Source of the DNA: Sorangium aterium
GTDB taxonomy: Bacteria > Myxococcota_A > Polyangia > Polyangiales > Polyangiaceae
Direction of reading: 5' to 3'
Length of the DNA stretch: 64,000 bases
Assembly: GCF_028368935.1 (NCBI RefSeq)
Contig: NZ_JAQNDK010000007.1
Span: 434,001 to 498,000 of the forward strand
Shown here piece after piece: positions 1 to 64,000 of the stretch. The notes beneath the pieces are model-generated. The model was not told the DNA's origin. It searched no databases and was given only the letters and a program-made list of their open reading frames with translations. Every line of letters starts with the position of its first letter. Within the stretch, counting starts at the first letter, position 1. The translations under genes were made by a program, and so were the position numbers.

Positions 1-791
<791 letters not shown>

Positions 792-1050
792 TTCGCACCC
801 TTTTTCTCCAGGGCGACCGCGGGGCGGCCTTTGCCGCCGGAGGTGCAGGGACAGATCTCGGCTCGCCGAGCTCCGCCCCCGTCTCGCGTCGCGCGCCCAG
901 GGGGAAGAAGCCAAGCTTAACACCGATCGCGGGGAGGCAAGTCACCGCGCCCCGAGGCGCGCTCCATCATCCGGAACGGGAGCGCGCAGCGGAGCGGCCG
1001 GTCGCGCGGGTCGAGGTGTGAGGTGCGAGGGCGACCGCGGGGAGGCGACG

Positions 1051-2253
1051 TCAGCGAGGCACGGCCCCGCCGGAGCGCGTTCCCTGCGCGCCTCCCCAGG
1101 AGAGCCCGCCGCTCTCGACGACGCCGGGCCAGGAGTCGACGTATTCCGACGGCTCGCCGGGGGCGGAGATGTCGATCCAGAAGACGCGCCCGGCGCCGGG
1201 GCGGCGCACGTCGACATGGACGAACTTGCTGTTCGGGTAGAAGCCGCAGCCCACGTCGTCGAGCGTGCGACAGAACTGAAATAGCGCGGTGTTCGGGACG
1301 CCCATCACGTGGATGTCCATGGCGCGCCCCTCGGCGTGCTGGCTGTGGTGCGTGCCGGACGCCGGCCTGCGCGCGGCCGGCGCGTCGCGCGTCGTCGGCG
1401 CGCGCGGCCTGTACCCGCTGAAGATGTGGATCCCGCGGCGCGGGAAGGCGTCGGCGATCTGCTGGAGCAGCCAGAGCAGGCGCGGGTGGACGAGGCGGAC
1501 CTGGGGCACCCACTCGAGCGCCCGCTGCCAGGTGTCGGCGTCGGGCTCATCGGGGAGCTCTGCGCCCGGGTCCGGCGCGTCGGGCGGACGGGCCATGATC
1601 GACAGGCGATCCAGCGCGCCGGGCGCGACGGATCCGTCGCAGCGCACCAGCTCGAAGGCGTCGTGCTGGCCGCCGTACCGGGCGAACTGGACCGGGCCCC
1701 TGCGGCAGCGCCAGTCGAGCGGTTGCTTCTTCGGCAGATCCCAGAGCAGATCGAAGCCGTTCGAGGAGAGGCTCGGCCCCGTGGTCGCGAGCACCGGCGG
1801 GCCGAGGATCGGATCGAGCTGGCGGAACCACGCCGGAGCGGCCGGATCGAGCCGGAGGGGGCCGGGTAGCTCGAAGGGGATGAAGGGAGAGCCGGCGCTC
1901 GCGAACGCCGTGGAGCCGAGGGCAGGGGAGGCGAGCGCGTGCTCGCCGAGCGCGTCCGCGGCGTCCGGCCGCGCGCCGCCCCAGGCGAGCTGCCACCACG
2001 GCTGCTCCCGCCATTTCCCGTAGGCGCTGCTCAGGTAGAGCCGGAACGGTCCGGGCCGCTCGACGGCGGCGTTGTGGAAGGCGCGGAGGAGCGGCAGCTC
2101 CGGCGCGACCGTCTCGTTCAGGTTGAAGCTCGCGCGCTTCGGCGGCTCGTCGAGCAGGCTGGCGCTGGCGCGCTGGGGGGCGGCAACGAGCAGCGCAGCG
2201 AGGCCGAGGGCTGTCGCGAGGCTGTGGACGGCGGCGCGGGACGTTGCCGGCAT
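1051..2253 (-). CDS. DUF882 / peptidase M15-like exported protein
   Basis: A 400-residue protein that starts with a Sec signal peptide (hydrophobic ALGLAALLVAAP, cleavage after ASA near residue 32). The C-terminal third is a DUF882 domain, related to zinc D-Ala-D-Ala carboxypeptidases (M15). It has the metal-site signature SQHAEGRAMDIHV (S-x-H-x(3)-G-x-A-x-D) and downstream FVHVDV, which supplies the second histidine. Residues 35-260 are poorly conserved and resemble no family I recognise. Probable role: periplasmic peptidoglycan or cell-wall metabolism. The length is about twice that of a minimal DUF882 protein. It is encoded alone between prkA and the repeat region. Confidence 0.8.
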   Translation of the reverse strand: MPATSRAAVHSLATALGLAALLVAAPQRASASLLDEPPKRASFNLNETVAPELPLLRAFHNAAVERPGPFRLYLSSAYGKWREQPWWQLAWGGARPDAADALGEHALASPALGSTAFASAGSPFIPFELPGPLRLDPAAPAWFRQLDPILGPPVLATTGPSLSSNGFDLLWDLPKKQPLDWRCRRGPVQFARYGGQHDAFELVRCDGSVAPGALDRLSIMARPPDAPDPGAELPDEPDADTWQRALEWVPQVRLVHPRLLWLLQQIADAFPRRGIHIFSGYRPRAPTTRDAPAARRPASGTHHSQHAEGRAMDIHVMGVPNTALFQFCRTLDDVGCGFYPNSKFVHVDVRRPGAGRVFWIDISAPGEPSEYVDSWPGVVESGGLSWGGAQGTRSGGAVPR

Positions 2254-2419
2254 GGGATCGACGAGGGGTGAGAGTCGGGCGAGGAAGGTAGCTCACCCAG
2301 CGGGCGGGCGACCCTGATTTGCCACAAACCGCTAGCTCGGGGGATGAAAACCCACCTGCGGGGGGTGGCTCCCTGGGCGTTAAAGCTTCGCGCCGCGTTC
2401 TCCTACATCCGAACGTTTA

Positions 2420-2541
<122 letters not shown>

Positions 2542-2568
2542 GGTGACCGATGGGCGCGTGGCGCGTGC

Positions 2569-3558
2569 TCAGGGGGGCGCGGAGGCGCGCGTCAGCCTGT
2601 CCCGCACGGCGTCCCACGCGGGATCCTCGGGGACGGCGGCGATGACGATCACGTCGCAGCCGGCGTCCTCGAGCCGGTGCAGCGCGGCGTAGAGCGTCGC
2701 GGCGTAGCCAGCGGGATCTCCCGGGAGGAGCTCGGCGTGCGGTCCGGTCGCGGTGCGGCTGCCGTGCTCGATGGCGCCGGCGCGCGCCCCGGCCTGCGCG
2801 GCGCGATCGAGCTCGCCGCGGACGGCCTGCGCGGGGACCAGCGCGACCTGCGCGCGGGGGGCGTAGTGGCGCGCGTGGGTCCCCGGGGACGGGGCGCGCT
2901 CGGCCGGGGCGGTGATCAGCGCGGCGGCCGCCTGGAGCGGCACGAGGGCGGCGATCGCCTCGGCCGTGACGTGCCCCGGGCGGAGCACCCGCGCCGGCGA
3001 GCGCGTGACGTCGACGATGGTGGACTCGATGCCGACGGCGGTCGGCCCGCCGTCGAGGATCGCGTCGATGCGCCCGCCGAGGCTCTTCTCGACGTGCTCG
3101 GCCGTGGTCGGCGAGATCTCGGTCGAGCGGTTGGCGCTCGGCGCGGCGATCGGCAGCCCGACCGCGTCGAGCAGGGCGCGCGCGACCGGGTGGACGGGGA
3201 TGCGGATCGCGACCGTCGGCCCGCCGGCGGCGACCACGTCGGCGACGCGGTCGGCTCGGCGCGCGACGATCAGGGTGAGGGGTCCTGGCCACATGGCGTG
3301 CGCGAGCCGCTCCGCGTCCGGCGGCCAGCCGTCCGCGAGGGCGCGGGCAGAGGCGACATCGGGGACGTGGACGATCAGCGGGTTGCCGGGCGGCCTCCCC
3401 TTCGCCTCGAAGATGCCGCGCGCCGCGCGCGCGTCGTCGGCGCGCGCGCCGAGGCCGTACACGGTCTCCGTGGGGAAGGCGACGAGCCCTCCGCGGCGGA
3501 GGATCTCGGCGGCCCGTGCGATGGATGCCGCGTCAGCGGCGAGCCGCTCGGTTCGCAT
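2569..3558 (-). CDS. sua5: L-threonylcarbamoyladenylate synthase, long Sua5 form
   Basis: Makes threonylcarbamoyl-AMP from threonine, bicarbonate and ATP, the first step of the t6A37 modification of tRNAs that read ANN codons. At 329 residues it is the two-domain Sua5 type. The YrdC domain (about 8-200) shows the binding motifs GLVAFPTETVYGLG and KGRPPGNPLIVHV, and SANRSTEISPT. The Sua5 linker SPGTHARHYAPRA (about residue 225) leads into the C-terminal Sua5 domain. The start ATG at 3558 fits the usual YrdC N-terminus. The gene is monocistronic, with repeat-rich non-coding DNA on both sides. Confidence 0.95.
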   Translation of the reverse strand: MRTERLAADAASIARAAEILRRGGLVAFPTETVYGLGARADDARAARGIFEAKGRPPGNPLIVHVPDVASARALADGWPPDAERLAHAMWPGPLTLIVARRADRVADVVAAGGPTVAIRIPVHPVARALLDAVGLPIAAPSANRSTEISPTTAEHVEKSLGGRIDAILDGGPTAVGIESTIVDVTRSPARVLRPGHVTAEAIAALVPLQAAAALITAPAERAPSPGTHARHYAPRAQVALVPAQAVRGELDRAAQAGARAGAIEHGSRTATGPHAELLPGDPAGYAATLYAALHRLEDAGCDVIVIAAVPEDPAWDAVRDRLTRASAPP

Positions 3559-3639
3559 GCGCCGCGGTCCATGTTGCCCGGGCGCGCGGGAGGCAAACGA
3601 AAAGCGATCCCCTCCGGCCGCTCGTTTGGATGCCCCCCC

Positions 3640-3992
3640 GCGAGGTCGCGATCTGGGGCAGAGGCTCCTCTCGTGAGCCGACGGCGAGGTCGCGATCTGG
3701 CGCGGAGGCTCCTCGTGAGCCGATGGCGAGGTCGCGACCTGGTGCGGAGGCTCCTCGCGAGCCGGCGGCGAGGTCGGGACCTGGCGCGGAGGCTCCTCGC
3801 GAGCCGGCGGCGAGGTCGGGACCTGGCGCGGAGGCTCCTCGTGAGCCGATGGCCTGGTCGCGACCTGGCCACTTGTATGAAAAGATCCATTTCTTCAGAT
3901 CGGGACCGGCCTCCGGGGCCGAAAAGATCCTCCGCGATAGGTCGTGACCTGTTCGCGGCCTCGCAAACGAGCGCCGGCGCTGGTCGTGACCT
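3640..3992. repeat. Phased array of nine palindromes, about 42-bp period
   Basis: Five 42-44 bp tandem units (3640-3851) are followed by diverged units. Each unit carries a 12-bp near-palindrome of the form AGGTCGNGACCT. Copies lie at 3643-3654, 3687-3698, 3729-3740, 3771-3782, 3813-3824, 3855-3866, 3897-3908, 3939-3950 and 3981-3992. Centre-to-centre distance is 42 bp throughout, except 44 bp between the first two. The last three copies keep the spacing although the sequence between them has diverged. A period of 42 bp is about four helical turns. No gene overlaps it. Confidence 0.88.
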
Positions 3993-4181
3993 TTGGCACA
4001 GGTCCTTTCTCGACGTGCACGCACCAGGGGCGCCGTATCAATCGTACAGATCCATTGGCGCCGTCGGTGCGCTCGTATCGGAAGGGTGGGCAGCTCGCGT
4101 CGCCTTGGAGTTCCAGCCGCCGGTCCTCTGGGTGTACTGGTTCCACCCACCAGGAGTCCGGCGAGGGATCCGGAGAGAGAT

Positions 4182-4264
4182 TTCAACGCAAAGTCGCAAA
4201 GCCGCAAAAAAACAAACTTCGTACATCCTTGCGTCTTTGAGCTCTTGGCGTCTTTGCGTTGGAA
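4182..4264. repeat. Dispersed CGCAAAG/CTTTGCG inverted repeat
   Basis: TTCAACGCAAAG, CGCAAAG and GCCGCAAAA on the left face TTGCGTCTTTG and GGCGTCTTTGCGTTGGAA on the right, making an imperfect hairpin with an AT-rich centre. The G/C-poor composition stands out from the surroundings. I recognise this kind of sequence as a widespread intergenic repeat in several bacterial phyla; that is recollection, not a search result. Confidence 0.6.
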
Positions 4265-4436
4265 TCCTCTTTGCTCGCTTCTTTCGCGCGCCAAGGACGA
4301 TTTGGAAGCAAAGCTGGACCGCTACACGTAATGCGGCACAGCCGGGCCAGGCGCCGGCCAGCTTGCGGCAACGCGTGCTGCCCGCTTCATGCGGGGTTGC
4401 GCTGCTGTGCCTGGCGCGTCACCGAGCTCGCCGCGC

Positions 4437-7247
4437 TCAAGGGCCTGTCGCGCGGCCGAGGGAGCGGCCGTCGCCGTCGGCGTCGATCCAGAGCGGCGCC
4501 GTCATCGCGAACGGCGTGATCTCGCCCGGGTCCCCCGCGAGCACCGGCTCGAGCGAGCGCCGCCCCCGGACGATCGCGACGACGAAGGTGTCCTCGGCGA
4601 CGGAGATCGCGCCGTGCGCGCTCTGCCCGGGCCCGCGGTCGCCGCGCGCTGCGCCGGCGCGGGCGTCGGGCCGCGGCGCTCGTCGCCCGCCGCCGGCTCC
4701 GAGGACGACGGGGATCGCGATCTCGTCGAGGAGCGCGCCCGCGGGCGTGGTGCGCGCGCCTTCCAGCGGAATCGGCGCGCCGATCGCGACGCCGCCGACG
4801 AGCACGTGGAGCTCGCGCGCGTCGACCCACGGGGCACGCTCGACGCGGATCGAGAGCGAGAGCGGCCCGCCGCGGGACCCGCGCCGCGGCGAGGCGACGC
4901 CGCCCTGGCGGGTGTCGCCGAGGCGCATCGTCACGAACGGCCCGTTCGTGATCACCACGTCGCGCCGGCGCCGCAGGCCCGCGACGAGATCGGCCACGTC
5001 GAGCCGGCCCGGATCATCGTCGGCCACGGCGACGTACGTGCGCGGGTAACCCGCCTCCGCGCCGTGCAGCCCGTGGCTGTCGCTGGTCGCCGTCGGCGTG
5101 ACCGGGTGGGACGCGCGGAGCAACGCCCAGAGCTCCTCGAGCGCGCGGTCCCGCGCGGCCGCGTCGCGCCCGGTCCAGACCTCGACGGCATCGACGCCGG
5201 CGCCGTCTCCGACGATCTGCGCGAGCTGGCTCGGGCCCTGATCGGGCGCGACCTGCGGCGCTCCGGATCCATGCAGCGGTGAGCCGCCGCCGTGCTGCCG
5301 GCTCACCTGGACGACGCGCTCGCCGGGCAGCGCGCGCACCTCGCGGAGGATCTCGCTCGCGGTCTCGTCGACCCAGCTCAGCGCGCCCTCGCGGGGCGCG
5401 GCCGCCTCGCTGCCGAGCGGGAACAGGCTGAGGCTCCCGAGCCCGGCGCCGCTCCGGCCGCCCGTGAGCTCCACGCCCGGGAGCATGCGCAGCCTCGTCT
5501 CGAGCCGCAGGGCCGCGACGTCCGGCCGGAGATCCGAGGCGAGGTTGTGCTCGCTCGCCACCGCGCACTCCACGCCTTCCGCCGCGCTCCAGAGGAGCCG
5601 CAGGGCCGAGGAGACGCCCGCGTCGGCGCTCCGCGCCGTGTGCTGCCGGAGGTCGCAGGCGATGTAGCCCGACGTGTCGACCACCCGCTCCAGCGTGAGA
5701 TCGAGCCGCGACGTACCGCCGTCCGTGACGTCGACCGTCGCCTCGGTGAGCGCGTACTCGGGCCCGCGCGACGCGACGACGCGGACTCGCCCGGGAGGCA
5801 GGGAGACATCGAGCTCGCCCATGAGCGCGAGCCGGGGCGGCGAGAGCGCCTTGCCGGTCGCCGCGTCGAAGAGGCTGACCTTCGCCGGCGCGAGCGGATC
5901 GAGGGGATCGGGGGCCGCGGCGGGCGCCGAGGCGCCGCCCTCGCGCACCCCGAGGTAGAGCCGGCCGGCGCCGGAGAGCGTGAGCCGCGCAGGGGCCATC
6001 TCGCCTGCGCGGATCCGGATCCGCGCGCTCCCCAGCGCCCGGCGGCCGCTCCCTTCGAAGCCGACGAGGTAGAGGCCGGGCGGCGCCTCGGCGGCGAGCG
6101 GCGCGCTGTCGCCGGTTCGCAACCACAGATCGAGCGCGGCGGCGGGCGGCGCGGCGCCGTCCTCGGCGATCGGCGTCAGCGTCACCTTGCCGGCCAGGGG
6201 CGGGAGCGGCGCGCCGCGCCCGTCCACGAGCGCGAGCGCGACGCCGCCGGGCGCGCCGCCGCCCAGAAAGAAGAGCTCCGTCTCGACGGCGAGCGAGTCG
6301 CCGCGCGGCGCGACCGCGAGGATCCGCTGGTACGCGGCGCGCCCGCCGGGCGGCAGCGCGGCCTGCCGAGCGAACGTCACGTCGCTGAAGCCTTCGCCGC
6401 TCCGCGCGCGGACTTTCGCGCCGTCCACCGGGGCGAGCGCGTACGCGACGCCGGTCCCGACGCCGGCCAGGTACGGCGCCTCGAGCTCGCCGCGGAGCCC
6501 CGGCGCCATGCCGGGCGCGACGTGCTCCGCCGCGCCCCAGTGGACGACGTCGCCCAGGTCGAGCGCCTCGACCGGGCGGTCGCCGTCGTTCTGGAGCGAC
6601 GTCGCGATCATGACCGCCCGGTCGCCCGGCCGGAGCGTGTAGCGGGTGGTGACGGAGAGCGCGCCGCCGGCGAGATCGCGCCCGCGCACCTCGCCGCGCG
6701 CCTCGATCCAGGCGGCGCCGTCCTCGCCGCCGCCCGTGGTGATGTCGCGGTAGATCACCTGCCGCGGCGGCGCGCCGAGCCGCGTGACGATCTGCCCGAG
6801 CTCGTCGCGGCGCGCCCGCGCGTCCGCCGCGTCGATGAGGTTGCCGCCGCTCTCGGCGAGGCCGGCCCCGGGGCCGAGCTGATCGACGACCACGGCGATC
6901 GCGTCGTTCTCGAGCACGTAGTCGCCGGGCCGCCCCGCCGCGAGCGGACCGGAGAGCGCGTCCGCGGGCCCCGTGATCCGCCGGACGCGCGCCGGCTGCG
7001 CGGCGCCGCCGTCCCTCGGGCAGAGATCGCCCTGCTCCGCGCCGCCGCGGCCCCACCGGCAGAGCATCCCGAGGCGCTCGACGGCGCCGGAGGACACGAC
7101 GACGCTGCCGCCCTGCACGGGCGGCGCGCAGGTCGCGGAGGCGAGCGCGAGCGCGCAGAGGCTCGCCGAGCGGAGGGCGTGGCGCGCGGCGCGCCCCGCG
7201 CGCGCGGGGCTCCTGGGGGTGCGGTGGCTCTCGGGCGAGCGGGTCAT
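4437..7247 (-). CDS. PHP-domain metallohydrolase lipoprotein (CehA/McbA-like)
   Basis: A 936-residue exported protein. The frame stays open upstream to 7796, but that part is antisense to the next gene, and ATG 7247 begins a signal sequence (MTRSPESHR, then ALRSASLCALALASATC) with a weak lipobox. Residues about 50-330 look like a beta-rich domain. The C-terminal half carries a PHP-type metallohydrolase domain: DLRQHTARSADAG, then ASEHNLASDLRPDV, and SDSHGLHGAEAGYPRTYV near the end, which supply the His/Asp metal ligands. CehA/McbA proteins are metal-dependent hydrolases, some of them esterases; the substrate here is unknown. It probably acts in the envelope. It lies 44 bp after a DMT-like gene and may be co-transcribed with it. 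Confidence 0.82.
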   Translation of the reverse strand: MTRSPESHRTPRSPARAGRAARHALRSASLCALALASATCAPPVQGGSVVVSSGAVERLGMLCRWGRGGAEQGDLCPRDGGAAQPARVRRITGPADALSGPLAAGRPGDYVLENDAIAVVVDQLGPGAGLAESGGNLIDAADARARRDELGQIVTRLGAPPRQVIYRDITTGGGEDGAAWIEARGEVRGRDLAGGALSVTTRYTLRPGDRAVMIATSLQNDGDRPVEALDLGDVVHWGAAEHVAPGMAPGLRGELEAPYLAGVGTGVAYALAPVDGAKVRARSGEGFSDVTFARQAALPPGGRAAYQRILAVAPRGDSLAVETELFFLGGGAPGGVALALVDGRGAPLPPLAGKVTLTPIAEDGAAPPAAALDLWLRTGDSAPLAAEAPPGLYLVGFEGSGRRALGSARIRIRAGEMAPARLTLSGAGRLYLGVREGGASAPAAAPDPLDPLAPAKVSLFDAATGKALSPPRLALMGELDVSLPPGRVRVVASRGPEYALTEATVDVTDGGTSRLDLTLERVVDTSGYIACDLRQHTARSADAGVSSALRLLWSAAEGVECAVASEHNLASDLRPDVAALRLETRLRMLPGVELTGGRSGAGLGSLSLFPLGSEAAAPREGALSWVDETASEILREVRALPGERVVQVSRQHGGGSPLHGSGAPQVAPDQGPSQLAQIVGDGAGVDAVEVWTGRDAAARDRALEELWALLRASHPVTPTATSDSHGLHGAEAGYPRTYVAVADDDPGRLDVADLVAGLRRRRDVVITNGPFVTMRLGDTRQGGVASPRRGSRGGPLSLSIRVERAPWVDARELHVLVGGVAIGAPIPLEGARTTPAGALLDEIAIPVVLGAGGGRRAPRPDARAGAARGDRGPGQSAHGAISVAEDTFVVAIVRGRRSLEPVLAGDPGEITPFAMTAPLWIDADGDGRSLGRATGP

Positions 7248-7291
7248 CGGTCCTCTTCCGACTCCGATGCGCGGCCGCGGCGCGGCTTGGG

Positions 7292-7720
7292 TCAGGAGCG
7301 CTCGGTGGCGAGGACGAAGAGGGCGGCGAGCCCCAGGCCGACGCCGAGCGCGCGGCGCGCGGTGAACACCTCTCCGAAGAGCAGCGGCGCGAAGAGCGCG
7401 GCGATCGCGATGCCGCCGGCGAACACGATCGGTCCCGTCGCGGTCACCGGACCGCCGATGCGGAGCGCCATGAAGGTGAGCGTCGCGACGCCGCTGATGC
7501 ACAGGCCCGCGGCGCAGGCCCAGAGCACCCCCTGGGCCGACGGAGGCGTCTCCGTGCCAGGGCGGAGGAGGAGGAAGACGAGGATCCCGACGGCCGCGGT
7601 GCCCTCGAGGCACAGCGCGCCAAGGGCGTCTCCGACCCGGCCTGCCGCCGCGCGCAGCATCAGGTAGTGACCGGCCATGCAGAGCGCGGCGAGGAGGGCA
7701 GGGACGTACCAGGCGGACAT
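7292..7720 (-). CDS. Small EamA/DMT-type membrane protein
   Basis: A 142-residue membrane protein with four hydrophobic segments (about residues 4-25, 36-54, 65-88 and 95-137). The composition and the last segment (FGEVFTARRALGVGLGLAAL) match the EamA repeat of the drug/metabolite transporter superfamily. It is one EamA unit, half the usual ten-helix length, so it would work as a dimer, like SMR-type transporters. It starts 15 bp after the dnaB stop on the same strand. Substrate unknown. Confidence 0.72.
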   Translation of the reverse strand: MSAWYVPALLAALCMAGHYLMLRAAAGRVGDALGALCLEGTAAVGILVFLLLRPGTETPPSAQGVLWACAAGLCISGVATLTFMALRIGGPVTATGPIVFAGGIAIAALFAPLLFGEVFTARRALGVGLGLAALFVLATERS

Positions 7721-7735
7721 GTCGTGCGTCGCAGC

Positions 7736-9238
7736 CTACTCGTCGTCCACCATCTCCGGGTAGTCGCCCGGCGCGAGGTTGTCGAACCGGGTGCACGAGG
7801 AGGTGAACCGCGTGAGCACCTTGCCCGTCGGCCCGTTGCGCTGCTTGGCGACGATGAGCTCGGCGATGCCTTTGTGGTTGGTCGTCTCCGGGTTGTAGTA
7901 CTCGTCGCGGTAAATGAAGATGATGTTGTCGGCGTCCTGCTCGATCGCGCCCGACTCGCGGAGATCCGACAGCTGAGGGCGCTTGTCCTTGGTGGTCCGC
8001 GTCTCGACGGCGCGGTTCAGCTGGGAGAGCGCGATGACCGCCACCTTGAGCTCCTTCGCGAGCTGCTTGAGACCGCGGGAGATCTCGCTGATCTCCTGCT
8101 CGCGGCTGCTCACGCCGTCCCGCCCCTTCATGAGCTGCAGGTAGTCGATGACGATGAGCCCGATGCGCCGCCCCGAGCTGCCGTCGCTGGGCGGCCGATC
8201 GTACTCGGCCTGGATGCGCCGCACCTTGGCGCGCAGCTCGAGGAGGGAGATGGCCGGCGTGTCGTCGATCCAGATGGGCAGGGTGGACAGGAACGAGGCG
8301 GCCTCCGTCAGGCGGCGCCAGTCGTCGGGCTGCAGGAAGCCCTGGCGGAGCTTGCCGACGTCGACGCGGCCCTCGCTGCAGACCATACGTGTCGCGAGCT
8401 GCTCGCGGGGCATCTCGAGCGAGAAGACGGCGGCGCCGAAGCCGGGATCGTGCCGCTCGACGCCGTGCCCCGACTGGTCGGGCCCCGGGGAGCTCACGGT
8501 GCGCGGCGACGCCACGTTCACGGCGAGGTTCAGGACGAACGACGTCTTGCCCATGCCGGGGCGGGCGGCGATGATCGAGAGGTCACCGTCGTGCAGGCCT
8601 GCCGTCTTGGCGTCGAGCTTCTCGTACCCTGTCGAGATGCCGGTGATCCGGTCGCCGCGCTCGGCGGCGGCGGTGATCTGCTCGAACGCGGCCTTGAGCA
8701 CCTGGGCGATCGGCTGGGTCGCCGTCCCCTGGGGCGTGCGGGCGAGCTGGTAGACCGCCTGCTCCGCGCCGTCGATGTACTCCTGCACCACCCCGACGTC
8801 GCCGTACCCCTCGGCCGCGACGCGCTGGCACGTGGCGATGAGCTGCCGCACGCGCCATTTCTCGTAGACGACCCGCGCGTGCGCCGCGACGTGCGCGACC
8901 GCGGGCGTCGCGTCCGCCAGCTGGGCGAGGTACGCCGCGCCGCCCACCTGGGCGAGGCGCTCCCGGTCGCGCAGCCACGACGCGACCGAGACGATGTCGA
9001 TGGGCGTGCCGGCGGCCGCGAGCTCCTGCGCGGCCTCGTAGACGCGGCTGTTCGCCTCGCTGTAGAAATGGTCCGCTTTCAGGATCTCGAGCACCCGATC
9101 GAGCGCGTCGCGGTGCAGCAGGATGGCGGAGAGCACCGCTGCTTCGGCGTCGAGGTCGTGCGGCGGCACGCGTCCGGCGACGATGGGAGGCTCGATCCTC
9201 TGAGGCCGCTGGCCTCGGCGCTCCATCATTCTCATCAT
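7736..9238 (-). CDS. dnaB: Replicative DNA helicase DnaB
   Basis: Hexameric 5'-3' helicase of the replication fork. The 500-residue protein has the N-terminal DnaB domain (about 24-130, starting VPPHDLDAEAAVLSAILL), a linker, and a RecA-like C-terminal domain with Walker A ARPGMGKTS (225-233) and Walker B LIVIDYLQLMKG. The C-terminal motifs SDLRESGAIEQDADNIIFIYRDEYY and KQRNGPTG are also present. Between Walker A and the SLEMP motif there is a Gly/Pro/Ser-rich insert at about residues 244-268 that typical DnaB lacks. It is not an intein: there are no splicing motifs and it is only about 25 residues. Start ATG 9238 follows GGAGGAG. Confidence 0.96.
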   Translation of the reverse strand: MMRMMERRGQRPQRIEPPIVAGRVPPHDLDAEAAVLSAILLHRDALDRVLEILKADHFYSEANSRVYEAAQELAAAGTPIDIVSVASWLRDRERLAQVGGAAYLAQLADATPAVAHVAAHARVVYEKWRVRQLIATCQRVAAEGYGDVGVVQEYIDGAEQAVYQLARTPQGTATQPIAQVLKAAFEQITAAAERGDRITGISTGYEKLDAKTAGLHDGDLSIIAARPGMGKTSFVLNLAVNVASPRTVSSPGPDQSGHGVERHDPGFGAAVFSLEMPREQLATRMVCSEGRVDVGKLRQGFLQPDDWRRLTEAASFLSTLPIWIDDTPAISLLELRAKVRRIQAEYDRPPSDGSSGRRIGLIVIDYLQLMKGRDGVSSREQEISEISRGLKQLAKELKVAVIALSQLNRAVETRTTKDKRPQLSDLRESGAIEQDADNIIFIYRDEYYNPETTNHKGIAELIVAKQRNGPTGKVLTRFTSSCTRFDNLAPGDYPEMVDDE

Positions 9239-9680
9239 CCGTGCTTCTCCTCCCCACCGATTCCCCCCATCCCGCCCCGAGCTTTTCCACAGGTGCCGAA
9301 ATGGGCGACGCCCCGGAGAGGAAACGTTCCTCCGGGGCGTCGGGTGCAGGGTTGATTTCCGTCTACCAGAACATGGGCAGCCCTGAGAAGGGTTTCTGTT
9401 TGCATTGCAGTGAGCGTTCGTGCGGTGGGCATCCCAATGCTGGTTCCACGTCGAGGGGGCGCTCTTCCATGACCGGAGGCATGGTCGGAGGCTTGCTCGG
9501 ACGCTTTCGAGGAGGCCTCGTCGGCGGCCGCTGCCGAGGGGCCTCGCGGCGAGGCGCCGACGCCGGCGGCGAGGTATGGAAATTGAGCAACCCCGGTCTC
9601 ATCGCCATTTCTTTTCGCGCTTGACTCAGCTGCGATGACGCTTCGCGCCTCGGCGTGAGCCATCGCGGGGAGCCGCCATT
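9239..9680. other. Divergent intergenic region dnaB / pfkB
   Basis: A 442-bp region with the dnaB and PfkB promoters presumably inside. It contains a 13-bp perfect hairpin (9306-9342) and a DnaA-box-like nonamer TTTTCCACA (9283-9291; one mismatch from TTATCCACA) 45 bp upstream of dnaB. Open frames on both strands exist but encode low-complexity sequence and are not called. Confidence 0.5.
9306..9342. terminator. Perfect 13-bp hairpin upstream of dnaB
   Basis: CGACGCCCCGGAG (9306-9318) pairs perfectly with CTCCGGGGCGTCG (9330-9342) around an 11-nt loop. No U-tract follows on either strand, so it could be a terminator-like, attenuator or protein-binding structure in the dnaB leader. Function not established. 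Confidence 0.45.
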
Positions 9681-10649
9681 GTGGATCACAAAACACGCCA
9701 TACAAGGATTGAGCCCGCCGAGGTGGTCTGCGTCGGTGAAGCGCTGTGGGATCTCTATGCGCCCGAAGGCATTCCGCTCGAGCAAGCGAAATTGCTGCGC
9801 CGTGTGCCGGGGGGCGGGGCGGTGAACACCGCGACGGCGCTCGTCCGGCTCGGCATACGGTCGGGGCTGTGCGCCGCGCTGGGCGATGACGCGATGGGGC
9901 GCGGGCTCAAGGACGAGGTCGCTGCGGCCGGCGTCGACGTGGGACGGCTCGCGCTGAGCGCGGCGCGCACAGGCCTCATGCTCGTGGCGATCGAGCGCGG
10001 CGAGGCGCGCTTCGCGGGGTACAGGCAGGGCGAGAGCGAGGCGCAGGCGCTCGCTGCAGCGATGCCCGAACGATGGCAGACCCGGGTCGTACACTTCACC
10101 GGGATCGCGCCGGTGCGCGGGGCGAGCGGCGCGCTCGCGCGGGCGGCCGCGAGCGCTCGCCGCGAAGGGTGCGCCGTCTCGGTCGACGTCAACGCGCGCC
10201 CGCGGATGTGGCCGCGCGCCGAGCGCGCCGCGTCCGTCCCCGGCGCGGGGGCCGGTGCCGCGTCGGCTTCCGACGCCGGCGCAGGCGTGCGCGGCTGCTT
10301 CCGGCTGTTCGGGCAGGCGGACCTCGTGAAGTGCAGCGCCGGCGACCTCGACGTGCTGGGGACGACGGCGCGCGGGCTCCGCGAGCGCCTCCGCCCCGAG
10401 GCGACGCTGGTCGTCACCGATGGCGCGCGGGAGACGCTCCTGCTCGGCCCCGGGGGCGAGCGCGCCGTGGCGCCGCGCCCGGTGCGCCCGCACGATCCGA
10501 CGGGCGCGGGCGACGCCTTCTGCGCCGGGATGCTGGCGAGCCTCGTCTGGGAGGGGCGAGCGCGGTGGGGGGACGCGGCGCTCATGCTGCGCGCGGTGGC
10601 GCGGGGGCACGACGTCGCGCGGGCGTGGGTCAGGCGGAAGCGCGGCTGA
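9681..10649 (+). CDS. PfkB-family sugar kinase
   Basis: A 322-residue ribokinase-fold kinase (fructokinase/ribokinase group) that phosphorylates a sugar or nucleoside with ATP. The N-terminal signature RRVPGGGAVNTATALVRLG (about 38-57) forms the sugar pocket. The C-terminal signature HDPTGAGDAFCAGML (about 275-290) holds the anion hole and catalytic Asp. It starts at GTG 9681, preceded by GGGGAG. The opening EVVCVGEALWDLYAPEG is fructokinase-like. A short Ala/Gly-rich insert (around residue 190) lies in the middle. The gene is opposite in strand to all its neighbours, between dnaB and rplI. The exact substrate cannot be read from sequence. Confidence 0.88.
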   Translation: MDHKTRHTRIEPAEVVCVGEALWDLYAPEGIPLEQAKLLRRVPGGGAVNTATALVRLGIRSGLCAALGDDAMGRGLKDEVAAAGVDVGRLALSAARTGLMLVAIERGEARFAGYRQGESEAQALAAAMPERWQTRVVHFTGIAPVRGASGALARAAASARREGCAVSVDVNARPRMWPRAERAASVPGAGAGAASASDAGAGVRGCFRLFGQADLVKCSAGDLDVLGTTARGLRERLRPEATLVVTDGARETLLLGPGGERAVAPRPVRPHDPTGAGDAFCAGMLASLVWEGRARWGDAALMLRAVARGHDVARAWVRRKRG

Positions 10650-10722
10650 AGAGGGCACGCCGGCGCAGCGGGAGAGGGAACTCGGCTGAAGGGGGCGCGC
10701 CGGCGCAGCGGGAGAGGGAGCG
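10643..10722. repeat. Two 40-bp direct repeats over the pfkB stop codon
   Basis: Two near-identical 40-bp copies (10643-10682 and 10683-10722) begin CGGCTGAAG; a third, decayed start follows at 10723. The first copy includes the pfkB stop codon TGA (10647-10649). Confidence 0.75.
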
Positions 10723-10740
10723 CGGCTGGAGGGGAAGCAC

Positions 10741-10766
10741 GGGAGCGCGGGCTGAGCCGCGCTCCC
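10741..10766. terminator. Hairpin between pfkB and rplI
   Basis: GGGAGCGCGG and CCGCGCTCCC form a perfect 10-bp stem with a 6-nt loop, 10 bp beyond the rplI stop (minus strand) and 91 bp beyond the pfkB stop (plus strand). It suits a bidirectional terminator for these convergent genes, although it has no T-run. Confidence 0.5.
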
Positions 10767-10776
10767 AGGCGCTGCG

Positions 10777-11229
10777 CTACTTGGCGGAGACCGTGACCTC
10801 GACCGACGCCGTGATGGACGGGGCGAGGCGGATCACGACGGGGTGGGCGCCGAGCGACTTGATCGCGTCGGTCTCGATGCGGCGGCGGTCGACGCTGAAG
10901 CCCTGCGCGGCGAGCGCCTCTTCGATGTCGCGCGCCGTGACCGAGCCGTACAGCTTGTCGCCCTCGCCGACCGGGCGGCTGATCGTGAGCTTGACCTGGT
11001 TGAGCTTGCCCGCGAGCTGCTCCGCCTCGGAGCGCGTCTTGGCGGCGCGCGACTCGGCGACCCGCTTCTCGTGCTCGATGCGGGACACGTTCTCGGCGGT
11101 GGCGCCCACCGCGAGGCCGCGCGGGATGAGGTAGTTGCGCGCGAAGCCGGGGCGAACCTTCACGAGCTCGCCGCTCTTGCCGACGTTGTGGAGGTCCTCC
11201 GTGAGGACCACATGGATGTGGGTTGCCAT
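10777..11229 (-). CDS. rplI: 50S ribosomal protein L9
   Basis: A 150-residue L9, normal length. The N-terminal rRNA-binding domain has the signature VVLTEDLHNVGKSGELVKVRPG and ARNYLIPRGLAV; a long connecting helix (KTRSEAEQLAGKL) and a C-terminal globular domain follow. It is the last gene of the minus-strand rpsF-rpsR-rplI operon, 10 bp after rpsR. Confidence 0.97.
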   Translation of the reverse strand: MATHIHVVLTEDLHNVGKSGELVKVRPGFARNYLIPRGLAVGATAENVSRIEHEKRVAESRAAKTRSEAEQLAGKLNQVKLTISRPVGEGDKLYGSVTARDIEEALAAQGFSVDRRRIETDAIKSLGAHPVVIRLAPSITASVEVTVSAK

Positions 11230-11239
11230 GATCGACCTC

Positions 11240-11560
11240 CTACGCCGTGACGGTGAACGGCAAGAGCGCGATGTTGCGCGCGCGCTTGATCGAGAGGGTC
11301 ACCTTGCGCTGGTGGCGCGCGCAGTTGCCGCTGATGCGGCGCGGGACGACCTTGCCACGCTCCGAGATGAAGTACTTGAGCGCCTGCGGGTCCTTGTAAT
11401 CGATGACCAGCGCCTTGTCCGCGCAGTAGCGGCAGACGCGCTTCCGGCCCGTGCGGCGGCGCCCAGGGGCGTCGGCGTTCAGGTCGGGCGTGCGCCCGAA
11501 GTCGCGATCGTCGTAGTCAGCGCCGCCGTTGCGGCCCATGTCACTGTTGCGGCCGTTCAT
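11240..11560 (-). CDS. rpsR: 30S ribosomal protein S18
   Basis: A 106-residue S18. The core, from about residue 40, has [19 protein letters not shown], then [22 protein letters not shown] and ARNIALLPF. It keeps four potential zinc ligands (C-x2-C, and C-x2-H), so it is the zinc-binding form. The first 37 residues, rich in Asn, Gly and Asp, are a non-conserved extension. S18 binds S6 on the 30S platform; rpsF lies 3 bp upstream. Confidence 0.96.
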
Positions 11561-11563
11561 AGC

Positions 11564-12103
11564 TCAGCTCTCCTCCTCGTCGGCGGCGCCTTCCGCCTCA
11601 GCCTCTTCGGCATCGTCGAGTTCGCCCGCCGGGGCCTGCTCGGAGCTCCGGTCGATGCGGCGCTCCGGCTCGATCAGGCCGAGCTGACGCTCGCGCGAAT
11701 CGTCGCGGTCGTCCTCCAGCGGCGTGAGCTCGAGGCGCTCGAACTTCACGTCCTCGTCGGCGATCGTGACGCCCTCGACCTCGACGTCGTTGCGCACGAG
11801 CACCGTCTGGTACTTCAGCACGCCGTCGGAGAGGCGCAGGTTGCGCTCGACCTCGGAGACGACCTTCCCGCCCCCGAGGTACTTCAGGTACACGTAAACG
11901 CCGCGGCGGTGCTTGGCGATGTCGTACGCGAGGCGGCGGCGCCCCCACGTCTCGACCTTGGTCAGCCGGCCCGACTCGCGTCCGACGACCTCGGCGAGGC
12001 GCGACCCGATCCGCTCGGCGCCGTCGGCGTCGATGTCGGGTCGCAGGATGTAGATCGTTTCGTACTCTCTGGCGCGCCCGGGCGCCGTTACCTGTCGGCT
12101 CAT
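11564..12103 (-). CDS. rpsF: 30S ribosomal protein S6
   Basis: S6 with the core ferredoxin-like fold at about residues 12-110 (YETIYILRPDIDADGAERI, KVETWGRRRLAYDIAKHRRG, YLKYLGGGKVVSEVERNLR). The remaining 70 residues are a long acidic tail ending EGAADEEES. E. coli S6 ends in glutamates that are extended by RimK; a rimK homologue is encoded at 52801 in this window. First gene of the rpsF-rpsR-rplI operon. Confidence 0.96.
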   Translation of the reverse strand: MSRQVTAPGRAREYETIYILRPDIDADGAERIGSRLAEVVGRESGRLTKVETWGRRRLAYDIAKHRRGVYVYLKYLGGGKVVSEVERNLRLSDGVLKYQTVLVRNDVEVEGVTIADEDVKFERLELTPLEDDRDDSRERQLGLIEPERRIDRSSEQAPAGELDDAEEAEAEGAADEEES

Positions 12104-12156
12104 TCAGTCTTCCCTCTCGGCCAATGGCCCCGGGGCGGTGCCCCGGAGCGAGGAAA

Positions 12157-12203
12157 GGAACAGCCTGTCGAGCGACGCACCGGCGAGCTCGGCAGGCTGT
12201 TCC
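12157..12203 (-). promoter_or_regulatory. 17-bp hairpin between pth and rpsF
   Basis: GGAACAGCCTGTCGAGC (12157-12173) pairs with GCTCGGCAGGCTGTTCC (12187-12203), with one wobble pair and a 13-nt loop. On the minus strand the loop reads TCGCCGGTGCGTC, with a CCG, and the stem is followed by the pyrimidine stretch TTTCCTC. It is 8 bp after the pth stop and 53 bp upstream of rpsF. It may be the pth terminator, or an S6:S18-binding leader of the kind known upstream of rpsF in many bacteria. Confidence 0.55.
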
Positions 12204-12211
12204 GTAGAGGA

Positions 12212-12883
12212 TCAGGGCTTCTGCGTCGGGGGGAGGGGACCCTTCCCTTCCTTCGCGGCGGGGGCTGGCTCCGTCGACCCATCCCCCTCGCCCTTCTGCC
12301 TCTTGCCCGGCTTGGGCCGGGTGTTTCGGACGTTCATCGCGGCGTCGAAGCCGCGGGCGGCGACTTCTAGCACACTTTGGACAGCTTGCTTCAAGCAGTC
12401 GGGCAGGCTCGCGCGCTCGACGGCGTCGAACCCCGACAGGACGTAATCCGCGACCTCGCCCCGGAAACCCGGCGGCGGCCGTCCTACCCCGAGGCGGACG
12501 CGCCCGAAGTCGCCCGTCCCGCCGTGGGAGATGATCGAGCGCAGCCCGTTGTGCCCCGCGTGCCCGCCGCCGACCTTGAGGCGAACCGTGCCGAACGGCA
12601 GGTCGAGCTCGTCGTGGAGCACGATCAGCTCGGAGGGCGCGACCTTGAAGAAGGCCATCGCCGGCTGCACGCTGCGCCCCGACTCGTTCATGTAGGTCAT
12701 CGGCTTGAGCAGGATCGCCTGCTGTCCGGCGATCTCTGCCCGCGCGTGGACGCCCGAGAACTTCTCGCGGAACGGATCCGCCCGGACCTCGTCGGCCAGC
12801 GCGTCGATGGCCATGAAGCCGACGTTGTGCCGGTGAGCAGCGTATTCCTTGCCGGGGTTCCCCAGGCCGACCACGAGCAGCAT
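12212..12883 (-). CDS. pth: Peptidyl-tRNA hydrolase
   Basis: Releases peptidyl-tRNAs that drop off the ribosome. ATG 12883 gives MLLVVGLGNPGKEYAAHRHN, the canonical start; the frame remains open further upstream, but that part is not conserved. Catalytic residues are visible: Asn in LGNPG, His in RHNVGF, and Asp in VLHDELDLPFG; GGGHAGHNGLRSI is the tRNA-binding loop. At 223 residues it has a roughly 35-residue Lys/Pro-rich C-terminal tail beyond the usual 190. It lies between rplY and rpsF, a common bacterial order. Confidence 0.95.
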   Translation of the reverse strand: MLLVVGLGNPGKEYAAHRHNVGFMAIDALADEVRADPFREKFSGVHARAEIAGQQAILLKPMTYMNESGRSVQPAMAFFKVAPSELIVLHDELDLPFGTVRLKVGGGHAGHNGLRSIISHGGTGDFGRVRLGVGRPPPGFRGEVADYVLSGFDAVERASLPDCLKQAVQSVLEVAARGFDAAMNVRNTRPKPGKRQKGEGDGSTEPAPAAKEGKGPLPPTQKP

Positions 12884-13007
12884 GACGAGCTGGTTCTGCT
12901 GAGTCCCCGGAATTGGGCAGACGATGCAGGTGAGGCAGGCGAGGAGCGGGGCAGGGCGGGCCGCGCGCGCCTCGCGGTGCGGAGGCGCGAGGCGGCCCGC
13001 TCCCGGA

Positions 13008-13700
13008 TTACTTCTTGTCCTTCTTGTCGCCGCCCGCGGGGGCCGCGCCCTTCGCGGGGGCAGCCGCGCCGGCGGCGGGCGCAGCGGCCGCACCAGCGGC
13101 CGGCGCGCCGGCGGCGGGCTTCGCCTCTTCCTCGGGGCCAGCCTTCTCGGGCGCGTTGACAACGGCGATCGTCTGGTCGTCCGCGAGGAGCGTCTTCACG
13201 CCCTCCGGCAGCTTCAGCCCGCTGGCCTTGTACGAGTCACCCAGGTCGAGCTCGGTCACGTCGATCTCGATGAACGACGGGATCTTCTCCGGCAGGCAGC
13301 GCACGGGGATCGTGCGGAAGATCTGCTGGAGCACGCCGCCGGTGACCACGCCCTTCGGCTTGCCAACGCAGCGGAAGGGGATCTGCACGTCGACGGGCTG
13401 GTCGAGCTTCACCTGGATGAAGTCGGCGTGGACGAGCTCCCGCGAGATGGGGTGGTAGTCGTAGTCGCGCACCATGACGGTGAGCGTCTGGCCATTCTCG
13501 ATGGCCAGCTCGACGACGGAGTTCTTGCCGTGGTCGGAGCCGAGCACCTGAAGGAGCGCCTTCGGCGAGATGGCGACCGACTGCGGCGCGAGCTCGCGCC
13601 CGTAGGCGATGGCGGGAATCTGTCCGGCGCGGCGCAGGCGGCTCGACGCGCTCTTGCCGCTATCCTCGCGCCTCGTGGCGTTGAGCTTGATGATGTCCAT
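13008..13700 (-). CDS. rplY: 50S ribosomal protein L25/Ctc
   Basis: A 230-residue long-form L25 (Ctc, TL5 type), which binds 5S rRNA. The N-terminal L25 domain (about 1-95; SGKSASSRLRRAGQIPAI) is followed by the TL5 C-terminal beta domain (about 100-185; PFRCVGKPKGVVTGGVLQQ, DVTELDLGDSYKASGL). The last 45 residues are an Ala/Pro tail ending GGDKKDKK. Gene order prs-rplY-pth is typical. Confidence 0.95.
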   Translation of the reverse strand: MDIIKLNATRREDSGKSASSRLRRAGQIPAIAYGRELAPQSVAISPKALLQVLGSDHGKNSVVELAIENGQTLTVMVRDYDYHPISRELVHADFIQVKLDQPVDVQIPFRCVGKPKGVVTGGVLQQIFRTIPVRCLPEKIPSFIEIDVTELDLGDSYKASGLKLPEGVKTLLADDQTIAVVNAPEKAGPEEEAKPAAGAPAAGAAAAPAAGAAAPAKGAAPAGGDKKDKK

Positions 13701-13902
13701 GACGACGGCTCCAGAAGTGATCCGGGTGTCCGCGGTGCGCGGTCCACCCCGGCGTAGGGTGCGGCGCTATAGCAGAACGGAGAAGAGAAAGTCGAGCCTT
13801 CGTCCGCCGGAGGGCGCGTTTTGTGTCTTTTGAGTGTTCTGGCGAGGGGGCGCGGGCGACCTGCGTCGCCGGTGCGTCCCGCCGCCGAACGCGCGCGGCC
13901 GG

Positions 13903-14847
13903 TCAGACGAAGAGCGAGCTCACCGAGTCCGAGTGATGGATGCGGCGGATCGCCTCGGCGAGCAGCCGCGCCACCGAGACGACCTTGAATTTACCGGAGG
14001 CCCTCGCCTCGTCCGAGAGCGGGATCGAGTTCGTCACCACGACCTCGGTGAGGGGCGAGTCCTTGATGCGCTCGACCGCCGGGCCGGACAGGACCGGGTG
14101 CGTGGCGCAGGCGGCGACGCTCCTGGCGCCCTGCTTCATCAGGGCGTTGGCGGCGTTCACCAGGGTGCCGGCGGTGTCGATGAGGTCGTCGAGGATGAGG
14201 CAGTGCTTGCCGGCCACCTCGCCGATGATGTTCATGACCTCGCTCTCGTTCGCCCGCTCGCGGCGCTTGTCGATGATCGCGAGCGTGCCCTGGAGGCGCT
14301 TCGAGTAAGCGCGGGCCCGCTCCACGCCGCCCGCGTCCGGGGAGACGATGACCACGTCCTTGCCGTAGTGCTCGCGGAGGTGGTGCTCCAGCAGCGCCGG
14401 CATCGCGAACAGGTGGTCGAACGGGATGTTGAAGAACCCCTGGATCTGCCCGGCGTGCAGGTCGAGCGCGACGATCCGGTTCACCCCGGCGGCGACGATG
14501 AGGTCGGCGACGAGCTTCGAGGTGATGGGCGTCCGCGGCGCGACCTTCCGGTCCTGCCTGGCATAGCCGTAGTAGGGGATGACCGCCGTGATGGAGCCGG
14601 CCGAGGCGCGGCGGAGCGCGTCGACCATGATCAGGAGCTCCATCACGCTGTCGTTGACCGGCGAGCAGGTGGGCTGAACGACGTAGGTGTCGACGCCTCG
14701 GACGTTCTCCTGGATGACGCAGAACGTCTCGCCGTCCGAAAAGCGCGACACGCGCGACTTCCCCATCGGTTGCTCCAGGACCTGACAGATTTCCTGGGTA
14801 AGCGGGAAATTGGCGTTGCCGGAGAAGATACTGACTCTCTTGAACAC
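13903..14847 (-). CDS. prs: Ribose-phosphate pyrophosphokinase
   Basis: Makes PRPP from ribose-5-phosphate and ATP. GTG 14847 is chosen because it has GGAGG just upstream and gives the normal start [19 protein letters not shown]; an ATG at 14907 would add 20 unrelated residues. With GTG the protein has 314 residues, the usual length. Signatures: [15 protein letters not shown] (catalytic region), [14 protein letters not shown], and the PRPP-binding loop [12 protein letters not shown]. It heads the prs-rplY-pth run. Confidence 0.97.
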
Positions 14848-15020
14848 GGCGCGCCTCCAACCCGTTTCGGGGAGCGCGGCTCTATCAGTCGGCCATGGGC
14901 ACGTCAAGCGACTCTGTACAGCGATCGCTTGGCTGTACGTGCGTATCGTGACGGGCGGCGCTGTTCTCGCCTGCGTCCACCCGCATTTCGTTCGGCGCTG
15001 CTTCGGGTTAGGTAGCGGCT

Positions 15021-16022
15021 GTGGAGTATTTTGCTGCCGCCGCTTCCGGGCAGGGCGGGCGCGCCGCGGCCGGGCCGCGGGGTAGCCTGGTGATCATCGG
15101 CAATTTCGACGGCGTTCATCTGGGGCACCAGGCGCTGCTCGCCGACGCGGCGCTGGACGCGGAGCGGCGGGGGCTCGAGCCGGTGGCGCTCACGTTCGCC
15201 CCGCACCCCGCGAGCGTCCTCGGCCGGACCCCGCCGGCGACGCTGACGGCGCTGCCGCGCAAGATCGAGCTCATCCAGCGCGTGCAGCCGACGATCCGGG
15301 TCGACGCGGTGACGTTCGACCGCGCGTTCGCGGCCCAGACGCCGGAGGAGTTCGTGCGGCGCGTGCTGCTCGATCGGCTCGCGGCGCGCGTCGTCCTGGT
15401 CGGCGCGAACTTCCGGTTCGGCCGCGGGCGCGCCGGCGACTTCACGACGCTCGGGCGCCTCGGCGAGGATCTCGGCTTCGAGACGCGATCGCACCCGCTC
15501 GTCGGCGACGCCGAGGGGGCCTGGTCGAGCACCCGCGTCCGAGCGGCCCTCGCGCGCGGGGATCTCGAGTCGGCCGAGCGGATGCTGTCGCGCCCGCACA
15601 TGCTGTCGGGCGTCGTCGCGCAGGGGGCGAGGCGGGGCCGGACGATCGGCTTCCCCACCTGCAACATCGACGAGATCGACGAGGCGCTCCCGCCGTTCGG
15701 CGTGTACGCGACGCTCGTCGATCGGGTGACCTCGTCGGGCCGCGCGATCGCGCTCGCGCGCGGCGTGGCCAACCTCGGCGTCCGGCCGACGGTCGAGGCG
15801 TCGGGGCAGGCGCGGCCGAACCTAGAGGTGCACCTCTTCGACGTCGACGAGGATCTCTACGGCGCGGCGCTGCGCGTGCACCTGATCGCCCGGCTGCGCG
15901 AGGAGCGGCGGTTCTCCGGGCTGCCGGAGCTCAAGGCGCAGATCGCGCGCGACGCCGAGGCGGCGCGCGCGCGGCTCGCGTCGATCAGCGCGGATCCGGC
16001 GGCGGAGGGGGCGTTTCGCTGA
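15021..16022 (+). CDS. ribF: Bifunctional riboflavin kinase / FMN adenylyltransferase
   Basis: Converts riboflavin to FMN and then FAD. The N-terminal adenylyltransferase domain has [16 protein letters not shown] (about 30-45, the HxGH-like site), [16 protein letters not shown] and the WSSTRVR motif. The C-terminal flavokinase domain (about 190-325) has [11 protein letters not shown] (Mg-ATP binding) and [13 protein letters not shown]. It starts at GTG 15021; the first 25 residues are not conserved, so the exact start is uncertain. Stands alone on the plus strand, 49 bp before the DUF4912 gene. Confidence 0.94.
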
Positions 16023-16071
16023 GCGGTCCGGCCAGGGTGAGCGAGCGTCGGATGTGGTAGCGTCGGCGGCG

Positions 16072-18168
16072 ATGGAGCGCCGGGAGCTCGACGGGCTGAC
16101 GCGGGAGGAGCTGATAGCGCGCGCCGAGGGGCTCGGGGTGCCGCGGCCGCGCCTGCTCACGAAGGTCGAGCTCATCGACGAGATCGTGGCGCGCACCGCG
16201 CAGAGCGAGCCGGAGCGGGCCCGCCTCCGCGGCTTCCTCGGGCGGGCGCGCGATCTGCTCTCGCGCGTGGTCGAGCGGGGCCTGCACATGCCGGAGACCG
16301 CGCGCGCGCTGCGCGGCGAGGCGCCGCCGGAGCAGTGGCCGCCGCCCCCCCCGCCGCCGCCGCCGCGGTCCACCACGACGCTCGCCGAGATCTATGCGTC
16401 CCAGGGGCACACGGATCGCGCCATCGCGGTGCTCGACGAGATCCTCGCGCGAGCGCCGGAGGACGAGGATGCGCGGCGGCTCCGGGAGAGGCTCATCGAG
16501 AGCGCGCCGCGCGGGCAGGGGGCAGGCGCGGAAGCGCCGGGCGTGGACGCGGATGCGGAGGATGCGGAGGATGCGGACGCGGAGGATGCGGACGCGGAGG
16601 ATGCGGACGCGGACGCGGAGGATGCGGATGCGGACGCAGCCGCGAAGGATGCGGACAGCGCCGCCGCGGAGGCTTCCCCTGCTCCGTTCGCGCGGGACGA
16701 TGGCGCGACCGAGCCTCGCGGGGCCGCGATCGCGAGCGAGCACCAGGGGCAGCCCGGGCCCGTTGCCGGAGCGCCTGGCGACGTTCCGGTGCAGCTACCG
16801 CGAGATCCGTCGCCTGCAGGTGTCGAAGCGCCGGCGTCGCCCGTCGCCCCAGGGGTGGCGCTGGGTCTTGCGGCGGCCTTGCGCGACGAGCGCGCGGAGC
16901 TCCCGGCGCGGTATGACGTCGACGAGATCGTCGGTATCGCGGTCGATCACGAGACAATCTACCTCTACTGGGAAGTGCGACCCAGGACGCTCGCGCGAGC
17001 GCGGGCGCGTCGCCCGGAAGGGCAGCTCGCCATCCGCGTCGTCGCGGTGATGCCGAGCTGGGAGCGGCCCGTGGTCGAGCAGCGGGATCTCGCCATCGAC
17101 GCGCTCTTCGGCGACATGTTCGTGCGCGACATCCCGTCCGGCGCGAACCTCCGCATGTGCACGGGCTGGCTCGCCGGCGAGGTGTTCGAGCCTTTCGCGG
17201 TCGGCCTCGAGGTCGCTGTGCCACGCGCGTTGCCGGTTTCGCCGAGGCCGCCCTCGGAGGAGCCTCCGGCCTCTGTGCCGGCGCTGACCGGTGAAACCTC
17301 GGAGGAGCGTCCGGCCTCTGTGCCGGCGCTGACGGGTGAGACCTCGGAGGAGCGTCCGGCCTCTGCGTCGGAACTGACAGGTGAGATCCCGCCGGGCAGC
17401 CCCAGTGCGTCGATGAACGTCGCGGAGCGAGACATCGAGGGCGACGTCGGCGATGCGGCATCCCCGGCGCTTGACGCGATCGCCGCGGGGACGGCGTCCC
17501 TGTCGATTCCAGGTGCCCGCGGAGAGCACGGCGAGCCTGTCGCCGTGCCCGGCGCGAGCGGAGGCTCGGTGACCACGGCGCTGCGGGCGTCGAGCGCGCA
17601 GGTCGCCAGCGATGACGCGGAGGTCGAGGCGGCCGCGGCGGCGGTCGTCACGAGCAGCGACGTGGAGCCCGCTGCGCCGGCCGCGACCAGCGACGTGGCC
17701 GCCGAGGCTGTCCGAGCGGCCGCGCCTCGCGGCCTCGAGGCGGTCGCGCCTGGGCGCAGCGCGACGCTCGTCGCGGAGCCGACGCTCCCGTTGCCCGACC
17801 AGGCGCCGGCGCGCTTCGCCTCGGGAACGGCGCCGACGGCTGAGGCGATCGCGCAGGCGGTCGCGGCGACCCGCGGCGCGGCGAGCGAGGGACCAGCCCG
17901 CTTCCCGTCAGGAACGGCGCCGACGCCGGAGGCGATCGCGCAGGCGGTCGCGGCGACCCGCGGCGGTTCGAGCGAGCTGCTCCGAGGAAGCGGCGGGAGC
18001 GCGGGACCTCACGCCAGCGAGGCGCTCCGGCGCACCAGCGCGGAGCGGGGCCTCTCCCCGGGCAGCGGGCCGCGCCTTGGCGCCGATCGGGGACGATCCC
18101 TGGGCGGTGGAGCGGAGCTCTGGCGGAGCTTCGCCACCCGGGCGCGCCCGCCTTCCCGGGGCCGCTGA
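16072..18168 (+). CDS. DUF4912 protein with SAP/Rho-N-like domain and long disordered tail
   Basis: A 698-residue protein. It starts with a helix-extension-helix of the SAP/Rho-N type (about 4-40: LTREELIARAEGLGVPR, then KVELIDEIV). A proline run (PPPPPPPPP, about 93-101) leads to a TPR-like helix pair (AEIYASQGHTDRAIAVLDEIL), then an Asp/Ala/Glu repeat (16550-16650). The DUF4912 domain follows (about 276-387; RYDVDEIVGIAVDHETIYLYWEV). The last 300 residues are low complexity, with three 15-residue repeats (ending ALTGET; 17253-17387) and two 29-residue repeats (TAPTxEAIAQAVAATRG). ATG 16072 is preferred over an in-frame GTG at 16054. DUF4912 proteins have no firmly known function. Confidence 0.8.
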   Translation: MERRELDGLTREELIARAEGLGVPRPRLLTKVELIDEIVARTAQSEPERARLRGFLGRARDLLSRVVERGLHMPETARALRGEAPPEQWPPPPPPPPPRSTTTLAEIYASQGHTDRAIAVLDEILARAPEDEDARRLRERLIESAPRGQGAGAEAPGVDADAEDAEDADAEDADAEDADADAEDADADAAAKDADSAAAEASPAPFARDDGATEPRGAAIASEHQGQPGPVAGAPGDVPVQLPRDPSPAGVEAPASPVAPGVALGLAAALRDERAELPARYDVDEIVGIAVDHETIYLYWEVRPRTLARARARRPEGQLAIRVVAVMPSWERPVVEQRDLAIDALFGDMFVRDIPSGANLRMCTGWLAGEVFEPFAVGLEVAVPRALPVSPRPPSEEPPASVPALTGETSEERPASVPALTGETSEERPASASELTGEIPPGSPSASMNVAERDIEGDVGDAASPALDAIAAGTASLSIPGARGEHGEPVAVPGASGGSVTTALRASSAQVASDDAEVEAAAAAVVTSSDVEPAAPAATSDVAAEAVRAAAPRGLEAVAPGRSATLVAEPTLPLPDQAPARFASGTAPTAEAIAQAVAATRGAASEGPARFPSGTAPTPEAIAQAVAATRGGSSELLRGSGGSAGPHASEALRRTSAERGLSPGSGPRLGADRGRSLGGGAELWRSFATRARPPSRGR

Positions 18169-18223
18169 GCGAGCCGGTCGACCCGCACGCAACTCGCGAT
18201 GCGCGGCGGTCGACCCTCTTCGC

Positions 18224-19201
18224 GTGCACCCGAACCACCGATCCATCGCAAGCTCCGCTCTCTTCCTCCTCGGCGCGCTCGCCTGCGCTCTGCTCACGCC
18301 GCGCGCACGCGCGGAGCTCCCCCTCGATGACGAGCCCACGGCGCTCGACCCGCGCGTGGACCGCCTCGACACCGCACCCCACGAGCTCTGGGCTGCGTCC
18401 CCGGGCAGCGCGCAGCCGCTGTGGCTCGCTGTGGAGCTCGGGATCGCTCGGCTCGAAGGCGGCCAGCGCTCCCTCACCGGCATGCTGCTCGCGAGCATCC
18501 CCCTCGAGCGGCTATCCACCCGCTCTGGCGCGCCGCCTCCGCCGTCCGCCGTCGCCGAACCTGCGGCGCCTCGGCTGAAGCCTGCCCCCGTGACCCCGAG
18601 CCCGCCACGCGCGGCGCCGGAGAGCGAGCTCCCGGAGCCGCCTCCGCCCGCGCAGCCAGCCGAGGCCGAGCCGCCGCTCCCGCTGCCGGTCCGGGTCACG
18701 CCAGCGATGGCCCGCGCGATCGTCGAGGCGGCGCTGCGGCGATCCCGCCTCCTCGATCCCGAGGCGCGCATCGACGCGATCGCGTCGCGCGCGCGGACGT
18801 CGTCGCTCTTCCCGGAGCTCCGGCTCCGCGTCTCGCGGCTCGTCGATGAAGCCGAGAGCCTGGCCCCCACGGAGTACGATCCGACGCGAAGGACGGCGTC
18901 CGGCGGCACGAGCCTGTGGCTCGAGGCGCGCGCGACCTGGCGGCTCGACCGGATCGTCTTCGCCGACGAGGAGATCGCCCTGGAGCGCCTCCGCCGCGAG
19001 CGCGCCGAGCTGCAGACGAAGCTCACGGCGCGCGTGCTCGAGCTGCTCTTCGCGTGGCAGCGCGCCGTCGCGCTCGCGGCCGATCCGGGACAGAGCCCCG
19101 AGGAGCACCGCACCGCGACGCTCGCGGCGCTCGAAGCGGAGGCGACCCTCGACCTGCTCACCGGCGGCTGGATGACGCGGTGGCGCGCTGCGCGCGAGTG
19201 A
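18224..19201 (+). CDS. Exported protein, unknown function, TolC-like helical segment
   Basis: The frame is open from 17612, but that part overlaps the previous gene and is Arg-rich noise. GTG 18224 starts a clear signal peptide (ASSALFLLGALACALL, cleavage after ARA). The mature protein of about 295 residues has a proline-rich middle. Its C-terminal helical part (about 165-325) includes LWLEARATWRLDRIVFADEEIALERLRRE and a long coiled-coil-like stretch. That stretch resembles the helical hairpins of outer-membrane efflux proteins, but is too short for a full TolC. No firm family assignment. Confidence 0.62.
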   Translation: MHPNHRSIASSALFLLGALACALLTPRARAELPLDDEPTALDPRVDRLDTAPHELWAASPGSAQPLWLAVELGIARLEGGQRSLTGMLLASIPLERLSTRSGAPPPPSAVAEPAAPRLKPAPVTPSPPRAAPESELPEPPPPAQPAEAEPPLPLPVRVTPAMARAIVEAALRRSRLLDPEARIDAIASRARTSSLFPELRLRVSRLVDEAESLAPTEYDPTRRTASGGTSLWLEARATWRLDRIVFADEEIALERLRRERAELQTKLTARVLELLFAWQRAVALAADPGQSPEEHRTATLAALEAEATLDLLTGGWMTRWRAARE

Positions 19202-19237
19202 GCCCGCGTGCCTCCGCCCGCGCAGGGCGCCCGCGCG

Positions 19238-20173
19238 CTACAGGATGGTCTGCGAGAGCGTCACCGCGCGCCTGCCGGTACCGGCGTCTCCGTCGGGATC
19301 GGTCACCGTCACCTCGATTTCCACGACCTTCCCGAGCAGCTCCTCGATCTTCCGCTCGCCATCCAGCCGGAACCGCAGCCCGGCGAGCTTGCAGAAGCCG
19401 CCTTCGTCGGGATCCAGGGTGAAGATGACCTCGAGCGGCTCGATCGCATAGCCGAGCTCGGGCACGAGGCCGTTCACCACGGTGAGCGAGCCGGACCGGC
19501 GGAGGTTCTTGAGCCGGATGGCGACGAAGATGTGGTAGCCGCCTTGCGGCCCAGCCTCCACCTGGACCTCGTCGAGGTCATCGAGCGGGAAGTAGTCGGC
19601 CTGCCCCTCCCCGACGAGGACGACGGGCTCCTCCCCTGGGGCCGGCTTGCAGAGGTCCGGCTCGGCGTCCGCGTTCCACGAGGTGGTGTAGGGCTCGAGC
19701 TGCCGGGGATCCACGTCGGGGGCGCTGCAGCCGCCGGCCACGCAGGTCTGCGGCGCCGGGCACGTGGCCGCCCCGGGCGCGACGACGCACTCCCGCTCGA
19801 GGCGCACCCGGAGCAGCAGCGTGCGGCCGCCGATCACCCGGGTCGACGCGGTGCGGGTGAGCAGCGGCCTCTCGGTGTCCTCCGGTCCGAACGCCTCCAG
19901 GGAGATCTCCACGGCCGCGCCGTCCTCGAGATCGCTGAAGAAGAACTCCCGCGGGAAGAACAGCTGCCCGTTCTTCTGCGCCAGCGCGTCCTCGTGGACG
20001 ACGTGTCCGTCGACCCGCAGGACGACGCGCAGCAGGTCGATGTCGGCGCCTGCGCGGAGCTCGCTCGTCACCCCGAACACCACGGTCCCGGTGGTGGGCC
20101 CCGCAGCGCCGCAGCCTGCGACGAGCAGGGCGCAGAGCGCGAGGGCGGCGAGCAGGAAGGTGCGGATGTTCAT
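19238..20173 (-). CDS. Lipoprotein of unknown function
   Basis: ATG 20173 gives a type II signal peptide (MNIRTFLLAALALCALLVAGC; lipobox VAGC at residues 18-21); the frame extends upstream to 20242 but without conserved features. The 311-residue protein begins AAGPTTGTVVFGVTSELRAG and has the four-cysteine stretch CVVAPGAATCPAPQTCVAGGC at the centre, a pattern common in secreted myxobacterial proteins. The rest is predicted beta-rich. It ends 36 bp from the convergent plus-strand gene and lies downstream of the DsbD-like gene. Confidence 0.75.
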   Translation of the reverse strand: MNIRTFLLAALALCALLVAGCGAAGPTTGTVVFGVTSELRAGADIDLLRVVLRVDGHVVHEDALAQKNGQLFFPREFFFSDLEDGAAVEISLEAFGPEDTERPLLTRTASTRVIGGRTLLLRVRLERECVVAPGAATCPAPQTCVAGGCSAPDVDPRQLEPYTTSWNADAEPDLCKPAPGEEPVVLVGEGQADYFPLDDLDEVQVEAGPQGGYHIFVAIRLKNLRRSGSLTVVNGLVPELGYAIEPLEVIFTLDPDEGGFCKLAGLRFRLDGERKIEELLGKVVEIEVTVTDPDGDAGTGRRAVTLSQTIL

Positions 20174-20283
20174 GGCGGCCTGGCCGCGAGGGGCGCGGCG
20201 CCCGTCGCTCCATCCTCGCGGCGTTCGGTCCTCCTGGGCCATGCCGACGGCGTGTGCGGCGCGCTGCTGCCGGGCGCAGCGCG

Positions 20284-21702
20284 CTACTGGATGCCCTCGA
20301 TCGCGGCCAGGAACACGTCCGGGCCGACGAAGTCGTTGAAGCGCTTCCGCTCGGCGCCGGTGGAGTCGTACAGCACCACCGTGGGCAGGCCGACGACCTT
20401 GTACTTGCCCTTCACCGCGTCGATCTGCGGATCCTCATCGTCCGTCGCGTCGACCTTCACCGCGACGAAGTGCGCCGCCTTGGCCATGACACGAGGATCC
20501 GAGAAGGTCTCCTTCGCGAGCTGCTTGCAGGCGCCGCACCACTCCGCGGTGAAGTCCACGAGCAGCGGGCGTCCTTCCGCCTTTGCCTTGGAGACGGCCA
20601 CCGGCTCCTCGTGCAGCCACGTGAGCTGCGGCGACGCGGCCTCGCCGGCCACCGCCGACGGGACGGGCGAGGCGAGCTTCGGCAGATCCAGGCTCGCGAT
20701 GAGCAGGAAGCTGCTGGCCACCGTGAGCGCGATCCCGACCCCCTTGCGGGCCTTCACGCCGGCGCCGCCGTCGTCCCAGGAGAGGTGCACCGCGCCGAGC
20801 GCGAGGCCGACCGCGACGAGGCCCGCCATGACGGCCATGAACTGCGGCGTGGGCTGCGCGAGCGACGACAGCGCCGGGAAGGTCGTCTTCAGGAAATAGA
20901 GCGCGACGACCATCATCACGATCCCGAAGAACGACTTCACCCCCAGCATCCACTTGCCGCCCTTCGGCAGCGCGAACGCGAACGCGCCGACGAGCCAGAA
21001 CGGCAGGCCGAGCCCGAGGGAGAAGGTGGCGCCGACCAGCGCGCCGAGGCCGACGTTCTGGGTCTTTCCGATCCAAAGGATGATGCCCGTGAGGACGGGC
21101 CCGGTGCACGGCGCGGCGACGAGGCCGCTCACCAGACCGAGCAGGAAGGCGCCGCCGTAGCCGATGCCCCCGACCTGCGAGAGCCGCTGCATCAGGGTGT
21201 CCGGCAGCGTCATCTCGAACGCGCCGAACATGGACAGCGAGAGCGCGATGAACACCGCCGCGATGCCGACGATGACCCACCTGTTCGAGAGCACGCCGCC
21301 GAACAGGCTGCCCGTGAGCGCCGCGACCACGAGCATCGTCGTGAAGAGCACGACGATCCCGAGCACGAAGCTCGTCGAGAGCAGCATCGCCTCGCGCCGG
21401 GACTTCGCCTCCCGCGCCCCGAAGATGCTCACCGTGATGGCGATCATCGGGTACACGCAGGGGGTCAGGCACGTGAGCAGCCCGCCCCCGAGCGCGGCGA
21501 GCGCGGCGAAGAGCGGGCCGGCCTCCAGACCGCGGGTGAACAGGTCGCGCTGATCATCGGCCAGCGCGAGCGCCGGGGACGCGAGCGTGGCGAGCGCGAC
21601 CAGCGCCGGGAGCGCGGGTCCGAGCGCGCCTCGCGCGCCACGTCGGACACCCGCCGGCGCGGCGCCGGCGCTTGCCTTGAAACGAGTCGAAGCGGTCATC
21701 AC
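20284..21702 (-). CDS. DsbD/CcdA-like thiol:disulfide interchange protein with thioredoxin domain
   Basis: Carries reductant from the cytoplasm across the inner membrane to periplasmic thiols. After an N-terminal signal/anchor (about 20-47) comes an eight-helix CcdA/DsbD-beta domain with both membrane cysteines (LTCLTPCVYPM and AAPCTGPVL). A C-terminal thioredoxin fold follows, with the CxxC motif FTAEWCGACKQLA (about residue 387). The N-terminal immunoglobulin-like DsbD-alpha domain of E. coli DsbD is absent; 472 residues versus about 565. It could reduce apocytochrome cysteines, which fits the haem-binding motifs encoded at 32-46 kb; that link is inference. Confidence 0.88.
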   Translation of the reverse strand: MMTASTRFKASAGAAPAGVRRGARGALGPALPALVALATLASPALALADDQRDLFTRGLEAGPLFAALAALGGGLLTCLTPCVYPMIAITVSIFGAREAKSRREAMLLSTSFVLGIVVLFTTMLVVAALTGSLFGGVLSNRWVIVGIAAVFIALSLSMFGAFEMTLPDTLMQRLSQVGGIGYGGAFLLGLVSGLVAAPCTGPVLTGIILWIGKTQNVGLGALVGATFSLGLGLPFWLVGAFAFALPKGGKWMLGVKSFFGIVMMVVALYFLKTTFPALSSLAQPTPQFMAVMAGLVAVGLALGAVHLSWDDGGAGVKARKGVGIALTVASSFLLIASLDLPKLASPVPSAVAGEAASPQLTWLHEEPVAVSKAKAEGRPLLVDFTAEWCGACKQLAKETFSDPRVMAKAAHFVAVKVDATDDEDPQIDAVKGKYKVVGLPTVVLYDSTGAERKRFNDFVGPDVFLAAIEGIQ

Positions 21703-21760
21703 GAAGGTTCTATAGCAAAGCGATCGGGGTCGTGCGGCGCGCCGTCCGTTCAGGCCGGCA

Positions 21761-22675
21761 TCAGCGCTCCGCGAGGGACGCGAGCGTCCGGCGCGCCGCC
21801 TCGATCTCCGCGCCGAGCGCGATCGCGACCGCGGCCCTCCCCGAGGTGCTCCGCTGGACGAAGGCTTCCAGGTATTTCTTGGCCTCGTCCCAGCGATGGT
21901 CGAAGTAGGCCATCTGCCCGAGCACGAACCGGCCGTAACCCTGGCCTGCCGGCACCTCCGAGAGCCGATCGATCAGCGCGCCGAGCCCCTCCACCGCCTT
22001 GCCGCTCTCGCACTGCACGACGGCGAGGTGGCCCTGGTAGAGCGGCTTGTCCCGCGTGCCCCAGCGCGCCGCGCGCGTGAGCGCCCCGATCGCCTCGTCG
22101 TACCGGCGCGCCAGGTGATACACGCTGCCCAGCGTCCACCAGTGGAACGCCCTCCGGCTCGCCGGCCCCGTGCGCGCCGCCAGCCGGAGGTGCCCGACGG
22201 CCCCCTCGATGTCCCCGAGGGCCTGCTTCGCGCGCGCCGCGTCCTGGTGGGCGACGTCGCTCAGCACGCCGAGCGCCAGGATCTGCTCCGCCACCTCGGC
22301 TGCCCGCTCGAAGCGGCGTGTCTCGAAATACGCGAGGTAGAGCTGCCGCAGCAGCATGGCCTGCGTCGTCCGGTCGAGCGGCCCCCGGAGCGACAGGCCC
22401 CGCCGCGCCCAGAGCGCGCGCGACCGCGGGGTCGCCGCGCCCAGCGCGCGCCGCAACATCTCCTCCGCGGTCAGCGCCGCCGCGGGCGCGCGCCGTCGCG
22501 GCGCATTGCTGGGCCGTTTCTCTCGTGGAACAGGGGGGCCAGCGTCATTCCCGCTGCCCGCAACGGACTGCGCCGTCGCTTTCGTGCGTCGTCGCGTACC
22601 CCCGGAGCCCGTACGGACGGATCGAGCGCCGCCCACGCTGTCACCGTGCTCGCTCGCCTTGCGCACAGAAAGCAA
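21761..22675 (-). CDS. TPR-repeat protein
   Basis: A 304-residue soluble protein with a basic, low-complexity N-terminus (first 65 residues). At least five tetratricopeptide-like helical pairs follow (for example QLYLAYFETRRFERAAEVAEQIL, then GDIEGAVGHLRLAARTG, WTLGSVYHLARRYDEAIGALT and GQMAYFDHRWDEAKKYLEAFV). TPRs mediate protein-protein contacts; the partner is unknown. The start could be further downstream, because the N-terminal part is not conserved. Confidence 0.78.
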   Translation of the reverse strand: MLSVRKASEHGDSVGGARSVRTGSGGTRRRTKATAQSVAGSGNDAGPPVPREKRPSNAPRRRAPAAALTAEEMLRRALGAATPRSRALWARRGLSLRGPLDRTTQAMLLRQLYLAYFETRRFERAAEVAEQILALGVLSDVAHQDAARAKQALGDIEGAVGHLRLAARTGPASRRAFHWWTLGSVYHLARRYDEAIGALTRAARWGTRDKPLYQGHLAVVQCESGKAVEGLGALIDRLSEVPAGQGYGRFVLGQMAYFDHRWDEAKKYLEAFVQRSTSGRAAVAIALGAEIEAARRTLASLAER

Positions 22676-22867
22676 TCCTAACAGACCTGCACACGCGTTC
22701 CAGCAATACGCGACGTTTCCATCTTGACTCGGGCCCGGTGGCGGGCGGGTGGGCTGGTCGTGGACGACGGCCGGTTGCCGGCTGGGGTTGGTCGTGCGTC
22801 ACCGCGGGCTGTCGGCTTCGGCTGGACCTTGTTGCGCCCCATCGAGCGTGGCGCCATCGTCGCGGCC

Positions 22868-23419
22868 ATGCGTCGCCGTCCTGGCTCAACTTCCCTTCAA
22901 AGGAGGCGGTATTCCGTCTCCACGGTCTCCGGCAACCTGGGTCGGGTCCTCAACCTGGGTCGGGTCCTCAACCTGGGTCGGGTCCTCAACCTGGGTCGGG
23001 TCCTCAACCTGGGTCGGGTTCTCAACCTGGGTCGGGTTCTCAACCTGGGTCGGGTTCTCAACCTGGGTCGGGTCCTGGTCCTCAACCTGGGTCGGGTCCT
23101 CAACCTGGGTCGGGCCCCCATCCCCTCCTGGCCCGCGCCATGCTTGGCCTTGCTCGCCGGCCTTCTGCTTCTGGCCGGGTGCGGGCACCCGGCGAGCCGC
23201 GACGAGTGCGAGGCCATCTTCCGGAGGAGCGCCGAGATCGAGCTCCGGGCGCAGAACGTCGTCGACCCGAAGATCGTCGAGGAGCGCACGGCGGCGGTGC
23301 GGGACGCCCGCGGCAAGGAGCTCATCGACAGGTGCGTCGGGCGCCGCATCACGGACGCTGCGATGGTGTGCGTCCGGCAGGCAACGACCCCGGAGCAGGT
23401 CGATAAGTGCCTGGAGTGA
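22868..23419 (+). CDS. Small lipoprotein with NLGRVL repeats ahead of its signal sequence
   Basis: The conserved part is a lipoprotein of about 90 residues, with hydrophobic core ALLAGLLLLAGC (lipobox LAGC, about 23165-23176) followed by a cysteine-containing domain (DECEAIFRRSAEIELRAQNV ... IDRCVGRR ... MVCVRQ ... KCLE). Upstream in the same frame is a run of ten 18-bp units coding NLGRVL, and the first good start is ATG 22868, before the repeats. No ATG or GTG lies between the repeats and the lipobox; only TTG codons do. Either the repeats are translated as an odd N-terminus or a TTG at about 23141-23147 is used. Its C-terminal domain is paralogous to the next gene, which it overlaps by 4 bp. 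Confidence 0.6.
   Translation: MRRRPGSTSLQRRRYSVSTVSGNLGRVLNLGRVLNLGRVLNLGRVLNLGRVLNLGRVLNLGRVLNLGRVLVLNLGRVLNLGRAPIPSWPAPCLALLAGLLLLAGCGHPASRDECEAIFRRSAEIELRAQNVVDPKIVEERTAAVRDARGKELIDRCVGRRITDAAMVCVRQATTPEQVDKCLE
22934..23119. repeat. Ten-copy 18-bp tandem repeat
   Basis: Units AACCTGGGTCGGGTCCTC start at 22934, 22952, 22970, 22988, 23006, 23024, 23042, 23060, 23084 and 23102. A 6-bp duplication (GGTCCT) sits before the ninth. Several middle copies carry the same C-to-T change (GGTTCTC), which suggests recent expansion by slippage. The unit is a multiple of three, so the reading frame is kept throughout. Confidence 0.93.
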
Positions 23420-23751
23420 CGCGCCCCGCGACCCGCGCCGATGTCCTGGCAACCCTGGCGATCGTCCTGCTGGTGTTCGGTATCCTCGTGGGGCGCGCCG
23501 CGCTCCGCCGCGCCGCTCCGCGCCCGTCCGCCGAGGCGTGCGCCGCGCTCCTCGATCGGTACGTCGAGCTCGTCCTGCGCGCGGCCAACCCCGAGCCCGC
23601 TGCGTCCCAGGTGGCCGAGAGGACCGCAATGGCGCGCGAGGCCGCCGGCGAGCGCGGCTTCGTCCGCTGCGAGGCCGACCTCACGCAGGCGGAGGTGGCG
23701 TGCGCCCTCCAGGCGGGAACTGCGGACGACCTGGAGCGCTGTCTGCCCTGA
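23416..23751 (+). CDS. Small membrane-anchored paralogue of the preceding lipoprotein
   Basis: GTG 23416 overlaps the previous stop in a GTGA arrangement, so translation is probably coupled; a GTG at 23407 is an alternative. The protein of about 111 residues has one N-terminal transmembrane segment (LATLAIVLLVFGILVG). A periplasmic domain follows whose pattern copies the upstream lipoprotein: AEACAALLDRYVELVLRAAN, AERTAMAREAAGERG, RCEADLT, VACALQAGTADDLERCL. Cys positions match between the two. No named family recognised; probably a locally duplicated pair acting together at the membrane. Confidence 0.72.
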   Translation: MTRPATRADVLATLAIVLLVFGILVGRAALRRAAPRPSAEACAALLDRYVELVLRAANPEPAASQVAERTAMAREAAGERGFVRCEADLTQAEVACALQAGTADDLERCLP

Positions 23752-23955
23752 CGCGACCAGCGTGCGGCCCGCGGAGGACCAGCCCCGACATGCTCCCCCA
23801 CCGCGGAGGAACGGCGGAGGAGCGGCGAAGGAACGTGAAGGGACGCCGGCGCGCTGCGAATCGTTCCGGGCGCGCCGCGCTGTGATAGTCTCGGCCGTGG
23901 CGAGCGCTCCCCGCTGGCGCGATCTCCTCACCTCCCCACCCTCGGATTGCCTGTC

Positions 23956-25056
23956 GTGAAAGCCCCGTCGCCCTTGCTCGGCTTCAACAACAACGTCCGG
24001 CATAAGGGGCGGTTGTTCCACATACAGACTGAGGACTCGGGCATTCGCCATCCTCACATCATCACGCACCTCTTCGCCGACGGCGGGCGCATCCTCAAGA
24101 CCACGAAGACCTCGTACGCGGAGCACGTCGGTCAGGCCTCGCTCGCGGAGACGGTTCGCGGCCTCATGAAGGAGCAGCACAAGGCGATGTTCATCGCCCT
24201 GCGCGACGGTCACTTCGACTACCTCTTCGATGACGCGGCCGCCCCGCCCGTGTCCGCGGGCGCCGTCGCCTCCCCGTCGCATCCCGAGGCGAGCAAGCCC
24301 GCGCGGGCGTCGTCGCCGTCGTCGCCCGAGGTGACGGGCGCGCCGAAGCCGCCCCCGCCTTCCCGGCCCCTCGCGCCGCCCGTCGTACCGCCCGTCGTGC
24401 CCGAGGCGTCGCCGCGCCCGAAGCCGGCAGCCGCGCCCACGCCGGCGCCCAGGCCCGCCGCTCAGCCCGCAAGGCCAGCGGCCGCGCCCCTCGCCGCAGC
24501 GCCGCGCCCCCCGGCGGCCGAGCCGGCGCCCGCTTCGGCCAGCGGGCGCCCCCGGCTCGAGCTCGATCCCGTCGCGCTCCAGGCGCTCGGCAGCGGGCGC
24601 GCGGCCAGCCCGCTCGCCGGCAGGGCCGTACGCCCGGCGTCGCCCCCGGAGATCAAGCCCGAACCGTCGATCGATCTCGATCTCGACGCGCTGGAGCGCG
24701 CCGCTGCCGAGGCACAGACGCCGTTCTTTCAGCAGATCCAGGACCTCCCGCCGCCGCCTGCGTCGGTGATCGGGCGGCGGGCGGAGTCCGCGGCCTCCGG
24801 CGCCGGGGTCTACAGCAACGTCCATCCCGAGCAGCCCATCGCGCCGCCCGCGCCCCAGGTCGCGGTCGAGCATTTCTCGGGTGGCCCTGGCTCCGGCCGC
24901 TACGCGGCCTCGCGCCCGGCCAGCATCTTCGCGACGAACCGGCCGGCGGAAGGCGCATCGATCTTCGGTGAGGACCTGATCAGCGAGAAATCGCTCGACG
25001 AGGTGATCCTCAGCTACCTCGCGGAAGATCTCGACAGCCCCCCGGAGAAGAAATAG
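23956..25056 (+). CDS. Conserved myxobacterial protein with FNNNVRHKG N-terminal domain
   Basis: About 366 residues. The first 95 form a compact conserved domain (LLGFNNNVRHKGRLFHIQTE, HPHIITHLFADGGRILKTTK, AEHVGQASLAETVRGLMKEQ). I recognise this as a widespread domain of unknown function in Myxococcota. The middle 170 residues are Ala/Pro-rich and disordered. The C-terminus holds short motifs (IDLDLDALERAAAEA, LDEVILSYLAEDL). No signal or membrane segment, so probably cytoplasmic. GTG 23956 is chosen; TTG 23947 is also in frame. Confidence 0.7.
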   Translation: MKAPSPLLGFNNNVRHKGRLFHIQTEDSGIRHPHIITHLFADGGRILKTTKTSYAEHVGQASLAETVRGLMKEQHKAMFIALRDGHFDYLFDDAAAPPVSAGAVASPSHPEASKPARASSPSSPEVTGAPKPPPPSRPLAPPVVPPVVPEASPRPKPAAAPTPAPRPAAQPARPAAAPLAAAPRPPAAEPAPASASGRPRLELDPVALQALGSGRAASPLAGRAVRPASPPEIKPEPSIDLDLDALERAAAEAQTPFFQQIQDLPPPPASVIGRRAESAASGAGVYSNVHPEQPIAPPAPQVAVEHFSGGPGSGRYAASRPASIFATNRPAEGASIFGEDLISEKSLDEVILSYLAEDLDSPPEKK

Positions 25057-25153
25057 CCGGGCTGCCGCCTGGCGTGGCGGACGTGTGGAGCAGGTGCGTG
25101 GGGGGCAGCGTGGAGCGGGTCGGCAAGCAGGTCGACCAGGCGGTGGTCACCTG

Positions 25154-26812
25154 ATGAGACCGGATCGGACCGCAGACGACGCCGATGGAAAGCGTCGCAG
25201 GGGCGCGACCGTGGCCCGCATCTGGCTGCGGCCGATGTCGTATCTCCTGGGCGTCAGCGTCGCGACCCTCGCCGCCGTCCACCTGCTGGACGTCGCGCGG
25301 CTCGAGAACGCGCACCTCTCGCTCTGGGAGGTGTTCGCGCGTATGTCGCCGGGCGACGCCGAGCACATCATGAGCGGCATCGGCGAGGTCATCGCCGCCA
25401 TCCTCGGCATCGTCATCACGGTCGCGTCCATCATCGTGCAGCTCGCCGCGAACCGCTACACGCCGCGGATCACCGAGATGTTCTTCCGCGACCGGACGAA
25501 CATGGTCGTGATGGGCTTCTTCGTCGTCAGCGCGGTGTTCTCGCTCTGGGTCAACTTCTCGATCCGCGTCGGCGGGGGCGGCCCGACCGAGGACGTCTTC
25601 GTCCCCGCCTACGGCGTCCTCGTCACGATGGCGCTGCTCACCGCGAGCCTGCTCATGATGGCGCCGTACTTCGGGTACGTGTTCGACTTCGTCGAGCCCG
25701 ACAACGTGGTCCGGCGGATCAAGACGAGCGGCGTCGAGCAGGCGCTCCGGCCCGCCGGCGGCGAGAGCGACGGCGAGGTCGACGAGCGGCGGGTGACGGC
25801 GCTCTCGTCGCTGGAGCAGCTCGCCGACGTGGCGCTCAACGCGATCGACCAGAAGGACAAGGGGATCGCGTCGAAGACGATCGACTCGCTGTCGGAGCTC
25901 GTCGTCGCGTACCTGCCCCACAAGGCGACGCTCGACGCGCGCTGGTTCCAGATCCGCGATCGCCTCGCGAAGGACACCGACTTCGTGAGCATGAACGCCG
26001 AGGCGCTCGGCAAGCTGTCGACCGCGCGGACCTGGCTCGAATACAAGGCGCTCCGCCAGTTCTTGATGGTCTATCGCGAGGCGCTCACGGCGATGCCCGA
26101 CCTCATCACGCGCATCGCCATCGACACGCGCTACATCGGGCAGACCGCCATCGCCGCTGGAGACCGGGCGGCCGTCGCGGTCGTCGTGAAGTTCTTCAAC
26201 ACCTACATGCGCAGGTCGCTCAACGCGAAGGACATCGCCGCGGCCTACAACAGCCTGAACCAGTACCGCTACCTCGCGGAGGAGCTGCTCAAGGCGGGCT
26301 GGGGGGACGAGGTCCTCGAGATCGCGCGTCATTTCAAGTACTACGCGCAGACGGCGCACGCGATGGGGCTCGCGTTCCTCACCGAGACCGTCGCGTTCGA
26401 TCTCTGCGTGGTCAACGAGCGCGCGTACGACCTGCACGCACCTGCCCGGGACGAGCTCCTCCAGCTCTTCCTCGAGGTGGACAAGGAAGCGGAGCTCGAT
26501 CAGCAGGAGCCGTCGCTCCGCGGCGTCCGCAAGGCGCAGGTCAAGCTCGCCACGTACTACCTGCAGAAGGGCGAGGAGGGGCTCGCGCGGAAGATCTACC
26601 GCGACATGCGCGACGAGCGGCCCGACAGGCTGCGCTCCATCCGCGCGGAGCTCCTGGCCGTGACGAGCAACGAGTTCTGGGAGATCAACGACCGGGGCGC
26701 CGTGTTCGAGTACATCGAGCCCGAGCGGCGCCAGCTCATCCACCGCTTCTTCGAGTGGTTCCCGGCGACGACCATGCGGGAGCCGATCCGCGAGGAGCAC
26801 ACGCAGGAGTGA
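25154..26812 (+). CDS. DUF2254 membrane protein
   Basis: A 552-residue protein starting at ATG 25154. Four N-terminal hydrophobic segments (about 24-44, 78-103, 118-138 and 152-172) include the DUF2254 signature stretch VITVASIIVQLAANRYTPRI and FFRDRTNMVVMGFF. The remaining 370 residues are cytoplasmic and helical (RRIKTSGVEQAL, LEQLADVALNAIDQKDKGIA, ATYYLQKGEEGLARKIYRDM), the last part TPR-like. DUF2254 proteins are predicted inner-membrane proteins with no established function. Monocistronic. Confidence 0.85.
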   Translation: MRPDRTADDADGKRRRGATVARIWLRPMSYLLGVSVATLAAVHLLDVARLENAHLSLWEVFARMSPGDAEHIMSGIGEVIAAILGIVITVASIIVQLAANRYTPRITEMFFRDRTNMVVMGFFVVSAVFSLWVNFSIRVGGGGPTEDVFVPAYGVLVTMALLTASLLMMAPYFGYVFDFVEPDNVVRRIKTSGVEQALRPAGGESDGEVDERRVTALSSLEQLADVALNAIDQKDKGIASKTIDSLSELVVAYLPHKATLDARWFQIRDRLAKDTDFVSMNAEALGKLSTARTWLEYKALRQFLMVYREALTAMPDLITRIAIDTRYIGQTAIAAGDRAAVAVVVKFFNTYMRRSLNAKDIAAAYNSLNQYRYLAEELLKAGWGDEVLEIARHFKYYAQTAHAMGLAFLTETVAFDLCVVNERAYDLHAPARDELLQLFLEVDKEAELDQQEPSLRGVRKAQVKLATYYLQKGEEGLARKIYRDMRDERPDRLRSIRAELLAVTSNEFWEINDRGAVFEYIEPERRQLIHRFFEWFPATTMREPIREEHTQE

Positions 26813-27007
26813 GCGAGGAGTGAGCCGCGCCCTCTCGGTGAGGCGGGACCCAGTCCACGCAGGCTGTATCTGCGCCGGGCATCGACGCGGTGATTCCGGC
26901 GGCGCGCGGGCGGCGGTAGGATCGGGCATGCCTTGCTTGCACCCTCTCCACCCCGAGCAGGAGGGCTAGCCTCGACGGAGTCGAGATCGAGCGCTGCACA
27001 CCACGAG

Positions 27008-28657
27008 ATGCCCGCCTCCCGCCCGCGTCGCAAGAACGCCGAGTCCGATCCGCCGCCGGAGCTGTTCGCCGGCAAGTACCGGCTCATCCGGATGCTGGGC
27101 AAGGGCGGGATGGGGGAGGTATGGCTCGCCGAGGAGGGGCCTCCCGACGCCCGGCGCCACGTCGCGCTGAAGCGGCTGGTCCCGAGGCCAGGGCTCGGCG
27201 AGAGCGCGAGGGAGTCGTTCTTCGCCGAGGCGCTGGTGATCGCGCGGCTCGATCACCCGAACGTCGTCCGGCTGGTCGAGTTCGGGGAATTCGAGGGCTC
27301 GGTGTACCTCGCGCTCGACTACATCGACGGCCCCGCCCTCGATCGCGTGCTCAAGAAGGCGGGCGCGTTCTCGCCGCGCGCCGTGGCGTACATCGGCCGG
27401 GAGATGGCGAGGGCGCTCGAGGCGGTGCACGGCCTGTGCGAGGACGAAGGGCAGAGCTACGCGGTCGTCCACCGCGACGTCTCGCCGTCCAACATCCTGA
27501 TCGGGCGGGACGGCCGCGTTTGCCTGACCGACTTCGGGGTCGCGCGGATACCGGGCCTCGCGGACGAGCAGTCCGACAGCAGCGTGTTCAAGGGGAAGCT
27601 CCCGTACATGCCTCCGGAGCAGGCGCGCGGGGAGCCGTTCGACGGGCGCGCGGACGTGTTCTCTCTGGGAATCACGCTCCTGGAGGCGCTGCTCGGCAGC
27701 CGGGTGCGCAAGGCCGAGACGCAGCGGCAGCTGATCATGGGCGTCGCGTCGATGCCGATCCCCCGCGCGCGCGAGCTCCTGCCCGACCTGAGCGCGCGGC
27801 TCTCGGCTGCGCTCGACGCGGCGACCGAGTTCTCCGTCGACAAGCGGACCGCCAGCGCGGGCAAGCTGGCCGGCGATCTGGAGCATGTGCTTCGCGAGAT
27901 GGGCCACGGCGCCGAGCAAGAGGCCCTGAGCGAGCTGAAGGAGCACGTCGAGGCTTACATCGCGAGGACAGGCTCGCTGAGCGGCGCCGGCTACCGCGCC
28001 TCACCGTCGCTCCCTCCGGAGAGCGCGCCGAGACAGAGCTCGCCGGGCGTCGGGCGAAAGGCGCCGGCGGTCGCGACCACCTCCGCTGACCGTAGGTCGG
28101 TCCGCCCGTCATCGCCCGATGGACGGCGCAGCGTGCCTGCGGCGGGCCGGAGCGATGCCCCGCTCCCTCTCGGCACCGCGACGGGCTCGCTCTCGGTGCA
28201 GTACCTCGATTTCGACGGCCCGGACGAGGTGCCGCAGCGCCCGCTCCTGCACGCGATGTCGACGACGCCGGAGGGGGAGCTCCAGCGAGGGCTGGGCGCG
28301 GTCGAGGCTGCAGACGGCGTGGCTTCCACGATGAGCAGGCCGCCCGCCGCGAACAGGCCGACCGGAGCGAGCAGGCCGACCGGAGCGAGCAGGCCGGCCG
28401 GAGCGAGCAGGCCGCCCATCGCGAGCACGCCGCCCGTCGCGAGCAGGCCGCCTGGAGCGAGCACGCCGCCCGCAGGCAGCGAGCCGATCGCGGCGCCGGC
28501 GGTTCACACCGGCGGGGAGGTGGCGCCTGGGGAGGAGCCCGCGTCTACCGGGCTCAGCGCCGAGCAGCTGCGGCGCAAGCGGACGATCTTCTATGCAGGG
28601 CTGTTCGTGCTCGGGACGCTCGCGACGATCCGCCTGATCTTCGTCTCCTACTGCTAG
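27008..28657 (+). CDS. Membrane-anchored eukaryotic-type Ser/Thr protein kinase
   Basis: A 549-residue kinase starting at ATG 27008 (the frame is open to 26933). Kinase domain about 22-300: G-loop LGKGGMGEVWLAE (30-42), VALK lysine (55), catalytic loop VVHRDVSPSNIL, DFG loop LTDFGVARIPG, and YMPPEQARG followed by ADVFSLGITLLEAL. All catalytic residues are present, so it should be active. A disordered Pro/Ser linker includes 18-bp repeats coding GASRPT-like units (28339-28465). The C-terminus ends in a single transmembrane helix (TIFYAGLFVLGTLATIRLIF). The sensory part outside the membrane is almost absent, so signals probably come through partners. Confidence 0.93.
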   Translation: MPASRPRRKNAESDPPPELFAGKYRLIRMLGKGGMGEVWLAEEGPPDARRHVALKRLVPRPGLGESARESFFAEALVIARLDHPNVVRLVEFGEFEGSVYLALDYIDGPALDRVLKKAGAFSPRAVAYIGREMARALEAVHGLCEDEGQSYAVVHRDVSPSNILIGRDGRVCLTDFGVARIPGLADEQSDSSVFKGKLPYMPPEQARGEPFDGRADVFSLGITLLEALLGSRVRKAETQRQLIMGVASMPIPRARELLPDLSARLSAALDAATEFSVDKRTASAGKLAGDLEHVLREMGHGAEQEALSELKEHVEAYIARTGSLSGAGYRASPSLPPESAPRQSSPGVGRKAPAVATTSADRRSVRPSSPDGRRSVPAAGRSDAPLPLGTATGSLSVQYLDFDGPDEVPQRPLLHAMSTTPEGELQRGLGAVEAADGVASTMSRPPAANRPTGASRPTGASRPAGASRPPIASTPPVASRPPGASTPPAGSEPIAAPAVHTGGEVAPGEEPASTGLSAEQLRRKRTIFYAGLFVLGTLATIRLIFVSYC

Positions 28658-28726
28658 CGCAGGTCGAGCTGCGCGCCGCGAGCGCCTGGGCGACCCCGTC
28701 AGGTCTCGGCACGGAGCCGTCTCTCG

Positions 28727-30283
28727 TCAGCCGCTCTGGATCGCGCGGAGCACGGCCGCCTCGTTGAGCGCGTGACGGCCGCCCTGGAGCGAGGCGAAGC
28801 CCGTGCGCGCGAGCGCGGCGAGCGCGTGCGCGGCGCGCCGGATCTCGACCTGGCTGCGCGAGCCGGCGCGGGCGGCGAGCTCCTCCGCGGTCAGCGCCGC
28901 GCCGCGGGCGAGCAGCTTCGCGGCCAGGGCGACGTGCGGCACGGACCGGGGGGATCGGCGCCGCGCGTGGCTCCTCGCGGCGCTCACCATCTGCTTGACG
29001 CCGCGCACCTCGAGCATCGTGTTCGCTGGCATCGCGAGATCCCGGAGCGACGGAGAGGCTGGCTTCGCGATGATCTTCACAGCCGGGCCGCCCGACGCCG
29101 CAGCGGGCGGGAGCGCGGGCGCCACGGGGACGCGGTCCACGGGCGCGCCGAGCGCGGGAGCCGCGGGGGCGCGCGGAGCGGCAGCCGCGGGTGCGCGCGG
29201 GGCGGCAGCCGCCGGCGCCTGCGCGACCTCGTCATGGCCGACACGCGCCACGATCTCGCTCTGGATCACCACCTTGACGACGCCGGCCACCTGGAGCGCG
29301 GTGCGCAGCCGCTCGGCCTCGGCCTCGGCGGCTCTGCGCGCCTCGTCGGCCCGGGCGAGCTGCTGCTGGAGGCGGCGGATCTCGGCCCGCAGCGCGGCGC
29401 TCGGATCCGGGCCGTGCTGGCTCGCGCTCTCGGCCGCGAGCGCCTCGCGCAGCTCGTCGATGAGCGTGCTCAGCGTGGCGTCCGCGACGCGCGGCGCGCC
29501 GCCGGGCTCACCGGTCCAGCTCGGCGCCTCGCCGCCGTGGGCCGTGTGGCGGGCGCGCCAGCGCTCGAATCGCCCGGCGGCGGGCAGGAAGAACTCGCCG
29601 GCCGGGAGCGCGCGGAACTCCTCGAACGTGTGCCCGTTGACGAGCGCCTTCACCGCGTCGTAGTCGCGCTCGATCTCGAAGCCGCCGATGGCGGGGAAGT
29701 TGAGCTGGCTCATGAGCTCCTTCGAGACCGCCTGCGTGCGCTGGCTGGCGACGACGAGGAGGACGCCGCGCTTGCGGCCCTGCTTGGCGAACCGGTGCAG
29801 GAGTTCGGAGGTGAGCGACGCCCCCGATTGAGGCGCGAAGACGTGCACCTCCTCGATCACGAGGGCCGCCGGGGCGCGGCGCTCCGACAGGAGGACCCAG
29901 AGCCGCTCTAGAAATGGGAGCGCGGCCTCTTGCTGGGAGCGGTTCGTCGGTTGATCCGACAGATCGACGATGAGGCCGAGCCCTTCGCCGAGCACCCTCG
30001 CGAGCGCGATCTCCGCCGCGCGCTCGCCGGAGGGCAACGGCAGGTCCGCGTGGGCGCCGCCGAGGACGAGGACGCGGAACCGCTCGCGCAGCGTGTAGAG
30101 CTCCCCCTCGGGATCGATCGCGACGATGGGGATGCCGGCCGCGAGCAGCTCCTCGCAGAGGACCCCGACGCCGAAGCTCTTGCCCCGGCCGGACGAGGCC
30201 CAGATGCCGACGCGCAGCCCGGTGCGCGCGTAGTCGGAGAGGTCGAGCTGGAAGCCGTCGCAGAGGGAGAAGATCGGGCTCAC
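28727..30283 (-). CDS. HerA-like P-loop ATPase with coiled coil and Ala/Pro linker
   Basis: A 518-residue protein. GTG 30283 starts SPIFSLCDGFQLDLSDYART; the frame extends to 30538, but that part is Arg/Pro-rich. The N-terminal HerA/FtsK-like ATPase domain (about 1-250) has Walker A ASSGRGKSFG (29-38), IVAIDPEGELYTL and Walker B ALVIEEVHVFAPQ, plus VASQRTQAVSKELMSQLN. A coiled coil (AALRAEIRRLQQQLARADEARR) and four APRAPAAA-type repeats follow. The C-terminal 90 residues look like a winged-helix (ALTAEELAARAGSRSQVEIRR). HerA proteins usually pair with the NurA nuclease; no nurA is visible nearby. Confidence 0.84.
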   Translation of the reverse strand: MSPIFSLCDGFQLDLSDYARTGLRVGIWASSGRGKSFGVGVLCEELLAAGIPIVAIDPEGELYTLRERFRVLVLGGAHADLPLPSGERAAEIALARVLGEGLGLIVDLSDQPTNRSQQEAALPFLERLWVLLSERRAPAALVIEEVHVFAPQSGASLTSELLHRFAKQGRKRGVLLVVASQRTQAVSKELMSQLNFPAIGGFEIERDYDAVKALVNGHTFEEFRALPAGEFFLPAAGRFERWRARHTAHGGEAPSWTGEPGGAPRVADATLSTLIDELREALAAESASQHGPDPSAALRAEIRRLQQQLARADEARRAAEAEAERLRTALQVAGVVKVVIQSEIVARVGHDEVAQAPAAAAPRAPAAAAPRAPAAPALGAPVDRVPVAPALPPAAASGGPAVKIIAKPASPSLRDLAMPANTMLEVRGVKQMVSAARSHARRRSPRSVPHVALAAKLLARGAALTAEELAARAGSRSQVEIRRAAHALAALARTGFASLQGGRHALNEAAVLRAIQSG

Positions 30284-30534
30284 TGGGTCGCTTCGGGCCG
30301 GGGGTGGGATCGGCGCGCTCGGTGGAAGACTGTAGGCGAGCGCGCGACCGGGCGGGAGGCGAGGGCAGCGTCGCGGCGGAGTCGAAGGCCACGGGGCACG
30401 CCGAGCCTCTCTGCGATCGGGTGCGACGCGCCCCGCGGGCTCATCCGCGTCGTTCGGCTCGTTGCGGCGTAATTCCTGCGTCTCGTTCGCCTGCCCAGCG
30501 GCTGCACCCGGACCCCACGAACCTGCACCCCGCT

Positions 30535-31470
30535 TCACGGAGGAATCGAGACCGTCGGATAGGCGACGTGATCAACGCCGACATCGTCCACAGGTGTTGT
30601 CTCGAAGCTCCAGGTCCCGCCGGGCGGGATGTCGGCAGCCGCGCTGCTCGTCGCCATGCCCAGCGGCCGTCCGACGCGATTCACCGGGAAGACCGTTATC
30701 TTGGGGTCACTCACGGCCACATCGAGTCGGTTCTCGAGCGTGCCCGTGTAGGCGCTCCCGGCGCCCCTGCGGACGGTCTTCACGTCGCTGACGGTGACGG
30801 CATCGACAGGGACCACGTCCACGGTGAAGGCCGGAAACCTATGCTGCAGATACCCGAGCTCCTCTATCACGAGCTCGCCGGGAAGATCCGTTGAGCCAGT
30901 CATCGCAATCTCGCCCGGAGCGATGCAGGGAATCATCACGCCAGAGCCGTCGTCTATCCGATAGAGCCGGCCGCTGAGCAAGCTACCGCCCCAGGTCGTC
31001 ACGAGCTGATCGGCCTTGTCGATGAAGTAAAACATCAGGCCGGCGTCGCAGGACGGGCTCTCTCCGTCGTTTCTGACAGCGGCGTAGAGCTCGGGACCCG
31101 TCGCCCCCTGCACCAGGGTGAAGGCAACCAGCTTGAGCCCGGCTCCTTCCTCGTCCATCTCGGTGCTGGACAAGCCCGCCGGCACGAAATGCAGGCCCCC
31201 GCCGGGGTCCTCGTCTTTTCCGCCCCCGCCCGTCCCCGAGCCGCTCGAGCCACCTCCCGCCTCGTCGCCGCCCACGCCTCCGCTGCTCGCGGTTCCGCCG
31301 GCTGGCAGGAAAACTCCACCGCTCCCCGACGAGCCGCCACTGGCAGTATCCCCGCCGCTGCCGGGTCCGCTCCCGGCAGTGCCCGCCCCATCATCGAGGG
31401 CGCTCCCCGAGCATGCGAGAGAGAGGGCAAGAGCGACAGCCCCGATGACGACCAAGGACTTTGATTGCAT
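30535..31470 (-). CDS. Gly/Ser-rich lipoprotein A (paralogue of the one at 35584)
   Basis: ATG 31470 gives MQSKSLVVIGAVALALSLAC with a lipobox (SLAC). A 75-residue Gly/Ser spacer follows, and then a C-terminal domain of about 200 residues (LYAAVRNDGESPSCDAGLMF, YRIDDGSGVMIPCIAPGEIA, GSAYTGTLENRLDVAVSDPK, VNRVGRPLG, DIPPGGTWSFET). The domain is beta-rich, similar in type to FxLYD-like fibronectin folds, and has two conserved cysteines. It is clearly homologous to the protein at 35584-36357. It heads away from the DUF1592 gene and shares the 541-bp upstream region with it. Confidence 0.78.
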   Translation of the reverse strand: MQSKSLVVIGAVALALSLACSGSALDDGAGTAGSGPGSGGDTASGGSSGSGGVFLPAGGTASSGGVGGDEAGGGSSGSGTGGGGKDEDPGGGLHFVPAGLSSTEMDEEGAGLKLVAFTLVQGATGPELYAAVRNDGESPSCDAGLMFYFIDKADQLVTTWGGSLLSGRLYRIDDGSGVMIPCIAPGEIAMTGSTDLPGELVIEELGYLQHRFPAFTVDVVPVDAVTVSDVKTVRRGAGSAYTGTLENRLDVAVSDPKITVFPVNRVGRPLGMATSSAAADIPPGGTWSFETTPVDDVGVDHVAYPTVSIPP

Positions 31471-32011
31471 CCGCGCCCTTCCCATCGACCGCGTCGACGA
31501 CGTCGCGAGCCAACCCGGCTATCCGGGCCAGAAATGACCGCCCTCACCGCAGATGACCCGATTGGCGTGGTGGCCCTCACGTCGGGTGATGCGGCGCGTT
31601 GTCCACGAATGAGGGTCAGAATGCCATGGTTGCACATTTGGGGACCTACTGGATTCGTGAGGTCTCTCCACTTCGTGGCGGCCCCGCTCGCCGAAGCGGC
31701 CGAGCAGAGCATGTTTATGGCTCCGATCGCGCCGCCGCGCCGCGTCGCAATGACGCGCCTGACGGCCCCTGCAGTGGCTCGCGGGCGTCGCTGTTCCGCA
31801 GGGAACTCGGCGTTCGCGCGCCTCTCGGGCAGCTTGTCGCGGTCGAAGCGGCATCAGCGCGCCGCTCGTACGCCGGCGTTTCACTCTCACGTCTCCAAGA
31901 GAAGCCGTCGGTCAGGTGCGCGTGATCTCGCGGATGGCGACCTCCGGGTCGACCCATCACTTTTGATCCGCTCCCATGATCACTCGGGCGCGGACCGGGA
32001 ATAGTGAGGTC
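31471..32011. other. Divergent intergenic region of the DUF1592 cluster
   Basis: 541 bp between lipoprotein A and the first DUF1592 gene. Base composition is less GC-extreme than the surroundings. Open frames cross it on both strands, but their translations show no recognisable domain. The promoters of both genes are presumably here; I see no confident sigma-factor motif. Confidence 0.5.
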
Positions 32012-33736
32012 ATGCGAACGTTGCGTCAACTATCGTACATTGGTACGACAACATTTTTGGCGTCATTAACCTTCCTCGCTGGCTGCACTGGCGAGATCGC
32101 ATCCGGTGAGGATGAGGTCACCGGCGGCGGGAATACCACCGGCGGCAGCGGCAGCGGCAGCACCGGTTCGGGGGGCACGGACGAACCCGACAACGGTCCC
32201 CCCGAGGTCTGCATCCCCGGCATCCCGATGACGACCCAGATCCCGCGGCTGCTGAACCGGCAGTACGACAACACGGTGCGGGATCTCCTTGGCGTCACCA
32301 CCGTCGACAGCAAGCTGCCGTCCGAGCAGCTCGTCGACGACTTCGACGGCCCGATGACCCCGGACGCGTGGCGCCTCTATCAAGAGGTCGCCGAGAAGAT
32401 CGCCAAGGCAGTGATGGCCGGGCCGAACAAATCCAAGTTCATCAGCTGCGACCCTTCGGCGGCCGGCTGCTTGGAGCAGACCATCAAGACCTTCGGCCGC
32501 AAGGCGTTCCGTCGCCCGCTGACCGATCTGGAGGTGGCGCGATTCCAGAAGCTGGGCCAGATTACGCCGGCAGGAACGCCGGCCGAGGTCGCCGAGGCAA
32601 CGCTGGTCGGCTTCCTCGTGTCGCCCTCGTTCATCATGCTCCCCGAGCTGGCGACCGACCAGGACGCGTCGGGTCAGGGCATCAAGCTGTCCAGCTACGA
32701 AGTGGCGACGAAGCTTTCGTACCTGCTCTGGGGCTCCGCTCCGGATGAGGTGCTGAGCGCGGCGGCCGACAACAACGAGCTCCAGACCAAGGAGCAGATC
32801 CTGGCCCAGGCGCAGCGAATGATCGCCGTGCGCGAGAAGACCGGGCCGCTCGTGACGTCGTTCCACCGCAACTGGGCGCAGATGAACAACGGAAACGCCC
32901 ACTGGTGGAAGATGGATCACGACACCGAGACGTATCCGCTGTACTCCGACGCCGCCAAGCCCAGCTGGCAGGCGGAGCTCGACTCCTTCTTCGAGGACGT
33001 CGCGTTCGAGGGCGGTTCGTTCGACGACCTCCTCCTCAGCAATGTCGCCTTCGTCAACAAGGACAACGCGGCGATCTACGGGCTCGATCCTGCGAGCTAC
33101 GGCACCGAGCTGACCAAGGTGGAGCTGGACGCCAACGTGCGGCCGGGCTTCCTGACGCGCGTCGGGTTCTTGAGCTCCTACGCGGGCTACGACGCCACGA
33201 GCCCGATCCTGCGCGGCGCGTTCATCTCGGTGTACCTGCTCGGTGTCAATCCGGGGCCGCCCATCCCCGGCGCAACCATGCAGACGGTTCAGGGCGACTT
33301 CGCGACGCAGCGCGCGCGCATCGAGAAGCTGACGGAGCCTGCGACCTGCAACGGCTGCCACTCGATCATCAATCCGCCGGGATTCGTGATGGAGGGCTTC
33401 GACGGCATCGGAAAGTTGCAGACGACCGATCCGCTCGGTGGAGCGATCGACGCGAGCGTCACGACGAACACCATCGACTTCGGCGACGGTAATGTGAAGG
33501 AGATCTCCTCTCCGTTGCAGCTCATGCAGGAGATCACTCAGCTCAAGAAGGCCAAGCAGCTCTACGCCGAGGCGTGGGTCTCCTACGCCTTTGGGCGGGA
33601 TCCGAACGGGAAAGATAAGTGCGTCGTCGATCAGATCGACACCAAGCTGTCTGAGGGTGGCTACAGCATTCTCAACCTGCTGGCCGATCTCACTCAAGCG
33701 GATTCCTTCCGCGTGCGCGTCCGCGAAACGCCGTGA
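32012..33736 (+). CDS. DUF1587-DUF1595-DUF1592-DUF1588-DUF1585 lipoprotein, copy 1
   Basis: A 574-residue lipoprotein (ATG 32012; MRTLRQLSYIGTTTFLASLT, lipobox LAGC, Cys 25). After a Gly/Ser spacer, five domains of the planctomycete/myxobacterial set appear in order. DUF1587 (about 75-95, IPRLLNRQYDNTVRDLLGV). DUF1595 (about 152-182, FGRKAFRRPLTDLEV). DUF1592 (about 198-330, LVSPSFIMLPEL, KLSYLLWGSAPDEVLSA). DUF1588 (about 375-465), with the haem-type motif CNGCH at 446-450 followed by NPPGFVMEGFD. DUF1585 (about 505-570, AWVSYAFGRDPNG ... ADLTQADSFRVR). The CxxCH suggests covalent haem c, but function is unknown for these families. Stop is 19 bp before the DUF1552 start, so the two form an operon. 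Confidence 0.92.
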   Translation: MRTLRQLSYIGTTTFLASLTFLAGCTGEIASGEDEVTGGGNTTGGSGSGSTGSGGTDEPDNGPPEVCIPGIPMTTQIPRLLNRQYDNTVRDLLGVTTVDSKLPSEQLVDDFDGPMTPDAWRLYQEVAEKIAKAVMAGPNKSKFISCDPSAAGCLEQTIKTFGRKAFRRPLTDLEVARFQKLGQITPAGTPAEVAEATLVGFLVSPSFIMLPELATDQDASGQGIKLSSYEVATKLSYLLWGSAPDEVLSAAADNNELQTKEQILAQAQRMIAVREKTGPLVTSFHRNWAQMNNGNAHWWKMDHDTETYPLYSDAAKPSWQAELDSFFEDVAFEGGSFDDLLLSNVAFVNKDNAAIYGLDPASYGTELTKVELDANVRPGFLTRVGFLSSYAGYDATSPILRGAFISVYLLGVNPGPPIPGATMQTVQGDFATQRARIEKLTEPATCNGCHSIINPPGFVMEGFDGIGKLQTTDPLGGAIDASVTTNTIDFGDGNVKEISSPLQLMQEITQLKKAKQLYAEAWVSYAFGRDPNGKDKCVVDQIDTKLSEGGYSILNLLADLTQADSFRVRVRETP

Positions 33737-33755
33737 AAGCTGAGGAAACTTGACC

Positions 33756-35387
33756 ATGAGCAAGCAACTGAACCGCAGAATCTTCCTTCGTGGCCTGGGC
33801 GGAGCCGCCCTGGCTGCGCCGTTCCTCAGCTCCGTGTGGGAGCGCGACGCCAAGGCCCAGAGCGCTTCCGGTGGGAAAGCGTTCATCGTGATGTTCACCC
33901 ACTACGGGTGCGTCACGAACAAGTGGTTCCCCACGAAGACCCAGGGTGAGCTGACGGCTGCCGATCTCGAGTCGACGAGCCTCGCGGCCCTCGCTCCCTA
34001 TGCGAAGAAGCTCCTCATGCCGCGCGGCATCCGCTCGATGAACGAGTGGACCTCCAACATGAAGCGTGGACAGGGGAACGACTCCCACACGCAGATCGTG
34101 GGGTCGTTCTTCACCTGCCAGCCGGTCACTCCGAACAGCAACGACCCGTTCAGCTTCAACCAGGCGACGAAGTTCAACGCGAAGCCTGTCGGTCCTTCGC
34201 TGGATCACGTCATGGCCCAGCAGCTCAGCCTGCAGGGCACGCCGTTGCTCATGGCCACGGCTGGCCAGAACGACAACTCCCAGTCGGCGATCTCCTACTC
34301 CGCCGCCGAGACCATCTACAGGGGCCTCAACGCGTCGCAGGCCTTCAGCAGCCTGACGGGCCTCTTCCAGGCGGGGCAGCCGATGAATCCGGACACCTAC
34401 GCGACGCTCCGTGGCAAGAGCATCCTCGACCTCGTCAAGGATGATCTGCAGACGCTCGAGCGGTTCGATATGAGCCAGGCCGACAAGCGCAAGCTCGCAG
34501 CCTGGAAGGAGCTCCTCAACCAGACAGGGACGGTCGTGGCCTCCGCGCAGTGCAGCGAGGAGCTCGGCGTGATGCTCGGTGCGACGTCCGCGAACGCCTC
34601 CAAGGCGGCGGGCGGTGGCCTGGGCGTCGACGTCCTCACGACCAAGGTCTCCGGCGATCTGGATGGAGCGGATATCTATTCGGCCATCGCGGCGCTCGCG
34701 GCCGCCTGCAACGCCAACCCCGTCATTTTCCTGAAGTACCCGGGAAACTACAATTTCAAGGGGCTCGGCATCACCATGGAGTCGCACTCCCTCTCGCACC
34801 GCCTCGACAATGCAGGTATGACGGGCAGCTGCCTGCCCAACGCGCTCGAGTGGCTCGTCAAGGTGGACACGTATTACGCGCAGAAGTTCGCGAAGCTCGT
34901 CGGAATGCTCGACAGCATCCCCCAGGGGAATGGGCAGACGGTCCTCGACACCAGCGTCGCCATCTGGTTCAACGAGATGTCGGACGGTAACGCGCACAAC
35001 CTCAACAACGCTCCGATCATTCAGGCCGGCAGCGGCGGCGGGTACTTCAAGCAGGGTCAGATCATCAACGTCGACCCCGGGTCGACCCCGACGCAGGGCA
35101 ACAGCCTGTCGCAGTGCGCCAACGGCTCCGGCCAGGTCAACGGTATCAATCAAGGCACCGGGACCGATCCGAAGGTCGGTAACGCGCCGATCAACAAGTA
35201 CTTCTGCAACATCATGAACGCCATGGGTGTGAAGGCGGGTGCGGATGGCTTCCCTGCGAAGGGTGGCTCCGCGGAGGTGACCAAGTTCGGCTATTCCGAC
35301 AAGACGGAAGAGTTCATCGGCGGCAAGGGCGCGGTCGCCGGCGCCTCGATCAAGAATCCGGGCGGGTTCACGGAGCTCAAGGCCTGA
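33756..35387 (+). CDS. DUF1552 protein, Tat-exported, copy 1
   Basis: A 543-residue protein starting at ATG 33756 after GAGGAAA. The twin-arginine signal NRRIFLRGLGGAALAAPFL ends near DAKAQS, so it is exported folded. The DUF1552 domain fills the rest (FTHYGCVTNKWFP, LLMPRGIRSMNEW, GSFFTCQPVTPNSNDPFSF, IKNPGGFTELKA at the end). DUF1552 has no proven activity; its Tat export hints at a bound cofactor or metal. It always follows a DUF1592-type gene in the two-gene cassettes of this window, except copy 2. Closest in-window relative is copy 2 at 39965. Confidence 0.9.
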   Translation: MSKQLNRRIFLRGLGGAALAAPFLSSVWERDAKAQSASGGKAFIVMFTHYGCVTNKWFPTKTQGELTAADLESTSLAALAPYAKKLLMPRGIRSMNEWTSNMKRGQGNDSHTQIVGSFFTCQPVTPNSNDPFSFNQATKFNAKPVGPSLDHVMAQQLSLQGTPLLMATAGQNDNSQSAISYSAAETIYRGLNASQAFSSLTGLFQAGQPMNPDTYATLRGKSILDLVKDDLQTLERFDMSQADKRKLAAWKELLNQTGTVVASAQCSEELGVMLGATSANASKAAGGGLGVDVLTTKVSGDLDGADIYSAIAALAAACNANPVIFLKYPGNYNFKGLGITMESHSLSHRLDNAGMTGSCLPNALEWLVKVDTYYAQKFAKLVGMLDSIPQGNGQTVLDTSVAIWFNEMSDGNAHNLNNAPIIQAGSGGGYFKQGQIINVDPGSTPTQGNSLSQCANGSGQVNGINQGTGTDPKVGNAPINKYFCNIMNAMGVKAGADGFPAKGGSAEVTKFGYSDKTEEFIGGKGAVAGASIKNPGGFTELKA

Positions 35388-35431
35388 GCGCTCTCGGGGC
35401 CAGGTCCTGAACACCCCGACGAGTTCGGGTC

Positions 35432-35462
35432 CAAAGACCCCTTCTTCCCGAAGGGGTCTTTG
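35432..35462 (+). terminator. Rho-independent-type terminator after DUF1552 copy 1
   Basis: CAAAGACCCCTTC pairs perfectly with GAAGGGGTCTTTG (13 bp, 5-nt loop), followed by TGTTTGTG. It is 44 bp after the DUF1552 stop and closes the first cassette. Confidence 0.8.
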
Positions 35463-35583
35463 TGTTTGTGCGCCGTCGGTGACCGCGGGTATCGAGAATC
35501 CGCCGCTCGCTGTGGTGTGTCTCACTTTGCGACTTTGTGCTGCTCGACGATGGCGGACAGCGATAAGCTGGACATCTCTTCTC

Positions 35584-36357
35584 ATGTTCCTGATGGCGAA
35601 GCGTCTCCTCATCCCGGCTGCGGTGCTCCTCCCGCTGGCCTGCTCGAGCGAGGCGAGCGAAGGTGCCGGGGTGGGCGAGGACACTGGTGACGACGCGCTC
35701 GTCGTCCCGGAAGACCTCACGATCATGGCGCTCCCCGGCGGAAACGGCGTGCTCAACGTGATCGCGCTAACTCTTCGCAGAGGGCCGACCAACACCGAGC
35801 TCTACGCCGCCTTGAGGAACGACGGGGATACCCCGGCCTGCAGCGCTGCCCTCTCCGTCGAGCTCTACAACAAGGCCCAGCAGTCCGTGGCATCCGGGAT
35901 CAACGGGCTGCTGACTCAGCATTTCTATCGAGTCACGGACGGCTCGGACGCGATCGCCGCGTGCGTGGGTCCAGGTGACGTGACCATGACCGCGGTGACG
36001 GATCTGCCCTCGGACATCGTGATCGAAGACGTGGGATACGTCGTCTACCGGTGCCCTTACTTTGCCCTCGACGTCGTTCCCATCGATGGCCTCACCATCA
36101 GCGACGTGAAGGCCGTGACGGGTGGCTCCGGCACGGCGTACACGGGCACGCTCTTCAACGGACTCGACGTCGCGGTGAACGATCCCTCCGCCACGGTCTT
36201 CTCGGTCAATCGCGTCGGGCGTCCGCTCGGCGTGGCGATCGCCAGCGGCGCAGTCCAGGTGCCGCCGGGCGGCAGCTGGGCCTTCGAGACGAACACCGTG
36301 GAAACGCCCGGAGCTGATCAAGCCGCATATCCGGCAGGCGCGATGGCAAAGCAGTAG
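35584..36357 (+). CDS. Lipoprotein A', paralogue of 30535-31470
   Basis: About 257 residues starting MFLMAKRLLIPAAVLLPLAC (ATG 35584; ATG 35593 also possible), with lipobox LPLAC. It lacks the long Gly/Ser spacer of lipoprotein A but keeps the same C-terminal domain: ELYAALRNDGDTPACSAALS, YRVTDGSDAIAACVGPGDVT, ALDVVPIDGLTISDVKAVTG, AYTGTLFNGLDVAVNDPSAT, VNRVGRPLGVAI, PPGGSWAFET. The paralogues flank the first DUF1592/DUF1552 pair in opposite orientation. Function unknown, outer surface or periplasm. Confidence 0.78.
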   Translation: MFLMAKRLLIPAAVLLPLACSSEASEGAGVGEDTGDDALVVPEDLTIMALPGGNGVLNVIALTLRRGPTNTELYAALRNDGDTPACSAALSVELYNKAQQSVASGINGLLTQHFYRVTDGSDAIAACVGPGDVTMTAVTDLPSDIVIEDVGYVVYRCPYFALDVVPIDGLTISDVKAVTGGSGTAYTGTLFNGLDVAVNDPSATVFSVNRVGRPLGVAIASGAVQVPPGGSWAFETNTVETPGADQAAYPAGAMAKQ

Positions 36358-36468
36358 ACCATCCCATGAGCCGCTCGGCTAACCCTGACACGAGGCGTTT
36401 CCGAAAAGCAGCCGGCGCCTGCGCGCGTGCAACCCAGGGCACGCGTGTGCGGAGACGCGTCACGCGCG

Positions 36469-36504
36469 GTGAAGGAAGCTGCCGTCGAAGGCAGCTTCCT
36501 TCAC
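36469..36504. terminator. Strong bidirectional hairpin between convergent genes
   Basis: GTGAAGGAAGCTGCC (36469-36483) and GGCAGCTTCCTTCAC (36490-36504) form a perfect 15-bp stem with a 6-nt loop, between the convergent lipoprotein A' and the CX4CH lipoprotein. Confidence 0.8.
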
Positions 36505-36555
36505 GCTGCGCCTGGAGGGCGCCGCAACCCGTCGGCGGCTACTCGCCAAGCACTG

Positions 36556-37122
36556 CTACTCCTGAGCGCCGTCGGCGATCCATTGCGTGAGCGCCTGGAT
36601 GTAGTCCGGGGGTATGCACTTGGAATCCCCATCGTTGACGCATTCAAGGGGCATTCGCGGAGTTGCGCCGCACGGCCCCTTCAGGATCTTGATGAGCCCG
36701 CTCTCTTCCGGATTACCGGGATTGATGAGATCGCCGCAATTCTTGGTTGTGTGAGAGCTCACCCTCGTGTGAAGCTCTCCGTCGATCATCAAGTTCAGGG
36801 GGTTCATGTCGTCGTTATGGCAACCCGCCCCGAAACAGGCGTTTTGTATGACGAACTGCAGCGTCTCGAACGTCGGTTCGATCTCGCTGCCGCTGCCGGT
36901 CGAGCCGCCGTCGCCACCGGTGCTCGCGCTGGTCGAGCCAGCCCCGCCCGAACCGCCGGACCCGACCGCGCTCGAGGTAGACACACTGGCGCTCGTGCTG
37001 CTGGCATCCGTGCCGCCAGCGCCTCCAGCGCCGGTATCGTCAGGGTCGTCGGAGCAGCCTGGAAGCGGTGACAGGACGGCGACGAATGCTACCGCGATGA
37101 AGCTTGAGATTCGAACTTTCAT
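36556..37122 (-). CDS. CX4CH lipoprotein B, putative c-type haem protein
   Basis: A 188-residue lipoprotein (lipobox PLPGC, Cys 23) with a Ser/Gly/Thr spacer and a C-terminal domain of about 100 residues that resembles the planctomycete cytochrome-c (PSCyt1) domain. The haem-like motif is CFGAGCH (C96-x4-C101-H102), four spacer residues instead of the usual two. Downstream GLIKILKGPCG ... TPRMPLEC keeps the Met of an RMP motif, a candidate distal haem ligand, and ends YIQALTQWIADGAQE as in this domain class. Haem binding is inferred. Paralogue at 45287. Confidence 0.82.
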   Translation of the reverse strand: MKVRISSFIAVAFVAVLSPLPGCSDDPDDTGAGGAGGTDASSTSASVSTSSAVGSGGSGGAGSTSASTGGDGGSTGSGSEIEPTFETLQFVIQNACFGAGCHNDDMNPLNLMIDGELHTRVSSHTTKNCGDLINPGNPEESGLIKILKGPCGATPRMPLECVNDGDSKCIPPDYIQALTQWIADGAQE

Positions 37123-37308
37123 GGTTCACGACGAGGATGGTGAGAGAGAAGGTTTAGCTCTCGTTCCCGTTGGATCGAAGCAAAAGGCTTCGAGCTTCGG
37201 AAGGCAGAGGCGACGTGCGATCTCTGACCGCGTCGCCCGTGGGCAAGAGCTGCGCGAGGCGAGAAACGTCCTCTTGTACGGATAGAATGAGCAAACGCGA
37301 GCCGAAAA

Positions 37309-37365
37309 TCAAGCGGTTCGTGGGGGCCATGCTCGTGTACAGCCCTGCTGTACGCGTCGATTGAC
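37309..37365. promoter_or_regulatory. 57-bp element, copy A
   Basis: Layout TCAAGCG, 21 bp, GTACAGC-CCT-GCTGTAC (37337-37353, a perfect 7-3-7 palindrome), 7 bp, TTGAC. The palindrome looks like a dimeric repressor or activator site and TTGAC like a -35 box on the plus strand. Same spacing as copies B and C. Confidence 0.55.
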
Positions 37366-37596
37366 ATTCGTGCCTTGTGCCCTCCAGCCGGTCTCACGTG
37401 TCCAAGAGCGCCTCTCAAGACCACGCGTGACCAGGTTACCAGATAGCCGGGGTCGTGCGCATCGCGTCGTTGCTCCTCGTCGCACCATCTCAGCAGGGCT
37501 CGTCGCCGCGCCTCGCGCTGCGCCCGCGCTCGGCTGCTTGGCTGGGTCCGGCACGAGCCGCGTCGGGGGGCAGGAGATCCAGACGCGAACCGGATG

Positions 37597-37653
37597 TCAA
37601 GCGCCTCGGAGTGGCCGTTTCATCGTACAGCCATGCTGGACGCGCTGGTTGAA
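37597..37653. promoter_or_regulatory. 57-bp element, copy B
   Basis: TCAAGCG (37597), 21 bp, GTACAGC-CAT-GCTGGAC (37625-37641, one mismatch from palindrome), 7 bp, TTGAA. It lies 83 bp upstream of the SPINDLY-like start, in the orientation that would place TTGAA as a -35-like box for it. Confidence 0.55.
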
Positions 37654-37735
37654 CTACAAACCGCCTTGCGCCCAGCGCCCGGGCGCAGCCATCCTTCGCA
37701 GCGACGACTCGCACTCCTCCGACAAGGAGCTCCCC

Positions 37736-39799
37736 GTGACCGCCGCTTCGCTCTTCGAATTGGCAGTGCAGTTTCATCGAGCCGGGCAAGTCGATCGAGC
37801 AGAGCTCCTCTATCGCGGCGTGCTCGAGCAAGCGCCCGGGCATGGCGATGCGCTGTTTCTCCTCAGCGTGCTCGCCGCCCAAGCCGGTCGGCTCGCGGAG
37901 GCTGGCGGGCTCCTCGAGCGAGCCGTCCGCGTCGCCCCGAACAACGCCCTCTACCTGTCGCATCTCGGCGACGTATATCGCTGTCTCGGCCGGAGACCCC
38001 AGGCGGTCGCCGTGCTGCTCATGGCCGTCGCTCGAAAGCCCGACTTCGCCGAGGCGGTGTTCAACCTCGCTCTCACGTTCGAGGAGCAAGGCGACCTGGA
38101 TGCGGCGGCGGTGTGCTACGAGCGCGCCCGCGATCTCGAACCCGGCTTATTGCAGGCGGGTGAGCGCCTCGCGAGCCTGAAGGGCAAACGGGACGCGTCG
38201 GCCGCCGGGGTCGGTCCGGCAGCGGCGCGCAGCCCCGAATCGAGCTTGAGCGCGTCCGACGCCCTGGCGGCCCTCGGCGAGACGCTGCGCCTCGGCGGCC
38301 GGCCGGACGACGCCGCGGTCTGGTACCGCGTGGCGCTGAGGCTGAATCCGCGGATGGCGAACGCGTACACTGCGCTCGGCGCGATTCACGCGGACGCAGG
38401 ACGCTTCGACGAGGCGATCGACGATCTGCGTCGAGCGCTCGAGATCGACCGGAGCTTCCATGTCGCTCGGGAGTACCTCGCCACCGCGCTCGGCGAGTCG
38501 GGGCTCCTCGACGAGTCCCAGGCGATGTACCGCGAAGCCGTCGCCCTGTGTCCCGACGATCCCGCTGCTCACAGCGCTCTTCTCTTCAACATGCCGTTCT
38601 GGCCGAACGTCACCGAGAGCGACATCCTCGCCGAGGCGCGCGCGTGGAATGCGCGGCATGCCCGCCCCCTCGCCGCGCAGGCTCCCCCACACACAACCGA
38701 TCGCTCCCCCGACCGGCGGCTCCGCATCGGTTACGTGTCACCCGACTTCCGAACCCACGTCCAGTCTCTCTTCACGATCCCCCTGTTCCAGAACCACGAC
38801 CACCGGCAGTTCGAGATCTTTTGCTACTCGAGCGCGGACAGGCCGGATAACCTGACCGAGCGCATCCGCGGATACGCGGATGTTTTTCGCGAGGTCGCCG
38901 CCCTGGACGACGCTGCCCTGTCCGAGGTCATCCGACGGGATCGGATCGATATCCTTGTCGACCTCACCATGCACATGACCGACCGCCGCGTTCTGGTCTT
39001 CGCCCGCCGGCCCGCGCCCGTTCAGGTGTGCTGGCTGGCGTACCCCGGGACGACGGGCCTCGAGTCGATGGACTATCGCCTGTCCGATCCCTTCCTCGAT
39101 CCCCTCGACGCAAAAACGGACGTCTACTCGGAGGAGACCCTCCGGCTCCCCGACTCCTTCTGGTGCTACGACCCGCTCACCGACGTACCCGACGTGAGCT
39201 TTCTCCCCGCTCTCGCGGAGGGGAGAGTCACCTTCGGCTGTCTGAACCACTTCAGGAAGGTGAATGAAGGGGTGCTTCGCGTCTGGGCGAGGGTTCTGGC
39301 CGCGGTGCCCAGGTCGCGGCTCACGCTCATGGCGCCTCAGGGAAGGGCGCGGGACCGGGTGCGCTCGATCCTCGCGGAAGGGGACGTCCAGCTCGATCGG
39401 ATCGAGTTCGTCGATCGGTGCGGGCGGCTCGACTACCTGCGAAGGTACCGCGAGATCGACGTCTGTCTCGATACGTTCCCTTCCAACGGCCACACCACGA
39501 GCCTGGACGCGCTGTGGATGGGCGTACCGATGGTGACCCTCGCAGGTGAGACCGTGGTCGGCCGCGCCGGCGTCTGCCAGGCGATGAACCTGGGCCTGCC
39601 GGAGCTCATCGCGACGACTCAGGAACACTACGTTCGGGTCGCCAGCGCGCTCGCCGGGGACCTCGAGCACCTGGGCGAGCTTCGCCGCACGCTGCGCGAT
39701 CGCATGAAGCGATCGCCGCTCATGGACGGCCCGCGCTTCGCCCGCAACCTCGAGTCGATCTACCGCGACATCTGGCGCCGGTTCTGCGCTCGAACCTGA
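37736..39799 (+). CDS. SPINDLY/OGT-type (GT41) TPR glycosyltransferase
   Basis: Likely transfers a sugar (GlcNAc or fucose in known relatives) from a nucleotide-sugar to Ser/Thr of cytoplasmic proteins. GTG 37736 has AAGGAG upstream; the frame stays open to 37361 without conserved content. About 300 residues of TPRs (e.g. ELAVQFHRAGQVDRAELLYRG) precede a GT41 catalytic region (about 330-687). That region has RIGYVSPDFRTHVQS, VTFGCLNHFRKVNEG, the UDP-binding stretch CLDTFPSNGHTTSLDALWMG and LAGETVVGRAGVCQAMNLGL. 687 residues is normal. It interrupts the duplicated DUF1592/DUF1552 cluster. Confidence 0.92.
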   Translation: MTAASLFELAVQFHRAGQVDRAELLYRGVLEQAPGHGDALFLLSVLAAQAGRLAEAGGLLERAVRVAPNNALYLSHLGDVYRCLGRRPQAVAVLLMAVARKPDFAEAVFNLALTFEEQGDLDAAAVCYERARDLEPGLLQAGERLASLKGKRDASAAGVGPAAARSPESSLSASDALAALGETLRLGGRPDDAAVWYRVALRLNPRMANAYTALGAIHADAGRFDEAIDDLRRALEIDRSFHVAREYLATALGESGLLDESQAMYREAVALCPDDPAAHSALLFNMPFWPNVTESDILAEARAWNARHARPLAAQAPPHTTDRSPDRRLRIGYVSPDFRTHVQSLFTIPLFQNHDHRQFEIFCYSSADRPDNLTERIRGYADVFREVAALDDAALSEVIRRDRIDILVDLTMHMTDRRVLVFARRPAPVQVCWLAYPGTTGLESMDYRLSDPFLDPLDAKTDVYSEETLRLPDSFWCYDPLTDVPDVSFLPALAEGRVTFGCLNHFRKVNEGVLRVWARVLAAVPRSRLTLMAPQGRARDRVRSILAEGDVQLDRIEFVDRCGRLDYLRRYREIDVCLDTFPSNGHTTSLDALWMGVPMVTLAGETVVGRAGVCQAMNLGLPELIATTQEHYVRVASALAGDLEHLGELRRTLRDRMKRSPLMDGPRFARNLESIYRDIWRRFCART

Positions 39800-39964
39800 G
39801 GCGAAGGCCGCTCGACGAACGCGCCCGGCCGGACGAATTACAAATACGTTCGCGGGCCCGCGGGGATTGCAGGGGTGATGGAGAGGTGGCACGCGCGGGC
39901 ATCCGGAGGGCGTTCCGGGTGGCAGCCGGGCGGCTACTTCCATTGAAGCGAGAAAAGTACGACC

Positions 39965-41599
39965 ATGGCAAAGCGTGTGAACCGAAGAATTTTCCTCCGG
40001 GGGCTGGGCGGAGCTTGCGTCGCGGCGCCGTTCCTCGGCTCGCTCACCGACCGCACCGTGATGGCGCAGCCGGTCACGCCACCGAAGCGGCTGATCGTGA
40101 TGTACACGCACTATGGCTGCATCACGACGCGGTGGTTCCCGAGGAAGTCGCACGGCCCGCTCACCGCCGCGGACCTCCAGTCGACGACGCTCAAGCACCT
40201 GGCGCCGTACGTGGACAAGCTCCTCATGCCCCGAGGCATCCGCGCGATGAACGAGTGGACGGTGGGGCTGGAGCGGGGGCAGGGGAACGATCGCCACTTG
40301 CAGGTGAACGGGTCGTACTTCACTTGCCACCCGGTCACTCCCAACAGCGACGACCCGTTCAGCTTCGACCAAGCGACGAAGTTCAACGCCAAGCCGACCG
40401 GTCCCTCGCTGGACCACGTCATCGCGCGACAGCTCAGCCCGCAAGGCATTCCGTTGCTCTTGAACACCGCTGGTCAGAATGACGGCGCTTTCTCGGCGAT
40501 CTCCTACTCCGCCGCCGAGACCCTCTTCAAGGGCCTCAACGCGTCGCAGGCCTTCAGCAGCCTCACGGGCATCTTCGAACCGGGGAAGCCGACGTCTCCG
40601 GACACCTACGCGGCGATGCGCGGCAAGAGCGTCCTCGACATCGTGAAGGATGATCTGCAGAGGCTCGAGCGGCTCGACATGAGCCGTGCCGACAAGCAGA
40701 AGCTCGCGGCCTGGAAGGAGCTCCTCGACGCGACAGGAAGCGTGGTGGCTTCATCGCAGTGCGACGCCTCCCTCGCCATGGCGCTCGGCGCGACGCAGGA
40801 GAACGTCGACCTGGCGAGCACGACCCCGAGCGTCGACGACCGGCTGACGCGGCGAATCTCGGATGGTCTGGACGGAGCGGACCTCCATTCGAACCTCGCC
40901 GTGCTCGCGGCGGCGTGCAACGCGAACCCTGTCATCTTCCTGAAGTACCCCGGGACCTTCCTGTTCAAGGGGCTCGGCCTGGAGTACGAGAGCGCCAGTA
41001 TCTCGGGTCGCCTGGACAGCGCGAACATCACGGGGACCTGCGTCCCGGGGGTGCTCGACATGCTCCTCAAGATCGACGACTACTATGCGAGGAAGTTCGC
41101 CCACCTCGTCGGCCAGCTGAACCGTATCGACGAGGGGGACGGGACGCTCCTCGACAACTGCGCGGCGGTCTGGTTCCAGGACGTGTCGGACGGCTGCGCC
41201 CGCAACCTCAACAACATGCCGATCCTCCAGGCCGGCAGCGCCGGCGGCTATTTCAAGACCGGCTGGGCCGTGAACGTCGACGACGGCTCGCCCGATCTAA
41301 CGACCGGCAACAGCGAGATCACGTGTGCCCCTGGCACGTCGGACCAGGTCGACGGGGTCTCCCAGGAAACGGGGACCGATCCGTCGCTCGCCAACGCGCC
41401 GATCAACAAGTACTTCTGCAACTTGATGAACGCCCTTGGCGTCAAGGCAGGCACGGATGGTTTCCCGGCAAAGGGCGGTTCGGAGCCGGTGACCCACTTC
41501 GGCAGGTACGACCGGACGGAAGACTTCATCGGTGGCGGGACCAATCCTTCCACCATCCACGATCCAGGCGAGTTCACCGCGCTCAGGGCGAACGCCTGA
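39965..41599 (+). CDS. DUF1552 protein, Tat-exported, copy 2 (no DUF1592 partner upstream)
   Basis: 544 residues, ATG 39965. Twin-arginine signal NRRIFLRGLGGACVAAPFLG. Domain landmarks match copy 1: YTHYGCITTRWFP, LLMPRGIRAMNEW, GSYFTCHPVTPNSDDPFSF, NAPINKYFCNLMNALGVKAG, IHDPGEFTALRANA. Some stretches are almost identical to copy 1 at DNA level (around 34310-34440 versus 40500-40620), so duplication or gene conversion is recent. Unlike copies 1 and 3 it is preceded by the glycosyltransferase gene (165 bp away), not by a DUF1592-type gene, and it is followed 240 bp later by DUF1592 copy 2. Confidence 0.9.
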   Translation: MAKRVNRRIFLRGLGGACVAAPFLGSLTDRTVMAQPVTPPKRLIVMYTHYGCITTRWFPRKSHGPLTAADLQSTTLKHLAPYVDKLLMPRGIRAMNEWTVGLERGQGNDRHLQVNGSYFTCHPVTPNSDDPFSFDQATKFNAKPTGPSLDHVIARQLSPQGIPLLLNTAGQNDGAFSAISYSAAETLFKGLNASQAFSSLTGIFEPGKPTSPDTYAAMRGKSVLDIVKDDLQRLERLDMSRADKQKLAAWKELLDATGSVVASSQCDASLAMALGATQENVDLASTTPSVDDRLTRRISDGLDGADLHSNLAVLAAACNANPVIFLKYPGTFLFKGLGLEYESASISGRLDSANITGTCVPGVLDMLLKIDDYYARKFAHLVGQLNRIDEGDGTLLDNCAAVWFQDVSDGCARNLNNMPILQAGSAGGYFKTGWAVNVDDGSPDLTTGNSEITCAPGTSDQVDGVSQETGTDPSLANAPINKYFCNLMNALGVKAGTDGFPAKGGSEPVTHFGRYDRTEDFIGGGTNPSTIHDPGEFTALRANA

Positions 41600-41839
41600 G
41601 CGGTCTCGTTCCCGAGCCTGTCGCGCGCTCGAGTGATGAGTGCGCCGCGTGGGCCCGGTGCTCCGGCGCTCCGCGCTCATGACACGTTCTCGTAGAGTCA
41701 TGCGCGAAGATTCTGCCGCGCGAGCGGCCGCAAAAGCGATTGCGGGCGCCAACTCACCGAATCGGGGGCTTGCTGGTTGTGCCGCGTTGGAATCCTGCGC
41801 TAGGGGATCAGTTCTGTGCGGGTCGGGGATAGTGTCGTT

Positions 41840-43546
41840 ATGCGAACGCTGCGGCAACTAGCGTACATCGGTACGGCGACATTTTTGACGTCATCAACTT
41901 TTCTCGCTGGTTGCACTGGCGAGATCGCGCCCGGTGAACCGGGGGTCTCCTCCAGCGGTGGGGAGACCTCTGGCGCCGGTACGGGGGGCGGACCGGAGGA
42001 GCCGGACCCCGGCGACCCGGATGTCTGCACCCCCGGCATATGGGCGACATCCCAGGTCCCGCGGCTCTTGAACCGGGAGTACGACGCGGTGGTGAGGGAT
42101 CTGCTCGGCGTGACGAACCTGCCGAACGCCCCCACGGGCAACCCGTCCTCGCTCCTCGTGGCCGACTTCGAGGGCAGCATGACGGATATCGCCTGGAACT
42201 CCTACCTCGTGACTGCCGAGAGCATCGCCGCCGAGGTGATGGCCGGGGCGAACAAGTCCAAGTTCATTGCCTGCGATCCGGCCGCGGCCGGGTGCCTCGA
42301 GTCGACGATCCGCGCTTTCGGCCGCAAGGCTTTCCGCCGCCCTGTGACGGACGAAGAGGTGCAGCGCTACATGCGCTTCAACACGCTCGAGCCCAAGGGC
42401 ACGCCCGCAGAGGTCGCCGAGGCCATCCTCTTCGCCATGCTCGCTTCGCCCTCGTTCATCACGGTCCCCGAGCTGACGGACGACGCGGAGAGCGGCGCCA
42501 TCCAGCTCTCCAGCCACGAGGTGGCGACGAGGCTCGCGTTCCTGCTCTGGGGCTCCATTCCAGACGACGCCTTGAACACGGCCGCAGACGCCGGTCAGCT
42601 CACCACCAAGGAGCAGATCCTCGCGCAGGCGGGGCGGATGGTCCAGGACCGCGCCAAGACGGCGCCGATCGTGGCCCTGTTCCATCGTGCTTATGCGGAC
42701 ATTCGTCAGGGGTCGCACTGGGGAACGGTCGAGCACGACACGACCCGGTTCCCCGACTACTCCCCGGACATCGTTGCTCCGATGCTGGCCGAGATCGACG
42801 CCTTCTTCGAGGAGGTGGCGTTCGAGGGGGGGTCGTTCAAGGACATCTTCCTGAGCAACGTCGCTTACGTCAACAAGGACACCGCTCCGATCTACGGGCT
42901 CAACGCCGCGGACTACGGCGCGGAGCTGACGCGGGTGGAGCTCGACCCGACCGAGCGGCCGGGGTTCTTGACCCGCGTTGGGTTCTTGAGCTCCTACTCG
43001 TCCTTCGGCGCCACGAGCCCGATCCTCCGGGGCGCGTTCGTCTCCAACAGGCTGCTCGGGCTCACCCTGAAGCCGACGCCCGGCGCGGACCAGACGCCGC
43101 GGCCGCCGGGCCCGTTCTCCACGGAGCGTGAGGCCATCGAGGCGCTGACCTCCCCTGCGGGGTGCGTCGAATGCCACAGCAAGTTCGTCAACCCGCCGGG
43201 CTTCGTGCTCGAGAGGTTCGACTCCCTTGGCAAGGTGCAGACGAAGGATCCGCTCGGCGGTGACATCGACGCGACGGGCGACGTCTACTTCAGCGACACC
43301 AACACCAAGGCGATCACGACGCCCCTGGAGATGATGACCGAGCTCGGCGCGGGGGAGATCGCCAAGCGTCACTATGCCGAGCAGTGGGTCTCCTGGGCTC
43401 GCCGGAGGGTGCCGAACACGAACGACGCCTGCACCGTCAACGAGCTCAGCGACAAGCTGTCCAACGACGGCTACACCATCATCCATCTGCTCACGGATCT
43501 TACCCAGGCCGACTCGTTCCGCCTGCGCACCATCGTCGGGAACTGA
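41840..43546 (+). CDS. DUF1587-DUF1595-DUF1592-DUF1588-DUF1585 lipoprotein, copy 2
   Basis: 568 residues; ATG 41840 (MRTLRQLAYIGTATFLTSST, lipobox LAGC), with start region nearly identical to copy 1. Same domain order: RLLNREYDAVVRDLLGV (DUF1587), FGRKAFRRPVTDEEV (DUF1595), MLASPSFITVPEL and RLAFLLWGSIPDDALNT (DUF1592), FLTRVGFLSSYSSFGATSPI followed by haem motif CVECH (442-446) and NPPGFVLERFD (DUF1588), and WVSWARRRVPNTNDAC ... LTDLTQADSFRLR (DUF1585). Stop is 14 bp before DUF1552 copy 3, an operon like that of copy 1. Confidence 0.92.
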   Translation: MRTLRQLAYIGTATFLTSSTFLAGCTGEIAPGEPGVSSSGGETSGAGTGGGPEEPDPGDPDVCTPGIWATSQVPRLLNREYDAVVRDLLGVTNLPNAPTGNPSSLLVADFEGSMTDIAWNSYLVTAESIAAEVMAGANKSKFIACDPAAAGCLESTIRAFGRKAFRRPVTDEEVQRYMRFNTLEPKGTPAEVAEAILFAMLASPSFITVPELTDDAESGAIQLSSHEVATRLAFLLWGSIPDDALNTAADAGQLTTKEQILAQAGRMVQDRAKTAPIVALFHRAYADIRQGSHWGTVEHDTTRFPDYSPDIVAPMLAEIDAFFEEVAFEGGSFKDIFLSNVAYVNKDTAPIYGLNAADYGAELTRVELDPTERPGFLTRVGFLSSYSSFGATSPILRGAFVSNRLLGLTLKPTPGADQTPRPPGPFSTEREAIEALTSPAGCVECHSKFVNPPGFVLERFDSLGKVQTKDPLGGDIDATGDVYFSDTNTKAITTPLEMMTELGAGEIAKRHYAEQWVSWARRRVPNTNDACTVNELSDKLSNDGYTIIHLLTDLTQADSFRLRTIVGN

Positions 43547-43560
43547 GGAGGAATACGACC

Positions 43561-45156
43561 ATGATGAAGAACCTCAACCGAAGAGTATTCCTCCGAGGCC
43601 TGGGTGGAGCTGTCGTCGCTGCACCTTTCCTGGGCTCTGTCGCCGAGCGTGACGCGGAGGCGCAGTCGGCCGGCGGCGGCGCCCCGAAGCGGCTGATCGT
43701 GCTCTTCACGCACTATGGCTGCCTGACGAACCGTTGGTTCCCGAAGAAGTCCCACGGCGAATTGACCGCCGCCGATTACGAGGCGACGACGCTCAAGCAC
43801 CTCGCTCCCTTTGCAAAGAAGCTCCTGATGCCCCGTGGCATCCGGGCGATGAACGAGTGGAGCTTCGGGCGGACCCACGGCCAGAACAATGACCCGCACG
43901 GTCAGGTCATGGGGTCGTATTTCACCTGCTACCCGGTGACGCCCGAGAGCGACAAGTTCAACGCGAAGTCGACCGGGCGGTCGCTCGATCACATCGCCGC
44001 GGAGCAGGTCAACCCCAACGGCGCGGCTCCCCTCGTGATGCAGATCGGCGGGGTGCGGCAGGATTCTTTCTCCAATTTCTCGTACGACCAGCCCAAGCAG
44101 ATCTTCCCTGGCATCGGGTCTCCGACGACGATCTACAACAACCTCACGGGCCTCTTCGGTCAAGGCCCCGTGTCGCAGGATACGTACAAGGTGGCCCGCG
44201 GCAAGAGCGTGATCGACGTCGTGCGGGAGGATCTGGAGTCCTTCGAGAGGGTCAGGATGAGCAAGGCGGACAAGCAGCGGCTCTCCGACTGGAAGGACCT
44301 CCTCCACCAGACGACGAACACGGTCAGGGCCCAGTGCAGCGCCGCCCAGGCAGAGGCGCTCGGTTTGACGGCCCAGTCCGTGCAGGCGGCCTCGCAGGGG
44401 GGTGGCCTCGGCGTCGACCTGTCGAAGTCGACGAACGTCATGATGGACCTCGCGGTGCTCTCGGCCATCTGCGACCAGAACCGCGTCATCTTCATGAAGT
44501 TCCCCGGGGGCGTCACGTTCAAGTGGGGTGGCATCAACCACTCGAAGGACTCCCATGGCATTTCCCACCGCGTCGGCGACGCCAACATGGGCGGGGACTG
44601 CGTTCCTGGTGTCATCGAGATGATTCACGAGATCGACGACTGGTACGCGAAGAAGTTCGCCTACCTCGTCGGTCGGCTCGACAGCATCGACGAGGGCGAC
44701 CGGAAGCTCCTCGACAACACCGCGACCGTCTGGTTCCAGGAAGACTCCGACGGCAACAGCCACAACCTCAACAACCTCCCGATCCTCCAGGCGGGGGACT
44801 GCGGCGGCTACTTCAAGGTGGGCCAGGCCGTGAACGTCGAAGGTGGCAAGGCTGACCTGGCCGTCGGCAGCAGCGAGGCTGCCTGCGGACCGGGCCAGAC
44901 GAAGCTCGACTTCGCCGCGATCGATGGCACAGGGACTCCGCCGGATGTCGCCACGCAGCCGATCAACAAATACTTCTGCAACCTGCTGAACGCCATCGGG
45001 GTGAAGGCTGGCGCGGACGGCTTCCCGGCGATCGGCGGCTCGGCAGAGGTGACCTGCTTCGGCAAGCACGACGACACAAAGCTCTTCGTCAGCGAGAACA
45101 ACCCAGTGTCCATCAAGGATCCTGGTGAGTTCAAGATGCTCCGCGCGAACGGCTGA
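43561..45156 (+). CDS. DUF1552 protein, Tat-exported, copy 3
   Basis: 531 residues; ATG 43561 after GAGGAGG, second ATG follows directly. Twin-arginine signal NRRVFLRGLGGAVVAAPFLG. Shares FTHYGCLTNRWFP, LLMPRGIRAMNEW, GSYFTCYPVTPESD and IKDPGEFKMLRANG with the others, but lacks about 10 residues of the NDPFSF segment and is the most diverged copy. Second gene of the second two-gene cassette. Confidence 0.9.
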   Translation: MMKNLNRRVFLRGLGGAVVAAPFLGSVAERDAEAQSAGGGAPKRLIVLFTHYGCLTNRWFPKKSHGELTAADYEATTLKHLAPFAKKLLMPRGIRAMNEWSFGRTHGQNNDPHGQVMGSYFTCYPVTPESDKFNAKSTGRSLDHIAAEQVNPNGAAPLVMQIGGVRQDSFSNFSYDQPKQIFPGIGSPTTIYNNLTGLFGQGPVSQDTYKVARGKSVIDVVREDLESFERVRMSKADKQRLSDWKDLLHQTTNTVRAQCSAAQAEALGLTAQSVQAASQGGGLGVDLSKSTNVMMDLAVLSAICDQNRVIFMKFPGGVTFKWGGINHSKDSHGISHRVGDANMGGDCVPGVIEMIHEIDDWYAKKFAYLVGRLDSIDEGDRKLLDNTATVWFQEDSDGNSHNLNNLPILQAGDCGGYFKVGQAVNVEGGKADLAVGSSEAACGPGQTKLDFAAIDGTGTPPDVATQPINKYFCNLLNAIGVKAGADGFPAIGGSAEVTCFGKHDDTKLFVSENNPVSIKDPGEFKMLRANG

Positions 45157-45200
45157 TCGTCGCTCGGGCCGGGTCGACCCGCTTGAGCGGAATGCAAGAA

Positions 45201-45223
45201 GGCTCCTCGTGAAGGGAGGGGCC
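45201..45223. terminator. Hairpin after DUF1552 copy 3
   Basis: GGCTCCTC and GAGGGGCC pair over 8 bp (one G-U) with a 7-nt loop and are followed by TCCTTTC. It lies between the convergent DUF1552 copy 3 and CX4CH lipoprotein B'. Confidence 0.5.
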
Positions 45224-45286
45224 TCCTTTCATCAGCACGACGTCGCGGAGCTCCAGGGCGGAGCCCGCGTCGTCGTCATCGGCCGC

Positions 45287-45856
45287 TCACTGCGGCGCGC
45301 CGTCCGCGACCCACTGCTCGATCGCATCGATGTATTCCTGGAGCAAGCAAGTGTATTCCGGGCCGGGCACGCCGACGCATCCGTTGGGCATGCGGGCGAT
45401 GTTCCCGCAGGGGCCTTTCAGGATCTTGACGAGGGCGCTCTGTTCCGGCTCGCCGGGGGTGACGAGCGGAATGTCTCCGCAAGCCTCGGAGATGTGCGTC
45501 GTCAGGGTCGTGTAAAGGGTGTTGTCGTCCACGAGCGTCGGTTTCGCCTCGCCGTTGTGGCAGCTCGCAGTGGAGCAGCCAGCTTGCGCGACGACCGCCC
45601 GGACCGTCTCAAAGGTCGGGTCGACCGCCGGGCCGCCACCACCGGTGCCAGCGGAGCTCGAGCTGGAGGCCGTGGCCCCTCCGGCGCCATCCCCGCCCGA
45701 GCCCTCCCCGCCGGACGTGGATGCACTCGAGCTAGACCCTCCACCGGTCGTGCCGGCTTCCGAGGTGCCGGCGCTTCCATCGTCGGAGCAGCCTGAAAGA
45801 GGGGACAGGAGGGTGACGATCGCTGCGGCGGCGTAATTTGAGAATCGAAGTTTCAT
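45287..45856 (-). CDS. CX4CH lipoprotein B', paralogue of 36556-37122
   Basis: 189 residues, lipobox PLSGC (Cys 23), Ser/Gly spacer, then the same domain: PTFETVRAVVAQAGCSTASCH with C94-x4-C99-H100, SALVKILKGPCG, ARMPNGC (candidate distal Met) and YIDAIEQWVADGAPQ. The four-residue spacing between the cysteines is kept in both paralogues, so it is not a sequencing error. Closes the duplicated cluster on the right. Its upstream region aligns with that of lipoprotein B. Confidence 0.82.
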   Translation of the reverse strand: MKLRFSNYAAAAIVTLLSPLSGCSDDGSAGTSEAGTTGGGSSSSASTSGGEGSGGDGAGGATASSSSSAGTGGGGPAVDPTFETVRAVVAQAGCSTASCHNGEAKPTLVDDNTLYTTLTTHISEACGDIPLVTPGEPEQSALVKILKGPCGNIARMPNGCVGVPGPEYTCLLQEYIDAIEQWVADGAPQ

Positions 45857-46340
45857 GGATCGTGATTAAAGTGGTTGGAGAGAAAAGTATAGCTCTCTCT
45901 CTCTCACTTGTTGGGACCAAAGGAGAGGCTTCGAACCGTCGGACCTTCAAGGCGAAGCACGATCGATGAATGGATCTGATGAAGCCAAACTTTTGTGAGC
46001 ACGTCGCCCGTGTCCCCGGCGGCTCGCTCGGTGGGGCGCTGAGCGAGGCCAGAGGTGCCGTCCGGGGTGGGTAGGACGAGCAAGAGCGTTTGAGAATCAA
46101 GCGGTTTGTCATGGCACTCCTCGCATCCAGCGATGCTGTACGTGCCGATTGACGTACATGCTTGATCCATCAAGCCGGTCTCGACTGTCAAAAGTGCTTG
46201 CAAATGCCGTCGCTTCGGGGTGCGTCGTCGAGCGCTGGAGTCGCGGGCGGCTGCTCGGCGCCGTCGGGCGCAGCCGAGCACGTCGAGCGTGGCGAGGACG
46301 CGATGTGGCCTGGCGCGAGCAGGGTGGGTACCCTTCGCCC
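45857..46340. other. 484-bp intergenic region upstream of lipoprotein B' and the rhodanese gene
   Basis: The first 300 bp are homologous to 37123-37395 (shared patches such as GGCTTCGA, CGTCGCCCGTG, ATCAAGCGG and AGCCGGTCTC). It carries the third 57-bp element. Promoters for both divergent genes are presumably inside. No gene seen. Confidence 0.55.
46097..46153. promoter_or_regulatory. 57-bp element, copy C
   Basis: TCAAGCG (46097), 21 bp, ATCCAGC-GAT-GCTGTAC (46125-46141, left arm with two changes), 7 bp, TTGAC. Same internal distances as copies A and B. Confidence 0.55.
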
Positions 46341-47213
46341 ATGAGCGATCCCTTCCTCGTGCCCCCCGGTCCGCTCGTCGATGCCGCCTGGCTCGCAGCG
46401 CACGCGGGCGATCCCCGCGTCCGCGTCGTCGACTGCCGCTGGTACCTCGGCGGTCGCCGCGGCGTCGACGAGTACGCCCGCGGCCACATCCCTGGCGCCG
46501 TCCACCTCGACGTCGATGCCGATCTCTCCAGCCCGGCGCACGGAGGACCAGGCCGCCACCCGCTCCCCGACGCGGCGGCGTTCGCGCGCGTGCTCGGCCG
46601 GATCGGGGTGGCCCCAGGCTCGGTGGTCGTCGGCTACGACGACGCCGGTGGGGCCATCGCCGCCCGTCTCTGGTGGCTGCTGCGCTACTTCGGTCATCCC
46701 GGCGGGCGCGTGCTCGACGGCGGGCTCCAGGCGTGGACCTCCGCGGGACACCCCCTCTCGACCGAGGCACCCTCGTTCGCGTCAGCGCCCACCATGGATC
46801 TCGCCGCCGGCGGCGCCCCGGTCGCGGACAAGGCCGCTGTCGACAGGCTGCGCCGCGACTCCGCGGCGGTGATCCTCGATGCGCGCGCCCGCGAGCGCTA
46901 CGAGGGGCAGACCGAGCCCGTCGATGCCCGCCCGGGCCACATCCCCGGCGCCCGCTCCGCCCCGTTCGTCGAGAACCTCATCGCCCCCGGGGGCGCCTTC
47001 CGCGAGCGCGCCGAGCTCGAGCGGCGCTATCGCGACCTCGGGGCGCTCGATGCAGCCACCGTGGTCTGCTACTGCGGCTCCGGCGTCACCGCCTGCCACG
47101 ACCTCCTCGCCCTGGCGACGCTCGGCCGCGAGGACGCGATCCTCTACGAGGGGTCCTGGAGCGATTGGGCCCGCGACGCCGCCCTGCCCGCAGCCAGAGG
47201 CCCCGAGCCCTGA
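46341..47213 (+). CDS. Two-domain rhodanese (thiosulfate/mercaptopyruvate sulfurtransferase)
   Basis: Moves sulfane sulfur from thiosulfate or mercaptopyruvate to cyanide or thiols. 290 residues from ATG 46341; the frame upstream is Arg-rich and not conserved. The inactive N-terminal rhodanese domain (about 12-125, VRVVDCRWYLGGRRGVDEYA, GHIPGAVHLDVDADLS) precedes the catalytic domain (about 150-280) with active-site loop CYCGSGVTACHDLLAL, where the Cys of CGSGVTA is the sulfur carrier. The CGSGVT loop is closer to thiosulfate sulfurtransferases of the SseA/TST family. Cytoplasmic; no signal peptide. Convergent with the ureohydrolase, 6 bp apart. Confidence 0.93.
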   Translation: MSDPFLVPPGPLVDAAWLAAHAGDPRVRVVDCRWYLGGRRGVDEYARGHIPGAVHLDVDADLSSPAHGGPGRHPLPDAAAFARVLGRIGVAPGSVVVGYDDAGGAIAARLWWLLRYFGHPGGRVLDGGLQAWTSAGHPLSTEAPSFASAPTMDLAAGGAPVADKAAVDRLRRDSAAVILDARARERYEGQTEPVDARPGHIPGARSAPFVENLIAPGGAFRERAELERRYRDLGALDAATVVCYCGSGVTACHDLLALATLGREDAILYEGSWSDWARDAALPAARGPEP

Positions 47214-47219
47214 GCGGCG

Positions 47220-48338
47220 TCAGGCGAGCGCGCGGCCGACCGTGGCCTCGATCGTCTCGCGCAGGTAGCGCACCGCCAGCGCGACCGTGCGCGCCGCGCT
47301 CTCCGGCGTCGGCTGGAGCGCGGGCGCGACCTCCATGACGTCGCCGCCGATCAGGCCGACCTCGCGCCCGAGCCGGCGGATGAGCGCCACGACGAACTCG
47401 GGCGACAGGCCGTCCGGCTCCGGCGTCCCCGTGGCGTCGGCGTACGCGGCGTCCGTGCCGTCGATGTCGTTCGAGAAATACACGCCCTCGACGCCGGTGC
47501 TCTTCACGTGGGCCACGATGGCGTCGAGCGCCGCCGCCGGATCGGCGCGGCACTCGGCCGCCCAGAACTGGCGCACGCCGTAGCGGCTCTCCCAGTGCTC
47601 GCGCGGCTTCTGCGACGCGCGGACCCCCACCTGCGTCAGCCGGCCGCCCCGCCCGACAAGCTCGTTCGCGTGGTACGACCACGTGGCGAAGCAGTACGCG
47701 ATGCCGAGCCGCTCCTCGAGGAGATCGGTGTGCGCGTCCGGCTGGACGATGCCCCACGGCCGCTTCCGCGCGCGGGCGAGCGCGCGCGCGACCGGCAAGG
47801 CCGTGGAGTGATCGCCGCCGAGCACGATGGGGGCGACGCCCGGGTTGATCGAGAAGACGAGATCGAGCGCGCGCTCCGCGATGGAGAGCGGCGAGACCGG
47901 CAGCCGCGACGCCGCGGGCTCGGGCACGCCAGGGTAGAGCGCGCGGCGCGACGCGGCCTTCTGCGCCTCCGAGAGCATGTCGTCGTGCAGGAGCTGGGGA
48001 ACGACGAACACGTCGCCGATGTCGACGAGCCCGACCTCGCGCGCCCGCTCGGGGAAGCCCGGGAAGGCGTCGAGGAGCGCGGTCCGGATGGCCTGCGGGC
48101 CCATGTTGGAGCCGCGGAGGAACCCCGCGCCGACGTCGGAGGGCACGCCGAGCAAGACGGCGCGCGCGCCGGCGATGCGGTCGAGCGACGCGCGGAACCG
48201 CGCGAGGACCTCCTCCTCGGTCGCGGCACCGTAGAGCCTCCGCTGGACCTCGAGCTGCTGCGCGCGGCCGGTCGAGACGAGGTAGAGGCCTCCGGCCGCC
48301 GGACGCAGCAGGAGCGCGAGCTCTTCTTGCGGGGTCAT
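47220..48338 (-). CDS. Ureohydrolase (arginase/agmatinase family)
   Basis: A 372-residue dinuclear-Mn hydrolase of guanidino compounds. Metal-site motifs are all present: VLGGDHSTALP (His), QPDAHTDLLEE (Asp-x-His-x-Asp), and SNDIDGTDAAYADATGTPEP (Asp-x-Asp). It is longer than typical agmatinase (about 310) because of an N-terminal 65-residue extension (ALLLRPAAGGLYLVSTGRAQ). Substrate cannot be told: agmatinase, arginase or formimidoylglutamase all remain possible, and ureohydrolase-like proteins of unknown substrate are common. It is 22 bp downstream of cobC on the same strand. Confidence 0.86.
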   Translation of the reverse strand: MTPQEELALLLRPAAGGLYLVSTGRAQQLEVQRRLYGAATEEEVLARFRASLDRIAGARAVLLGVPSDVGAGFLRGSNMGPQAIRTALLDAFPGFPERAREVGLVDIGDVFVVPQLLHDDMLSEAQKAASRRALYPGVPEPAASRLPVSPLSIAERALDLVFSINPGVAPIVLGGDHSTALPVARALARARKRPWGIVQPDAHTDLLEERLGIAYCFATWSYHANELVGRGGRLTQVGVRASQKPREHWESRYGVRQFWAAECRADPAAALDAIVAHVKSTGVEGVYFSNDIDGTDAAYADATGTPEPDGLSPEFVVALIRRLGREVGLIGGDVMEVAPALQPTPESAARTVALAVRYLRETIEATVGRALA

Positions 48339-48360
48339 GCCCGACGAGGGTACGCGCCCC

Positions 48361-49011
48361 TCAGGGGGCCGCCAGCGAAAGGGCGGACGCGGGCAGAGGG
48401 AAGCGCTCGGCCGTGAGGTGAGGGACCGGCGCGCTCATCGCCGCGGGCCAGCTGGCGCCGCGCGCGACGACCCGGAGCGCGCGCAGCACGCCCGCGTGCG
48501 CGACGAGGAGGTGCGGGCGCGCGCGGGACGCGACGTCCGCGTCGGACGCGACGTCCACGCCGTCCACGCCGCGCGGCGCGCGCGGGGCGCTGAGCTCGCG
48601 CCAAAACGACCGCACCCTGGACTCGACCTCGAGCGCCGACTCGCCCCCGGGCGGCCCGACGCGCTCCCAGCCGTCGAGCCACGCGGCGTATGCGGCCGGG
48701 TCGTCGCGCTCGATGTCCGAGAAGGCGCGCCCCTCCCAGGCGCCATAGGAGATCTCGACGAGGCGATCGTCGAGGGCGCGCGGCACCCCGAGGCGCGCCG
48801 CGAGCTCGGCGGCCGGGAGCGCGCAGCGGGAGAGCCGCGACGACCAGACCACGCCGGGGCGGACGCAGAGCTCGTGGAGCGCGCGCTCGATCGCGGCCGC
48901 GGCAGCCTCCGGGGGGAGCTCCGCGGCGACGTCGAGGCGGCCGTAGCAGACGCCGGAGAGCGCGACAGGGGCGTGGCGGAAGGCGATGAGGCCGTGGGCG
49001 AGGGGATCCAC
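48361..49011 (-). CDS. cobC: Alpha-ribazole phosphatase (histidine phosphatase family)
   Basis: Removes the 5'-phosphate of alpha-ribazole-phosphate in cobalamin synthesis. 216 residues with the phosphohistidine motif FRHAPVALSGVCYGRLDV (His 13; the usual RHG is RHA), a CobC-type CYGRLD, the second-helix EISYGAWEGRAFSDIE with the acid residue, and VAHAGVLRAL for the second His. The assignment as CobC rests mainly on its place after cobT and cobS (16 bp from cobS). Confidence 0.85.
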   Translation of the reverse strand: MDPLAHGLIAFRHAPVALSGVCYGRLDVAAELPPEAAAAAIERALHELCVRPGVVWSSRLSRCALPAAELAARLGVPRALDDRLVEISYGAWEGRAFSDIERDDPAAYAAWLDGWERVGPPGGESALEVESRVRSFWRELSAPRAPRGVDGVDVASDADVASRARPHLLVAHAGVLRALRVVARGASWPAAMSAPVPHLTAERFPLPASALSLAAP

Positions 49012-49026
49012 GCGCGCGCCCGCGGC

Positions 49027-49794
49027 TCAGCCGCCCCGCACGAGCGCGAGGGCGAGCAGCGCGGCGCACTCGGCGATCTGCTGCGTCGCGCCCAGGAAGT
49101 CGCCCGTGAGCCCGCCGGCGCGGGCGCGGAAGCGGAGGCCGCAGATCGTCGCGGCGGCGGCGGCCGCGACGAGCATGCCCGCCGCCTCGGCCGCCGTGAG
49201 GGCCCCTGCGGCGTGCGCCGCGGCGAGCGCGAGCGCCGGCCAGAGCGAGCCGAGCAGCGCCTGCGGGAGCGCCGCCTGCGCCACCGGGCGGCTGCGCGAG
49301 CCGCTCTGGGTGACATAAGGCAGCGCGACCATCAGCCAGATCGGCGGGGTGCGCGAGAGGCACTGCGTCAGCACGAGGGCGACGGGCGCCGCTGCGTCGA
49401 GCCGCGCGAGCAGGGCGACGCGCAGCACGAGGACCACGATCAGCGCCGCCGCGCCGAACGCGCCGATGCGGCTGTCCTTGAGGATCTCGAAGATCCGCGC
49501 GCGATCGAGCGCGCCGCCGAGCGCGTCGGCCGTGTCCGCGAGGCCGTCCTCGTGGAATGCCCCGGTCAGCAGCAGCCCGAGGGCCACGGTGACGCTCGCC
49601 GCGACGAGGGCGCCGCCCCGGTCGACGAGCAGCCACACCGCGGCCTGGGCGGCGCCGAGCGCGGCGCCCACGAACGGGAACCAGGCCGAGGCCCAGCGCC
49701 AGTCCGCCTCGGCGTAGGGGAAGCCGCCGACCGGGACGCGCGTGAGGAAGGTCGCCGCTGCGCGGGCGCCGCGCAGCACCGGCGGCATTGTCAT
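49027..49794 (-). CDS. cobS: Adenosylcobinamide-GDP ribazoletransferase (cobalamin synthase)
   Basis: Joins adenosylcobinamide-GDP and alpha-ribazole. 255 residues; ATG 49794 overlaps the cobT stop by 4 bp (ATGA), indicating translational coupling. The N-terminus AATFLTRVPVGGFPYAEADW and the active-site segment GAFHEDGLADTADALGG, followed by ILKDSRIGAFG, match CobS; six or so membrane segments follow (e.g. AALIVVLVLRVALLARL). Ends LRFRARAGGLTGDFLGATQQ, as usual. Confidence 0.94.
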   Translation of the reverse strand: MTMPPVLRGARAAATFLTRVPVGGFPYAEADWRWASAWFPFVGAALGAAQAAVWLLVDRGGALVAASVTVALGLLLTGAFHEDGLADTADALGGALDRARIFEILKDSRIGAFGAAALIVVLVLRVALLARLDAAAPVALVLTQCLSRTPPIWLMVALPYVTQSGSRSRPVAQAALPQALLGSLWPALALAAAHAAGALTAAEAAGMLVAAAAAATICGLRFRARAGGLTGDFLGATQQIAECAALLALALVRGG

Positions 49795-50879
49795 GGAGTC
49801 CCGGGCCGCGCGCGATCGGGCACGCTCGCGCTCGCGAACGTCGCCATGCCGGCGTGGAGGGCGCAGGCCGCGTCGAGGAGGGGCAGCGCGGCCAGCGCCG
49901 CGCTCGCCTCGCCGAGCCGCATCCCGAGGTCCAGCAAGGGGCGCGCGTCGAGCGCCGCGAGGACGTGGGCGTGGCCGCGCTCGGCCGAGCGGTGGGCGAA
50001 GAGCATGCCCGATCGCGCCCCGGCGCACATCCGGACGAGCGCGAGCGCTGCCGCCGAGACGATGAAGCCGTCGACGAGCACCGCGATCCGCCGCTCGATC
50101 GCCCGCGCCATGGCGCCCACCAGCGCGGCGATCTCCTTGCCGCCGACCGCCTGCACGACGCGGTGCGGATCGGTGCGCTGGACGCCCGAGGCGCCCTGCG
50201 CGCGCCGCGTCGCGTCGCGCACGACCTCGACCTTGCGCGACAGCGCGTCGCCGGAGACGCCGGTCCCCGCGCCGACGACGTCCTCCGGCGCGAGCCCGAG
50301 GAGCAGCGCCGTCATGGCCGCCGCCGCCGTCGTGTTGCCGATGCCCATGTCGCCGAGCAGGACGACGCGCGTGTCGCCCCCGAGCGCGTCGATCTCCGCG
50401 GCGCCCGCGCGGAGCGCGCGCTCGTAGACGGCCTCCGAGAGCGCGTCCTCGATCCGCAGGTCGCCCATGGGATCGTCGGCGACCGGATCGCGCCGCAGCC
50501 GCGCTCCATCGCCGCCGTCGACGCGCTCGTACGGGTGGGCGACGCCGACGTCCACGACCCGCAGCTCGACGCCGAGGTTCCGGCAGAGGACGCTGGCGGC
50601 GGCGCCGCCGCGCACGAAGTTCGCCACCATCGCCGCCGTGACCTCCGGCGGGTACGCCGACACGCCGTGCCGGACGACAGGGTGATCGGCGGCGAAGAGC
50701 ACCGCCGCCGCAGGCCGGCTCGCGGGCGGCCCGCCCTGGATGCCGGCGAGCGCCACGGCGAGATCCTCGAGCACGCCGAGGCTGCCGCGCGGCTTGGTCA
50801 GCGTGTCCTGCCGCGCGCGCGCCGCGCCCACCGCGCTCGCGTCGAGCTCCGGAAAGACCCAGTGAGGCGAGAGAGCCAT
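49791..50879 (-). CDS. cobT: Nicotinate-nucleotide--dimethylbenzimidazole phosphoribosyltransferase
   Basis: Makes alpha-ribazole-5'-phosphate, the lower ligand of B12. 362 residues from ATG 50879. Signatures: RQDTLTKPRGSLGVLEDLAV near the N-terminus, FAADHPVVRHGVSAYPPEVT, GDMGIGNTTAAAAMTALLL and the C-terminal GFIVSAAALALVRMC, HRSAERGH and LDLGMRLGEASAA. First gene of cobT-cobS-cobC. Neither cobU nor a cobalamin riboswitch is visible in the 86 bp upstream, which contain only the end of tRNA-Ala and a hairpin. Confidence 0.95.
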   Translation of the reverse strand: MALSPHWVFPELDASAVGAARARQDTLTKPRGSLGVLEDLAVALAGIQGGPPASRPAAAVLFAADHPVVRHGVSAYPPEVTAAMVANFVRGGAAASVLCRNLGVELRVVDVGVAHPYERVDGGDGARLRRDPVADDPMGDLRIEDALSEAVYERALRAGAAEIDALGGDTRVVLLGDMGIGNTTAAAAMTALLLGLAPEDVVGAGTGVSGDALSRKVEVVRDATRRAQGASGVQRTDPHRVVQAVGGKEIAALVGAMARAIERRIAVLVDGFIVSAAALALVRMCAGARSGMLFAHRSAERGHAHVLAALDARPLLDLGMRLGEASAALAALPLLDAACALHAGMATFASASVPDRARPGTP

Positions 50880-50926
50880 GTCCGGGTTCTCTACTCCGAC
50901 ACGCCGGCAAGCGGGCACGGCGCTGC

Positions 50927-50951
50927 GGACTCCTTACGGAAACAGGAGTCC
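50927..50951 (-). terminator. Hairpin downstream of tRNA-Ala
   Basis: GGACTCCT and AGGAGTCC form a perfect 8-bp stem with a 9-nt loop, 14 bp past the 3' end of the tRNA. No T-run. Probably the tRNA processing/termination structure, or the cobT leader. Confidence 0.45.
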
Positions 50952-50965
50952 TTCGGTCCTATCGG

Positions 50966-51038
50966 TGGAGCTGAGGGGGATCGAACCCCTGACCTCATGA
51001 CTGCCAGTCATGCGCTCTCCCAGCTGAGCTACAGCCCC
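50966..51038 (-). tRNA. tRNA-Ala (anticodon GGC)
   Basis: 73-nt cloverleaf. Acceptor stem GGGGCTG/CAGCTCC (one G-U), D arm GCTC-AGCTGGGA-GAGC, anticodon arm CATGA-CTGGCAG-TCATG, T arm AGGGG-TTCGATC-CCCCT, discriminator A. The anticodon GGC reads GCC/GCU alanine codons. CCA is not encoded. Confidence 0.97.
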
Positions 51039-51145
51039 GGTCGTTGGGAGCGGCATATCTACAGCCTCTCGCGCCGCTTGTCTCTACTTTTTTTCGACCG
51101 GCGCGTTTTTGTTCCGAGGGCGTCGGTTCGCGGCTGCTCGCGTGT

Positions 51146-51205
51146 GTTTGCTTCCGTTTGCGCGCGTTTGCTTCCGTTTGCGCGCGTTCGCTTCCGTTTG
51201 CGCTC
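51146..51205. repeat. Three 20-bp tandem repeats upstream of tRNA-Ala
   Basis: Unit GTTTGCTTCCGTTTGCGCGC occurs at 51146, 51166 and 51186 (the last with two changes). It lies between the acyl-CoA dehydrogenase stop and the 5' end of the tRNA. A pyrimidine-rich, less GC-rich island; function unknown. Confidence 0.85.
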
Positions 51206-51280
51206 GTCGCCAGGTGGGTGTGCCCAGCGGAGGGGTGCGCGCGGCCTGGCGGCGATGCGGCCGCCGGGCCGCGGGGGCGC

Positions 51281-52450
51281 TCAGAAGTTCATCAGCTTTG
51301 CCAGGTAGTACTTCATCGTCTCGGTCGTCCCGCCGCCGATGCGGAGGAGCCGCTGATCGCGCCAGGCGCGCGCGATCGGGAAGTCCTCGATGTAGCCCCA
51401 GCCGCCGTGGAACTGCAGGCAGGTGTCCACGACGTCGTTCGCCACGTCGCCGGCCAGGATCTTCGCCATCGAGATGAGCTTCACCGTGTCGAAGCTGATC
51501 GGCACCTTCCGCACGTACCGCTCGTCGTTGTAGTGGTCGACGCACTTGTACGCGAACGCGCGCGCCGCCTCGCAGCGCGTGTACAGGTCCACGAGCTTGT
51601 GCTGCCACGACTCGCGCTTGATGATCGGCTTGCCAAACGCCACCCGCTCGCGCCCGTACTCGACCGTGCCGTCGAGCGTCATGAACGAGCTCGCGATCGC
51701 GCTCACCGCAGCGACCAGCCGCTCGGTCTGGAAGTTCTGCATCAGGTACGCGAAGCCCTGATCGGGCTCGCCGAGCAGGTAGCGCCCCGGCACCCGCACG
51801 TCCTCCAGGAAGAGCTCCGCGGTGTCCGAGGACTTGTTGCCGATCTTCTTCAGCTTCTTCGCGACGCTGAAGCCGCGGAGCGCCGTCGGCACGAGGAAGA
51901 ACGAGCAGCCGTGGGCGCCCCTGTCCGGCGACGTCTTGGCGAGCAACGTCACGAAATCGGCGCGCGTCCCGTTCGTGATGAAGGTCTTCTGCCCGTTCAG
52001 CACGTAATCATCGCCCTCCTTGCGCGCGATCGTCCGGATCCCGGCCACGTCGCTGCCGGCCGCCGGCTCGGAGACGCCGAGCGCGGCGATCTTGTCGCCC
52101 GCGAGCGCCGGCTTGAGGAACTCCTCGATCTGCTCCTTCGTGCCGATGTCGCTGATCACCGGGGTCGCCATGTCGCTCTGCACGAGCAGCCCCATCGAGA
52201 CGCCCGCCATCGTGCAGCGCACGAGCTCCTCGGCCTTGGCCGCCGAGAACCAGTAGTCGAGCCCGGCGCCGCCGTGCTCCTCCGGGAAGTGCGCGCCCAG
52301 GATCCCGAGCTCGCCGGCGCGCTTGAACACCCAGTTGGGAAAGCACTCCGACGCCTCCCACTCCTCCACATGAGGAGCGAGCTCCTTCTCTGCGAAGGCC
52401 CGCACCGTCTTCCTGAACTGCTGATGTTCTTCCGTGAACGGCTGCCACAT
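51281..52450 (-). CDS. Acyl-CoA dehydrogenase
   Basis: FAD-dependent alpha,beta-dehydrogenation of acyl-CoA. 389 residues from ATG 52450, preceded by GAGGAGGGG. Typical fold: FTEEHQQFRKTVRAFAEKEL, EEHGGAGLDY, GVSEPAAGSDVAGI, FITNGTRADF, GRERVAFGKPI and FHGGWGYIEDFPIARAWRD. At the end the loop is RIGGGTTETMKYYLAK, without the Glu found in the short- and medium-chain enzymes. A Glu is present in FQTERLVAAVSAI, where isovaleryl- and long-chain enzymes carry their base, so it probably belongs to that group. Substrate chain length not determined. Confidence 0.93.
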   Translation of the reverse strand: MWQPFTEEHQQFRKTVRAFAEKELAPHVEEWEASECFPNWVFKRAGELGILGAHFPEEHGGAGLDYWFSAAKAEELVRCTMAGVSMGLLVQSDMATPVISDIGTKEQIEEFLKPALAGDKIAALGVSEPAAGSDVAGIRTIARKEGDDYVLNGQKTFITNGTRADFVTLLAKTSPDRGAHGCSFFLVPTALRGFSVAKKLKKIGNKSSDTAELFLEDVRVPGRYLLGEPDQGFAYLMQNFQTERLVAAVSAIASSFMTLDGTVEYGRERVAFGKPIIKRESWQHKLVDLYTRCEAARAFAYKCVDHYNDERYVRKVPISFDTVKLISMAKILAGDVANDVVDTCLQFHGGWGYIEDFPIARAWRDQRLLRIGGGTTETMKYYLAKLMNF

Positions 52451-52595
52451 AGCGAACCCCTCCTCGCCGGCACGACCGAGATGATTCGTACACGAAACAT
52501 TTTCCAGCGCAAGCGCCGCATCTCCGCGCTTCTGCCGCGCCTGGGCCGCCGCGCGGACCGCGCGGGGAACCTCACGGGGCCGCGCGGCGCCACGC

Positions 52596-52632
52596 GGGCT
52601 CCACGCGGCGCCGAGCGGGCCGCGTGGAGCCC
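52596..52632. other. Perfect 13-bp inverted repeat in the acyl-CoA dehydrogenase/rimK divergent region
   Basis: GGGCTCCACGCGG and CCGCGTGGAGCCC with an 11-bp spacer, near the middle of the 350-bp region 52451-52800. It could be an operator or a hairpin. The rest of that region is Arg/Ala-coding-like low complexity in all frames and no gene is called. Confidence 0.55.
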
Positions 52633-52800
52633 CATGGAAAACGAGGGCCGATGGCGCGGCGCGCGACCGTGCGGGCCGCGGCGCGAGCGGTGGCGCGGCG
52701 CGAGCGGCGCGAGCGGCAGAAGAACCGCCGAAGAGCGAAAAATGAATCGGCACGCGCATCCATCCACGCAGTCTGCCGGCTCTGCTAGCCTCCGGGCCAC

Positions 52801-53853
52801 ATGCGACTCCTCGTCCTGTCCCGCAACGCGTCCCTCTATTCGACGAGCCGGATCGTGCTCGCGGGGCGCGCGCGTGGTCACGACGTCAGCGTCATCGATC
52901 CGCTCGATTTCCAGATCGTCGTGTCGCGCGGTCGCCCGTCGTTGCTCGTCGGTGGTTCGGCGGTGCCCCGCTTCGACATCGTGATCCCGCGCATCGGCGC
53001 CAGCATCACGAACTACGGCCTCGCCGTCGTCCGCCAGTTCGATCTCATGGGCGTTCCCGTCCTGAACGGCGCCGTCTCGATCGCGAGGAGCCGCGACAAG
53101 CTGCGCGCGCTCCAGCTGCTCACGCGCCGCAAGCTCAACGTGCCGATCACCGTGTGCGCCCGGAGCCCGGCCGGCGTCGAGGCGGCGCTCTCGCTCGTCG
53201 GCGGCTGCCCCGCGATCGTGAAGCTCCAGCAGGGGACCCAGGGCATCGGCACCATGCTCGCCGAGACGCCCCACGCCGTGCACGCGCTGCTCGAGACGTT
53301 CTGGGCCATGGGCCAGGACATCGTGCTCCAGGAGTACGTGCGCGAGTCGAAGGGGCGCGACATCCGGGTCATCGTCGTCGGCGGCCGCGTGGTCGCCTCG
53401 ATGCGCCGCGTCGCCAAGCCGGGCGAGTTCCGCTCGAACCTCCACCGCGGCGGCAAGGGCGATCGGGTGAAGCTGCCGCGCGCCTACCGGAGCGTCGCGA
53501 TCCGCGCCGCGAAGGCGATGGGCCTCGAGGTCGCCGGCGTCGACATGCTCGAGGCGCGCTCCGGGCCGAAGATCCTCGAGATCAACAGCTCGCCCGGCCT
53601 GGAGGGGATCGAGCGCGCGAGCGGCGTCGACGTCGCGGGCGCGATCATCACCTACGCCGAGCGGTACGCGGCGGAGCAGCGCGGCCTCAGCCGCCGCACG
53701 CTCGAGGCGAGGATCGCCGAGGTGATCCACGACGAGCGCATGCCGGCGCCGCGGCGGCTCAGCCGCGCGGCGGCGGAGAACGGGGCGGGCGCGAGCCGCC
53801 GGAAGGCCACGGCGCTCACCGGCGGGAGGGGCGCGCGGAGGGCCCTCTCGTGA
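52801..53853 (+). CDS. rimK: RimK-type ATP-grasp ligase (ribosomal protein S6 modification)
   Basis: Adds glutamates to the C-terminus of S6 in E. coli. 350 residues: N-terminal preATP-grasp domain (MRLLVLSRNASLYSTSRIVL, FDIVIPRIGASITNYG), ATP-grasp core (about 100-290) with VKLQQGTQGIGTMLA, VLQEYVRESKGRDIRVIVV, GVDMLEARSGPKILEINSSPGLEGIE (metal and ATP ligands Asp/Glu/Asn). The C-terminal 55 residues (Arg/Ala-rich) go beyond the 300-residue E. coli protein. Overlaps the next gene by 4 bp (GTGA). The acidic tail of rpsF in this window would be the natural target; other RimK-like ligases make different products. Confidence 0.9.
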   Translation: MRLLVLSRNASLYSTSRIVLAGRARGHDVSVIDPLDFQIVVSRGRPSLLVGGSAVPRFDIVIPRIGASITNYGLAVVRQFDLMGVPVLNGAVSIARSRDKLRALQLLTRRKLNVPITVCARSPAGVEAALSLVGGCPAIVKLQQGTQGIGTMLAETPHAVHALLETFWAMGQDIVLQEYVRESKGRDIRVIVVGGRVVASMRRVAKPGEFRSNLHRGGKGDRVKLPRAYRSVAIRAAKAMGLEVAGVDMLEARSGPKILEINSSPGLEGIERASGVDVAGAIITYAERYAAEQRGLSRRTLEARIAEVIHDERMPAPRRLSRAAAENGAGASRRKATALTGGRGARRALS

Positions 53854-54605
53854 CCCTGCGGGTCGAGGCGGCCGGCGATGCGGTCGTCCTGACCATCGAT
53901 CGTCTCGAGCGCAGGAACGCCATCGACAGCGACCTCGCGAGCCGCCTCGGCGAGGCGATCCGCCGCGCCAGCGCCGACCCGCGCGTGCGCGGCGTCGTGC
54001 TCACCGCGACGAGCAGCGACGTCTTCGTGGCGGGCGGCGACATCCGCGAGCTCCACGCGCTCGCCGCCGGCGGCGCGGAGGGGGGCGAGGTCCTCCGGCT
54101 GTTCGAGGGCCTCTCTGCCTTCGAGGAGAGCGAGGTGCCGATCGTCGCCGCGGTGCAGGGCGACGCGCTGGGAGGCGGCTGCGAGCTCTTGCTGCTCTGC
54201 GATTTCGTCATCGTCGAGGTGCACGCCGCGCTCTCGTTCCGGCACGTCAAGATGGGCCTGTCCCCGGCCTGGGGCGGGCTGACGCGGCTCTGCGAGCGGG
54301 TGGGGCCGCTCGCGGCGGCGCGGCTGCTCCTGACGGCGGAGAGGATCGACGCCGCAGAGGCGCTCCGCATCGGCCTCGTGAGCGAGGTCGTCCCCACGGG
54401 CGCGGCGCGGAGCCGGGCGATCGCGCAGGTCGGCCGCATCGCCGAGGGCCCGCGCGCGTCGGTCGCGGCCATGAAGCGGTCCCTGCGCGAGGTGCGCGAG
54501 GCGCTGCGCGCCTCCGCCGCCGAGGTCGAGCGACGGGCGTTCGCCGAGCAGTGGAACGGCCCGGAGCACCGGCGTGCGATGGATACGTTCCTGAGCAAGA
54601 AGTGA
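53850..54605 (+). CDS. Enoyl-CoA hydratase/isomerase (crotonase) family
   Basis: 251 residues from GTG 53850, overlapping the rimK stop. Crotonase core: LERRNAIDSDLASRLGEAI, oxyanion hole at FVAGGDIREL (about 60-69) and GDALGGGCELLLLCDF (about 104-119). Glu 112 corresponds to the first catalytic Glu. The second catalytic Glu (in PEI/PEx of crotonase) is replaced: here the segment reads FRHVKMGLSPAWGG. It may thus be an isomerase, a thioesterase-type or other crotonase-fold enzyme rather than a true hydratase. Middle gene of rimK-crotonase-ATPase. Confidence 0.88.
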   Translation: MTLRVEAAGDAVVLTIDRLERRNAIDSDLASRLGEAIRRASADPRVRGVVLTATSSDVFVAGGDIRELHALAAGGAEGGEVLRLFEGLSAFEESEVPIVAAVQGDALGGGCELLLLCDFVIVEVHAALSFRHVKMGLSPAWGGLTRLCERVGPLAAARLLLTAERIDAAEALRIGLVSEVVPTGAARSRAIAQVGRIAEGPRASVAAMKRSLREVREALRASAAEVERRAFAEQWNGPEHRRAMDTFLSKK

Positions 54606-54617
54606 CGGTGGCGCGGC

Positions 54618-57600
54618 GTGGAGGGCGCGGAGCGGCAGGACCCTGAGGGCGCCGAGCCCCCGCTGGAGGGCGCGGAGCCCGCGCCGGCGAGCGCCGGGGT
54701 TGCCTCGGCGAGCGTCGGGGCCGCGCCGGCGAGCGCGGAGGCCGCGCCGGCGAGCGCGGAGGCCGCGCCGGCGAGCGCGGAGGCCGCGCCGGCGAGCGCC
54801 GAGGCCGCGCCGGCGAGCGCGCTGCTCCCGCCCGTGCCGCCGGCGATAGAGCACTTCATCGGCCGCCGCCCGCACCTGCGCGCGCTCCAGCGCGCCGCCG
54901 AGGCCCTCGTGCTGGAGCGGCCCGTCGCCGTGTTCGTCCACGGCGCCGCGGGCATGGGCAAGAGCGCGCTCATCCACCACTTCTTGATGGGGCTCCGCCG
55001 CGACAGGGGGCCGGTCGTCCTGCGGGGGCGCTGCGCCCTCGCGGCGGGCGAGTCCTACAAGGCGTTCGGGGGCGTGATGGAGGCGCTGAGCCGCTTCCTC
55101 CGGCGGGTCTCGGGCGACGAGGTGGAGCGCCTCCTGCCGCGCGACGTCCACGCGCTCGCCCGGGTGTTCCCGGTGCTCTCGGGCGTGCCGGCCGTCGCGT
55201 CGGCGCCGCGCGCGAGCGAGTCGCCCGACGCGCAGGAGCTGCGGCAGCGCAGCTTCGCCGCGCTCCGCCAGCTGCTCTGGCGGATCGCCGAGCGCAGCCC
55301 GCTCGTCGTGGCGATCGAGGACCTGCAGTGGAGCGACATCGACAGCGTGGCGCTCCTGCTCGAGCTCACGCGGCCCCCCGACGCGCCCGCGATGATGTTC
55401 CTCGGCAGCTTCCGGGACGAGGACGTCGCCACGAGCGCGCCGCTCCGCGCGCTGCTCGACGGGATGGGGCTCGAGCACCCGGCCGCCGCCGAGGCCGAGA
55501 CCGCCGGCGCGCGCGGGCGGATGGAGTCGGCGCGCCGGGACGGCGAGCTGCGCGAGATCGCGGTCGGCCCGCTCTCGCCGCTCGAGGCCGAGGAGCTCTC
55601 GCTCGCGCTCCTCTTCGCGCGCGACGATGTCACCCGCGCGCGGGCGGACGCCATCGCCCGCGCCTCGCGGGGCAACCCGCGGCTGCTCGGCGAGCTCGCC
55701 CGCGACGCGCAGGAGCTCTCGGGCGAGGACGCCGCCCGGGGCGACGCCGCGTGGAGCAGGGCGCTCGACGCGCGGCTCCGCCGCCTGCCGGGGCAGGCGC
55801 TCCGGCTGCTGGAGGTGATCGCGGTCGCCGGGGAGTCGATCGACGCGGCGGTCGTGGCGCGCGCGGCGAAGCTCCGCGACGACGAGCTCGCCCCGGCGAT
55901 GACGCTGCTGCTCATGGAGGACCTGATCTCCGCGCGGCGCGCCGGCGAGGGCGAGCTCGTCGAGGCGTCGCACGACAGGGTGCGCGCGGCCGTGGTCGGC
56001 CGGCTCGGCCCGGAGCAGCTCGCGGCGCGGCACCGGAGGCTAGGACGGGCGCTCGAGGCGCTGGGGACGGCGGACGCGGAGGCGCTCTCGCGGCACTGGC
56101 TCGGCGCGGGGGACGCGGCGCGGGCGGGGCGGCTCGCCGAGCGCGCGGCCGAGGAGGCGGCGGAGGCGCTCGCGTTCGAGCGCGCGGCGCGGCTCTACGA
56201 GCTCGCGCTCCGCCTGCGCTCGCGCGAGGCGGACGTCCCCGAGGCGGAGCGGCGCGCGCTCGGCGTGCGGTGCGCCGACGCCATGGTCAACGCGGGCAAG
56301 AGCGCCGAGGCGGCGAGGATCTACGCGGCGGCGGCCGAAGGGGCGGACGGCGCGCTCTCGCTGGAGCTCCGCCGGCGGGCCGCCGAGCAGTACCTGCGGA
56401 GCGGGCACATCGACGAGGGGATCGAGCTCGTCCGCGCCGTCCTCCGGGCGGTCGGCCTGTCGTTCCCGGAGACGCCGCGGCGCGCGCTGGTGGCGCTGCT
56501 CCTGCACCGGGCGGAGCTGCGCTTGCGGGGCCTCCGGTTCCGCGAGCGGTCCGAGGCGGAGGTGCGACCGGAGGAGCTTGCGCGCATCGACGCCTGCTGG
56601 ACGGTGACGGTGGGGCTGTCCGGGGTCGACATGGTCCGCTCCGCCGAGTTCTCGGCGCGCGCCCTGCTGCTCGCGCTGCGGGCCGGCGAGCCGTACCGCA
56701 TCGGCCGCGCGCTCGCGTTCGAGGCCTCGTCCGCGTGCATGATGGGGGCGCCGGGCCGGGCGCGCGCGGAGGAGCTCGTCACCGCGGTGCGGGCGCTCTC
56801 GGAGCGGCTCGACAGCCCGCACCTCCTCGGCCTGTCGATGATGGTGTCGGGCATGCTCGAGGCGTTCACGGCCGGGCGCTGGAAGGCCGCGTCCGCGTGG
56901 TACGAGGTCGCCGACGAGCTCCTGCGCGACCGCTGCGCCGGCGTGTCCTGGGAGCTCGCGACGACGCAGCTGATGGCGTCGTGGGCGCGGTACTACCGCG
57001 GGCAGATCGACGCGCTCGCGCGGACGACGCCGGCGGTGCTCCGCGCCGCCGAGCAGCGGGGGGATCTCTACGCGGTGGCGATCTTCAGCGCGCAGGCGAC
57101 GTGGGTGGCGCTCGCGTCGGACGACGTGGCGGGCGCGCGCGGCGCGATCGCGGGGGCGCTGTCGAGGTGGACGACGTCGGGGTTCCACCTCGAGCATTTC
57201 GTCGGGCTGCTCGGCGAGACCTACGTCGACCGGTACGCTGGCCGCGCCGGCGCCGCGATGAAGCGCCTCACGGACGCCTGGCCGAGGATCGAGGGCTCGA
57301 TGCTGCTGATGATGCAGAACAGCCGGGTGATGGCCCACGCCGAGCGCGCGTGCACGGCGCTCGCCGTGGCCGAGGCGGCGCCCGATCCGGAGCCGCTGAT
57401 CCAGGTGGCGCTCCGGGACGCCGCGGCGCTCGCCCGGGAGAAGACGGCGTGGTCGGACCCGTTCGTGCCGCTGATCCGCGCGGGCGCGGCCGAGCTACGG
57501 GGCGACAGGGAGGCGGCGATCACGCAGCTGGAGGCGGCGGCGGCCGGGTTCGACGCGGCGGACATGCCGCTCTATGCGGCGGCGGCGCGGCGCCAGGCGG

Positions 57601-57746
57601 GCGAGCTGCTCGGAGGGGAGAAGGGGCTCCAGCGGCTCCTCGTGGCGGACGCGGTGATGGCGCGGGAGCGGATCAAGAGCCCGGCGCGGTGGGCGGCGAT
57701 GCTGGCGCCGGGGTTCGGGCGGGGCGAGCGGGTCGGCTGGGGCTGA
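54618..57746 (+). CDS. Large P-loop ATPase with TPR-like helical region (AAA_16/PknK-like)
   Basis: 1042 residues from GTG 54618, 12 bp after the crotonase gene. N-terminal Ala/Pro/Ser/Glu low complexity with five EAAPASA-type 7-residue units (about residues 34-68). Then FIGRRPHLRALQRA, Walker A HGAAGMGKSALIH (about 108-120), Walker B LVVAIEDLQWSDIDS and FLGSFRDED, typical of STAND/AAA_16 ATPases. The remaining 600 residues are helical repeats. In many myxobacterial proteins this ATPase-TPR module is fused to a Ser/Thr kinase; no kinase domain is present here. Probably a signalling or scaffold ATPase; exact role unknown. Confidence 0.83.
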   Translation: MEGAERQDPEGAEPPLEGAEPAPASAGVASASVGAAPASAEAAPASAEAAPASAEAAPASAEAAPASALLPPVPPAIEHFIGRRPHLRALQRAAEALVLERPVAVFVHGAAGMGKSALIHHFLMGLRRDRGPVVLRGRCALAAGESYKAFGGVMEALSRFLRRVSGDEVERLLPRDVHALARVFPVLSGVPAVASAPRASESPDAQELRQRSFAALRQLLWRIAERSPLVVAIEDLQWSDIDSVALLLELTRPPDAPAMMFLGSFRDEDVATSAPLRALLDGMGLEHPAAAEAETAGARGRMESARRDGELREIAVGPLSPLEAEELSLALLFARDDVTRARADAIARASRGNPRLLGELARDAQELSGEDAARGDAAWSRALDARLRRLPGQALRLLEVIAVAGESIDAAVVARAAKLRDDELAPAMTLLLMEDLISARRAGEGELVEASHDRVRAAVVGRLGPEQLAARHRRLGRALEALGTADAEALSRHWLGAGDAARAGRLAERAAEEAAEALAFERAARLYELALRLRSREADVPEAERRALGVRCADAMVNAGKSAEAARIYAAAAEGADGALSLELRRRAAEQYLRSGHIDEGIELVRAVLRAVGLSFPETPRRALVALLLHRAELRLRGLRFRERSEAEVRPEELARIDACWTVTVGLSGVDMVRSAEFSARALLLALRAGEPYRIGRALAFEASSACMMGAPGRARAEELVTAVRALSERLDSPHLLGLSMMVSGMLEAFTAGRWKAASAWYEVADELLRDRCAGVSWELATTQLMASWARYYRGQIDALARTTPAVLRAAEQRGDLYAVAIFSAQATWVALASDDVAGARGAIAGALSRWTTSGFHLEHFVGLLGETYVDRYAGRAGAAMKRLTDAWPRIEGSMLLMMQNSRVMAHAERACTALAVAEAAPDPEPLIQVALRDAAALAREKTAWSDPFVPLIRAGAAELRGDREAAITQLEAAAAGFDAADMPLYAAAARRQAGELLGGEKGLQRLLVADAVMARERIKSPARWAAMLAPGFGRGERVGWG

Positions 57747-57774
57747 CCCATGGCGTTCGGCGGTCGGGGAGCCG

Positions 57775-58536
57775 CTAGCCCGAGCCGCCGCCGGGCAGCG
57801 GGCCGAACTGCTTCTCGTAGGCCGCGAGCCGGGCGGCGAGCCGCTTCGTCTCATCGCCGGCGGCGCGGGCCTGCTCTTCGGCGGCGCGGGCCTGCTCCTC
57901 GGCGGCGCGGGCCTGCTCCTCGCCGGTCGGCAGCACGCGCCCATGGGTATCGATCCAGCGCAGCCAGTCGACCGCGAGGCCGCGGTACGTGCCGTGGCGC
58001 ACCCCGAGGCGCAGGCCGAGGCACGCGCTCACGACCTCGCCGTTCGCCTCGGGCGGCATCGGTAGGTAGGACCGCGTGGCTCGATCGAGCGCATAGGCCT
58101 CGAGCTCGCCCGAGAACGGATCGAACAGGTAATACTCCGGCACGTGCAGGAGCTTCGCGTAGATCCGCATCTTGTCGCCGCGATCGACGGCCTGGGTGCT
58201 CTCGGAGAGCAGCTCGATCACCACGTCGGGCGTCCTCCCGTCCTCCTGCCAGACGACCCAGGACTTGCGCTCGCGCCTGTTGGTGTCGAGCACCACGAAC
58301 ACGTCGGGGCCTCGGAAGTCGTTCTTCTTCGCCTGCAGCTCGCTGAAATAGATGGCCATGTTGCCGGCGACGTACACGTCGTCCCGGTCGCGCCAGAACA
58401 GCTGCAGTGCCTCGATGAGCAGGCCCATCTGCGCGAGGTGGCGCTCGGATTCCATCGGCTCTCCATCGTCGTACGGGAGCTCGTCCTCGCCGGGCGGGGG
58501 AATCGGGATGAAAGAATTCTCGCTCTGGAAGGGCAT
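57775..58536 (-). CDS. Uma2-family (DUF820) PD-(D/E)XK nuclease-fold protein with coiled-coil tail
   Basis: 253 residues. The Uma2/DUF820 core is at about 35-190: NMAIYFSELQAKKNDFRGPDVFVV, PDVVIELLSES (active-site Asp and Glu), DRGDKMRIYAKLLHVPEYYLFDP and FSGELEAYAL. The C-terminal tail has three EEQARAA heptads in a row (21-bp repeats) and forms a coiled coil. Uma2 proteins belong to the PD-(D/E)XK nuclease fold, many copies per genome in some bacteria; biological role mostly unknown. It is 66 bp downstream of the HD-Pnk gene on the same strand and may be co-transcribed. Confidence 0.86.
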   Translation of the reverse strand: MPFQSENSFIPIPPPGEDELPYDDGEPMESERHLAQMGLLIEALQLFWRDRDDVYVAGNMAIYFSELQAKKNDFRGPDVFVVLDTNRRERKSWVVWQEDGRTPDVVIELLSESTQAVDRGDKMRIYAKLLHVPEYYLFDPFSGELEAYALDRATRSYLPMPPEANGEVVSACLGLRLGVRHGTYRGLAVDWLRWIDTHGRVLPTGEEQARAAEEQARAAEEQARAAGDETKRLAARLAAYEKQFGPLPGGGSG

Positions 58537-58602
58537 ACGTCGCTCCAGGCGCAGCGTACCCCATGCCGCGCGCTGGCGCAGCCGGCCGACCGGGGCTGCG
58601 CG

Positions 58603-59733
58603 TCAGCGCACCGCCAGCACCACCTCGTGGGCCTCGGTCCTCGCCGGGATCTCCCAGCGCTCGATCATCCGGCGGATGACCGCCTCCGGCACCGCCGCCT
58701 CCCGCGCCCGGTTCTGCGCGAACAGCGTGGACGCTGGCACCTCCACGTAGACGACGCGGATCCTCGCCCCGTAGTCGGCCGCCATTTGCAGCAGCGGGCC
58801 GCGCCGCTGTCGCGAGAGGTTCGTCGCGTTCCACACGAACCGCTCGCCGCGCCGCAGGTATTCCTTCGCCCGCTCGCGCGCGGCCTGGACCACCTGTCCC
58901 TGCGTGTCCGCCGGATCGATCTCCAGCTCGCTCCGCAGCGCGTCCAGGGAGACGACCGGCCAGTCGGCGAGGTGGTGTCGAACATAGGTATCCTTCCCGG
59001 CGCCCGGGAGTCCGCTCATCACCACGACCTCGGAGCGCGTGTCGTCGTAGATCTCGACGTCCGGGTGGCGGCCGCCAGCGGGATCGGAGCGGAAGTACAC
59101 GAAGCGCGTGTGATCCGAGGCGAAGGACCGCGGCGCGGTGTAACACCCCTCCTCGCGGCAGAACTCGCGGAAGAGCTCGATGTTGTCGACGACGCGCCCC
59201 ATGTCCGCGCAGACGCGCCCCCGGATGTCGGCCTCGGCCACGAGCGCGAGCAGGTCGCAGCGCGCCTGGAGGCTGATCTCGGCGGCGACGCGCCGCGCGT
59301 CGTCGCGCTCGATGAGATAGAACGGGATCTGGTGATAGCGCACGAGCGCGCACACCTGCTCGCGCAGCGCGAACGGCGCGCCGAGCTCCCAGAGCAGGCG
59401 GCGCGCGAGGAGCTCCCCCGCGCGAGAGTGGCCCTTGGCCGTGATCCGCCCGTCCTCCTCGCGGGTGGTCGCCGGCTTCGCCACGTCGTGGAGGAGGCAC
59501 GCGAGGTACACGACGCGCTGCTCCTCGGCCGGCAGCGCCTGCCATTCGGGCAGCCCGAGGAGCGTCTCCAGCACCATGCGGGTGTGGATCCAGACGTTGC
59601 CCTCGGCGTGGTGGATCGGGTCCTGCGGGCAAGCCTCGAGCGCGCGGACCCAGTCGAAGACCTGGAGCTCATTCCAGGGGACACGCCCCGGATCGGGCGT
59701 GAGCAGGTCGAGGAGCGAGGACGCGGAGGACAT
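58603..59733 (-). CDS. HD-phosphohydrolase / polynucleotide kinase fusion (HD-Pnk)
   Basis: A 376-residue two-domain RNA/DNA end-healing enzyme. HD domain (about 1-215) with His 50 (IHTRM), His 82-Asp 83 (ACLLHDVAKP), His 134 (VRYHQIP) and Asp 169 (AEADI). C-terminal P-loop kinase (about 233-376) with Walker A GLPGAGKDT (241-249). Asp 264 and Arg 267 (VSLDALR) correspond to the catalytic pair of T4 Pnk, the lid has NATNLSRQRR (302-311), and a final motif is VPEAVIRRMIERWEIP. In bacterial HD-Pnk proteins the HD domain removes 2',3'-cyclic phosphate and the kinase adds a 5'-phosphate. Divergent with an RNA ligase gene, 118 bp apart. Confidence 0.9.
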   Translation of the reverse strand: MSSASSLLDLLTPDPGRVPWNELQVFDWVRALEACPQDPIHHAEGNVWIHTRMVLETLLGLPEWQALPAEEQRVVYLACLLHDVAKPATTREEDGRITAKGHSRAGELLARRLLWELGAPFALREQVCALVRYHQIPFYLIERDDARRVAAEISLQARCDLLALVAEADIRGRVCADMGRVVDNIELFREFCREEGCYTAPRSFASDHTRFVYFRSDPAGGRHPDVEIYDDTRSEVVVMSGLPGAGKDTYVRHHLADWPVVSLDALRSELEIDPADTQGQVVQAARERAKEYLRRGERFVWNATNLSRQRRGPLLQMAADYGARIRVVYVEVPASTLFAQNRAREAAVPEAVIRRMIERWEIPARTEAHEVVLAVR

Positions 59734-59851
59734 GACGGAGGACCCCTGGCGAGCGCGCGGTCGGCTCCGCAGTCAACGCCGCGCGCCGCGCAGCGCGCGT
59801 GAGGGCCGTAGCATGTCCGCGAAAGGACGCCGGTGCTACCCTGACGCCGCC

Positions 59852-60541
59852 ATGTCCGCCAAATACCCTCGCTCGTTCCACCTGCCGTGGTCCCCGGGCG
59901 GAACGTCCGACGACAAGAGGATGGCGGACGTGTCGGGGCTGCTCGGCGTCGAGATCGTCATCACCGAGAAGTGCGACGGGAGCAACCTCACGTACACGCG
60001 GGCGAGCGTCTTCTCCCGCTCGCACTCGGGCCCTCCGTCCCACCCGAGCTTCGACCTCGCGAAGGCCACGCACGCGAGCATCGCGCACCTGCTCTCGGAG
60101 GGCATGTCGCTCTTCTGTGAGTACTGCTATGCGGTCCACTCCATCGAGTACGAGGCGCTCCCGGGGTATTCGCTCGTCTTCGGCGTGCGGGACGACGTGC
60201 GGAGCCTCTTCTGGGAGTGGGACATGGTCGTGGCCCAGGCGAACGATCTGGGGCTCCCCACGGTGCCTGTCCTGTTCCGGGGCATCGTCGAGGGCGAGCG
60301 CGAGCTCGAGGCGCTGACGACCGCGCTCGCGCGCGAGCCCTCCGCGTTCGGCGGCCCGCGCGAGGGCGTGGTGGTGCGGGCCGCCGGCGAGTTCCCGGAC
60401 GCGGCGTTCCAGCGGCGGCTCGCCAAGTGGGTGCGGCGCGGGCACGTGCAGACGGACGAGCACTGGATGCACCAGGAGATCCGGCCCCAGCGCCTCGCCC
60501 CGGGGCCGGCGCCGGCGCCGGTAGACGCGTCACCGCCGTGA
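59852..60541 (+). CDS. RNA ligase family protein
   Basis: ATP-dependent end-joining ligase, 229 residues from ATG 59852 (ATG 59813 would add 13 residues; both begin MSAK). Nucleotidyltransferase motifs in order: motif I TEKCDGSN with Lys 40 as the AMP-accepting residue, Arg 50, YTRASVFSRSHSG, a motif III-like SLFCEYCYAVHSIEYEALPG and YSLVFGVRD, motif IV EGVVVR (171-176) and motif V KWVRRGH (192-198), followed by DEHWM. Compact; no OB-fold or large C-terminal domain. It would seal ends made by the HD-Pnk next door. The stop overlaps the convergent nucleotidyltransferase gene by 12 bp. Confidence 0.88.
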   Translation: MSAKYPRSFHLPWSPGGTSDDKRMADVSGLLGVEIVITEKCDGSNLTYTRASVFSRSHSGPPSHPSFDLAKATHASIAHLLSEGMSLFCEYCYAVHSIEYEALPGYSLVFGVRDDVRSLFWEWDMVVAQANDLGLPTVPVLFRGIVEGERELEALTTALAREPSAFGGPREGVVVRAAGEFPDAAFQRRLAKWVRRGHVQTDEHWMHQEIRPQRLAPGPAPAPVDASPP

Positions 60542-61138
60542 GGCCAGCGCCGCGAGCCGATCGCAGAGGCCTTCGCGGATCGGGCCGTAGGCCTTGCGGT
60601 ACTCCTCCCAGTCGAGGCGCTCGTCCGCGACGATCTCGCGCCAGTACGGGTTCGCGGCGCCGTAATCGTGGAGGACGCCCGTCTCGGCGATCTGCACGGC
60701 GAAGAGCGGCACCCGGAGGGCGTGGAAGAGCTTCTTCTTCGAGGCCTCCGGCTCGTCGTCGAAGCGGGCGCCGGCCTTCTTGAAGTCGGACGCGGAGCGG
60801 CTCGCGGCCGACGCGGCGAGCTTCTTCCTGTCGAGCTTGAACGGGAAGGGCGGCCTCCCTTCCTTGAGCCGGTGCTCGGGCGGCAAGAACAGGCACTCGA
60901 GCGCGAAGACGCTGTGCTCGGCGATGGCGCCGCGGAAGGTGTCGAGGCCGTGGACGACGACGTTGACGCCCGGCGCAAAGGCGAGGTCCTGCCGCGCGTC
61001 GCGCCGCGCGAGGACGGCGACGAAATCCTCGTCGGACGTCGCGGACGCGGTGCCGTACACGCGCGATCCGGCGCGGAAGACGCTGTGAACCTCGCCGTCG
61101 TTGCGGCCGAGGACGCGGAGCACGGTGGAGAGGCTCAT
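60530..61138 (-). CDS. Pol-beta-type nucleotidyltransferase
   Basis: 202 residues from ATG 61138. The signature FRAGSRVYGTASATSDEDFV (about 21-40) is the GS-x(10)-D-x-D motif of the DNA-polymerase-beta superfamily (G24-S25, D36, D38), close to the COG3541 group of predicted nucleotidyltransferases. The third carboxylate, usually an Asp a few residues before the next beta strand, appears to be Asn 59 (GVNVVVHG), which may alter activity. A C-terminal helical part (KKLAASAASRSASDFKKAG, ANPYWREIVADERLDWEEYR) follows. It converges with the RNA ligase gene. Confidence 0.8.
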   Translation of the reverse strand: MSLSTVLRVLGRNDGEVHSVFRAGSRVYGTASATSDEDFVAVLARRDARQDLAFAPGVNVVVHGLDTFRGAIAEHSVFALECLFLPPEHRLKEGRPPFPFKLDRKKLAASAASRSASDFKKAGARFDDEPEASKKKLFHALRVPLFAVQIAETGVLHDYGAANPYWREIVADERLDWEEYRKAYGPIREGLCDRLAALASRR

Positions 61139-61229
61139 GGCAGCGGCCTCGCTCGAGGGACGGTGAGCATCGCGCCGTTGCCATCCCTGCGCAACGGTCG
61201 GCGCGCGCGCGACGGAGCTGGCGGGATGG

Positions 61230-61805
61230 TCAACCTTCGGTCGTCCGCTCGCCGGCACCAGGGGGGAGCGTCGTGTCGTCGCCTGTGGTTGCCGAGCAGC
61301 TCCGGTGCTCGCGCCGAGCGCGCCGGCTCAGATAGGCCACGATGACGATGTTGATCACCAGGATGACGATGCGCGTCAGTCGCCATCCATGGCCGACGAG
61401 GTCGATGATCTCGAAGGGGACGAGCGAGGCTGTCGCTCCGACGACCAGCCAGGGAGCCCACCTGTAGCCATGGCGGAGCGACGAACCCTCGATGAAGCTG
61501 AGCAGGGAGTCCGCCGCGAGCGCGGCGCTCACGACGTGGGCGCCGTGCGGCGTCGTCGCCTTCGAGAGCACGTCCATCAGCGCGGCGCTCCAGGCGCTCG
61601 CGCTCTCCCTGCCCAGCGTGACCGCGAACGCGTGAGCCCTGGCGGCGAGCCCGGACGAGGCCAGGAGGAAGATCGCGATCGCCAGCACGATCTGCAGCAC
61701 CGATTTGGCGAGCTTGTAGACGATGATGACGCGCACGCCGAGCGCCCGCCGCAGAGCATGGGCCTGACCGGCTGCGAATCGATCCCTGGCGGCCATGCGA
61801 TCCAT
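61230..61805 (-). CDS. DUF2127 membrane protein
   Basis: 191 residues with ATG 61805 (ATG 61883 would add 26 residues). DUF2127 landmarks: RALGVRVIIVYKLAKSVLQ, membrane segment IVLAIAIFLLASSGL, HGYRWAPWLVVGATASLVPFE, and a C-terminal helix RIVILVINIVIVAYLSRRAR. The first conserved Lys and the GYRWAPW motif match the family. Function unknown. It is separated by 90 bp from the nucleotidyltransferase start and may or may not be related. Confidence 0.82.
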   Translation of the reverse strand: MDRMAARDRFAAGQAHALRRALGVRVIIVYKLAKSVLQIVLAIAIFLLASSGLAARAHAFAVTLGRESASAWSAALMDVLSKATTPHGAHVVSAALAADSLLSFIEGSSLRHGYRWAPWLVVGATASLVPFEIIDLVGHGWRLTRIVILVINIVIVAYLSRRARREHRSCSATTGDDTTLPPGAGERTTEG

Positions 61806-62180
61806 CCTGGCACGTGTCTCCCGCGCGCGGCGGCCCGTATCGACCTCGAATAGGCCCGCCGAGCTCAACCATCGGGACGCCATGGAACGAACCCGGCCAC
61901 GAGGCAAGGATGGGCCCGAACTTCGGGACATGCGCGACCCTGGGCTCGCGGAGCTCGACCTCATTGACATCACGCGTGTCGAGGACGGCAGCAGGCGCGA
62001 CGTGTACGGAGCTCGGGCCGTGGCCTGCGACGTCCTGGCCGGCTGCGTGGCATTGCCTCGCCAGCGCCTGGCCGCTCCCGCGGCAGCCGTGGCCGCCAGC
62101 GTGTATAATCATGGGGTTTCGCCGATGATCTCTTGATCAGGGCAGAATCCGCGCGAGGCATTCCTGCAAGTGGGGTACAT

Positions 62181-62744
62181 ATGGCCGTCGGGCAGCAACA
62201 AGCGGGTCAGCAAAGCCTGTTCACCGATGATTTTTTCTACTTCATCCTGAGGCTTCGAAAATCCCGTATCCAGTCCGTGGTGGCCCGCGTGCGGCGCATG
62301 TATCCAGACGAGTCGCCGGAGCAGCAGGCGCGCCGGCTGATCGCATCGACCAAGGCGATCTCTTTGGCCGCGGGCGGCGTCGTCCATGTGCCCTCCATCA
62401 TCCCTGGGTTCGGCATCGTGTACGAAGGCGTGGGGTTCGTCGCAGGCACATCCATCCTTACCAGGATGCACCTTTACCTGGTCCTCGAGATAGCCCTGCT
62501 CTTCGGGAAGGACATCGACGAATCCGAGCGCGTGAAGGAGCTCGCGGCCGTGGTGGCGGCTTGTGCCGCCAGCGCCGCCGCGCCGGTGGCCGTCCTCGCG
62601 GTGAGCTTGAACCCGGCCTTCGCCGTGGCGACGGGGGCGCTCGCCGCGGCGGCCGTCTCCCGGGCGATCGGGGAATCGGCGATCCGCCGCTACCAGCGCT
62701 CGACGGCGCCCGAGGCGGCGGTCCCCGCGCCCGCGAAGGGATAG
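62181..62744 (+). CDS. Small membrane-associated protein of unknown function
   Basis: 187 residues from ATG 62181 (GTGGGG upstream). A soluble start (AVGQQQAGQQSLFTDDFFYF) is followed by RMYPDESPEQQARRLIASTK. Then a glycine-rich amphipathic region (LAAGGVVHVPSIIPGFGIVYEG) and hydrophobic helices (VVAACAASAAAPVAVLAVSLNPAFAVA). The pattern is faintly like EcsC-type proteins, but I would not assign it. No signal peptide. Confidence 0.7.
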   Translation: MAVGQQQAGQQSLFTDDFFYFILRLRKSRIQSVVARVRRMYPDESPEQQARRLIASTKAISLAAGGVVHVPSIIPGFGIVYEGVGFVAGTSILTRMHLYLVLEIALLFGKDIDESERVKELAAVVAACAASAAAPVAVLAVSLNPAFAVATGALAAAAVSRAIGESAIRRYQRSTAPEAAVPAPAKG

Positions 62745-62784
62745 CGCCCCCGGTGGGGAGCCCGGGCTCGGGTGCAGCTGGACC

Positions 62785-62810
62785 GGCCGGCATCGACGGC
62801 GATGCCGGCC
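62785..62810 (+). terminator. Hairpin after the small membrane-associated gene
   Basis: GGCCGGCATCG and CGATGCCGGCC form a perfect 11-bp stem with a 4-nt loop, 40 bp after the stop at 62744. No T-run follows. Confidence 0.6.
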
Positions 62811-62995
62811 GCCATCGGAAACCCCGGGTAGGAGCCATGTTTGCAGCACAAGGGCGTTGGTCGCCACACCTCCGGCGGAGCGCGAGCTCACCGGCGGCCG
62901 TCACGCTCCTGTGGACCCTGTGTTTCCTCGACCGTGGTAGCACTGTGCTCGGCGCCGCCTCCGTCTGCGGCGCCTCCGCGCATCCAGGAGGGTCC

Positions 62996-64000
62996 ATGGC
63001 CGTCGCCGACTCGCACGCTGCTCGTCCCCAGAAGACCGATCACCTGCCCGAGGCCGTCGAACGGCGGGTGGCGGACGCCCTCGCCGCGCTGTCGCTGGAG
63101 CAGAAGGTCCGCCTGCTCACCGGCGCCGACTTCTGGAGCACGCACCCCGAGCCCGCGATCGGCCTGCGCCGCGTGGTCGTCTCGGATGGCCCGGTCGGCG
63201 TGCGCGGCGAGCGCTGGGACGAGCGCGATCCCTCGGTGTGCCTCCCTTCCTCCACCGCCCTCGCGGCCACATGGGACGAGGGCTTGCTGGAGCGCGTCGG
63301 CGCCGCGCTGGCGTCGGAGGCGCGGCGCAAGGGCGTCGACGTCGTCCTGGGGCCGACCGTCAACCTGCACCGCAGCCCGCTCGGCGGCAGGCACTTCGAG
63401 TGCTTCTCGGAAGATCCCCTGCTGACCGGCCGGCTCGGCGCCGCCTACGTCCGAGGGCTGCAGGCCCACGGCGTCGGCGCCACGCCCAAGCACTACGTCG
63501 CCAACGACTCGGAGACCGAGCGGTTCACGGTCGACGTCCGGGTCGATGAGCGCACGCTGCGCGAGCTCTACCTCGCGCCCTTCGAGCGGATGATCACCGG
63601 CGCGGGCGCGTGGCTCGTGATGGCCTCGTACAACGCCGTCAACGGGGTGACCCTGACCGAGAGCGCGCTGCTCGCGTCGCCGCTCGAGGACGAGTGGGGC
63701 TTCGACGGCGTCGTGGTCTCCGACTGGACCGCGACCCGCTCCACCGAGGCCGCGGCGCGCGCGGCGCTGGACCTCGCCATGCCGGGCCCGGGAGGGCCGT
63801 GGGGCGCGGCGCTCGTCGCCGCCGTCCGCCGCGGCGCGGTGCCCGAGAAGGCCATCGACGACAAGGTCCGCCGCCTGCTGCGCCTCGCCGCCCGGGTCGG
63901 CGCCCTCGAGGGCGTCGCGCCGGCCGCCCCCGTCCCGGCCCCGCTCTCGGGCGCCGAGGCCGGGGCGCTCGCTCGCGAGGCCGCCGCGGCCGGCATGGTG
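62996..64000 (+). CDS. Glycoside hydrolase family 3 beta-glucosidase-like, 3' end missing
   Basis: 335 codons to the window edge; GH3 enzymes hydrolyse beta-glucosides and related sugars. LSLEQKVRLLTGADFW opens the GH3 N-domain. Then VVVSDGPVGVRGE, LGPTVNLHRSPLGGRHFECF, GATPKHYVANDSETER and, in GFDGVVVSDWTATRST, the catalytic Asp nucleophile. ATG 62996 has AGGAGG just upstream. An in-frame ATG 62837 would add 53 residues with RRSASS and a hydrophobic stretch, so an exported form cannot be excluded. Confidence 0.9.
   Translation, partial: MAVADSHAARPQKTDHLPEAVERRVADALAALSLEQKVRLLTGADFWSTHPEPAIGLRRVVVSDGPVGVRGERWDERDPSVCLPSSTALAATWDEGLLERVGAALASEARRKGVDVVLGPTVNLHRSPLGGRHFECFSEDPLLTGRLGAAYVRGLQAHGVGATPKHYVANDSETERFTVDVRVDERTLRELYLAPFERMITGAGAWLVMASYNAVNGVTLTESALLASPLEDEWGFDGVVVSDWTATRSTEAAARAALDLAMPGPGGPWGAALVAAVRRGAVPEKAIDDKVRRLLRLAARVGALEGVAPAAPVPAPLSGAEAGALAREAAAAGMV

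Follow-up and report, generated by a model that had tools for sequence, protein, structure and literature searches.

A probable REP-like repeat array in the signal-peptide n-region of a predicted Sorangium lipoprotein

We analyzed a 64,000-nucleotide stretch of the Sorangium aterium genome, referred to here as the window, in which an 18-bp tandem array precedes the hydrophobic core of a predicted lipoprotein. This array probably represents the expansion of a REP-like repeat that is spread across Sorangium and belongs to a REPtron-like HUH/Y1 transposase system; it lies inside the n-region of the signal peptide. Since the repeat family is dispersed in Sorangium and flanks a REP-type transposase, the array is most likely the expansion of a mobile repeat that is tolerated, not an expression switch. 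The features concerned are given below in window coordinates.

22868–23419, + strand: lipoprotein gene, 183 aa from ATG 22868, with TTG 22832 as a possible alternative start
22868–23179, + strand: predicted lipoprotein signal peptide, 104 aa, with a lipobox (LLAGC) assigned by eye
22933–23114, + strand: array of ten REP-like units with an 18-bp period and one 24-bp spacing, CAACCYGGGTCGGGTC being exact in 6 of 10
23180–23182, + strand: predicted lipidated Cys codon, from the sequence
23407–23751, + strand: overlapping downstream paralogue, membrane-anchored, GTG start, 13-bp overlap, 34% identity

The original prediction described an 18-bp repeat placed in frame before a lipoprotein signal, and TRF combined with ORF reading confirmed this, resolving ten units at 22933–23114 on the + strand (unit CAACCTGGGTCGGGTCCT, 9.8 copies, 91% matches). 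The array contains ten copies of the 12-base core AACCTGGGTCGG, and the rest of the 64-kb window holds only two matches to it, each with two mismatches. Successive cores are spaced by 18 bases seven times, then by 24 and again by 18, so that all nine spacings are divisible by 3. In the sense frame the array reads NLGRVL seven times, NLGRVLVL, NLGRVL and NLGRAP, followed by PIPSWPAPCLALLAGLLLLAGC, and it is in frame with the ORF ending at 23419, between the upstream start and the lipoprotein core. An RNA family scan detected nothing at the array, its only match being a tRNA elsewhere in the window. The copy number given here is that of one strain of S. aterium. Tandem arrays are also numerous in the remainder of the window (32 TRF rows); one of these, a 42-bp repeat of 5.4 copies at 3640–3869, contains the palindrome GGTCGCGACC.

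ATG 22868 lies 65 bases 5' of the array, and TTG 22832 a further 36 bases upstream. The hydrophobic core had been described as internal to a longer open frame, which the ORF bears out; by eye, the hydrophobic stretch ends in the LLAGC lipobox with its Cys, which is conserved in five aligned orthologues. The accompanying claim that no normal start exists holds between the array and the lipobox, where there is no in-frame ATG or GTG and only TTG 23144 and TTG 23150 (276 and 282 bases beyond the ATG), the latter chosen by the gene caller, but it overlooks ATG 22868 just upstream of the array. Similarly, of the suggestion that the signal is either internal or begins at a TTG, the internal core stands, but the arrangement is better read as an unusually long n-region from an upstream start, because all five array-free orthologues have counterparts of ATG 22868 and the TTG at -36, and no downstream start is common to the whole set. 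Codon usage gives a negative score for the stretch from ATG to lipobox in all six species (the window and five relatives), and does not support the array's sense frame in the window as coding. Among pre-array codons, substitutions number 16 at third positions versus 13 and 12 at the other two (14 synonymous, 18 not), an enrichment at third positions that is only slight. Judged from the sequences compared, the array is likely translated, from the upstream start into the hydrophobic core; if so, the n-region of a lipoprotein signal may roughly double in length with the mature part intact, and signal peptidase II would presumably still process the product. Neither the lipoprotein nor the gene downstream matches a Pfam or NCBIfam family with confidence. 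The downstream overlapping gene is indeed a paralogue, as had been proposed (34% identity, E 1.7e-6), with matching Cys spacing as judged by eye. The gene following the paralogue (23965–25056) encodes a RomY N-terminal domain (NCBIfam NF053858, E 1.4e-34).

A 94-aa query recovered the lipoprotein in 36 of 59 genomes, and five Sorangium orthologue loci, named or MAG, were read in detail. All five lack the array, and all five possess an ATG at the position of 22868 with a frame open to the lipobox, giving signal peptides of 46–55 residues versus 104 in the window. This ATG (offset 0) and the TTG at -36 alone recur in frame at all six loci; past the array site, every candidate start is missing from at least one of them. 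The distance from ATG to lipobox is three bases shorter in L033 and 24 longer in L034 than in the other three relatives, with the frame kept in each. L007, a more distantly related orthologue (65% identity), has just one in-frame start: an ATG followed by an Arg-rich n-region. Past the Cys, the mature lipoprotein is as in its relatives, the array notwithstanding.

The array-free relatives also bear on how the array began. In four of the five, the best match to CAACCYGGGTCGGGTC between ATG and lipobox (11, 11, 11 and 13 of 16 bases) sits at the codons where the window array begins, once the L033 and L034 indels are allowed for; in L031 the best match lies elsewhere. Random 140-base stretches reach at least 11 of 16 in 12% of cases and at least 12 of 16 in 2%. 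The near-matches at these codons suggest that a seed at this site, and not an insertion, may have given rise to the array unit. On this sequence comparison, the array may have grown from a pre-existing near-match, either an older element that has decayed or a seed present by chance, which may then have been multiplied by the transposase or by slippage.

Beyond this locus, the repeat is widespread in the genus. Exact copies of AACCTGGGTCGG number 82 in this genome and 110, 22, 256, 232 and 103 in five other Sorangium genomes, with none for the reversed control in all six; 53 more distant genomes hold 0–4 copies, and 0–5 of the reversed control. Copies occur in same-strand clusters with spacings of 12 to more than 100 bases, often 18–21, and the clusters lie mostly between called genes in regions hand-picked from the listed matches, which are not a random sample. 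Head-to-tail arrays of the motif were found at many unrelated loci in each of the six Sorangium genomes. A two-unit pattern also matched further loci, both within this genome and in those of other Sorangium; these overlap heavily and were not treated as independent. Four array-free Sorangium loci (41 kb) gave no motif match at up to two mismatches. The literature searched, which lay largely outside subscription journals, yielded no account of this repeat, of a REP-type transposase in Sorangium, or of lipoprotein n-regions containing tandem repeats.

Many of the clusters form divergent pairs approximately 1.4–1.65 kb apart, and the first six such intervals examined all hold an intact homolog of one protein of approximately 306 aa. 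This protein scores 53.3 bits against NCBIfam REP_Tyr_transpos (NF047646; E 2.7e-14), falling short of the curated cut-off of 80. Pfam Y1_Tnp is matched at E about 0.1 by two of four proteins and not by the other two, and the best hit of a PDB profile search is E. coli TnpA-REP (4er8, E 7e-4), with the HUH motif and Tyr aligned. Residues H60, H62, Y120 and N124 are invariant across 22 rows chosen for alignment. By these sequence comparisons, the protein resembles REP-associated tyrosine transposases of the HUH/Y1 type, and we infer that it creates or spreads the repeats, which would accordingly be mobile. The six Sorangium genomes carry 6, 8, 4, 10, 10 and 8 copies (46 matches). Genome G046 gave 29 transposase matches, of which many are fragments.

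Motif matches at up to two mismatches were counted around 44 distinct Sorangium transposase copies (69.6 kb). Outward-pointing clusters flank 35 of these genes on the left, 38 on the right and 32 on both sides; matches number 447 outward versus 36 inward, and exact matches 175 versus 7. In twelve of the 44, clusters are missing from one side or both; three copies (L193–L195) have no outward match at all, and a contig end truncates at least one (L188). The two most divergent copies (L198 and L199, 42–43% identity) differ from the main group in that their left-side motif reads inward. Outside Sorangium, 22 homologs gave 29 outward versus 3 inward matches, with outward matches in 9 of the 22. At L150 (genome G037), both outward flanks of a 34%-identical homolog share CAACCTGGGTGC. 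The flank-derived consensus, built from 456 instances weighted by flank, is the 16-base CAACCYGGGTCGGGTC, to which 6 of the 10 window units are exact matches. It contains neither a GT[AG]G head nor the GGGGWSAS motif of TIRYTs, and its predicted hairpin scores z = -0.94 when the Y position is T and -2.29 when it is C, with no clear covariation.

These features invite comparison with described systems, as far as the accessible parts of the papers cited portray them. RAYT genes flanked by inverted REPs have been described (PMC2817692), and TnpA-Y1 subclasses with GT[AG]G REPs are distinguished from subclasses 2.1 and 2.3, in which long C-terminal parts occur and no REPs were found (PMC6006769). 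As in REPtrons (PMC2817692, PMC6006769), an HUH/Y1 gene with a Y---NP signature is flanked in Sorangium by an inverted short motif that is also dispersed between genes. In contrast to REPtrons, the Sorangium motif lacks the GT[AG]G head, its predicted hairpin is weak, and its copies form same-strand head-to-tail arrays instead of inverted pairs; moreover, the protein of 306 aa has a long C-terminal part, and its gene is present in 4–10 copies per genome. TIRYTs and their TIRtrons, described alongside intragenic REPs in PMC3733652, similarly combine a RAYT-like gene with flanking inverted repeats other than GTAG REPs, some of them clustered elsewhere in the genome, but the shared motif reported there is GGGGWSAS, whereas Sorangium has CAACCYGGGTCGGGTC in multicopy arrays. 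The long subclass 2.3 proteins (median 325 aa, several copies per genome, Y---NP) are also alike, yet they carry NHYH as the HuH motif where Sorangium has THLH or SHLH, and the available text reports them from Chromatiales and Alteromonadales without the REP-like flanks seen in Sorangium (PMC6006769).

Two further families resemble the array in its coding context. Insertion in frame is known from Rickettsia, whose palindromic elements (RPEs) are likewise mobile-type repeats within protein genes, but these are palindromic single insertions of approximately 150 bp and not short transposase-linked units in tandem arrays (PMC10969869). PARCELs are tandem coding repeats thought to be mobile and found in membrane proteins and lipoproteins, but comprise a 25-residue amphipathic domain in the mature protein, versus 6 residues in the signal peptide here (PMC2996958). 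The words Sorangium and myxo are absent from the main text of PMC6006769, PMC2817692 and PMC3733652. We regard the Sorangium system as a new REP-like variant that works like a REPtron with in-frame insertions, and not as a member of the family, because the motif has no GTAG head and a weak predicted hairpin, and the protein scores below the curated cut-off.

Under the REP-like reading, the unit in the n-region of this strain would have become identical to the family consensus CAACCYGGGTCGGGTC and then multiplied head-to-tail in 18-bp steps, once in a step of 24, through an amplification linked to the transposase. The frame would have been preserved across the array and onward through the hydrophobic core to the lipobox, leaving the mature lipoprotein unchanged. 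The gene could still be read through the array because the steps are multiples of 3 and because extra length in the n-region is tolerated, and gain or loss of a unit would change only the length of the n-region. An ordinary minisatellite, resembling the genus repeat by chance and duplicated by replication slippage without the transposase, would account for several of the same observations: its constant 18-bp period is what slippage is expected to yield, the window is rich in other tandem arrays, and the relatives match 11–13 of 16 bases at the same codons. We nevertheless judge this unlikely, given that six of ten copies are exact to a 16-base consensus derived independently from transposase flanks, and that all six Sorangium genomes contain this motif in head-to-tail arrays at numerous unrelated loci.

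Quite unlikely, in our assessment, is that the array forms an untranslated leader, with the lipoprotein starting at TTG 23144 or 23150. Codon usage does favor the start at 23150, the n-region scoring negative in all six species, and the available text of PMC3733652 cautions that REPs lying in N-terminal coding regions are in many cases extragenic copies that have been misannotated. However, neither TTG is common to all the relatives, as ATG 0 and TTG -36 are; a start at 23144 would yield a signal peptide without positive residues; the spacings, nine of nine, are divisible by 3; and the single in-frame start in L007 is the ATG before its Arg-rich n-region. The original prediction further supposed that repeat number could set expression as a phase-variation-like switch, for which the closeness of the repeat to the 5' end of the gene is the one point in favor, no further support having been found. 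This is highly improbable: every spacing (18 or 24), the irregular one included, is a multiple of 3, so a change in copy number cannot shift the frame, which is never lost, and phase variation by frameshift is thus rejected. Moreover, the array is absent from five orthologues, and a scan that covers myxobacterial promoters poorly found no sigma-70-like promoter near the array or downstream of the repeats.

Arrays with frame-preserving spacing also occur elsewhere in Sorangium. Among 47 clusters with at least three copies, 27 have at least five spacings; in nine of these 27 every spacing is divisible by 3, versus a tally of 49 of 200 spacings in the remaining 18. Spacings within one array are not independent, because the units are copied. 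The nine comprise the window array, L104, L110, L127, L129, L130, two arrays in L131, and L132. Sequence on both sides is coding-like for L129, L130, one L131 array and L132, and on the upstream side only for the other L131 array; by reading, L127 and L110 look coding and L104 does not. Arrays of this kind read QPGSxx or, on the opposite strand, PTQVxx, NLGRVL being the frame of the window. A HEAT-like gene has an in-frame array in G003 and none in four comparable orthologues, the fifth (L205) being cut short and not comparable. In the same genome (So ceGT47), the L131 array at 11276–11804 is a 23-copy in-frame QPGSxx array in a kinase-like gene.

It is conceivable, though doubtful, that Sorangium possesses a distinct Y1 transposase system, recognizing a nearly hairpin-free motif and building head-to-tail arrays in place instead of moving inverted REP pairs, that acts as a genome-wide in-frame generator of peptide repeats. 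Such a system would have generated the NLGRxx, QPGSxx and PTQVxx repeats in linkers and signal peptides; coding-region arrays would survive only with steps divisible by 3, and it would therefore operate as an in-frame repeat generator.

REP elements rank among the most common repeats in bacteria. In the very large genomes of Sorangium, approximately 100–250 copies of one simple motif coexist with 4–10 related transposase genes. This coexistence, together with array sizes that vary between orthologues and arrays that are in frame, makes array growth, target choice and coding tolerance directly testable, and the interest of these data rests on the genus-wide repeat and transposase system more than on the lipoprotein. 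Within the window, a Ser/Thr kinase gene (26933–28657, Pfam Pkinase) carries an 18-bp in-frame repeat of its own at 28333–28472, unrelated in sequence to the array.

Follow-up and report, generated by a model that had tools for sequence, protein, structure and literature searches.

In the 64,000-nucleotide stretch of Sorangium aterium DNA analysed here (hereafter the window), two sets of genes between positions 30535 and 45856 appear to encode exported, membrane-anchored redox modules for the breakdown of plant polysaccharides, with hemicelluloses and other uronic-acid-containing glycans as the most likely substrates; we give this reading a probability of about one half. The sets probably contribute to the extracellular oxidation of plant cell-wall material. 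The genome of this soil bacterium has about 25 such sets, these two included, with approximately 25 DUF1592 and 30 DUF1552 genes. DUF1592/DUF1552 pairs are found in Planctomycetes, Verrucomicrobia, Acidobacteria and Myxococcota, reaching up to about 25–30 copies in a genome, and the fold of DUF1552, the link between the CX4CH lipoproteins and planctomycete proteins, and the parallel with Cbp2D of Cellvibrio japonicus together offer a testable hypothesis for them: a widespread cytochrome-coupled system acting on plant polysaccharides. An earlier note on this DNA had proposed an envelope redox or surface-degradation machine, a proposal that gains support from homology of the haem motifs, the export signals, the Cbp2D parallel and the polysaccharide-enzyme neighbours described below.

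Gene calls and a Pfam scan of the window recovered the whole gene set that had been listed in that note, with the FxLYD domain identified by NF038353. Cassette A comprises the DUF1592-type lipoprotein PSD1 (32012–33736, plus strand), the Tat-exported DUF1552-1 (33756–35387, plus; PF07586, E=3.9e-48), the lipoprotein FxLYD-B (35593–36357, plus; NF038353, E=8.8e-6) and the CX4CH-1 lipoprotein (36556–37122, minus). Cassette B consists of PSD2 (41840–43546, plus), a five-domain lipoprotein like PSD1, the Tat-exported DUF1552-3 (43561–45156, plus; PF07586, E=1e-57), the CX4CH-2 lipoprotein (45287–45856, minus) and FxLYD-A (30535–31485, minus; NF038353, E=3e-7), which is assigned to this cassette because its orthologue adjoins cassette B in So ce26 (75% identity in amino acids, 85% in DNA). 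The order is nested: cassette A, a glycosyltransferase and DUF1552-2 (39965–41599, plus) together divide cassette B in two. The two FxLYD proteins had been described as paralogous Gly-rich lipoproteins; both do share the FxLYD domain, but only FxLYD-A is Gly-rich. As had been claimed, every product other than the glycosyltransferase bears a lipoprotein or Tat signal, and the lipoboxes (FLAGC, LSPLPGC, LSPLSGC, LSLAC, LPLAC) and Tat motifs (NRRIFLRG, NRRVFLRG) can be read directly in the sequence. The glycosyltransferase, a TPR and GT41 protein (37361–39799, plus; PF13844, E=2e-62) whose start is uncertain (37361, 37649 or later), finds no support as a part of the module: the orthologous cassette loci contain no DNA homologous to it. 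In a conserved region upstream of CX4CH-1 lies an imperfect repeat of about 70 nucleotides with a GTACAG...CTGTAC palindrome (37304–37373; repeat family D13), and a second copy, 74% identical, stands upstream of CX4CH-2 (46092–46161). The minus-strand segment 45904–46770 looks non-coding. GC content is 64–68% across 30.5–46 kb as against 72–75% in the flanks.

The duplicated arrangement had earlier been taken as a sign of selection for dosage or diversified substrates; as a sign of dosage it finds no support. In DUF1552 and DUF1592 the two cassettes share only 52–58% identity with one another, far below the 73–83% by which each resembles its own separate orthologue in two other Sorangium genomes, so the sequence comparisons indicate that A and B are old paralogues brought together. 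PSD1, for instance, has 74% amino-acid identity to its orthologue at locus L120, PSD2 73% to that of So ce26 (L131), and FxLYD-B 82–85% to its counterparts at L120 and L110. These identities and the tree rule out a recent local duplication. A search for exact shared words of at least 11 nucleotides found no direct repeats bordering the putative 10-kb insertion. In 28 of 29 other Myxococcota loci, and in nearly all loci of the PVC group and Acidobacteria, a DUF1592 gene immediately precedes its DUF1552 partner. The fuller cassette, with its FxLYD and CX4CH genes, is kept in six Polyangiaceae loci (L117, L118, L124, L127, L128, L136) as well as in Sorangium L120 and L131, and among the loci compared it was seen only in Myxococcota.

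Haem-like motifs had been noted in four products, and homology now supports all of them. In PSD1 the domains PF07626, PF07637, PF07631, PF07627 and PF07624 (DUF1587-1595-1592-1588-1585) follow one another, all above their cut-offs; PSD2 has the last four above cut-off and PF07626 at 19.1 bits, below the cut-off of 23. The single CXXCH of the PSCyt3 domain reads CNGCH in PSD1 and CVECH in PSD2; it is present in 115 of 116 homologues, and its second cysteine and histidine are invariant across 77. The AlphaFold model of PSD1 (pLDDT 88.7) retrieved no convincing structural match, the best being a phycobilisome-linker domain (Z 5.1, 108 residues, 4.3 Å), a score that unrelated helical proteins also reach. 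Sequence searches of the PDB with DUF1592 or DUF1552, whether as single sequences or as profiles, likewise gave no convincing relative. The Pfam scan detected no carbohydrate-binding module (CBM) in the DUF1592 proteins of the window.

The other two motifs, CFGAGCH in CX4CH-1 and CSTASCH in CX4CH-2, belong to a family of which we aligned 30 members: the cysteines and a proline are invariant, the histidine and a methionine are conserved in at least 90%, and some members have CXXCH instead. The profile of this family matches solved c-type cytochromes, best of all FoxE, a cytochrome of iron oxidation (E=9.4e-9), followed by hydrazine synthase alpha (1e-5) and the cytochrome subunit of fructose dehydrogenase (0.004), and PSCyt1 was matched in 9 of the 30 members. 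Conservation and profile matches rule out chance haem motifs; the CX4CH lipoproteins are predicted to be PSCyt1-like monohaem c-type cytochromes of the His/Met type, in which the methionine of the Met-Pro pair of CX4CH-1 is the likely axial ligand. An N-terminal haem domain is fused to DUF1592 in 28 of 29 proteins of the PVC group and Acidobacteria versus none of 57 from Sorangium and other Myxococcota, and no CXnCH occurs upstream of the domain body in any of those 57. When the fused N-terminal domain was represented by 28 sequences it matched the CX4CH profile at 89%, as against 14% for the PSCyt3 segment and 2.7% when only three fused domains were used. The CX4CH lipoprotein appears, on profile similarity, to be a free-standing form of the cytochrome domain that planctomycete DUF1592 proteins carry fused at their N-terminus.

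The three DUF1552 genes match PF07586 unambiguously (E from 1e-42 to 1e-58, 146–196 bits against a cut-off of 30). The model of DUF1552-3 (pLDDT 89.1) reached a Z score of at least 8 with 460 of the 622 chains compared and 16.4 at best, and its similarity to sulfatases, the phosphoethanolamine transferases EptA and MCR-1, and ENPP (Z 14.8–16.4 over 250–280 residues at 3.6–4.5 Å) implies that, as modelled, DUF1552 has the fold of the alkaline phosphatase superfamily, a likeness of fold and not of function. These matches, together with the frequent position of verrucomicrobial PSCyt genes beside sulfatase genes (PMC5615132), would suit an ordinary hydrolase of the sulfatase or phosphodiesterase type, with the cytochromes separate or regulatory. 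We nevertheless regard such a hydrolase as unlikely. The canonical metal-ligand aspartate after the first strand is missing (D/E in 0–3% at residues 46–55 of 116 sequences), and at the start of the candidate catalytic helix, where the nucleophile of the superfamily is expected, stands His112 (97%) rather than serine, threonine or the cysteine that gives formylglycine, the putative helix and strand correspondences being drawn from topology; pairing with cytochromes is, moreover, not expected of a simple hydrolase. The conserved histidines (H112, H331, H335 and H400 in DUF1552-3 numbering) are intact in DUF1552-1, and the HxxSH motif that names the family is kept in DUF1552-1 and DUF1552-3. DUF1552-2, previously recorded as simply an extra copy, is indeed present, but it belongs to a third, solo lineage that had been missed, in which the conserved histidines are mostly lost. 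Here HxxSH has become ASISG and DGxxH has become DGCAR, within a conserved unit spanning 39808–41623. It is unlikely to act as an enzyme in the manner proposed for the other two, and may be a binding or scaffold protein or have come under relaxed constraint; its lineage supplies naturally occurring substitutions at the putative active site.

The tie to polysaccharides comes from genomic neighbourhoods. Enzymes of families GH43, GH62, GH10, GH16 and GH44 lie near cassettes of this kind, a CE15 glucuronoyl esterase and alginate-lyase-like and CBM_4_9 proteins beside orthologous Sorangium cassettes, and GH88, GH67, CBM9 and GSDH near modules elsewhere; in several genomes these neighbours often act on xylan or uronides. 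Five of 19 GH43 and GH10 genes fall within 7 kb of a module where 0.56 would be expected (p=0.001, weakening to p=0.013 once clusters are merged), the two families having been picked post hoc, after they were seen as neighbours. For the held-out families GH5 and PL1, 0 of 13 genes lay within 7 kb, and at 25 kb the association was not significant (p=0.06). Many modules have no such neighbour, and no carbohydrate-active enzyme was detected next to either cassette of the window. That distribution, the FoxE match, and the fact that haem proteins and export signals alone would fit it, favour a general role in extracellular or periplasmic electron transfer (metal or quinone redox, or the disposal of respiratory electrons in biofilms) without any tie to polysaccharides. 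We hold this to be somewhat improbable in view of the recurring xylan- and uronide-enzyme neighbours and the obligate pairing with an alkaline-phosphatase-fold protein bearing conserved histidines. A supply of electrons to lytic polysaccharide monooxygenases (LPMOs), as proposed for Cbp2D, deserves almost no credence: CjX183 does reduce LPMOs in vitro (PMC8981238), but the X183 domains of Teredinibacter failed to drive the cognate LPMO (PMC10916295), and no AA10 LPMO (PF03067) was found in the genome.

If the modules oxidise plant polysaccharides, DUF1552 would bind substrate and metal at its histidine site and perform the chemistry, the DUF1592 haem would exchange electrons with it, and the CX4CH cytochrome would connect the DUF1592 haem to an acceptor, be it the respiratory chain or something else; planctomycetes and verrucomicrobia have the latter two carriers as a single fused protein. 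The roughly 25 modules of a genome would on this view have diverged to handle different substrates. In its most specific form, this scheme makes DUF1552 a redox enzyme whose alkaline-phosphatase fold holds a metal site made up solely of histidines where the hydrolytic site would be; the paired DUF1592 and CX4CH cytochromes would supply this site with electrons or take them away, and the roughly 25 diversified copies would serve as an oxidative attack on plant polysaccharides in a Sorangium lacking AA10 LPMOs; so detailed a picture is speculative and quite improbable as a whole.

The families had been described as lacking established function. This is close to correct as far as Pfam goes, except that DUF1587, the first domain of the DUF1592-type proteins, is annotated in Cbp2D (PMC8981238, PMC12542752). 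Cbp2D has the order X183-DUF1587-X132 with two CXXCH motifs (PMC8981238) and is important for growth on insoluble cellulose (PMC12542752). Like it and the Teredinibacter proteins TERTU_2913 and TERTU_3803, which are also exported and tied to insoluble polysaccharides (PMC8981238, PMC12542752, PMC10916295), the cassettes combine a predicted monohaem His/Met cytochrome (X183-like) with a C-terminal domain containing one CXXCH (as in X132). The sequence of cytochrome, DUF1587 and CXXCH domain in Cbp2D recalls PSD1, where PF07626 precedes the PSCyt3 CXXCH, and X132 would correspond to DUF1595/1592/1588/1585, going by the order of the domains and the DUF1587 annotation in the literature. Unlike those proteins, the cassettes encode the cytochrome as a separate lipoprotein, carry a DUF1552 partner next door and lack CBMs. 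Elsewhere, a Cellvibrio DUF1592 protein with CBM2 is listed in a protein table from lignocellulose cultures (PMC6004670), PSCyt proteins with CBMs exist, and PSCyt3 genes have conserved neighbours (PMC5615132). The PSCyt1-PSD-PSCyt3 proteins of Planctomycetes and Verrucomicrobia share the five-domain body with its PSCyt3 CXXCH and the adjacent DUF1552, but their loci differ in the fusion of the cytochrome, and the cassette with FxLYD and CX4CH lipoproteins was not seen among those compared. With the alkaline phosphatase superfamily, finally, DUF1552 as modelled shares the overall fold, its four conserved histidines standing in place of the first-strand aspartate.

The genes listed in an earlier note, which had described this region as a duplicated exported cluster, were all recovered in the window, and the cluster is a genuine finding, but one that belongs to a large known family. 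Its forward strand carries PSD1 (32012-33736; PSD denotes the DUF1587-1595-1592-1588-1585 body), DUF1552-1 (33756-35387), an FxLYD lipoprotein, FxLYD-B (35593-36357), a TPR-GT41 glycosyltransferase (within 37361-39799), DUF1552-2 (39965-41599), PSD2 (41840-43546) and DUF1552-3 (43561-45156). The reverse strand carries the Gly-rich FxLYD lipoprotein FxLYD-A (30535-31485) and two small CX4CH lipoproteins, CX4CH-1 (36556-37122) and CX4CH-2 (45287-45856). The region forms a GC trough, at 64-68% as against 72-75% in the flanks; a tRNA-Ala (GGC) gene lies at 50964-51038, about 5 kb to its right.

The 13.5-Mb host genome, which among named relatives is closest to genomes of Sorangium cellulosum, encodes 30 DUF1552 genes, one of them split in two, and 25 full DUF1592 genes. 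DUF1592 is immediately 5' of DUF1552 in 24 of these 30 cases, an arrangement shared by 28 of the 29 loci taken from other genomes of the Myxococcota; DUF1552 itself was found in 71 of 140 genomes across the phylum. Given this copy number and pairing across the host, the window therefore represents two units of a genome-wide family. The two-piece gene, possibly a frameshift, adjoins a di-haem DHOR/cbb3-type cytochrome protein with three CXXCH motifs (L047:4290-5962 and L047:1907-4186). At another compared locus (L030:15548-17476) a partial DUF1592-type N-terminus and a DUF1552 domain are fused in a single open frame, in a cluster with GH10, GH43+CBM6, GH16 and GH62 genes close by.

Cassette A (PSD1, DUF1552-1, FxLYD-B and CX4CH-1) has its counterpart in a single locus of strain So0008-312, L120, with amino acid identities of 74%, 83%, 82% and 69%, respectively, whereas that of cassette B (FxLYD-A, PSD2, DUF1552-3 and CX4CH-2) is a single locus of So ce26, L131 (75%, 73%, 83% and 57%). 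The paralogues within the window share less: 58% for PSD, 52% for DUF1552, about 50% for FxLYD and only 42% for CX4CH. Local duplication is thus ruled out, as each cassette is closer to its own orthologous locus than to the other. DNA alignment to L120 spans 31862-37422, and that to L131 covers 30539-31471, 41806-45224 and 45279-46006; in L131 FxLYD and PSD lie side by side, some 0.75 kb apart, but in the window 10 kb separate them. These alignments are most simply read as an insertion, into cassette B, of cassette A together with the glycosyltransferase and DUF1552-2. The reverse, a loss of the intervening genes in So ce26, is a possible alternative, since the direction is set by one outgroup. 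Within the compared stretches around L120 and L131 neither strain shares the window's flanks, and a search for exact repeats of at least 11 bases at the edges of the putative insertion found none. In L131 a group II intron reverse transcriptase/maturase (10328-11608) separates the orthologues of DUF1552-3 and CX4CH-2.

DUF1552-2 sits in a conserved 1.8-kb unit (39808-41623) with 89-91% DNA identity to two further copies in the host (L044, L048) and to a copy in So0008-312 (L111). Although a PSD lies 0.2 kb 3' of it, we treat it as solo, since its relatives occur singly. It has lost the HxxSH and DGxxH histidines, as have 10 of 14 DUF1552 genes of the subfamily lacking an upstream PSD, as against 1 of 26 with one (Fisher p=1.1e-5, for data points that kinship among the genes makes non-independent). 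Thirteen of the 14 solo genes, together with the PSD-linked gene of L112, form a single clade (97/91), and the solo and PSD-linked states require one or two changes on the tree. The lineage retains open reading frames with dN/dS of 0.59-0.73, as against 0.37-0.46 for orthologues of DUF1552-3 and DUF1552-1, Nei-Gojobori values that high GC biases and that are meaningful only as a comparison between sets. Taken together, the open frames and higher ratios point to relaxed or changed constraint on a protein that would still be made, and DUF1552-2 is a candidate pseudo-enzyme. Large Kelch-repeat proteins of the galactose-oxidase central domain type (L044:2751-5615 and L048:1453-4188) adjoin two of the solo His-less copies.

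The CXXCH haem motif of PSCyt3, the C-terminal cytochrome-type domain, is present in 115 of 116 DUF1592 proteins. A cytochrome domain precedes DUF1587 in 28 of 29 DUF1592 proteins from PVC and Acidobacteria loci, but in none of 57 from the host and the examined Myxococcota loci. In the CX4CH lipoproteins Cys and Pro are invariant and His and Met (Met-Pro) nearly so, some members having CXXCH; the family profile gave hits to FoxE (E=9.4e-9), to hydrazine synthase alpha and to the cytochrome subunit of fructose dehydrogenase, and PSCyt1, the N-terminal cytochrome-type domain, is matched by 9 of 30 members. An earlier profile comparison with three fused-domain sequences only gave no link; comparison of the fused N-terminal domain with the family gave 89%, as against 14% for a control PSCyt3 segment. 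Judged from this profile link, the lipoprotein is best regarded as a free-standing equivalent of that fused domain. An imperfect repeat of about 70 nt bearing a GTACAG...CTGTAC palindrome (37304-37373, 37592-37661, 46092-46161), possibly an operator or RNA hairpin, lies 5' of both CX4CH genes, in an upstream region conserved in L110 and L120.

The DUF1552-3 model (pLDDT 89) aligns with sulfatases, phosphoethanolamine transferases and ENPP over 250-280 residues (Z 14.8-16.4), and Foldseek scores, though weak, fall almost exclusively in this alkaline-phosphatase superfamily. After its first strand DUF1552 lacks the expected Asp; its conserved residues are H112 (97%), S/T140 (100%), D142 (100%), H331 (88%), H335 (93%), D384 (97%) and H400 (94%), of which H331, H335 and H400 would, from topology, match the three metal-site-1 ligands. 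The DUF1592 model (pLDDT 88.7) found no convincing match among PDB structures; a weak likeness of the DUF1587/1595 part of PSD1 (residues 79-211) to phycobilisome linker domains (Z 5.1, 4.3 A, 108 residues) may be chance.

The likeliest function of the cassettes, which we put at a probability of about one half, is that of a plant-polysaccharide redox module at the cell surface. Neighbours of the host pairs include GH43, GH62, GH10, GH16, GH44, CBM6 and ricin-type lectins; of the orthologous cassettes, that of L120 adjoins a CE15 glucuronoyl esterase, that of L110 an alginate-lyase-like protein and that of L131 a CBM_4_9 protein, and related cassettes elsewhere have GH88, GH67, CBM9 and sugar dehydrogenase family genes nearby. 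Within 7 kb of DUF1592-DUF1552 loci there are five GH43 or GH10 genes where 0.56 would be expected (p=0.001; p=0.013 with clusters merged), for families chosen post hoc and with the lengths of two contigs approximated. The held-out families GH5 and PL1 gave no significant result, the window's own two cassettes have no neighbour of the kinds listed above, and the host genome has no AA10 lytic polysaccharide monooxygenase (LPMO). In So0157-2 a protein resembling copper type II monooxygenases, by a weak Pfam match, lies 3' of a DUF1592-DUF1552 pair (L137:10032-11408).

Our literature search found DUF1552 and DUF1592 named in very few papers. PSCyt/PSD proteins with CBMs and conserved neighbours are known in Verrucomicrobia, where their function is unknown (PMC5615132), and a lignocellulose-community protein table lists a Cellvibrio DUF1592 protein with CBM2 (PMC6004670). 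In Cbp2D of Cellvibrio japonicus the c-type cytochrome X183 is combined with DUF1587 and with X132, which holds a second CXXCH (PMC8981238), and both Cbp2D and Cbp2E are important on insoluble cellulose (PMC12542752); X183 domains of Teredinibacter failed to reduce their LPMO, and X132 had no characterised homologue (PMC10916295). New here are the proposed nested origin of the two cassettes, the split of the cytochrome from DUF1592, the predicted alkaline-phosphatase-superfamily fold of DUF1552 with its altered site, the His-less solo DUF1552 lineage, and a proposed link of DUF1592/DUF1552 cassettes to polysaccharide redox biology.
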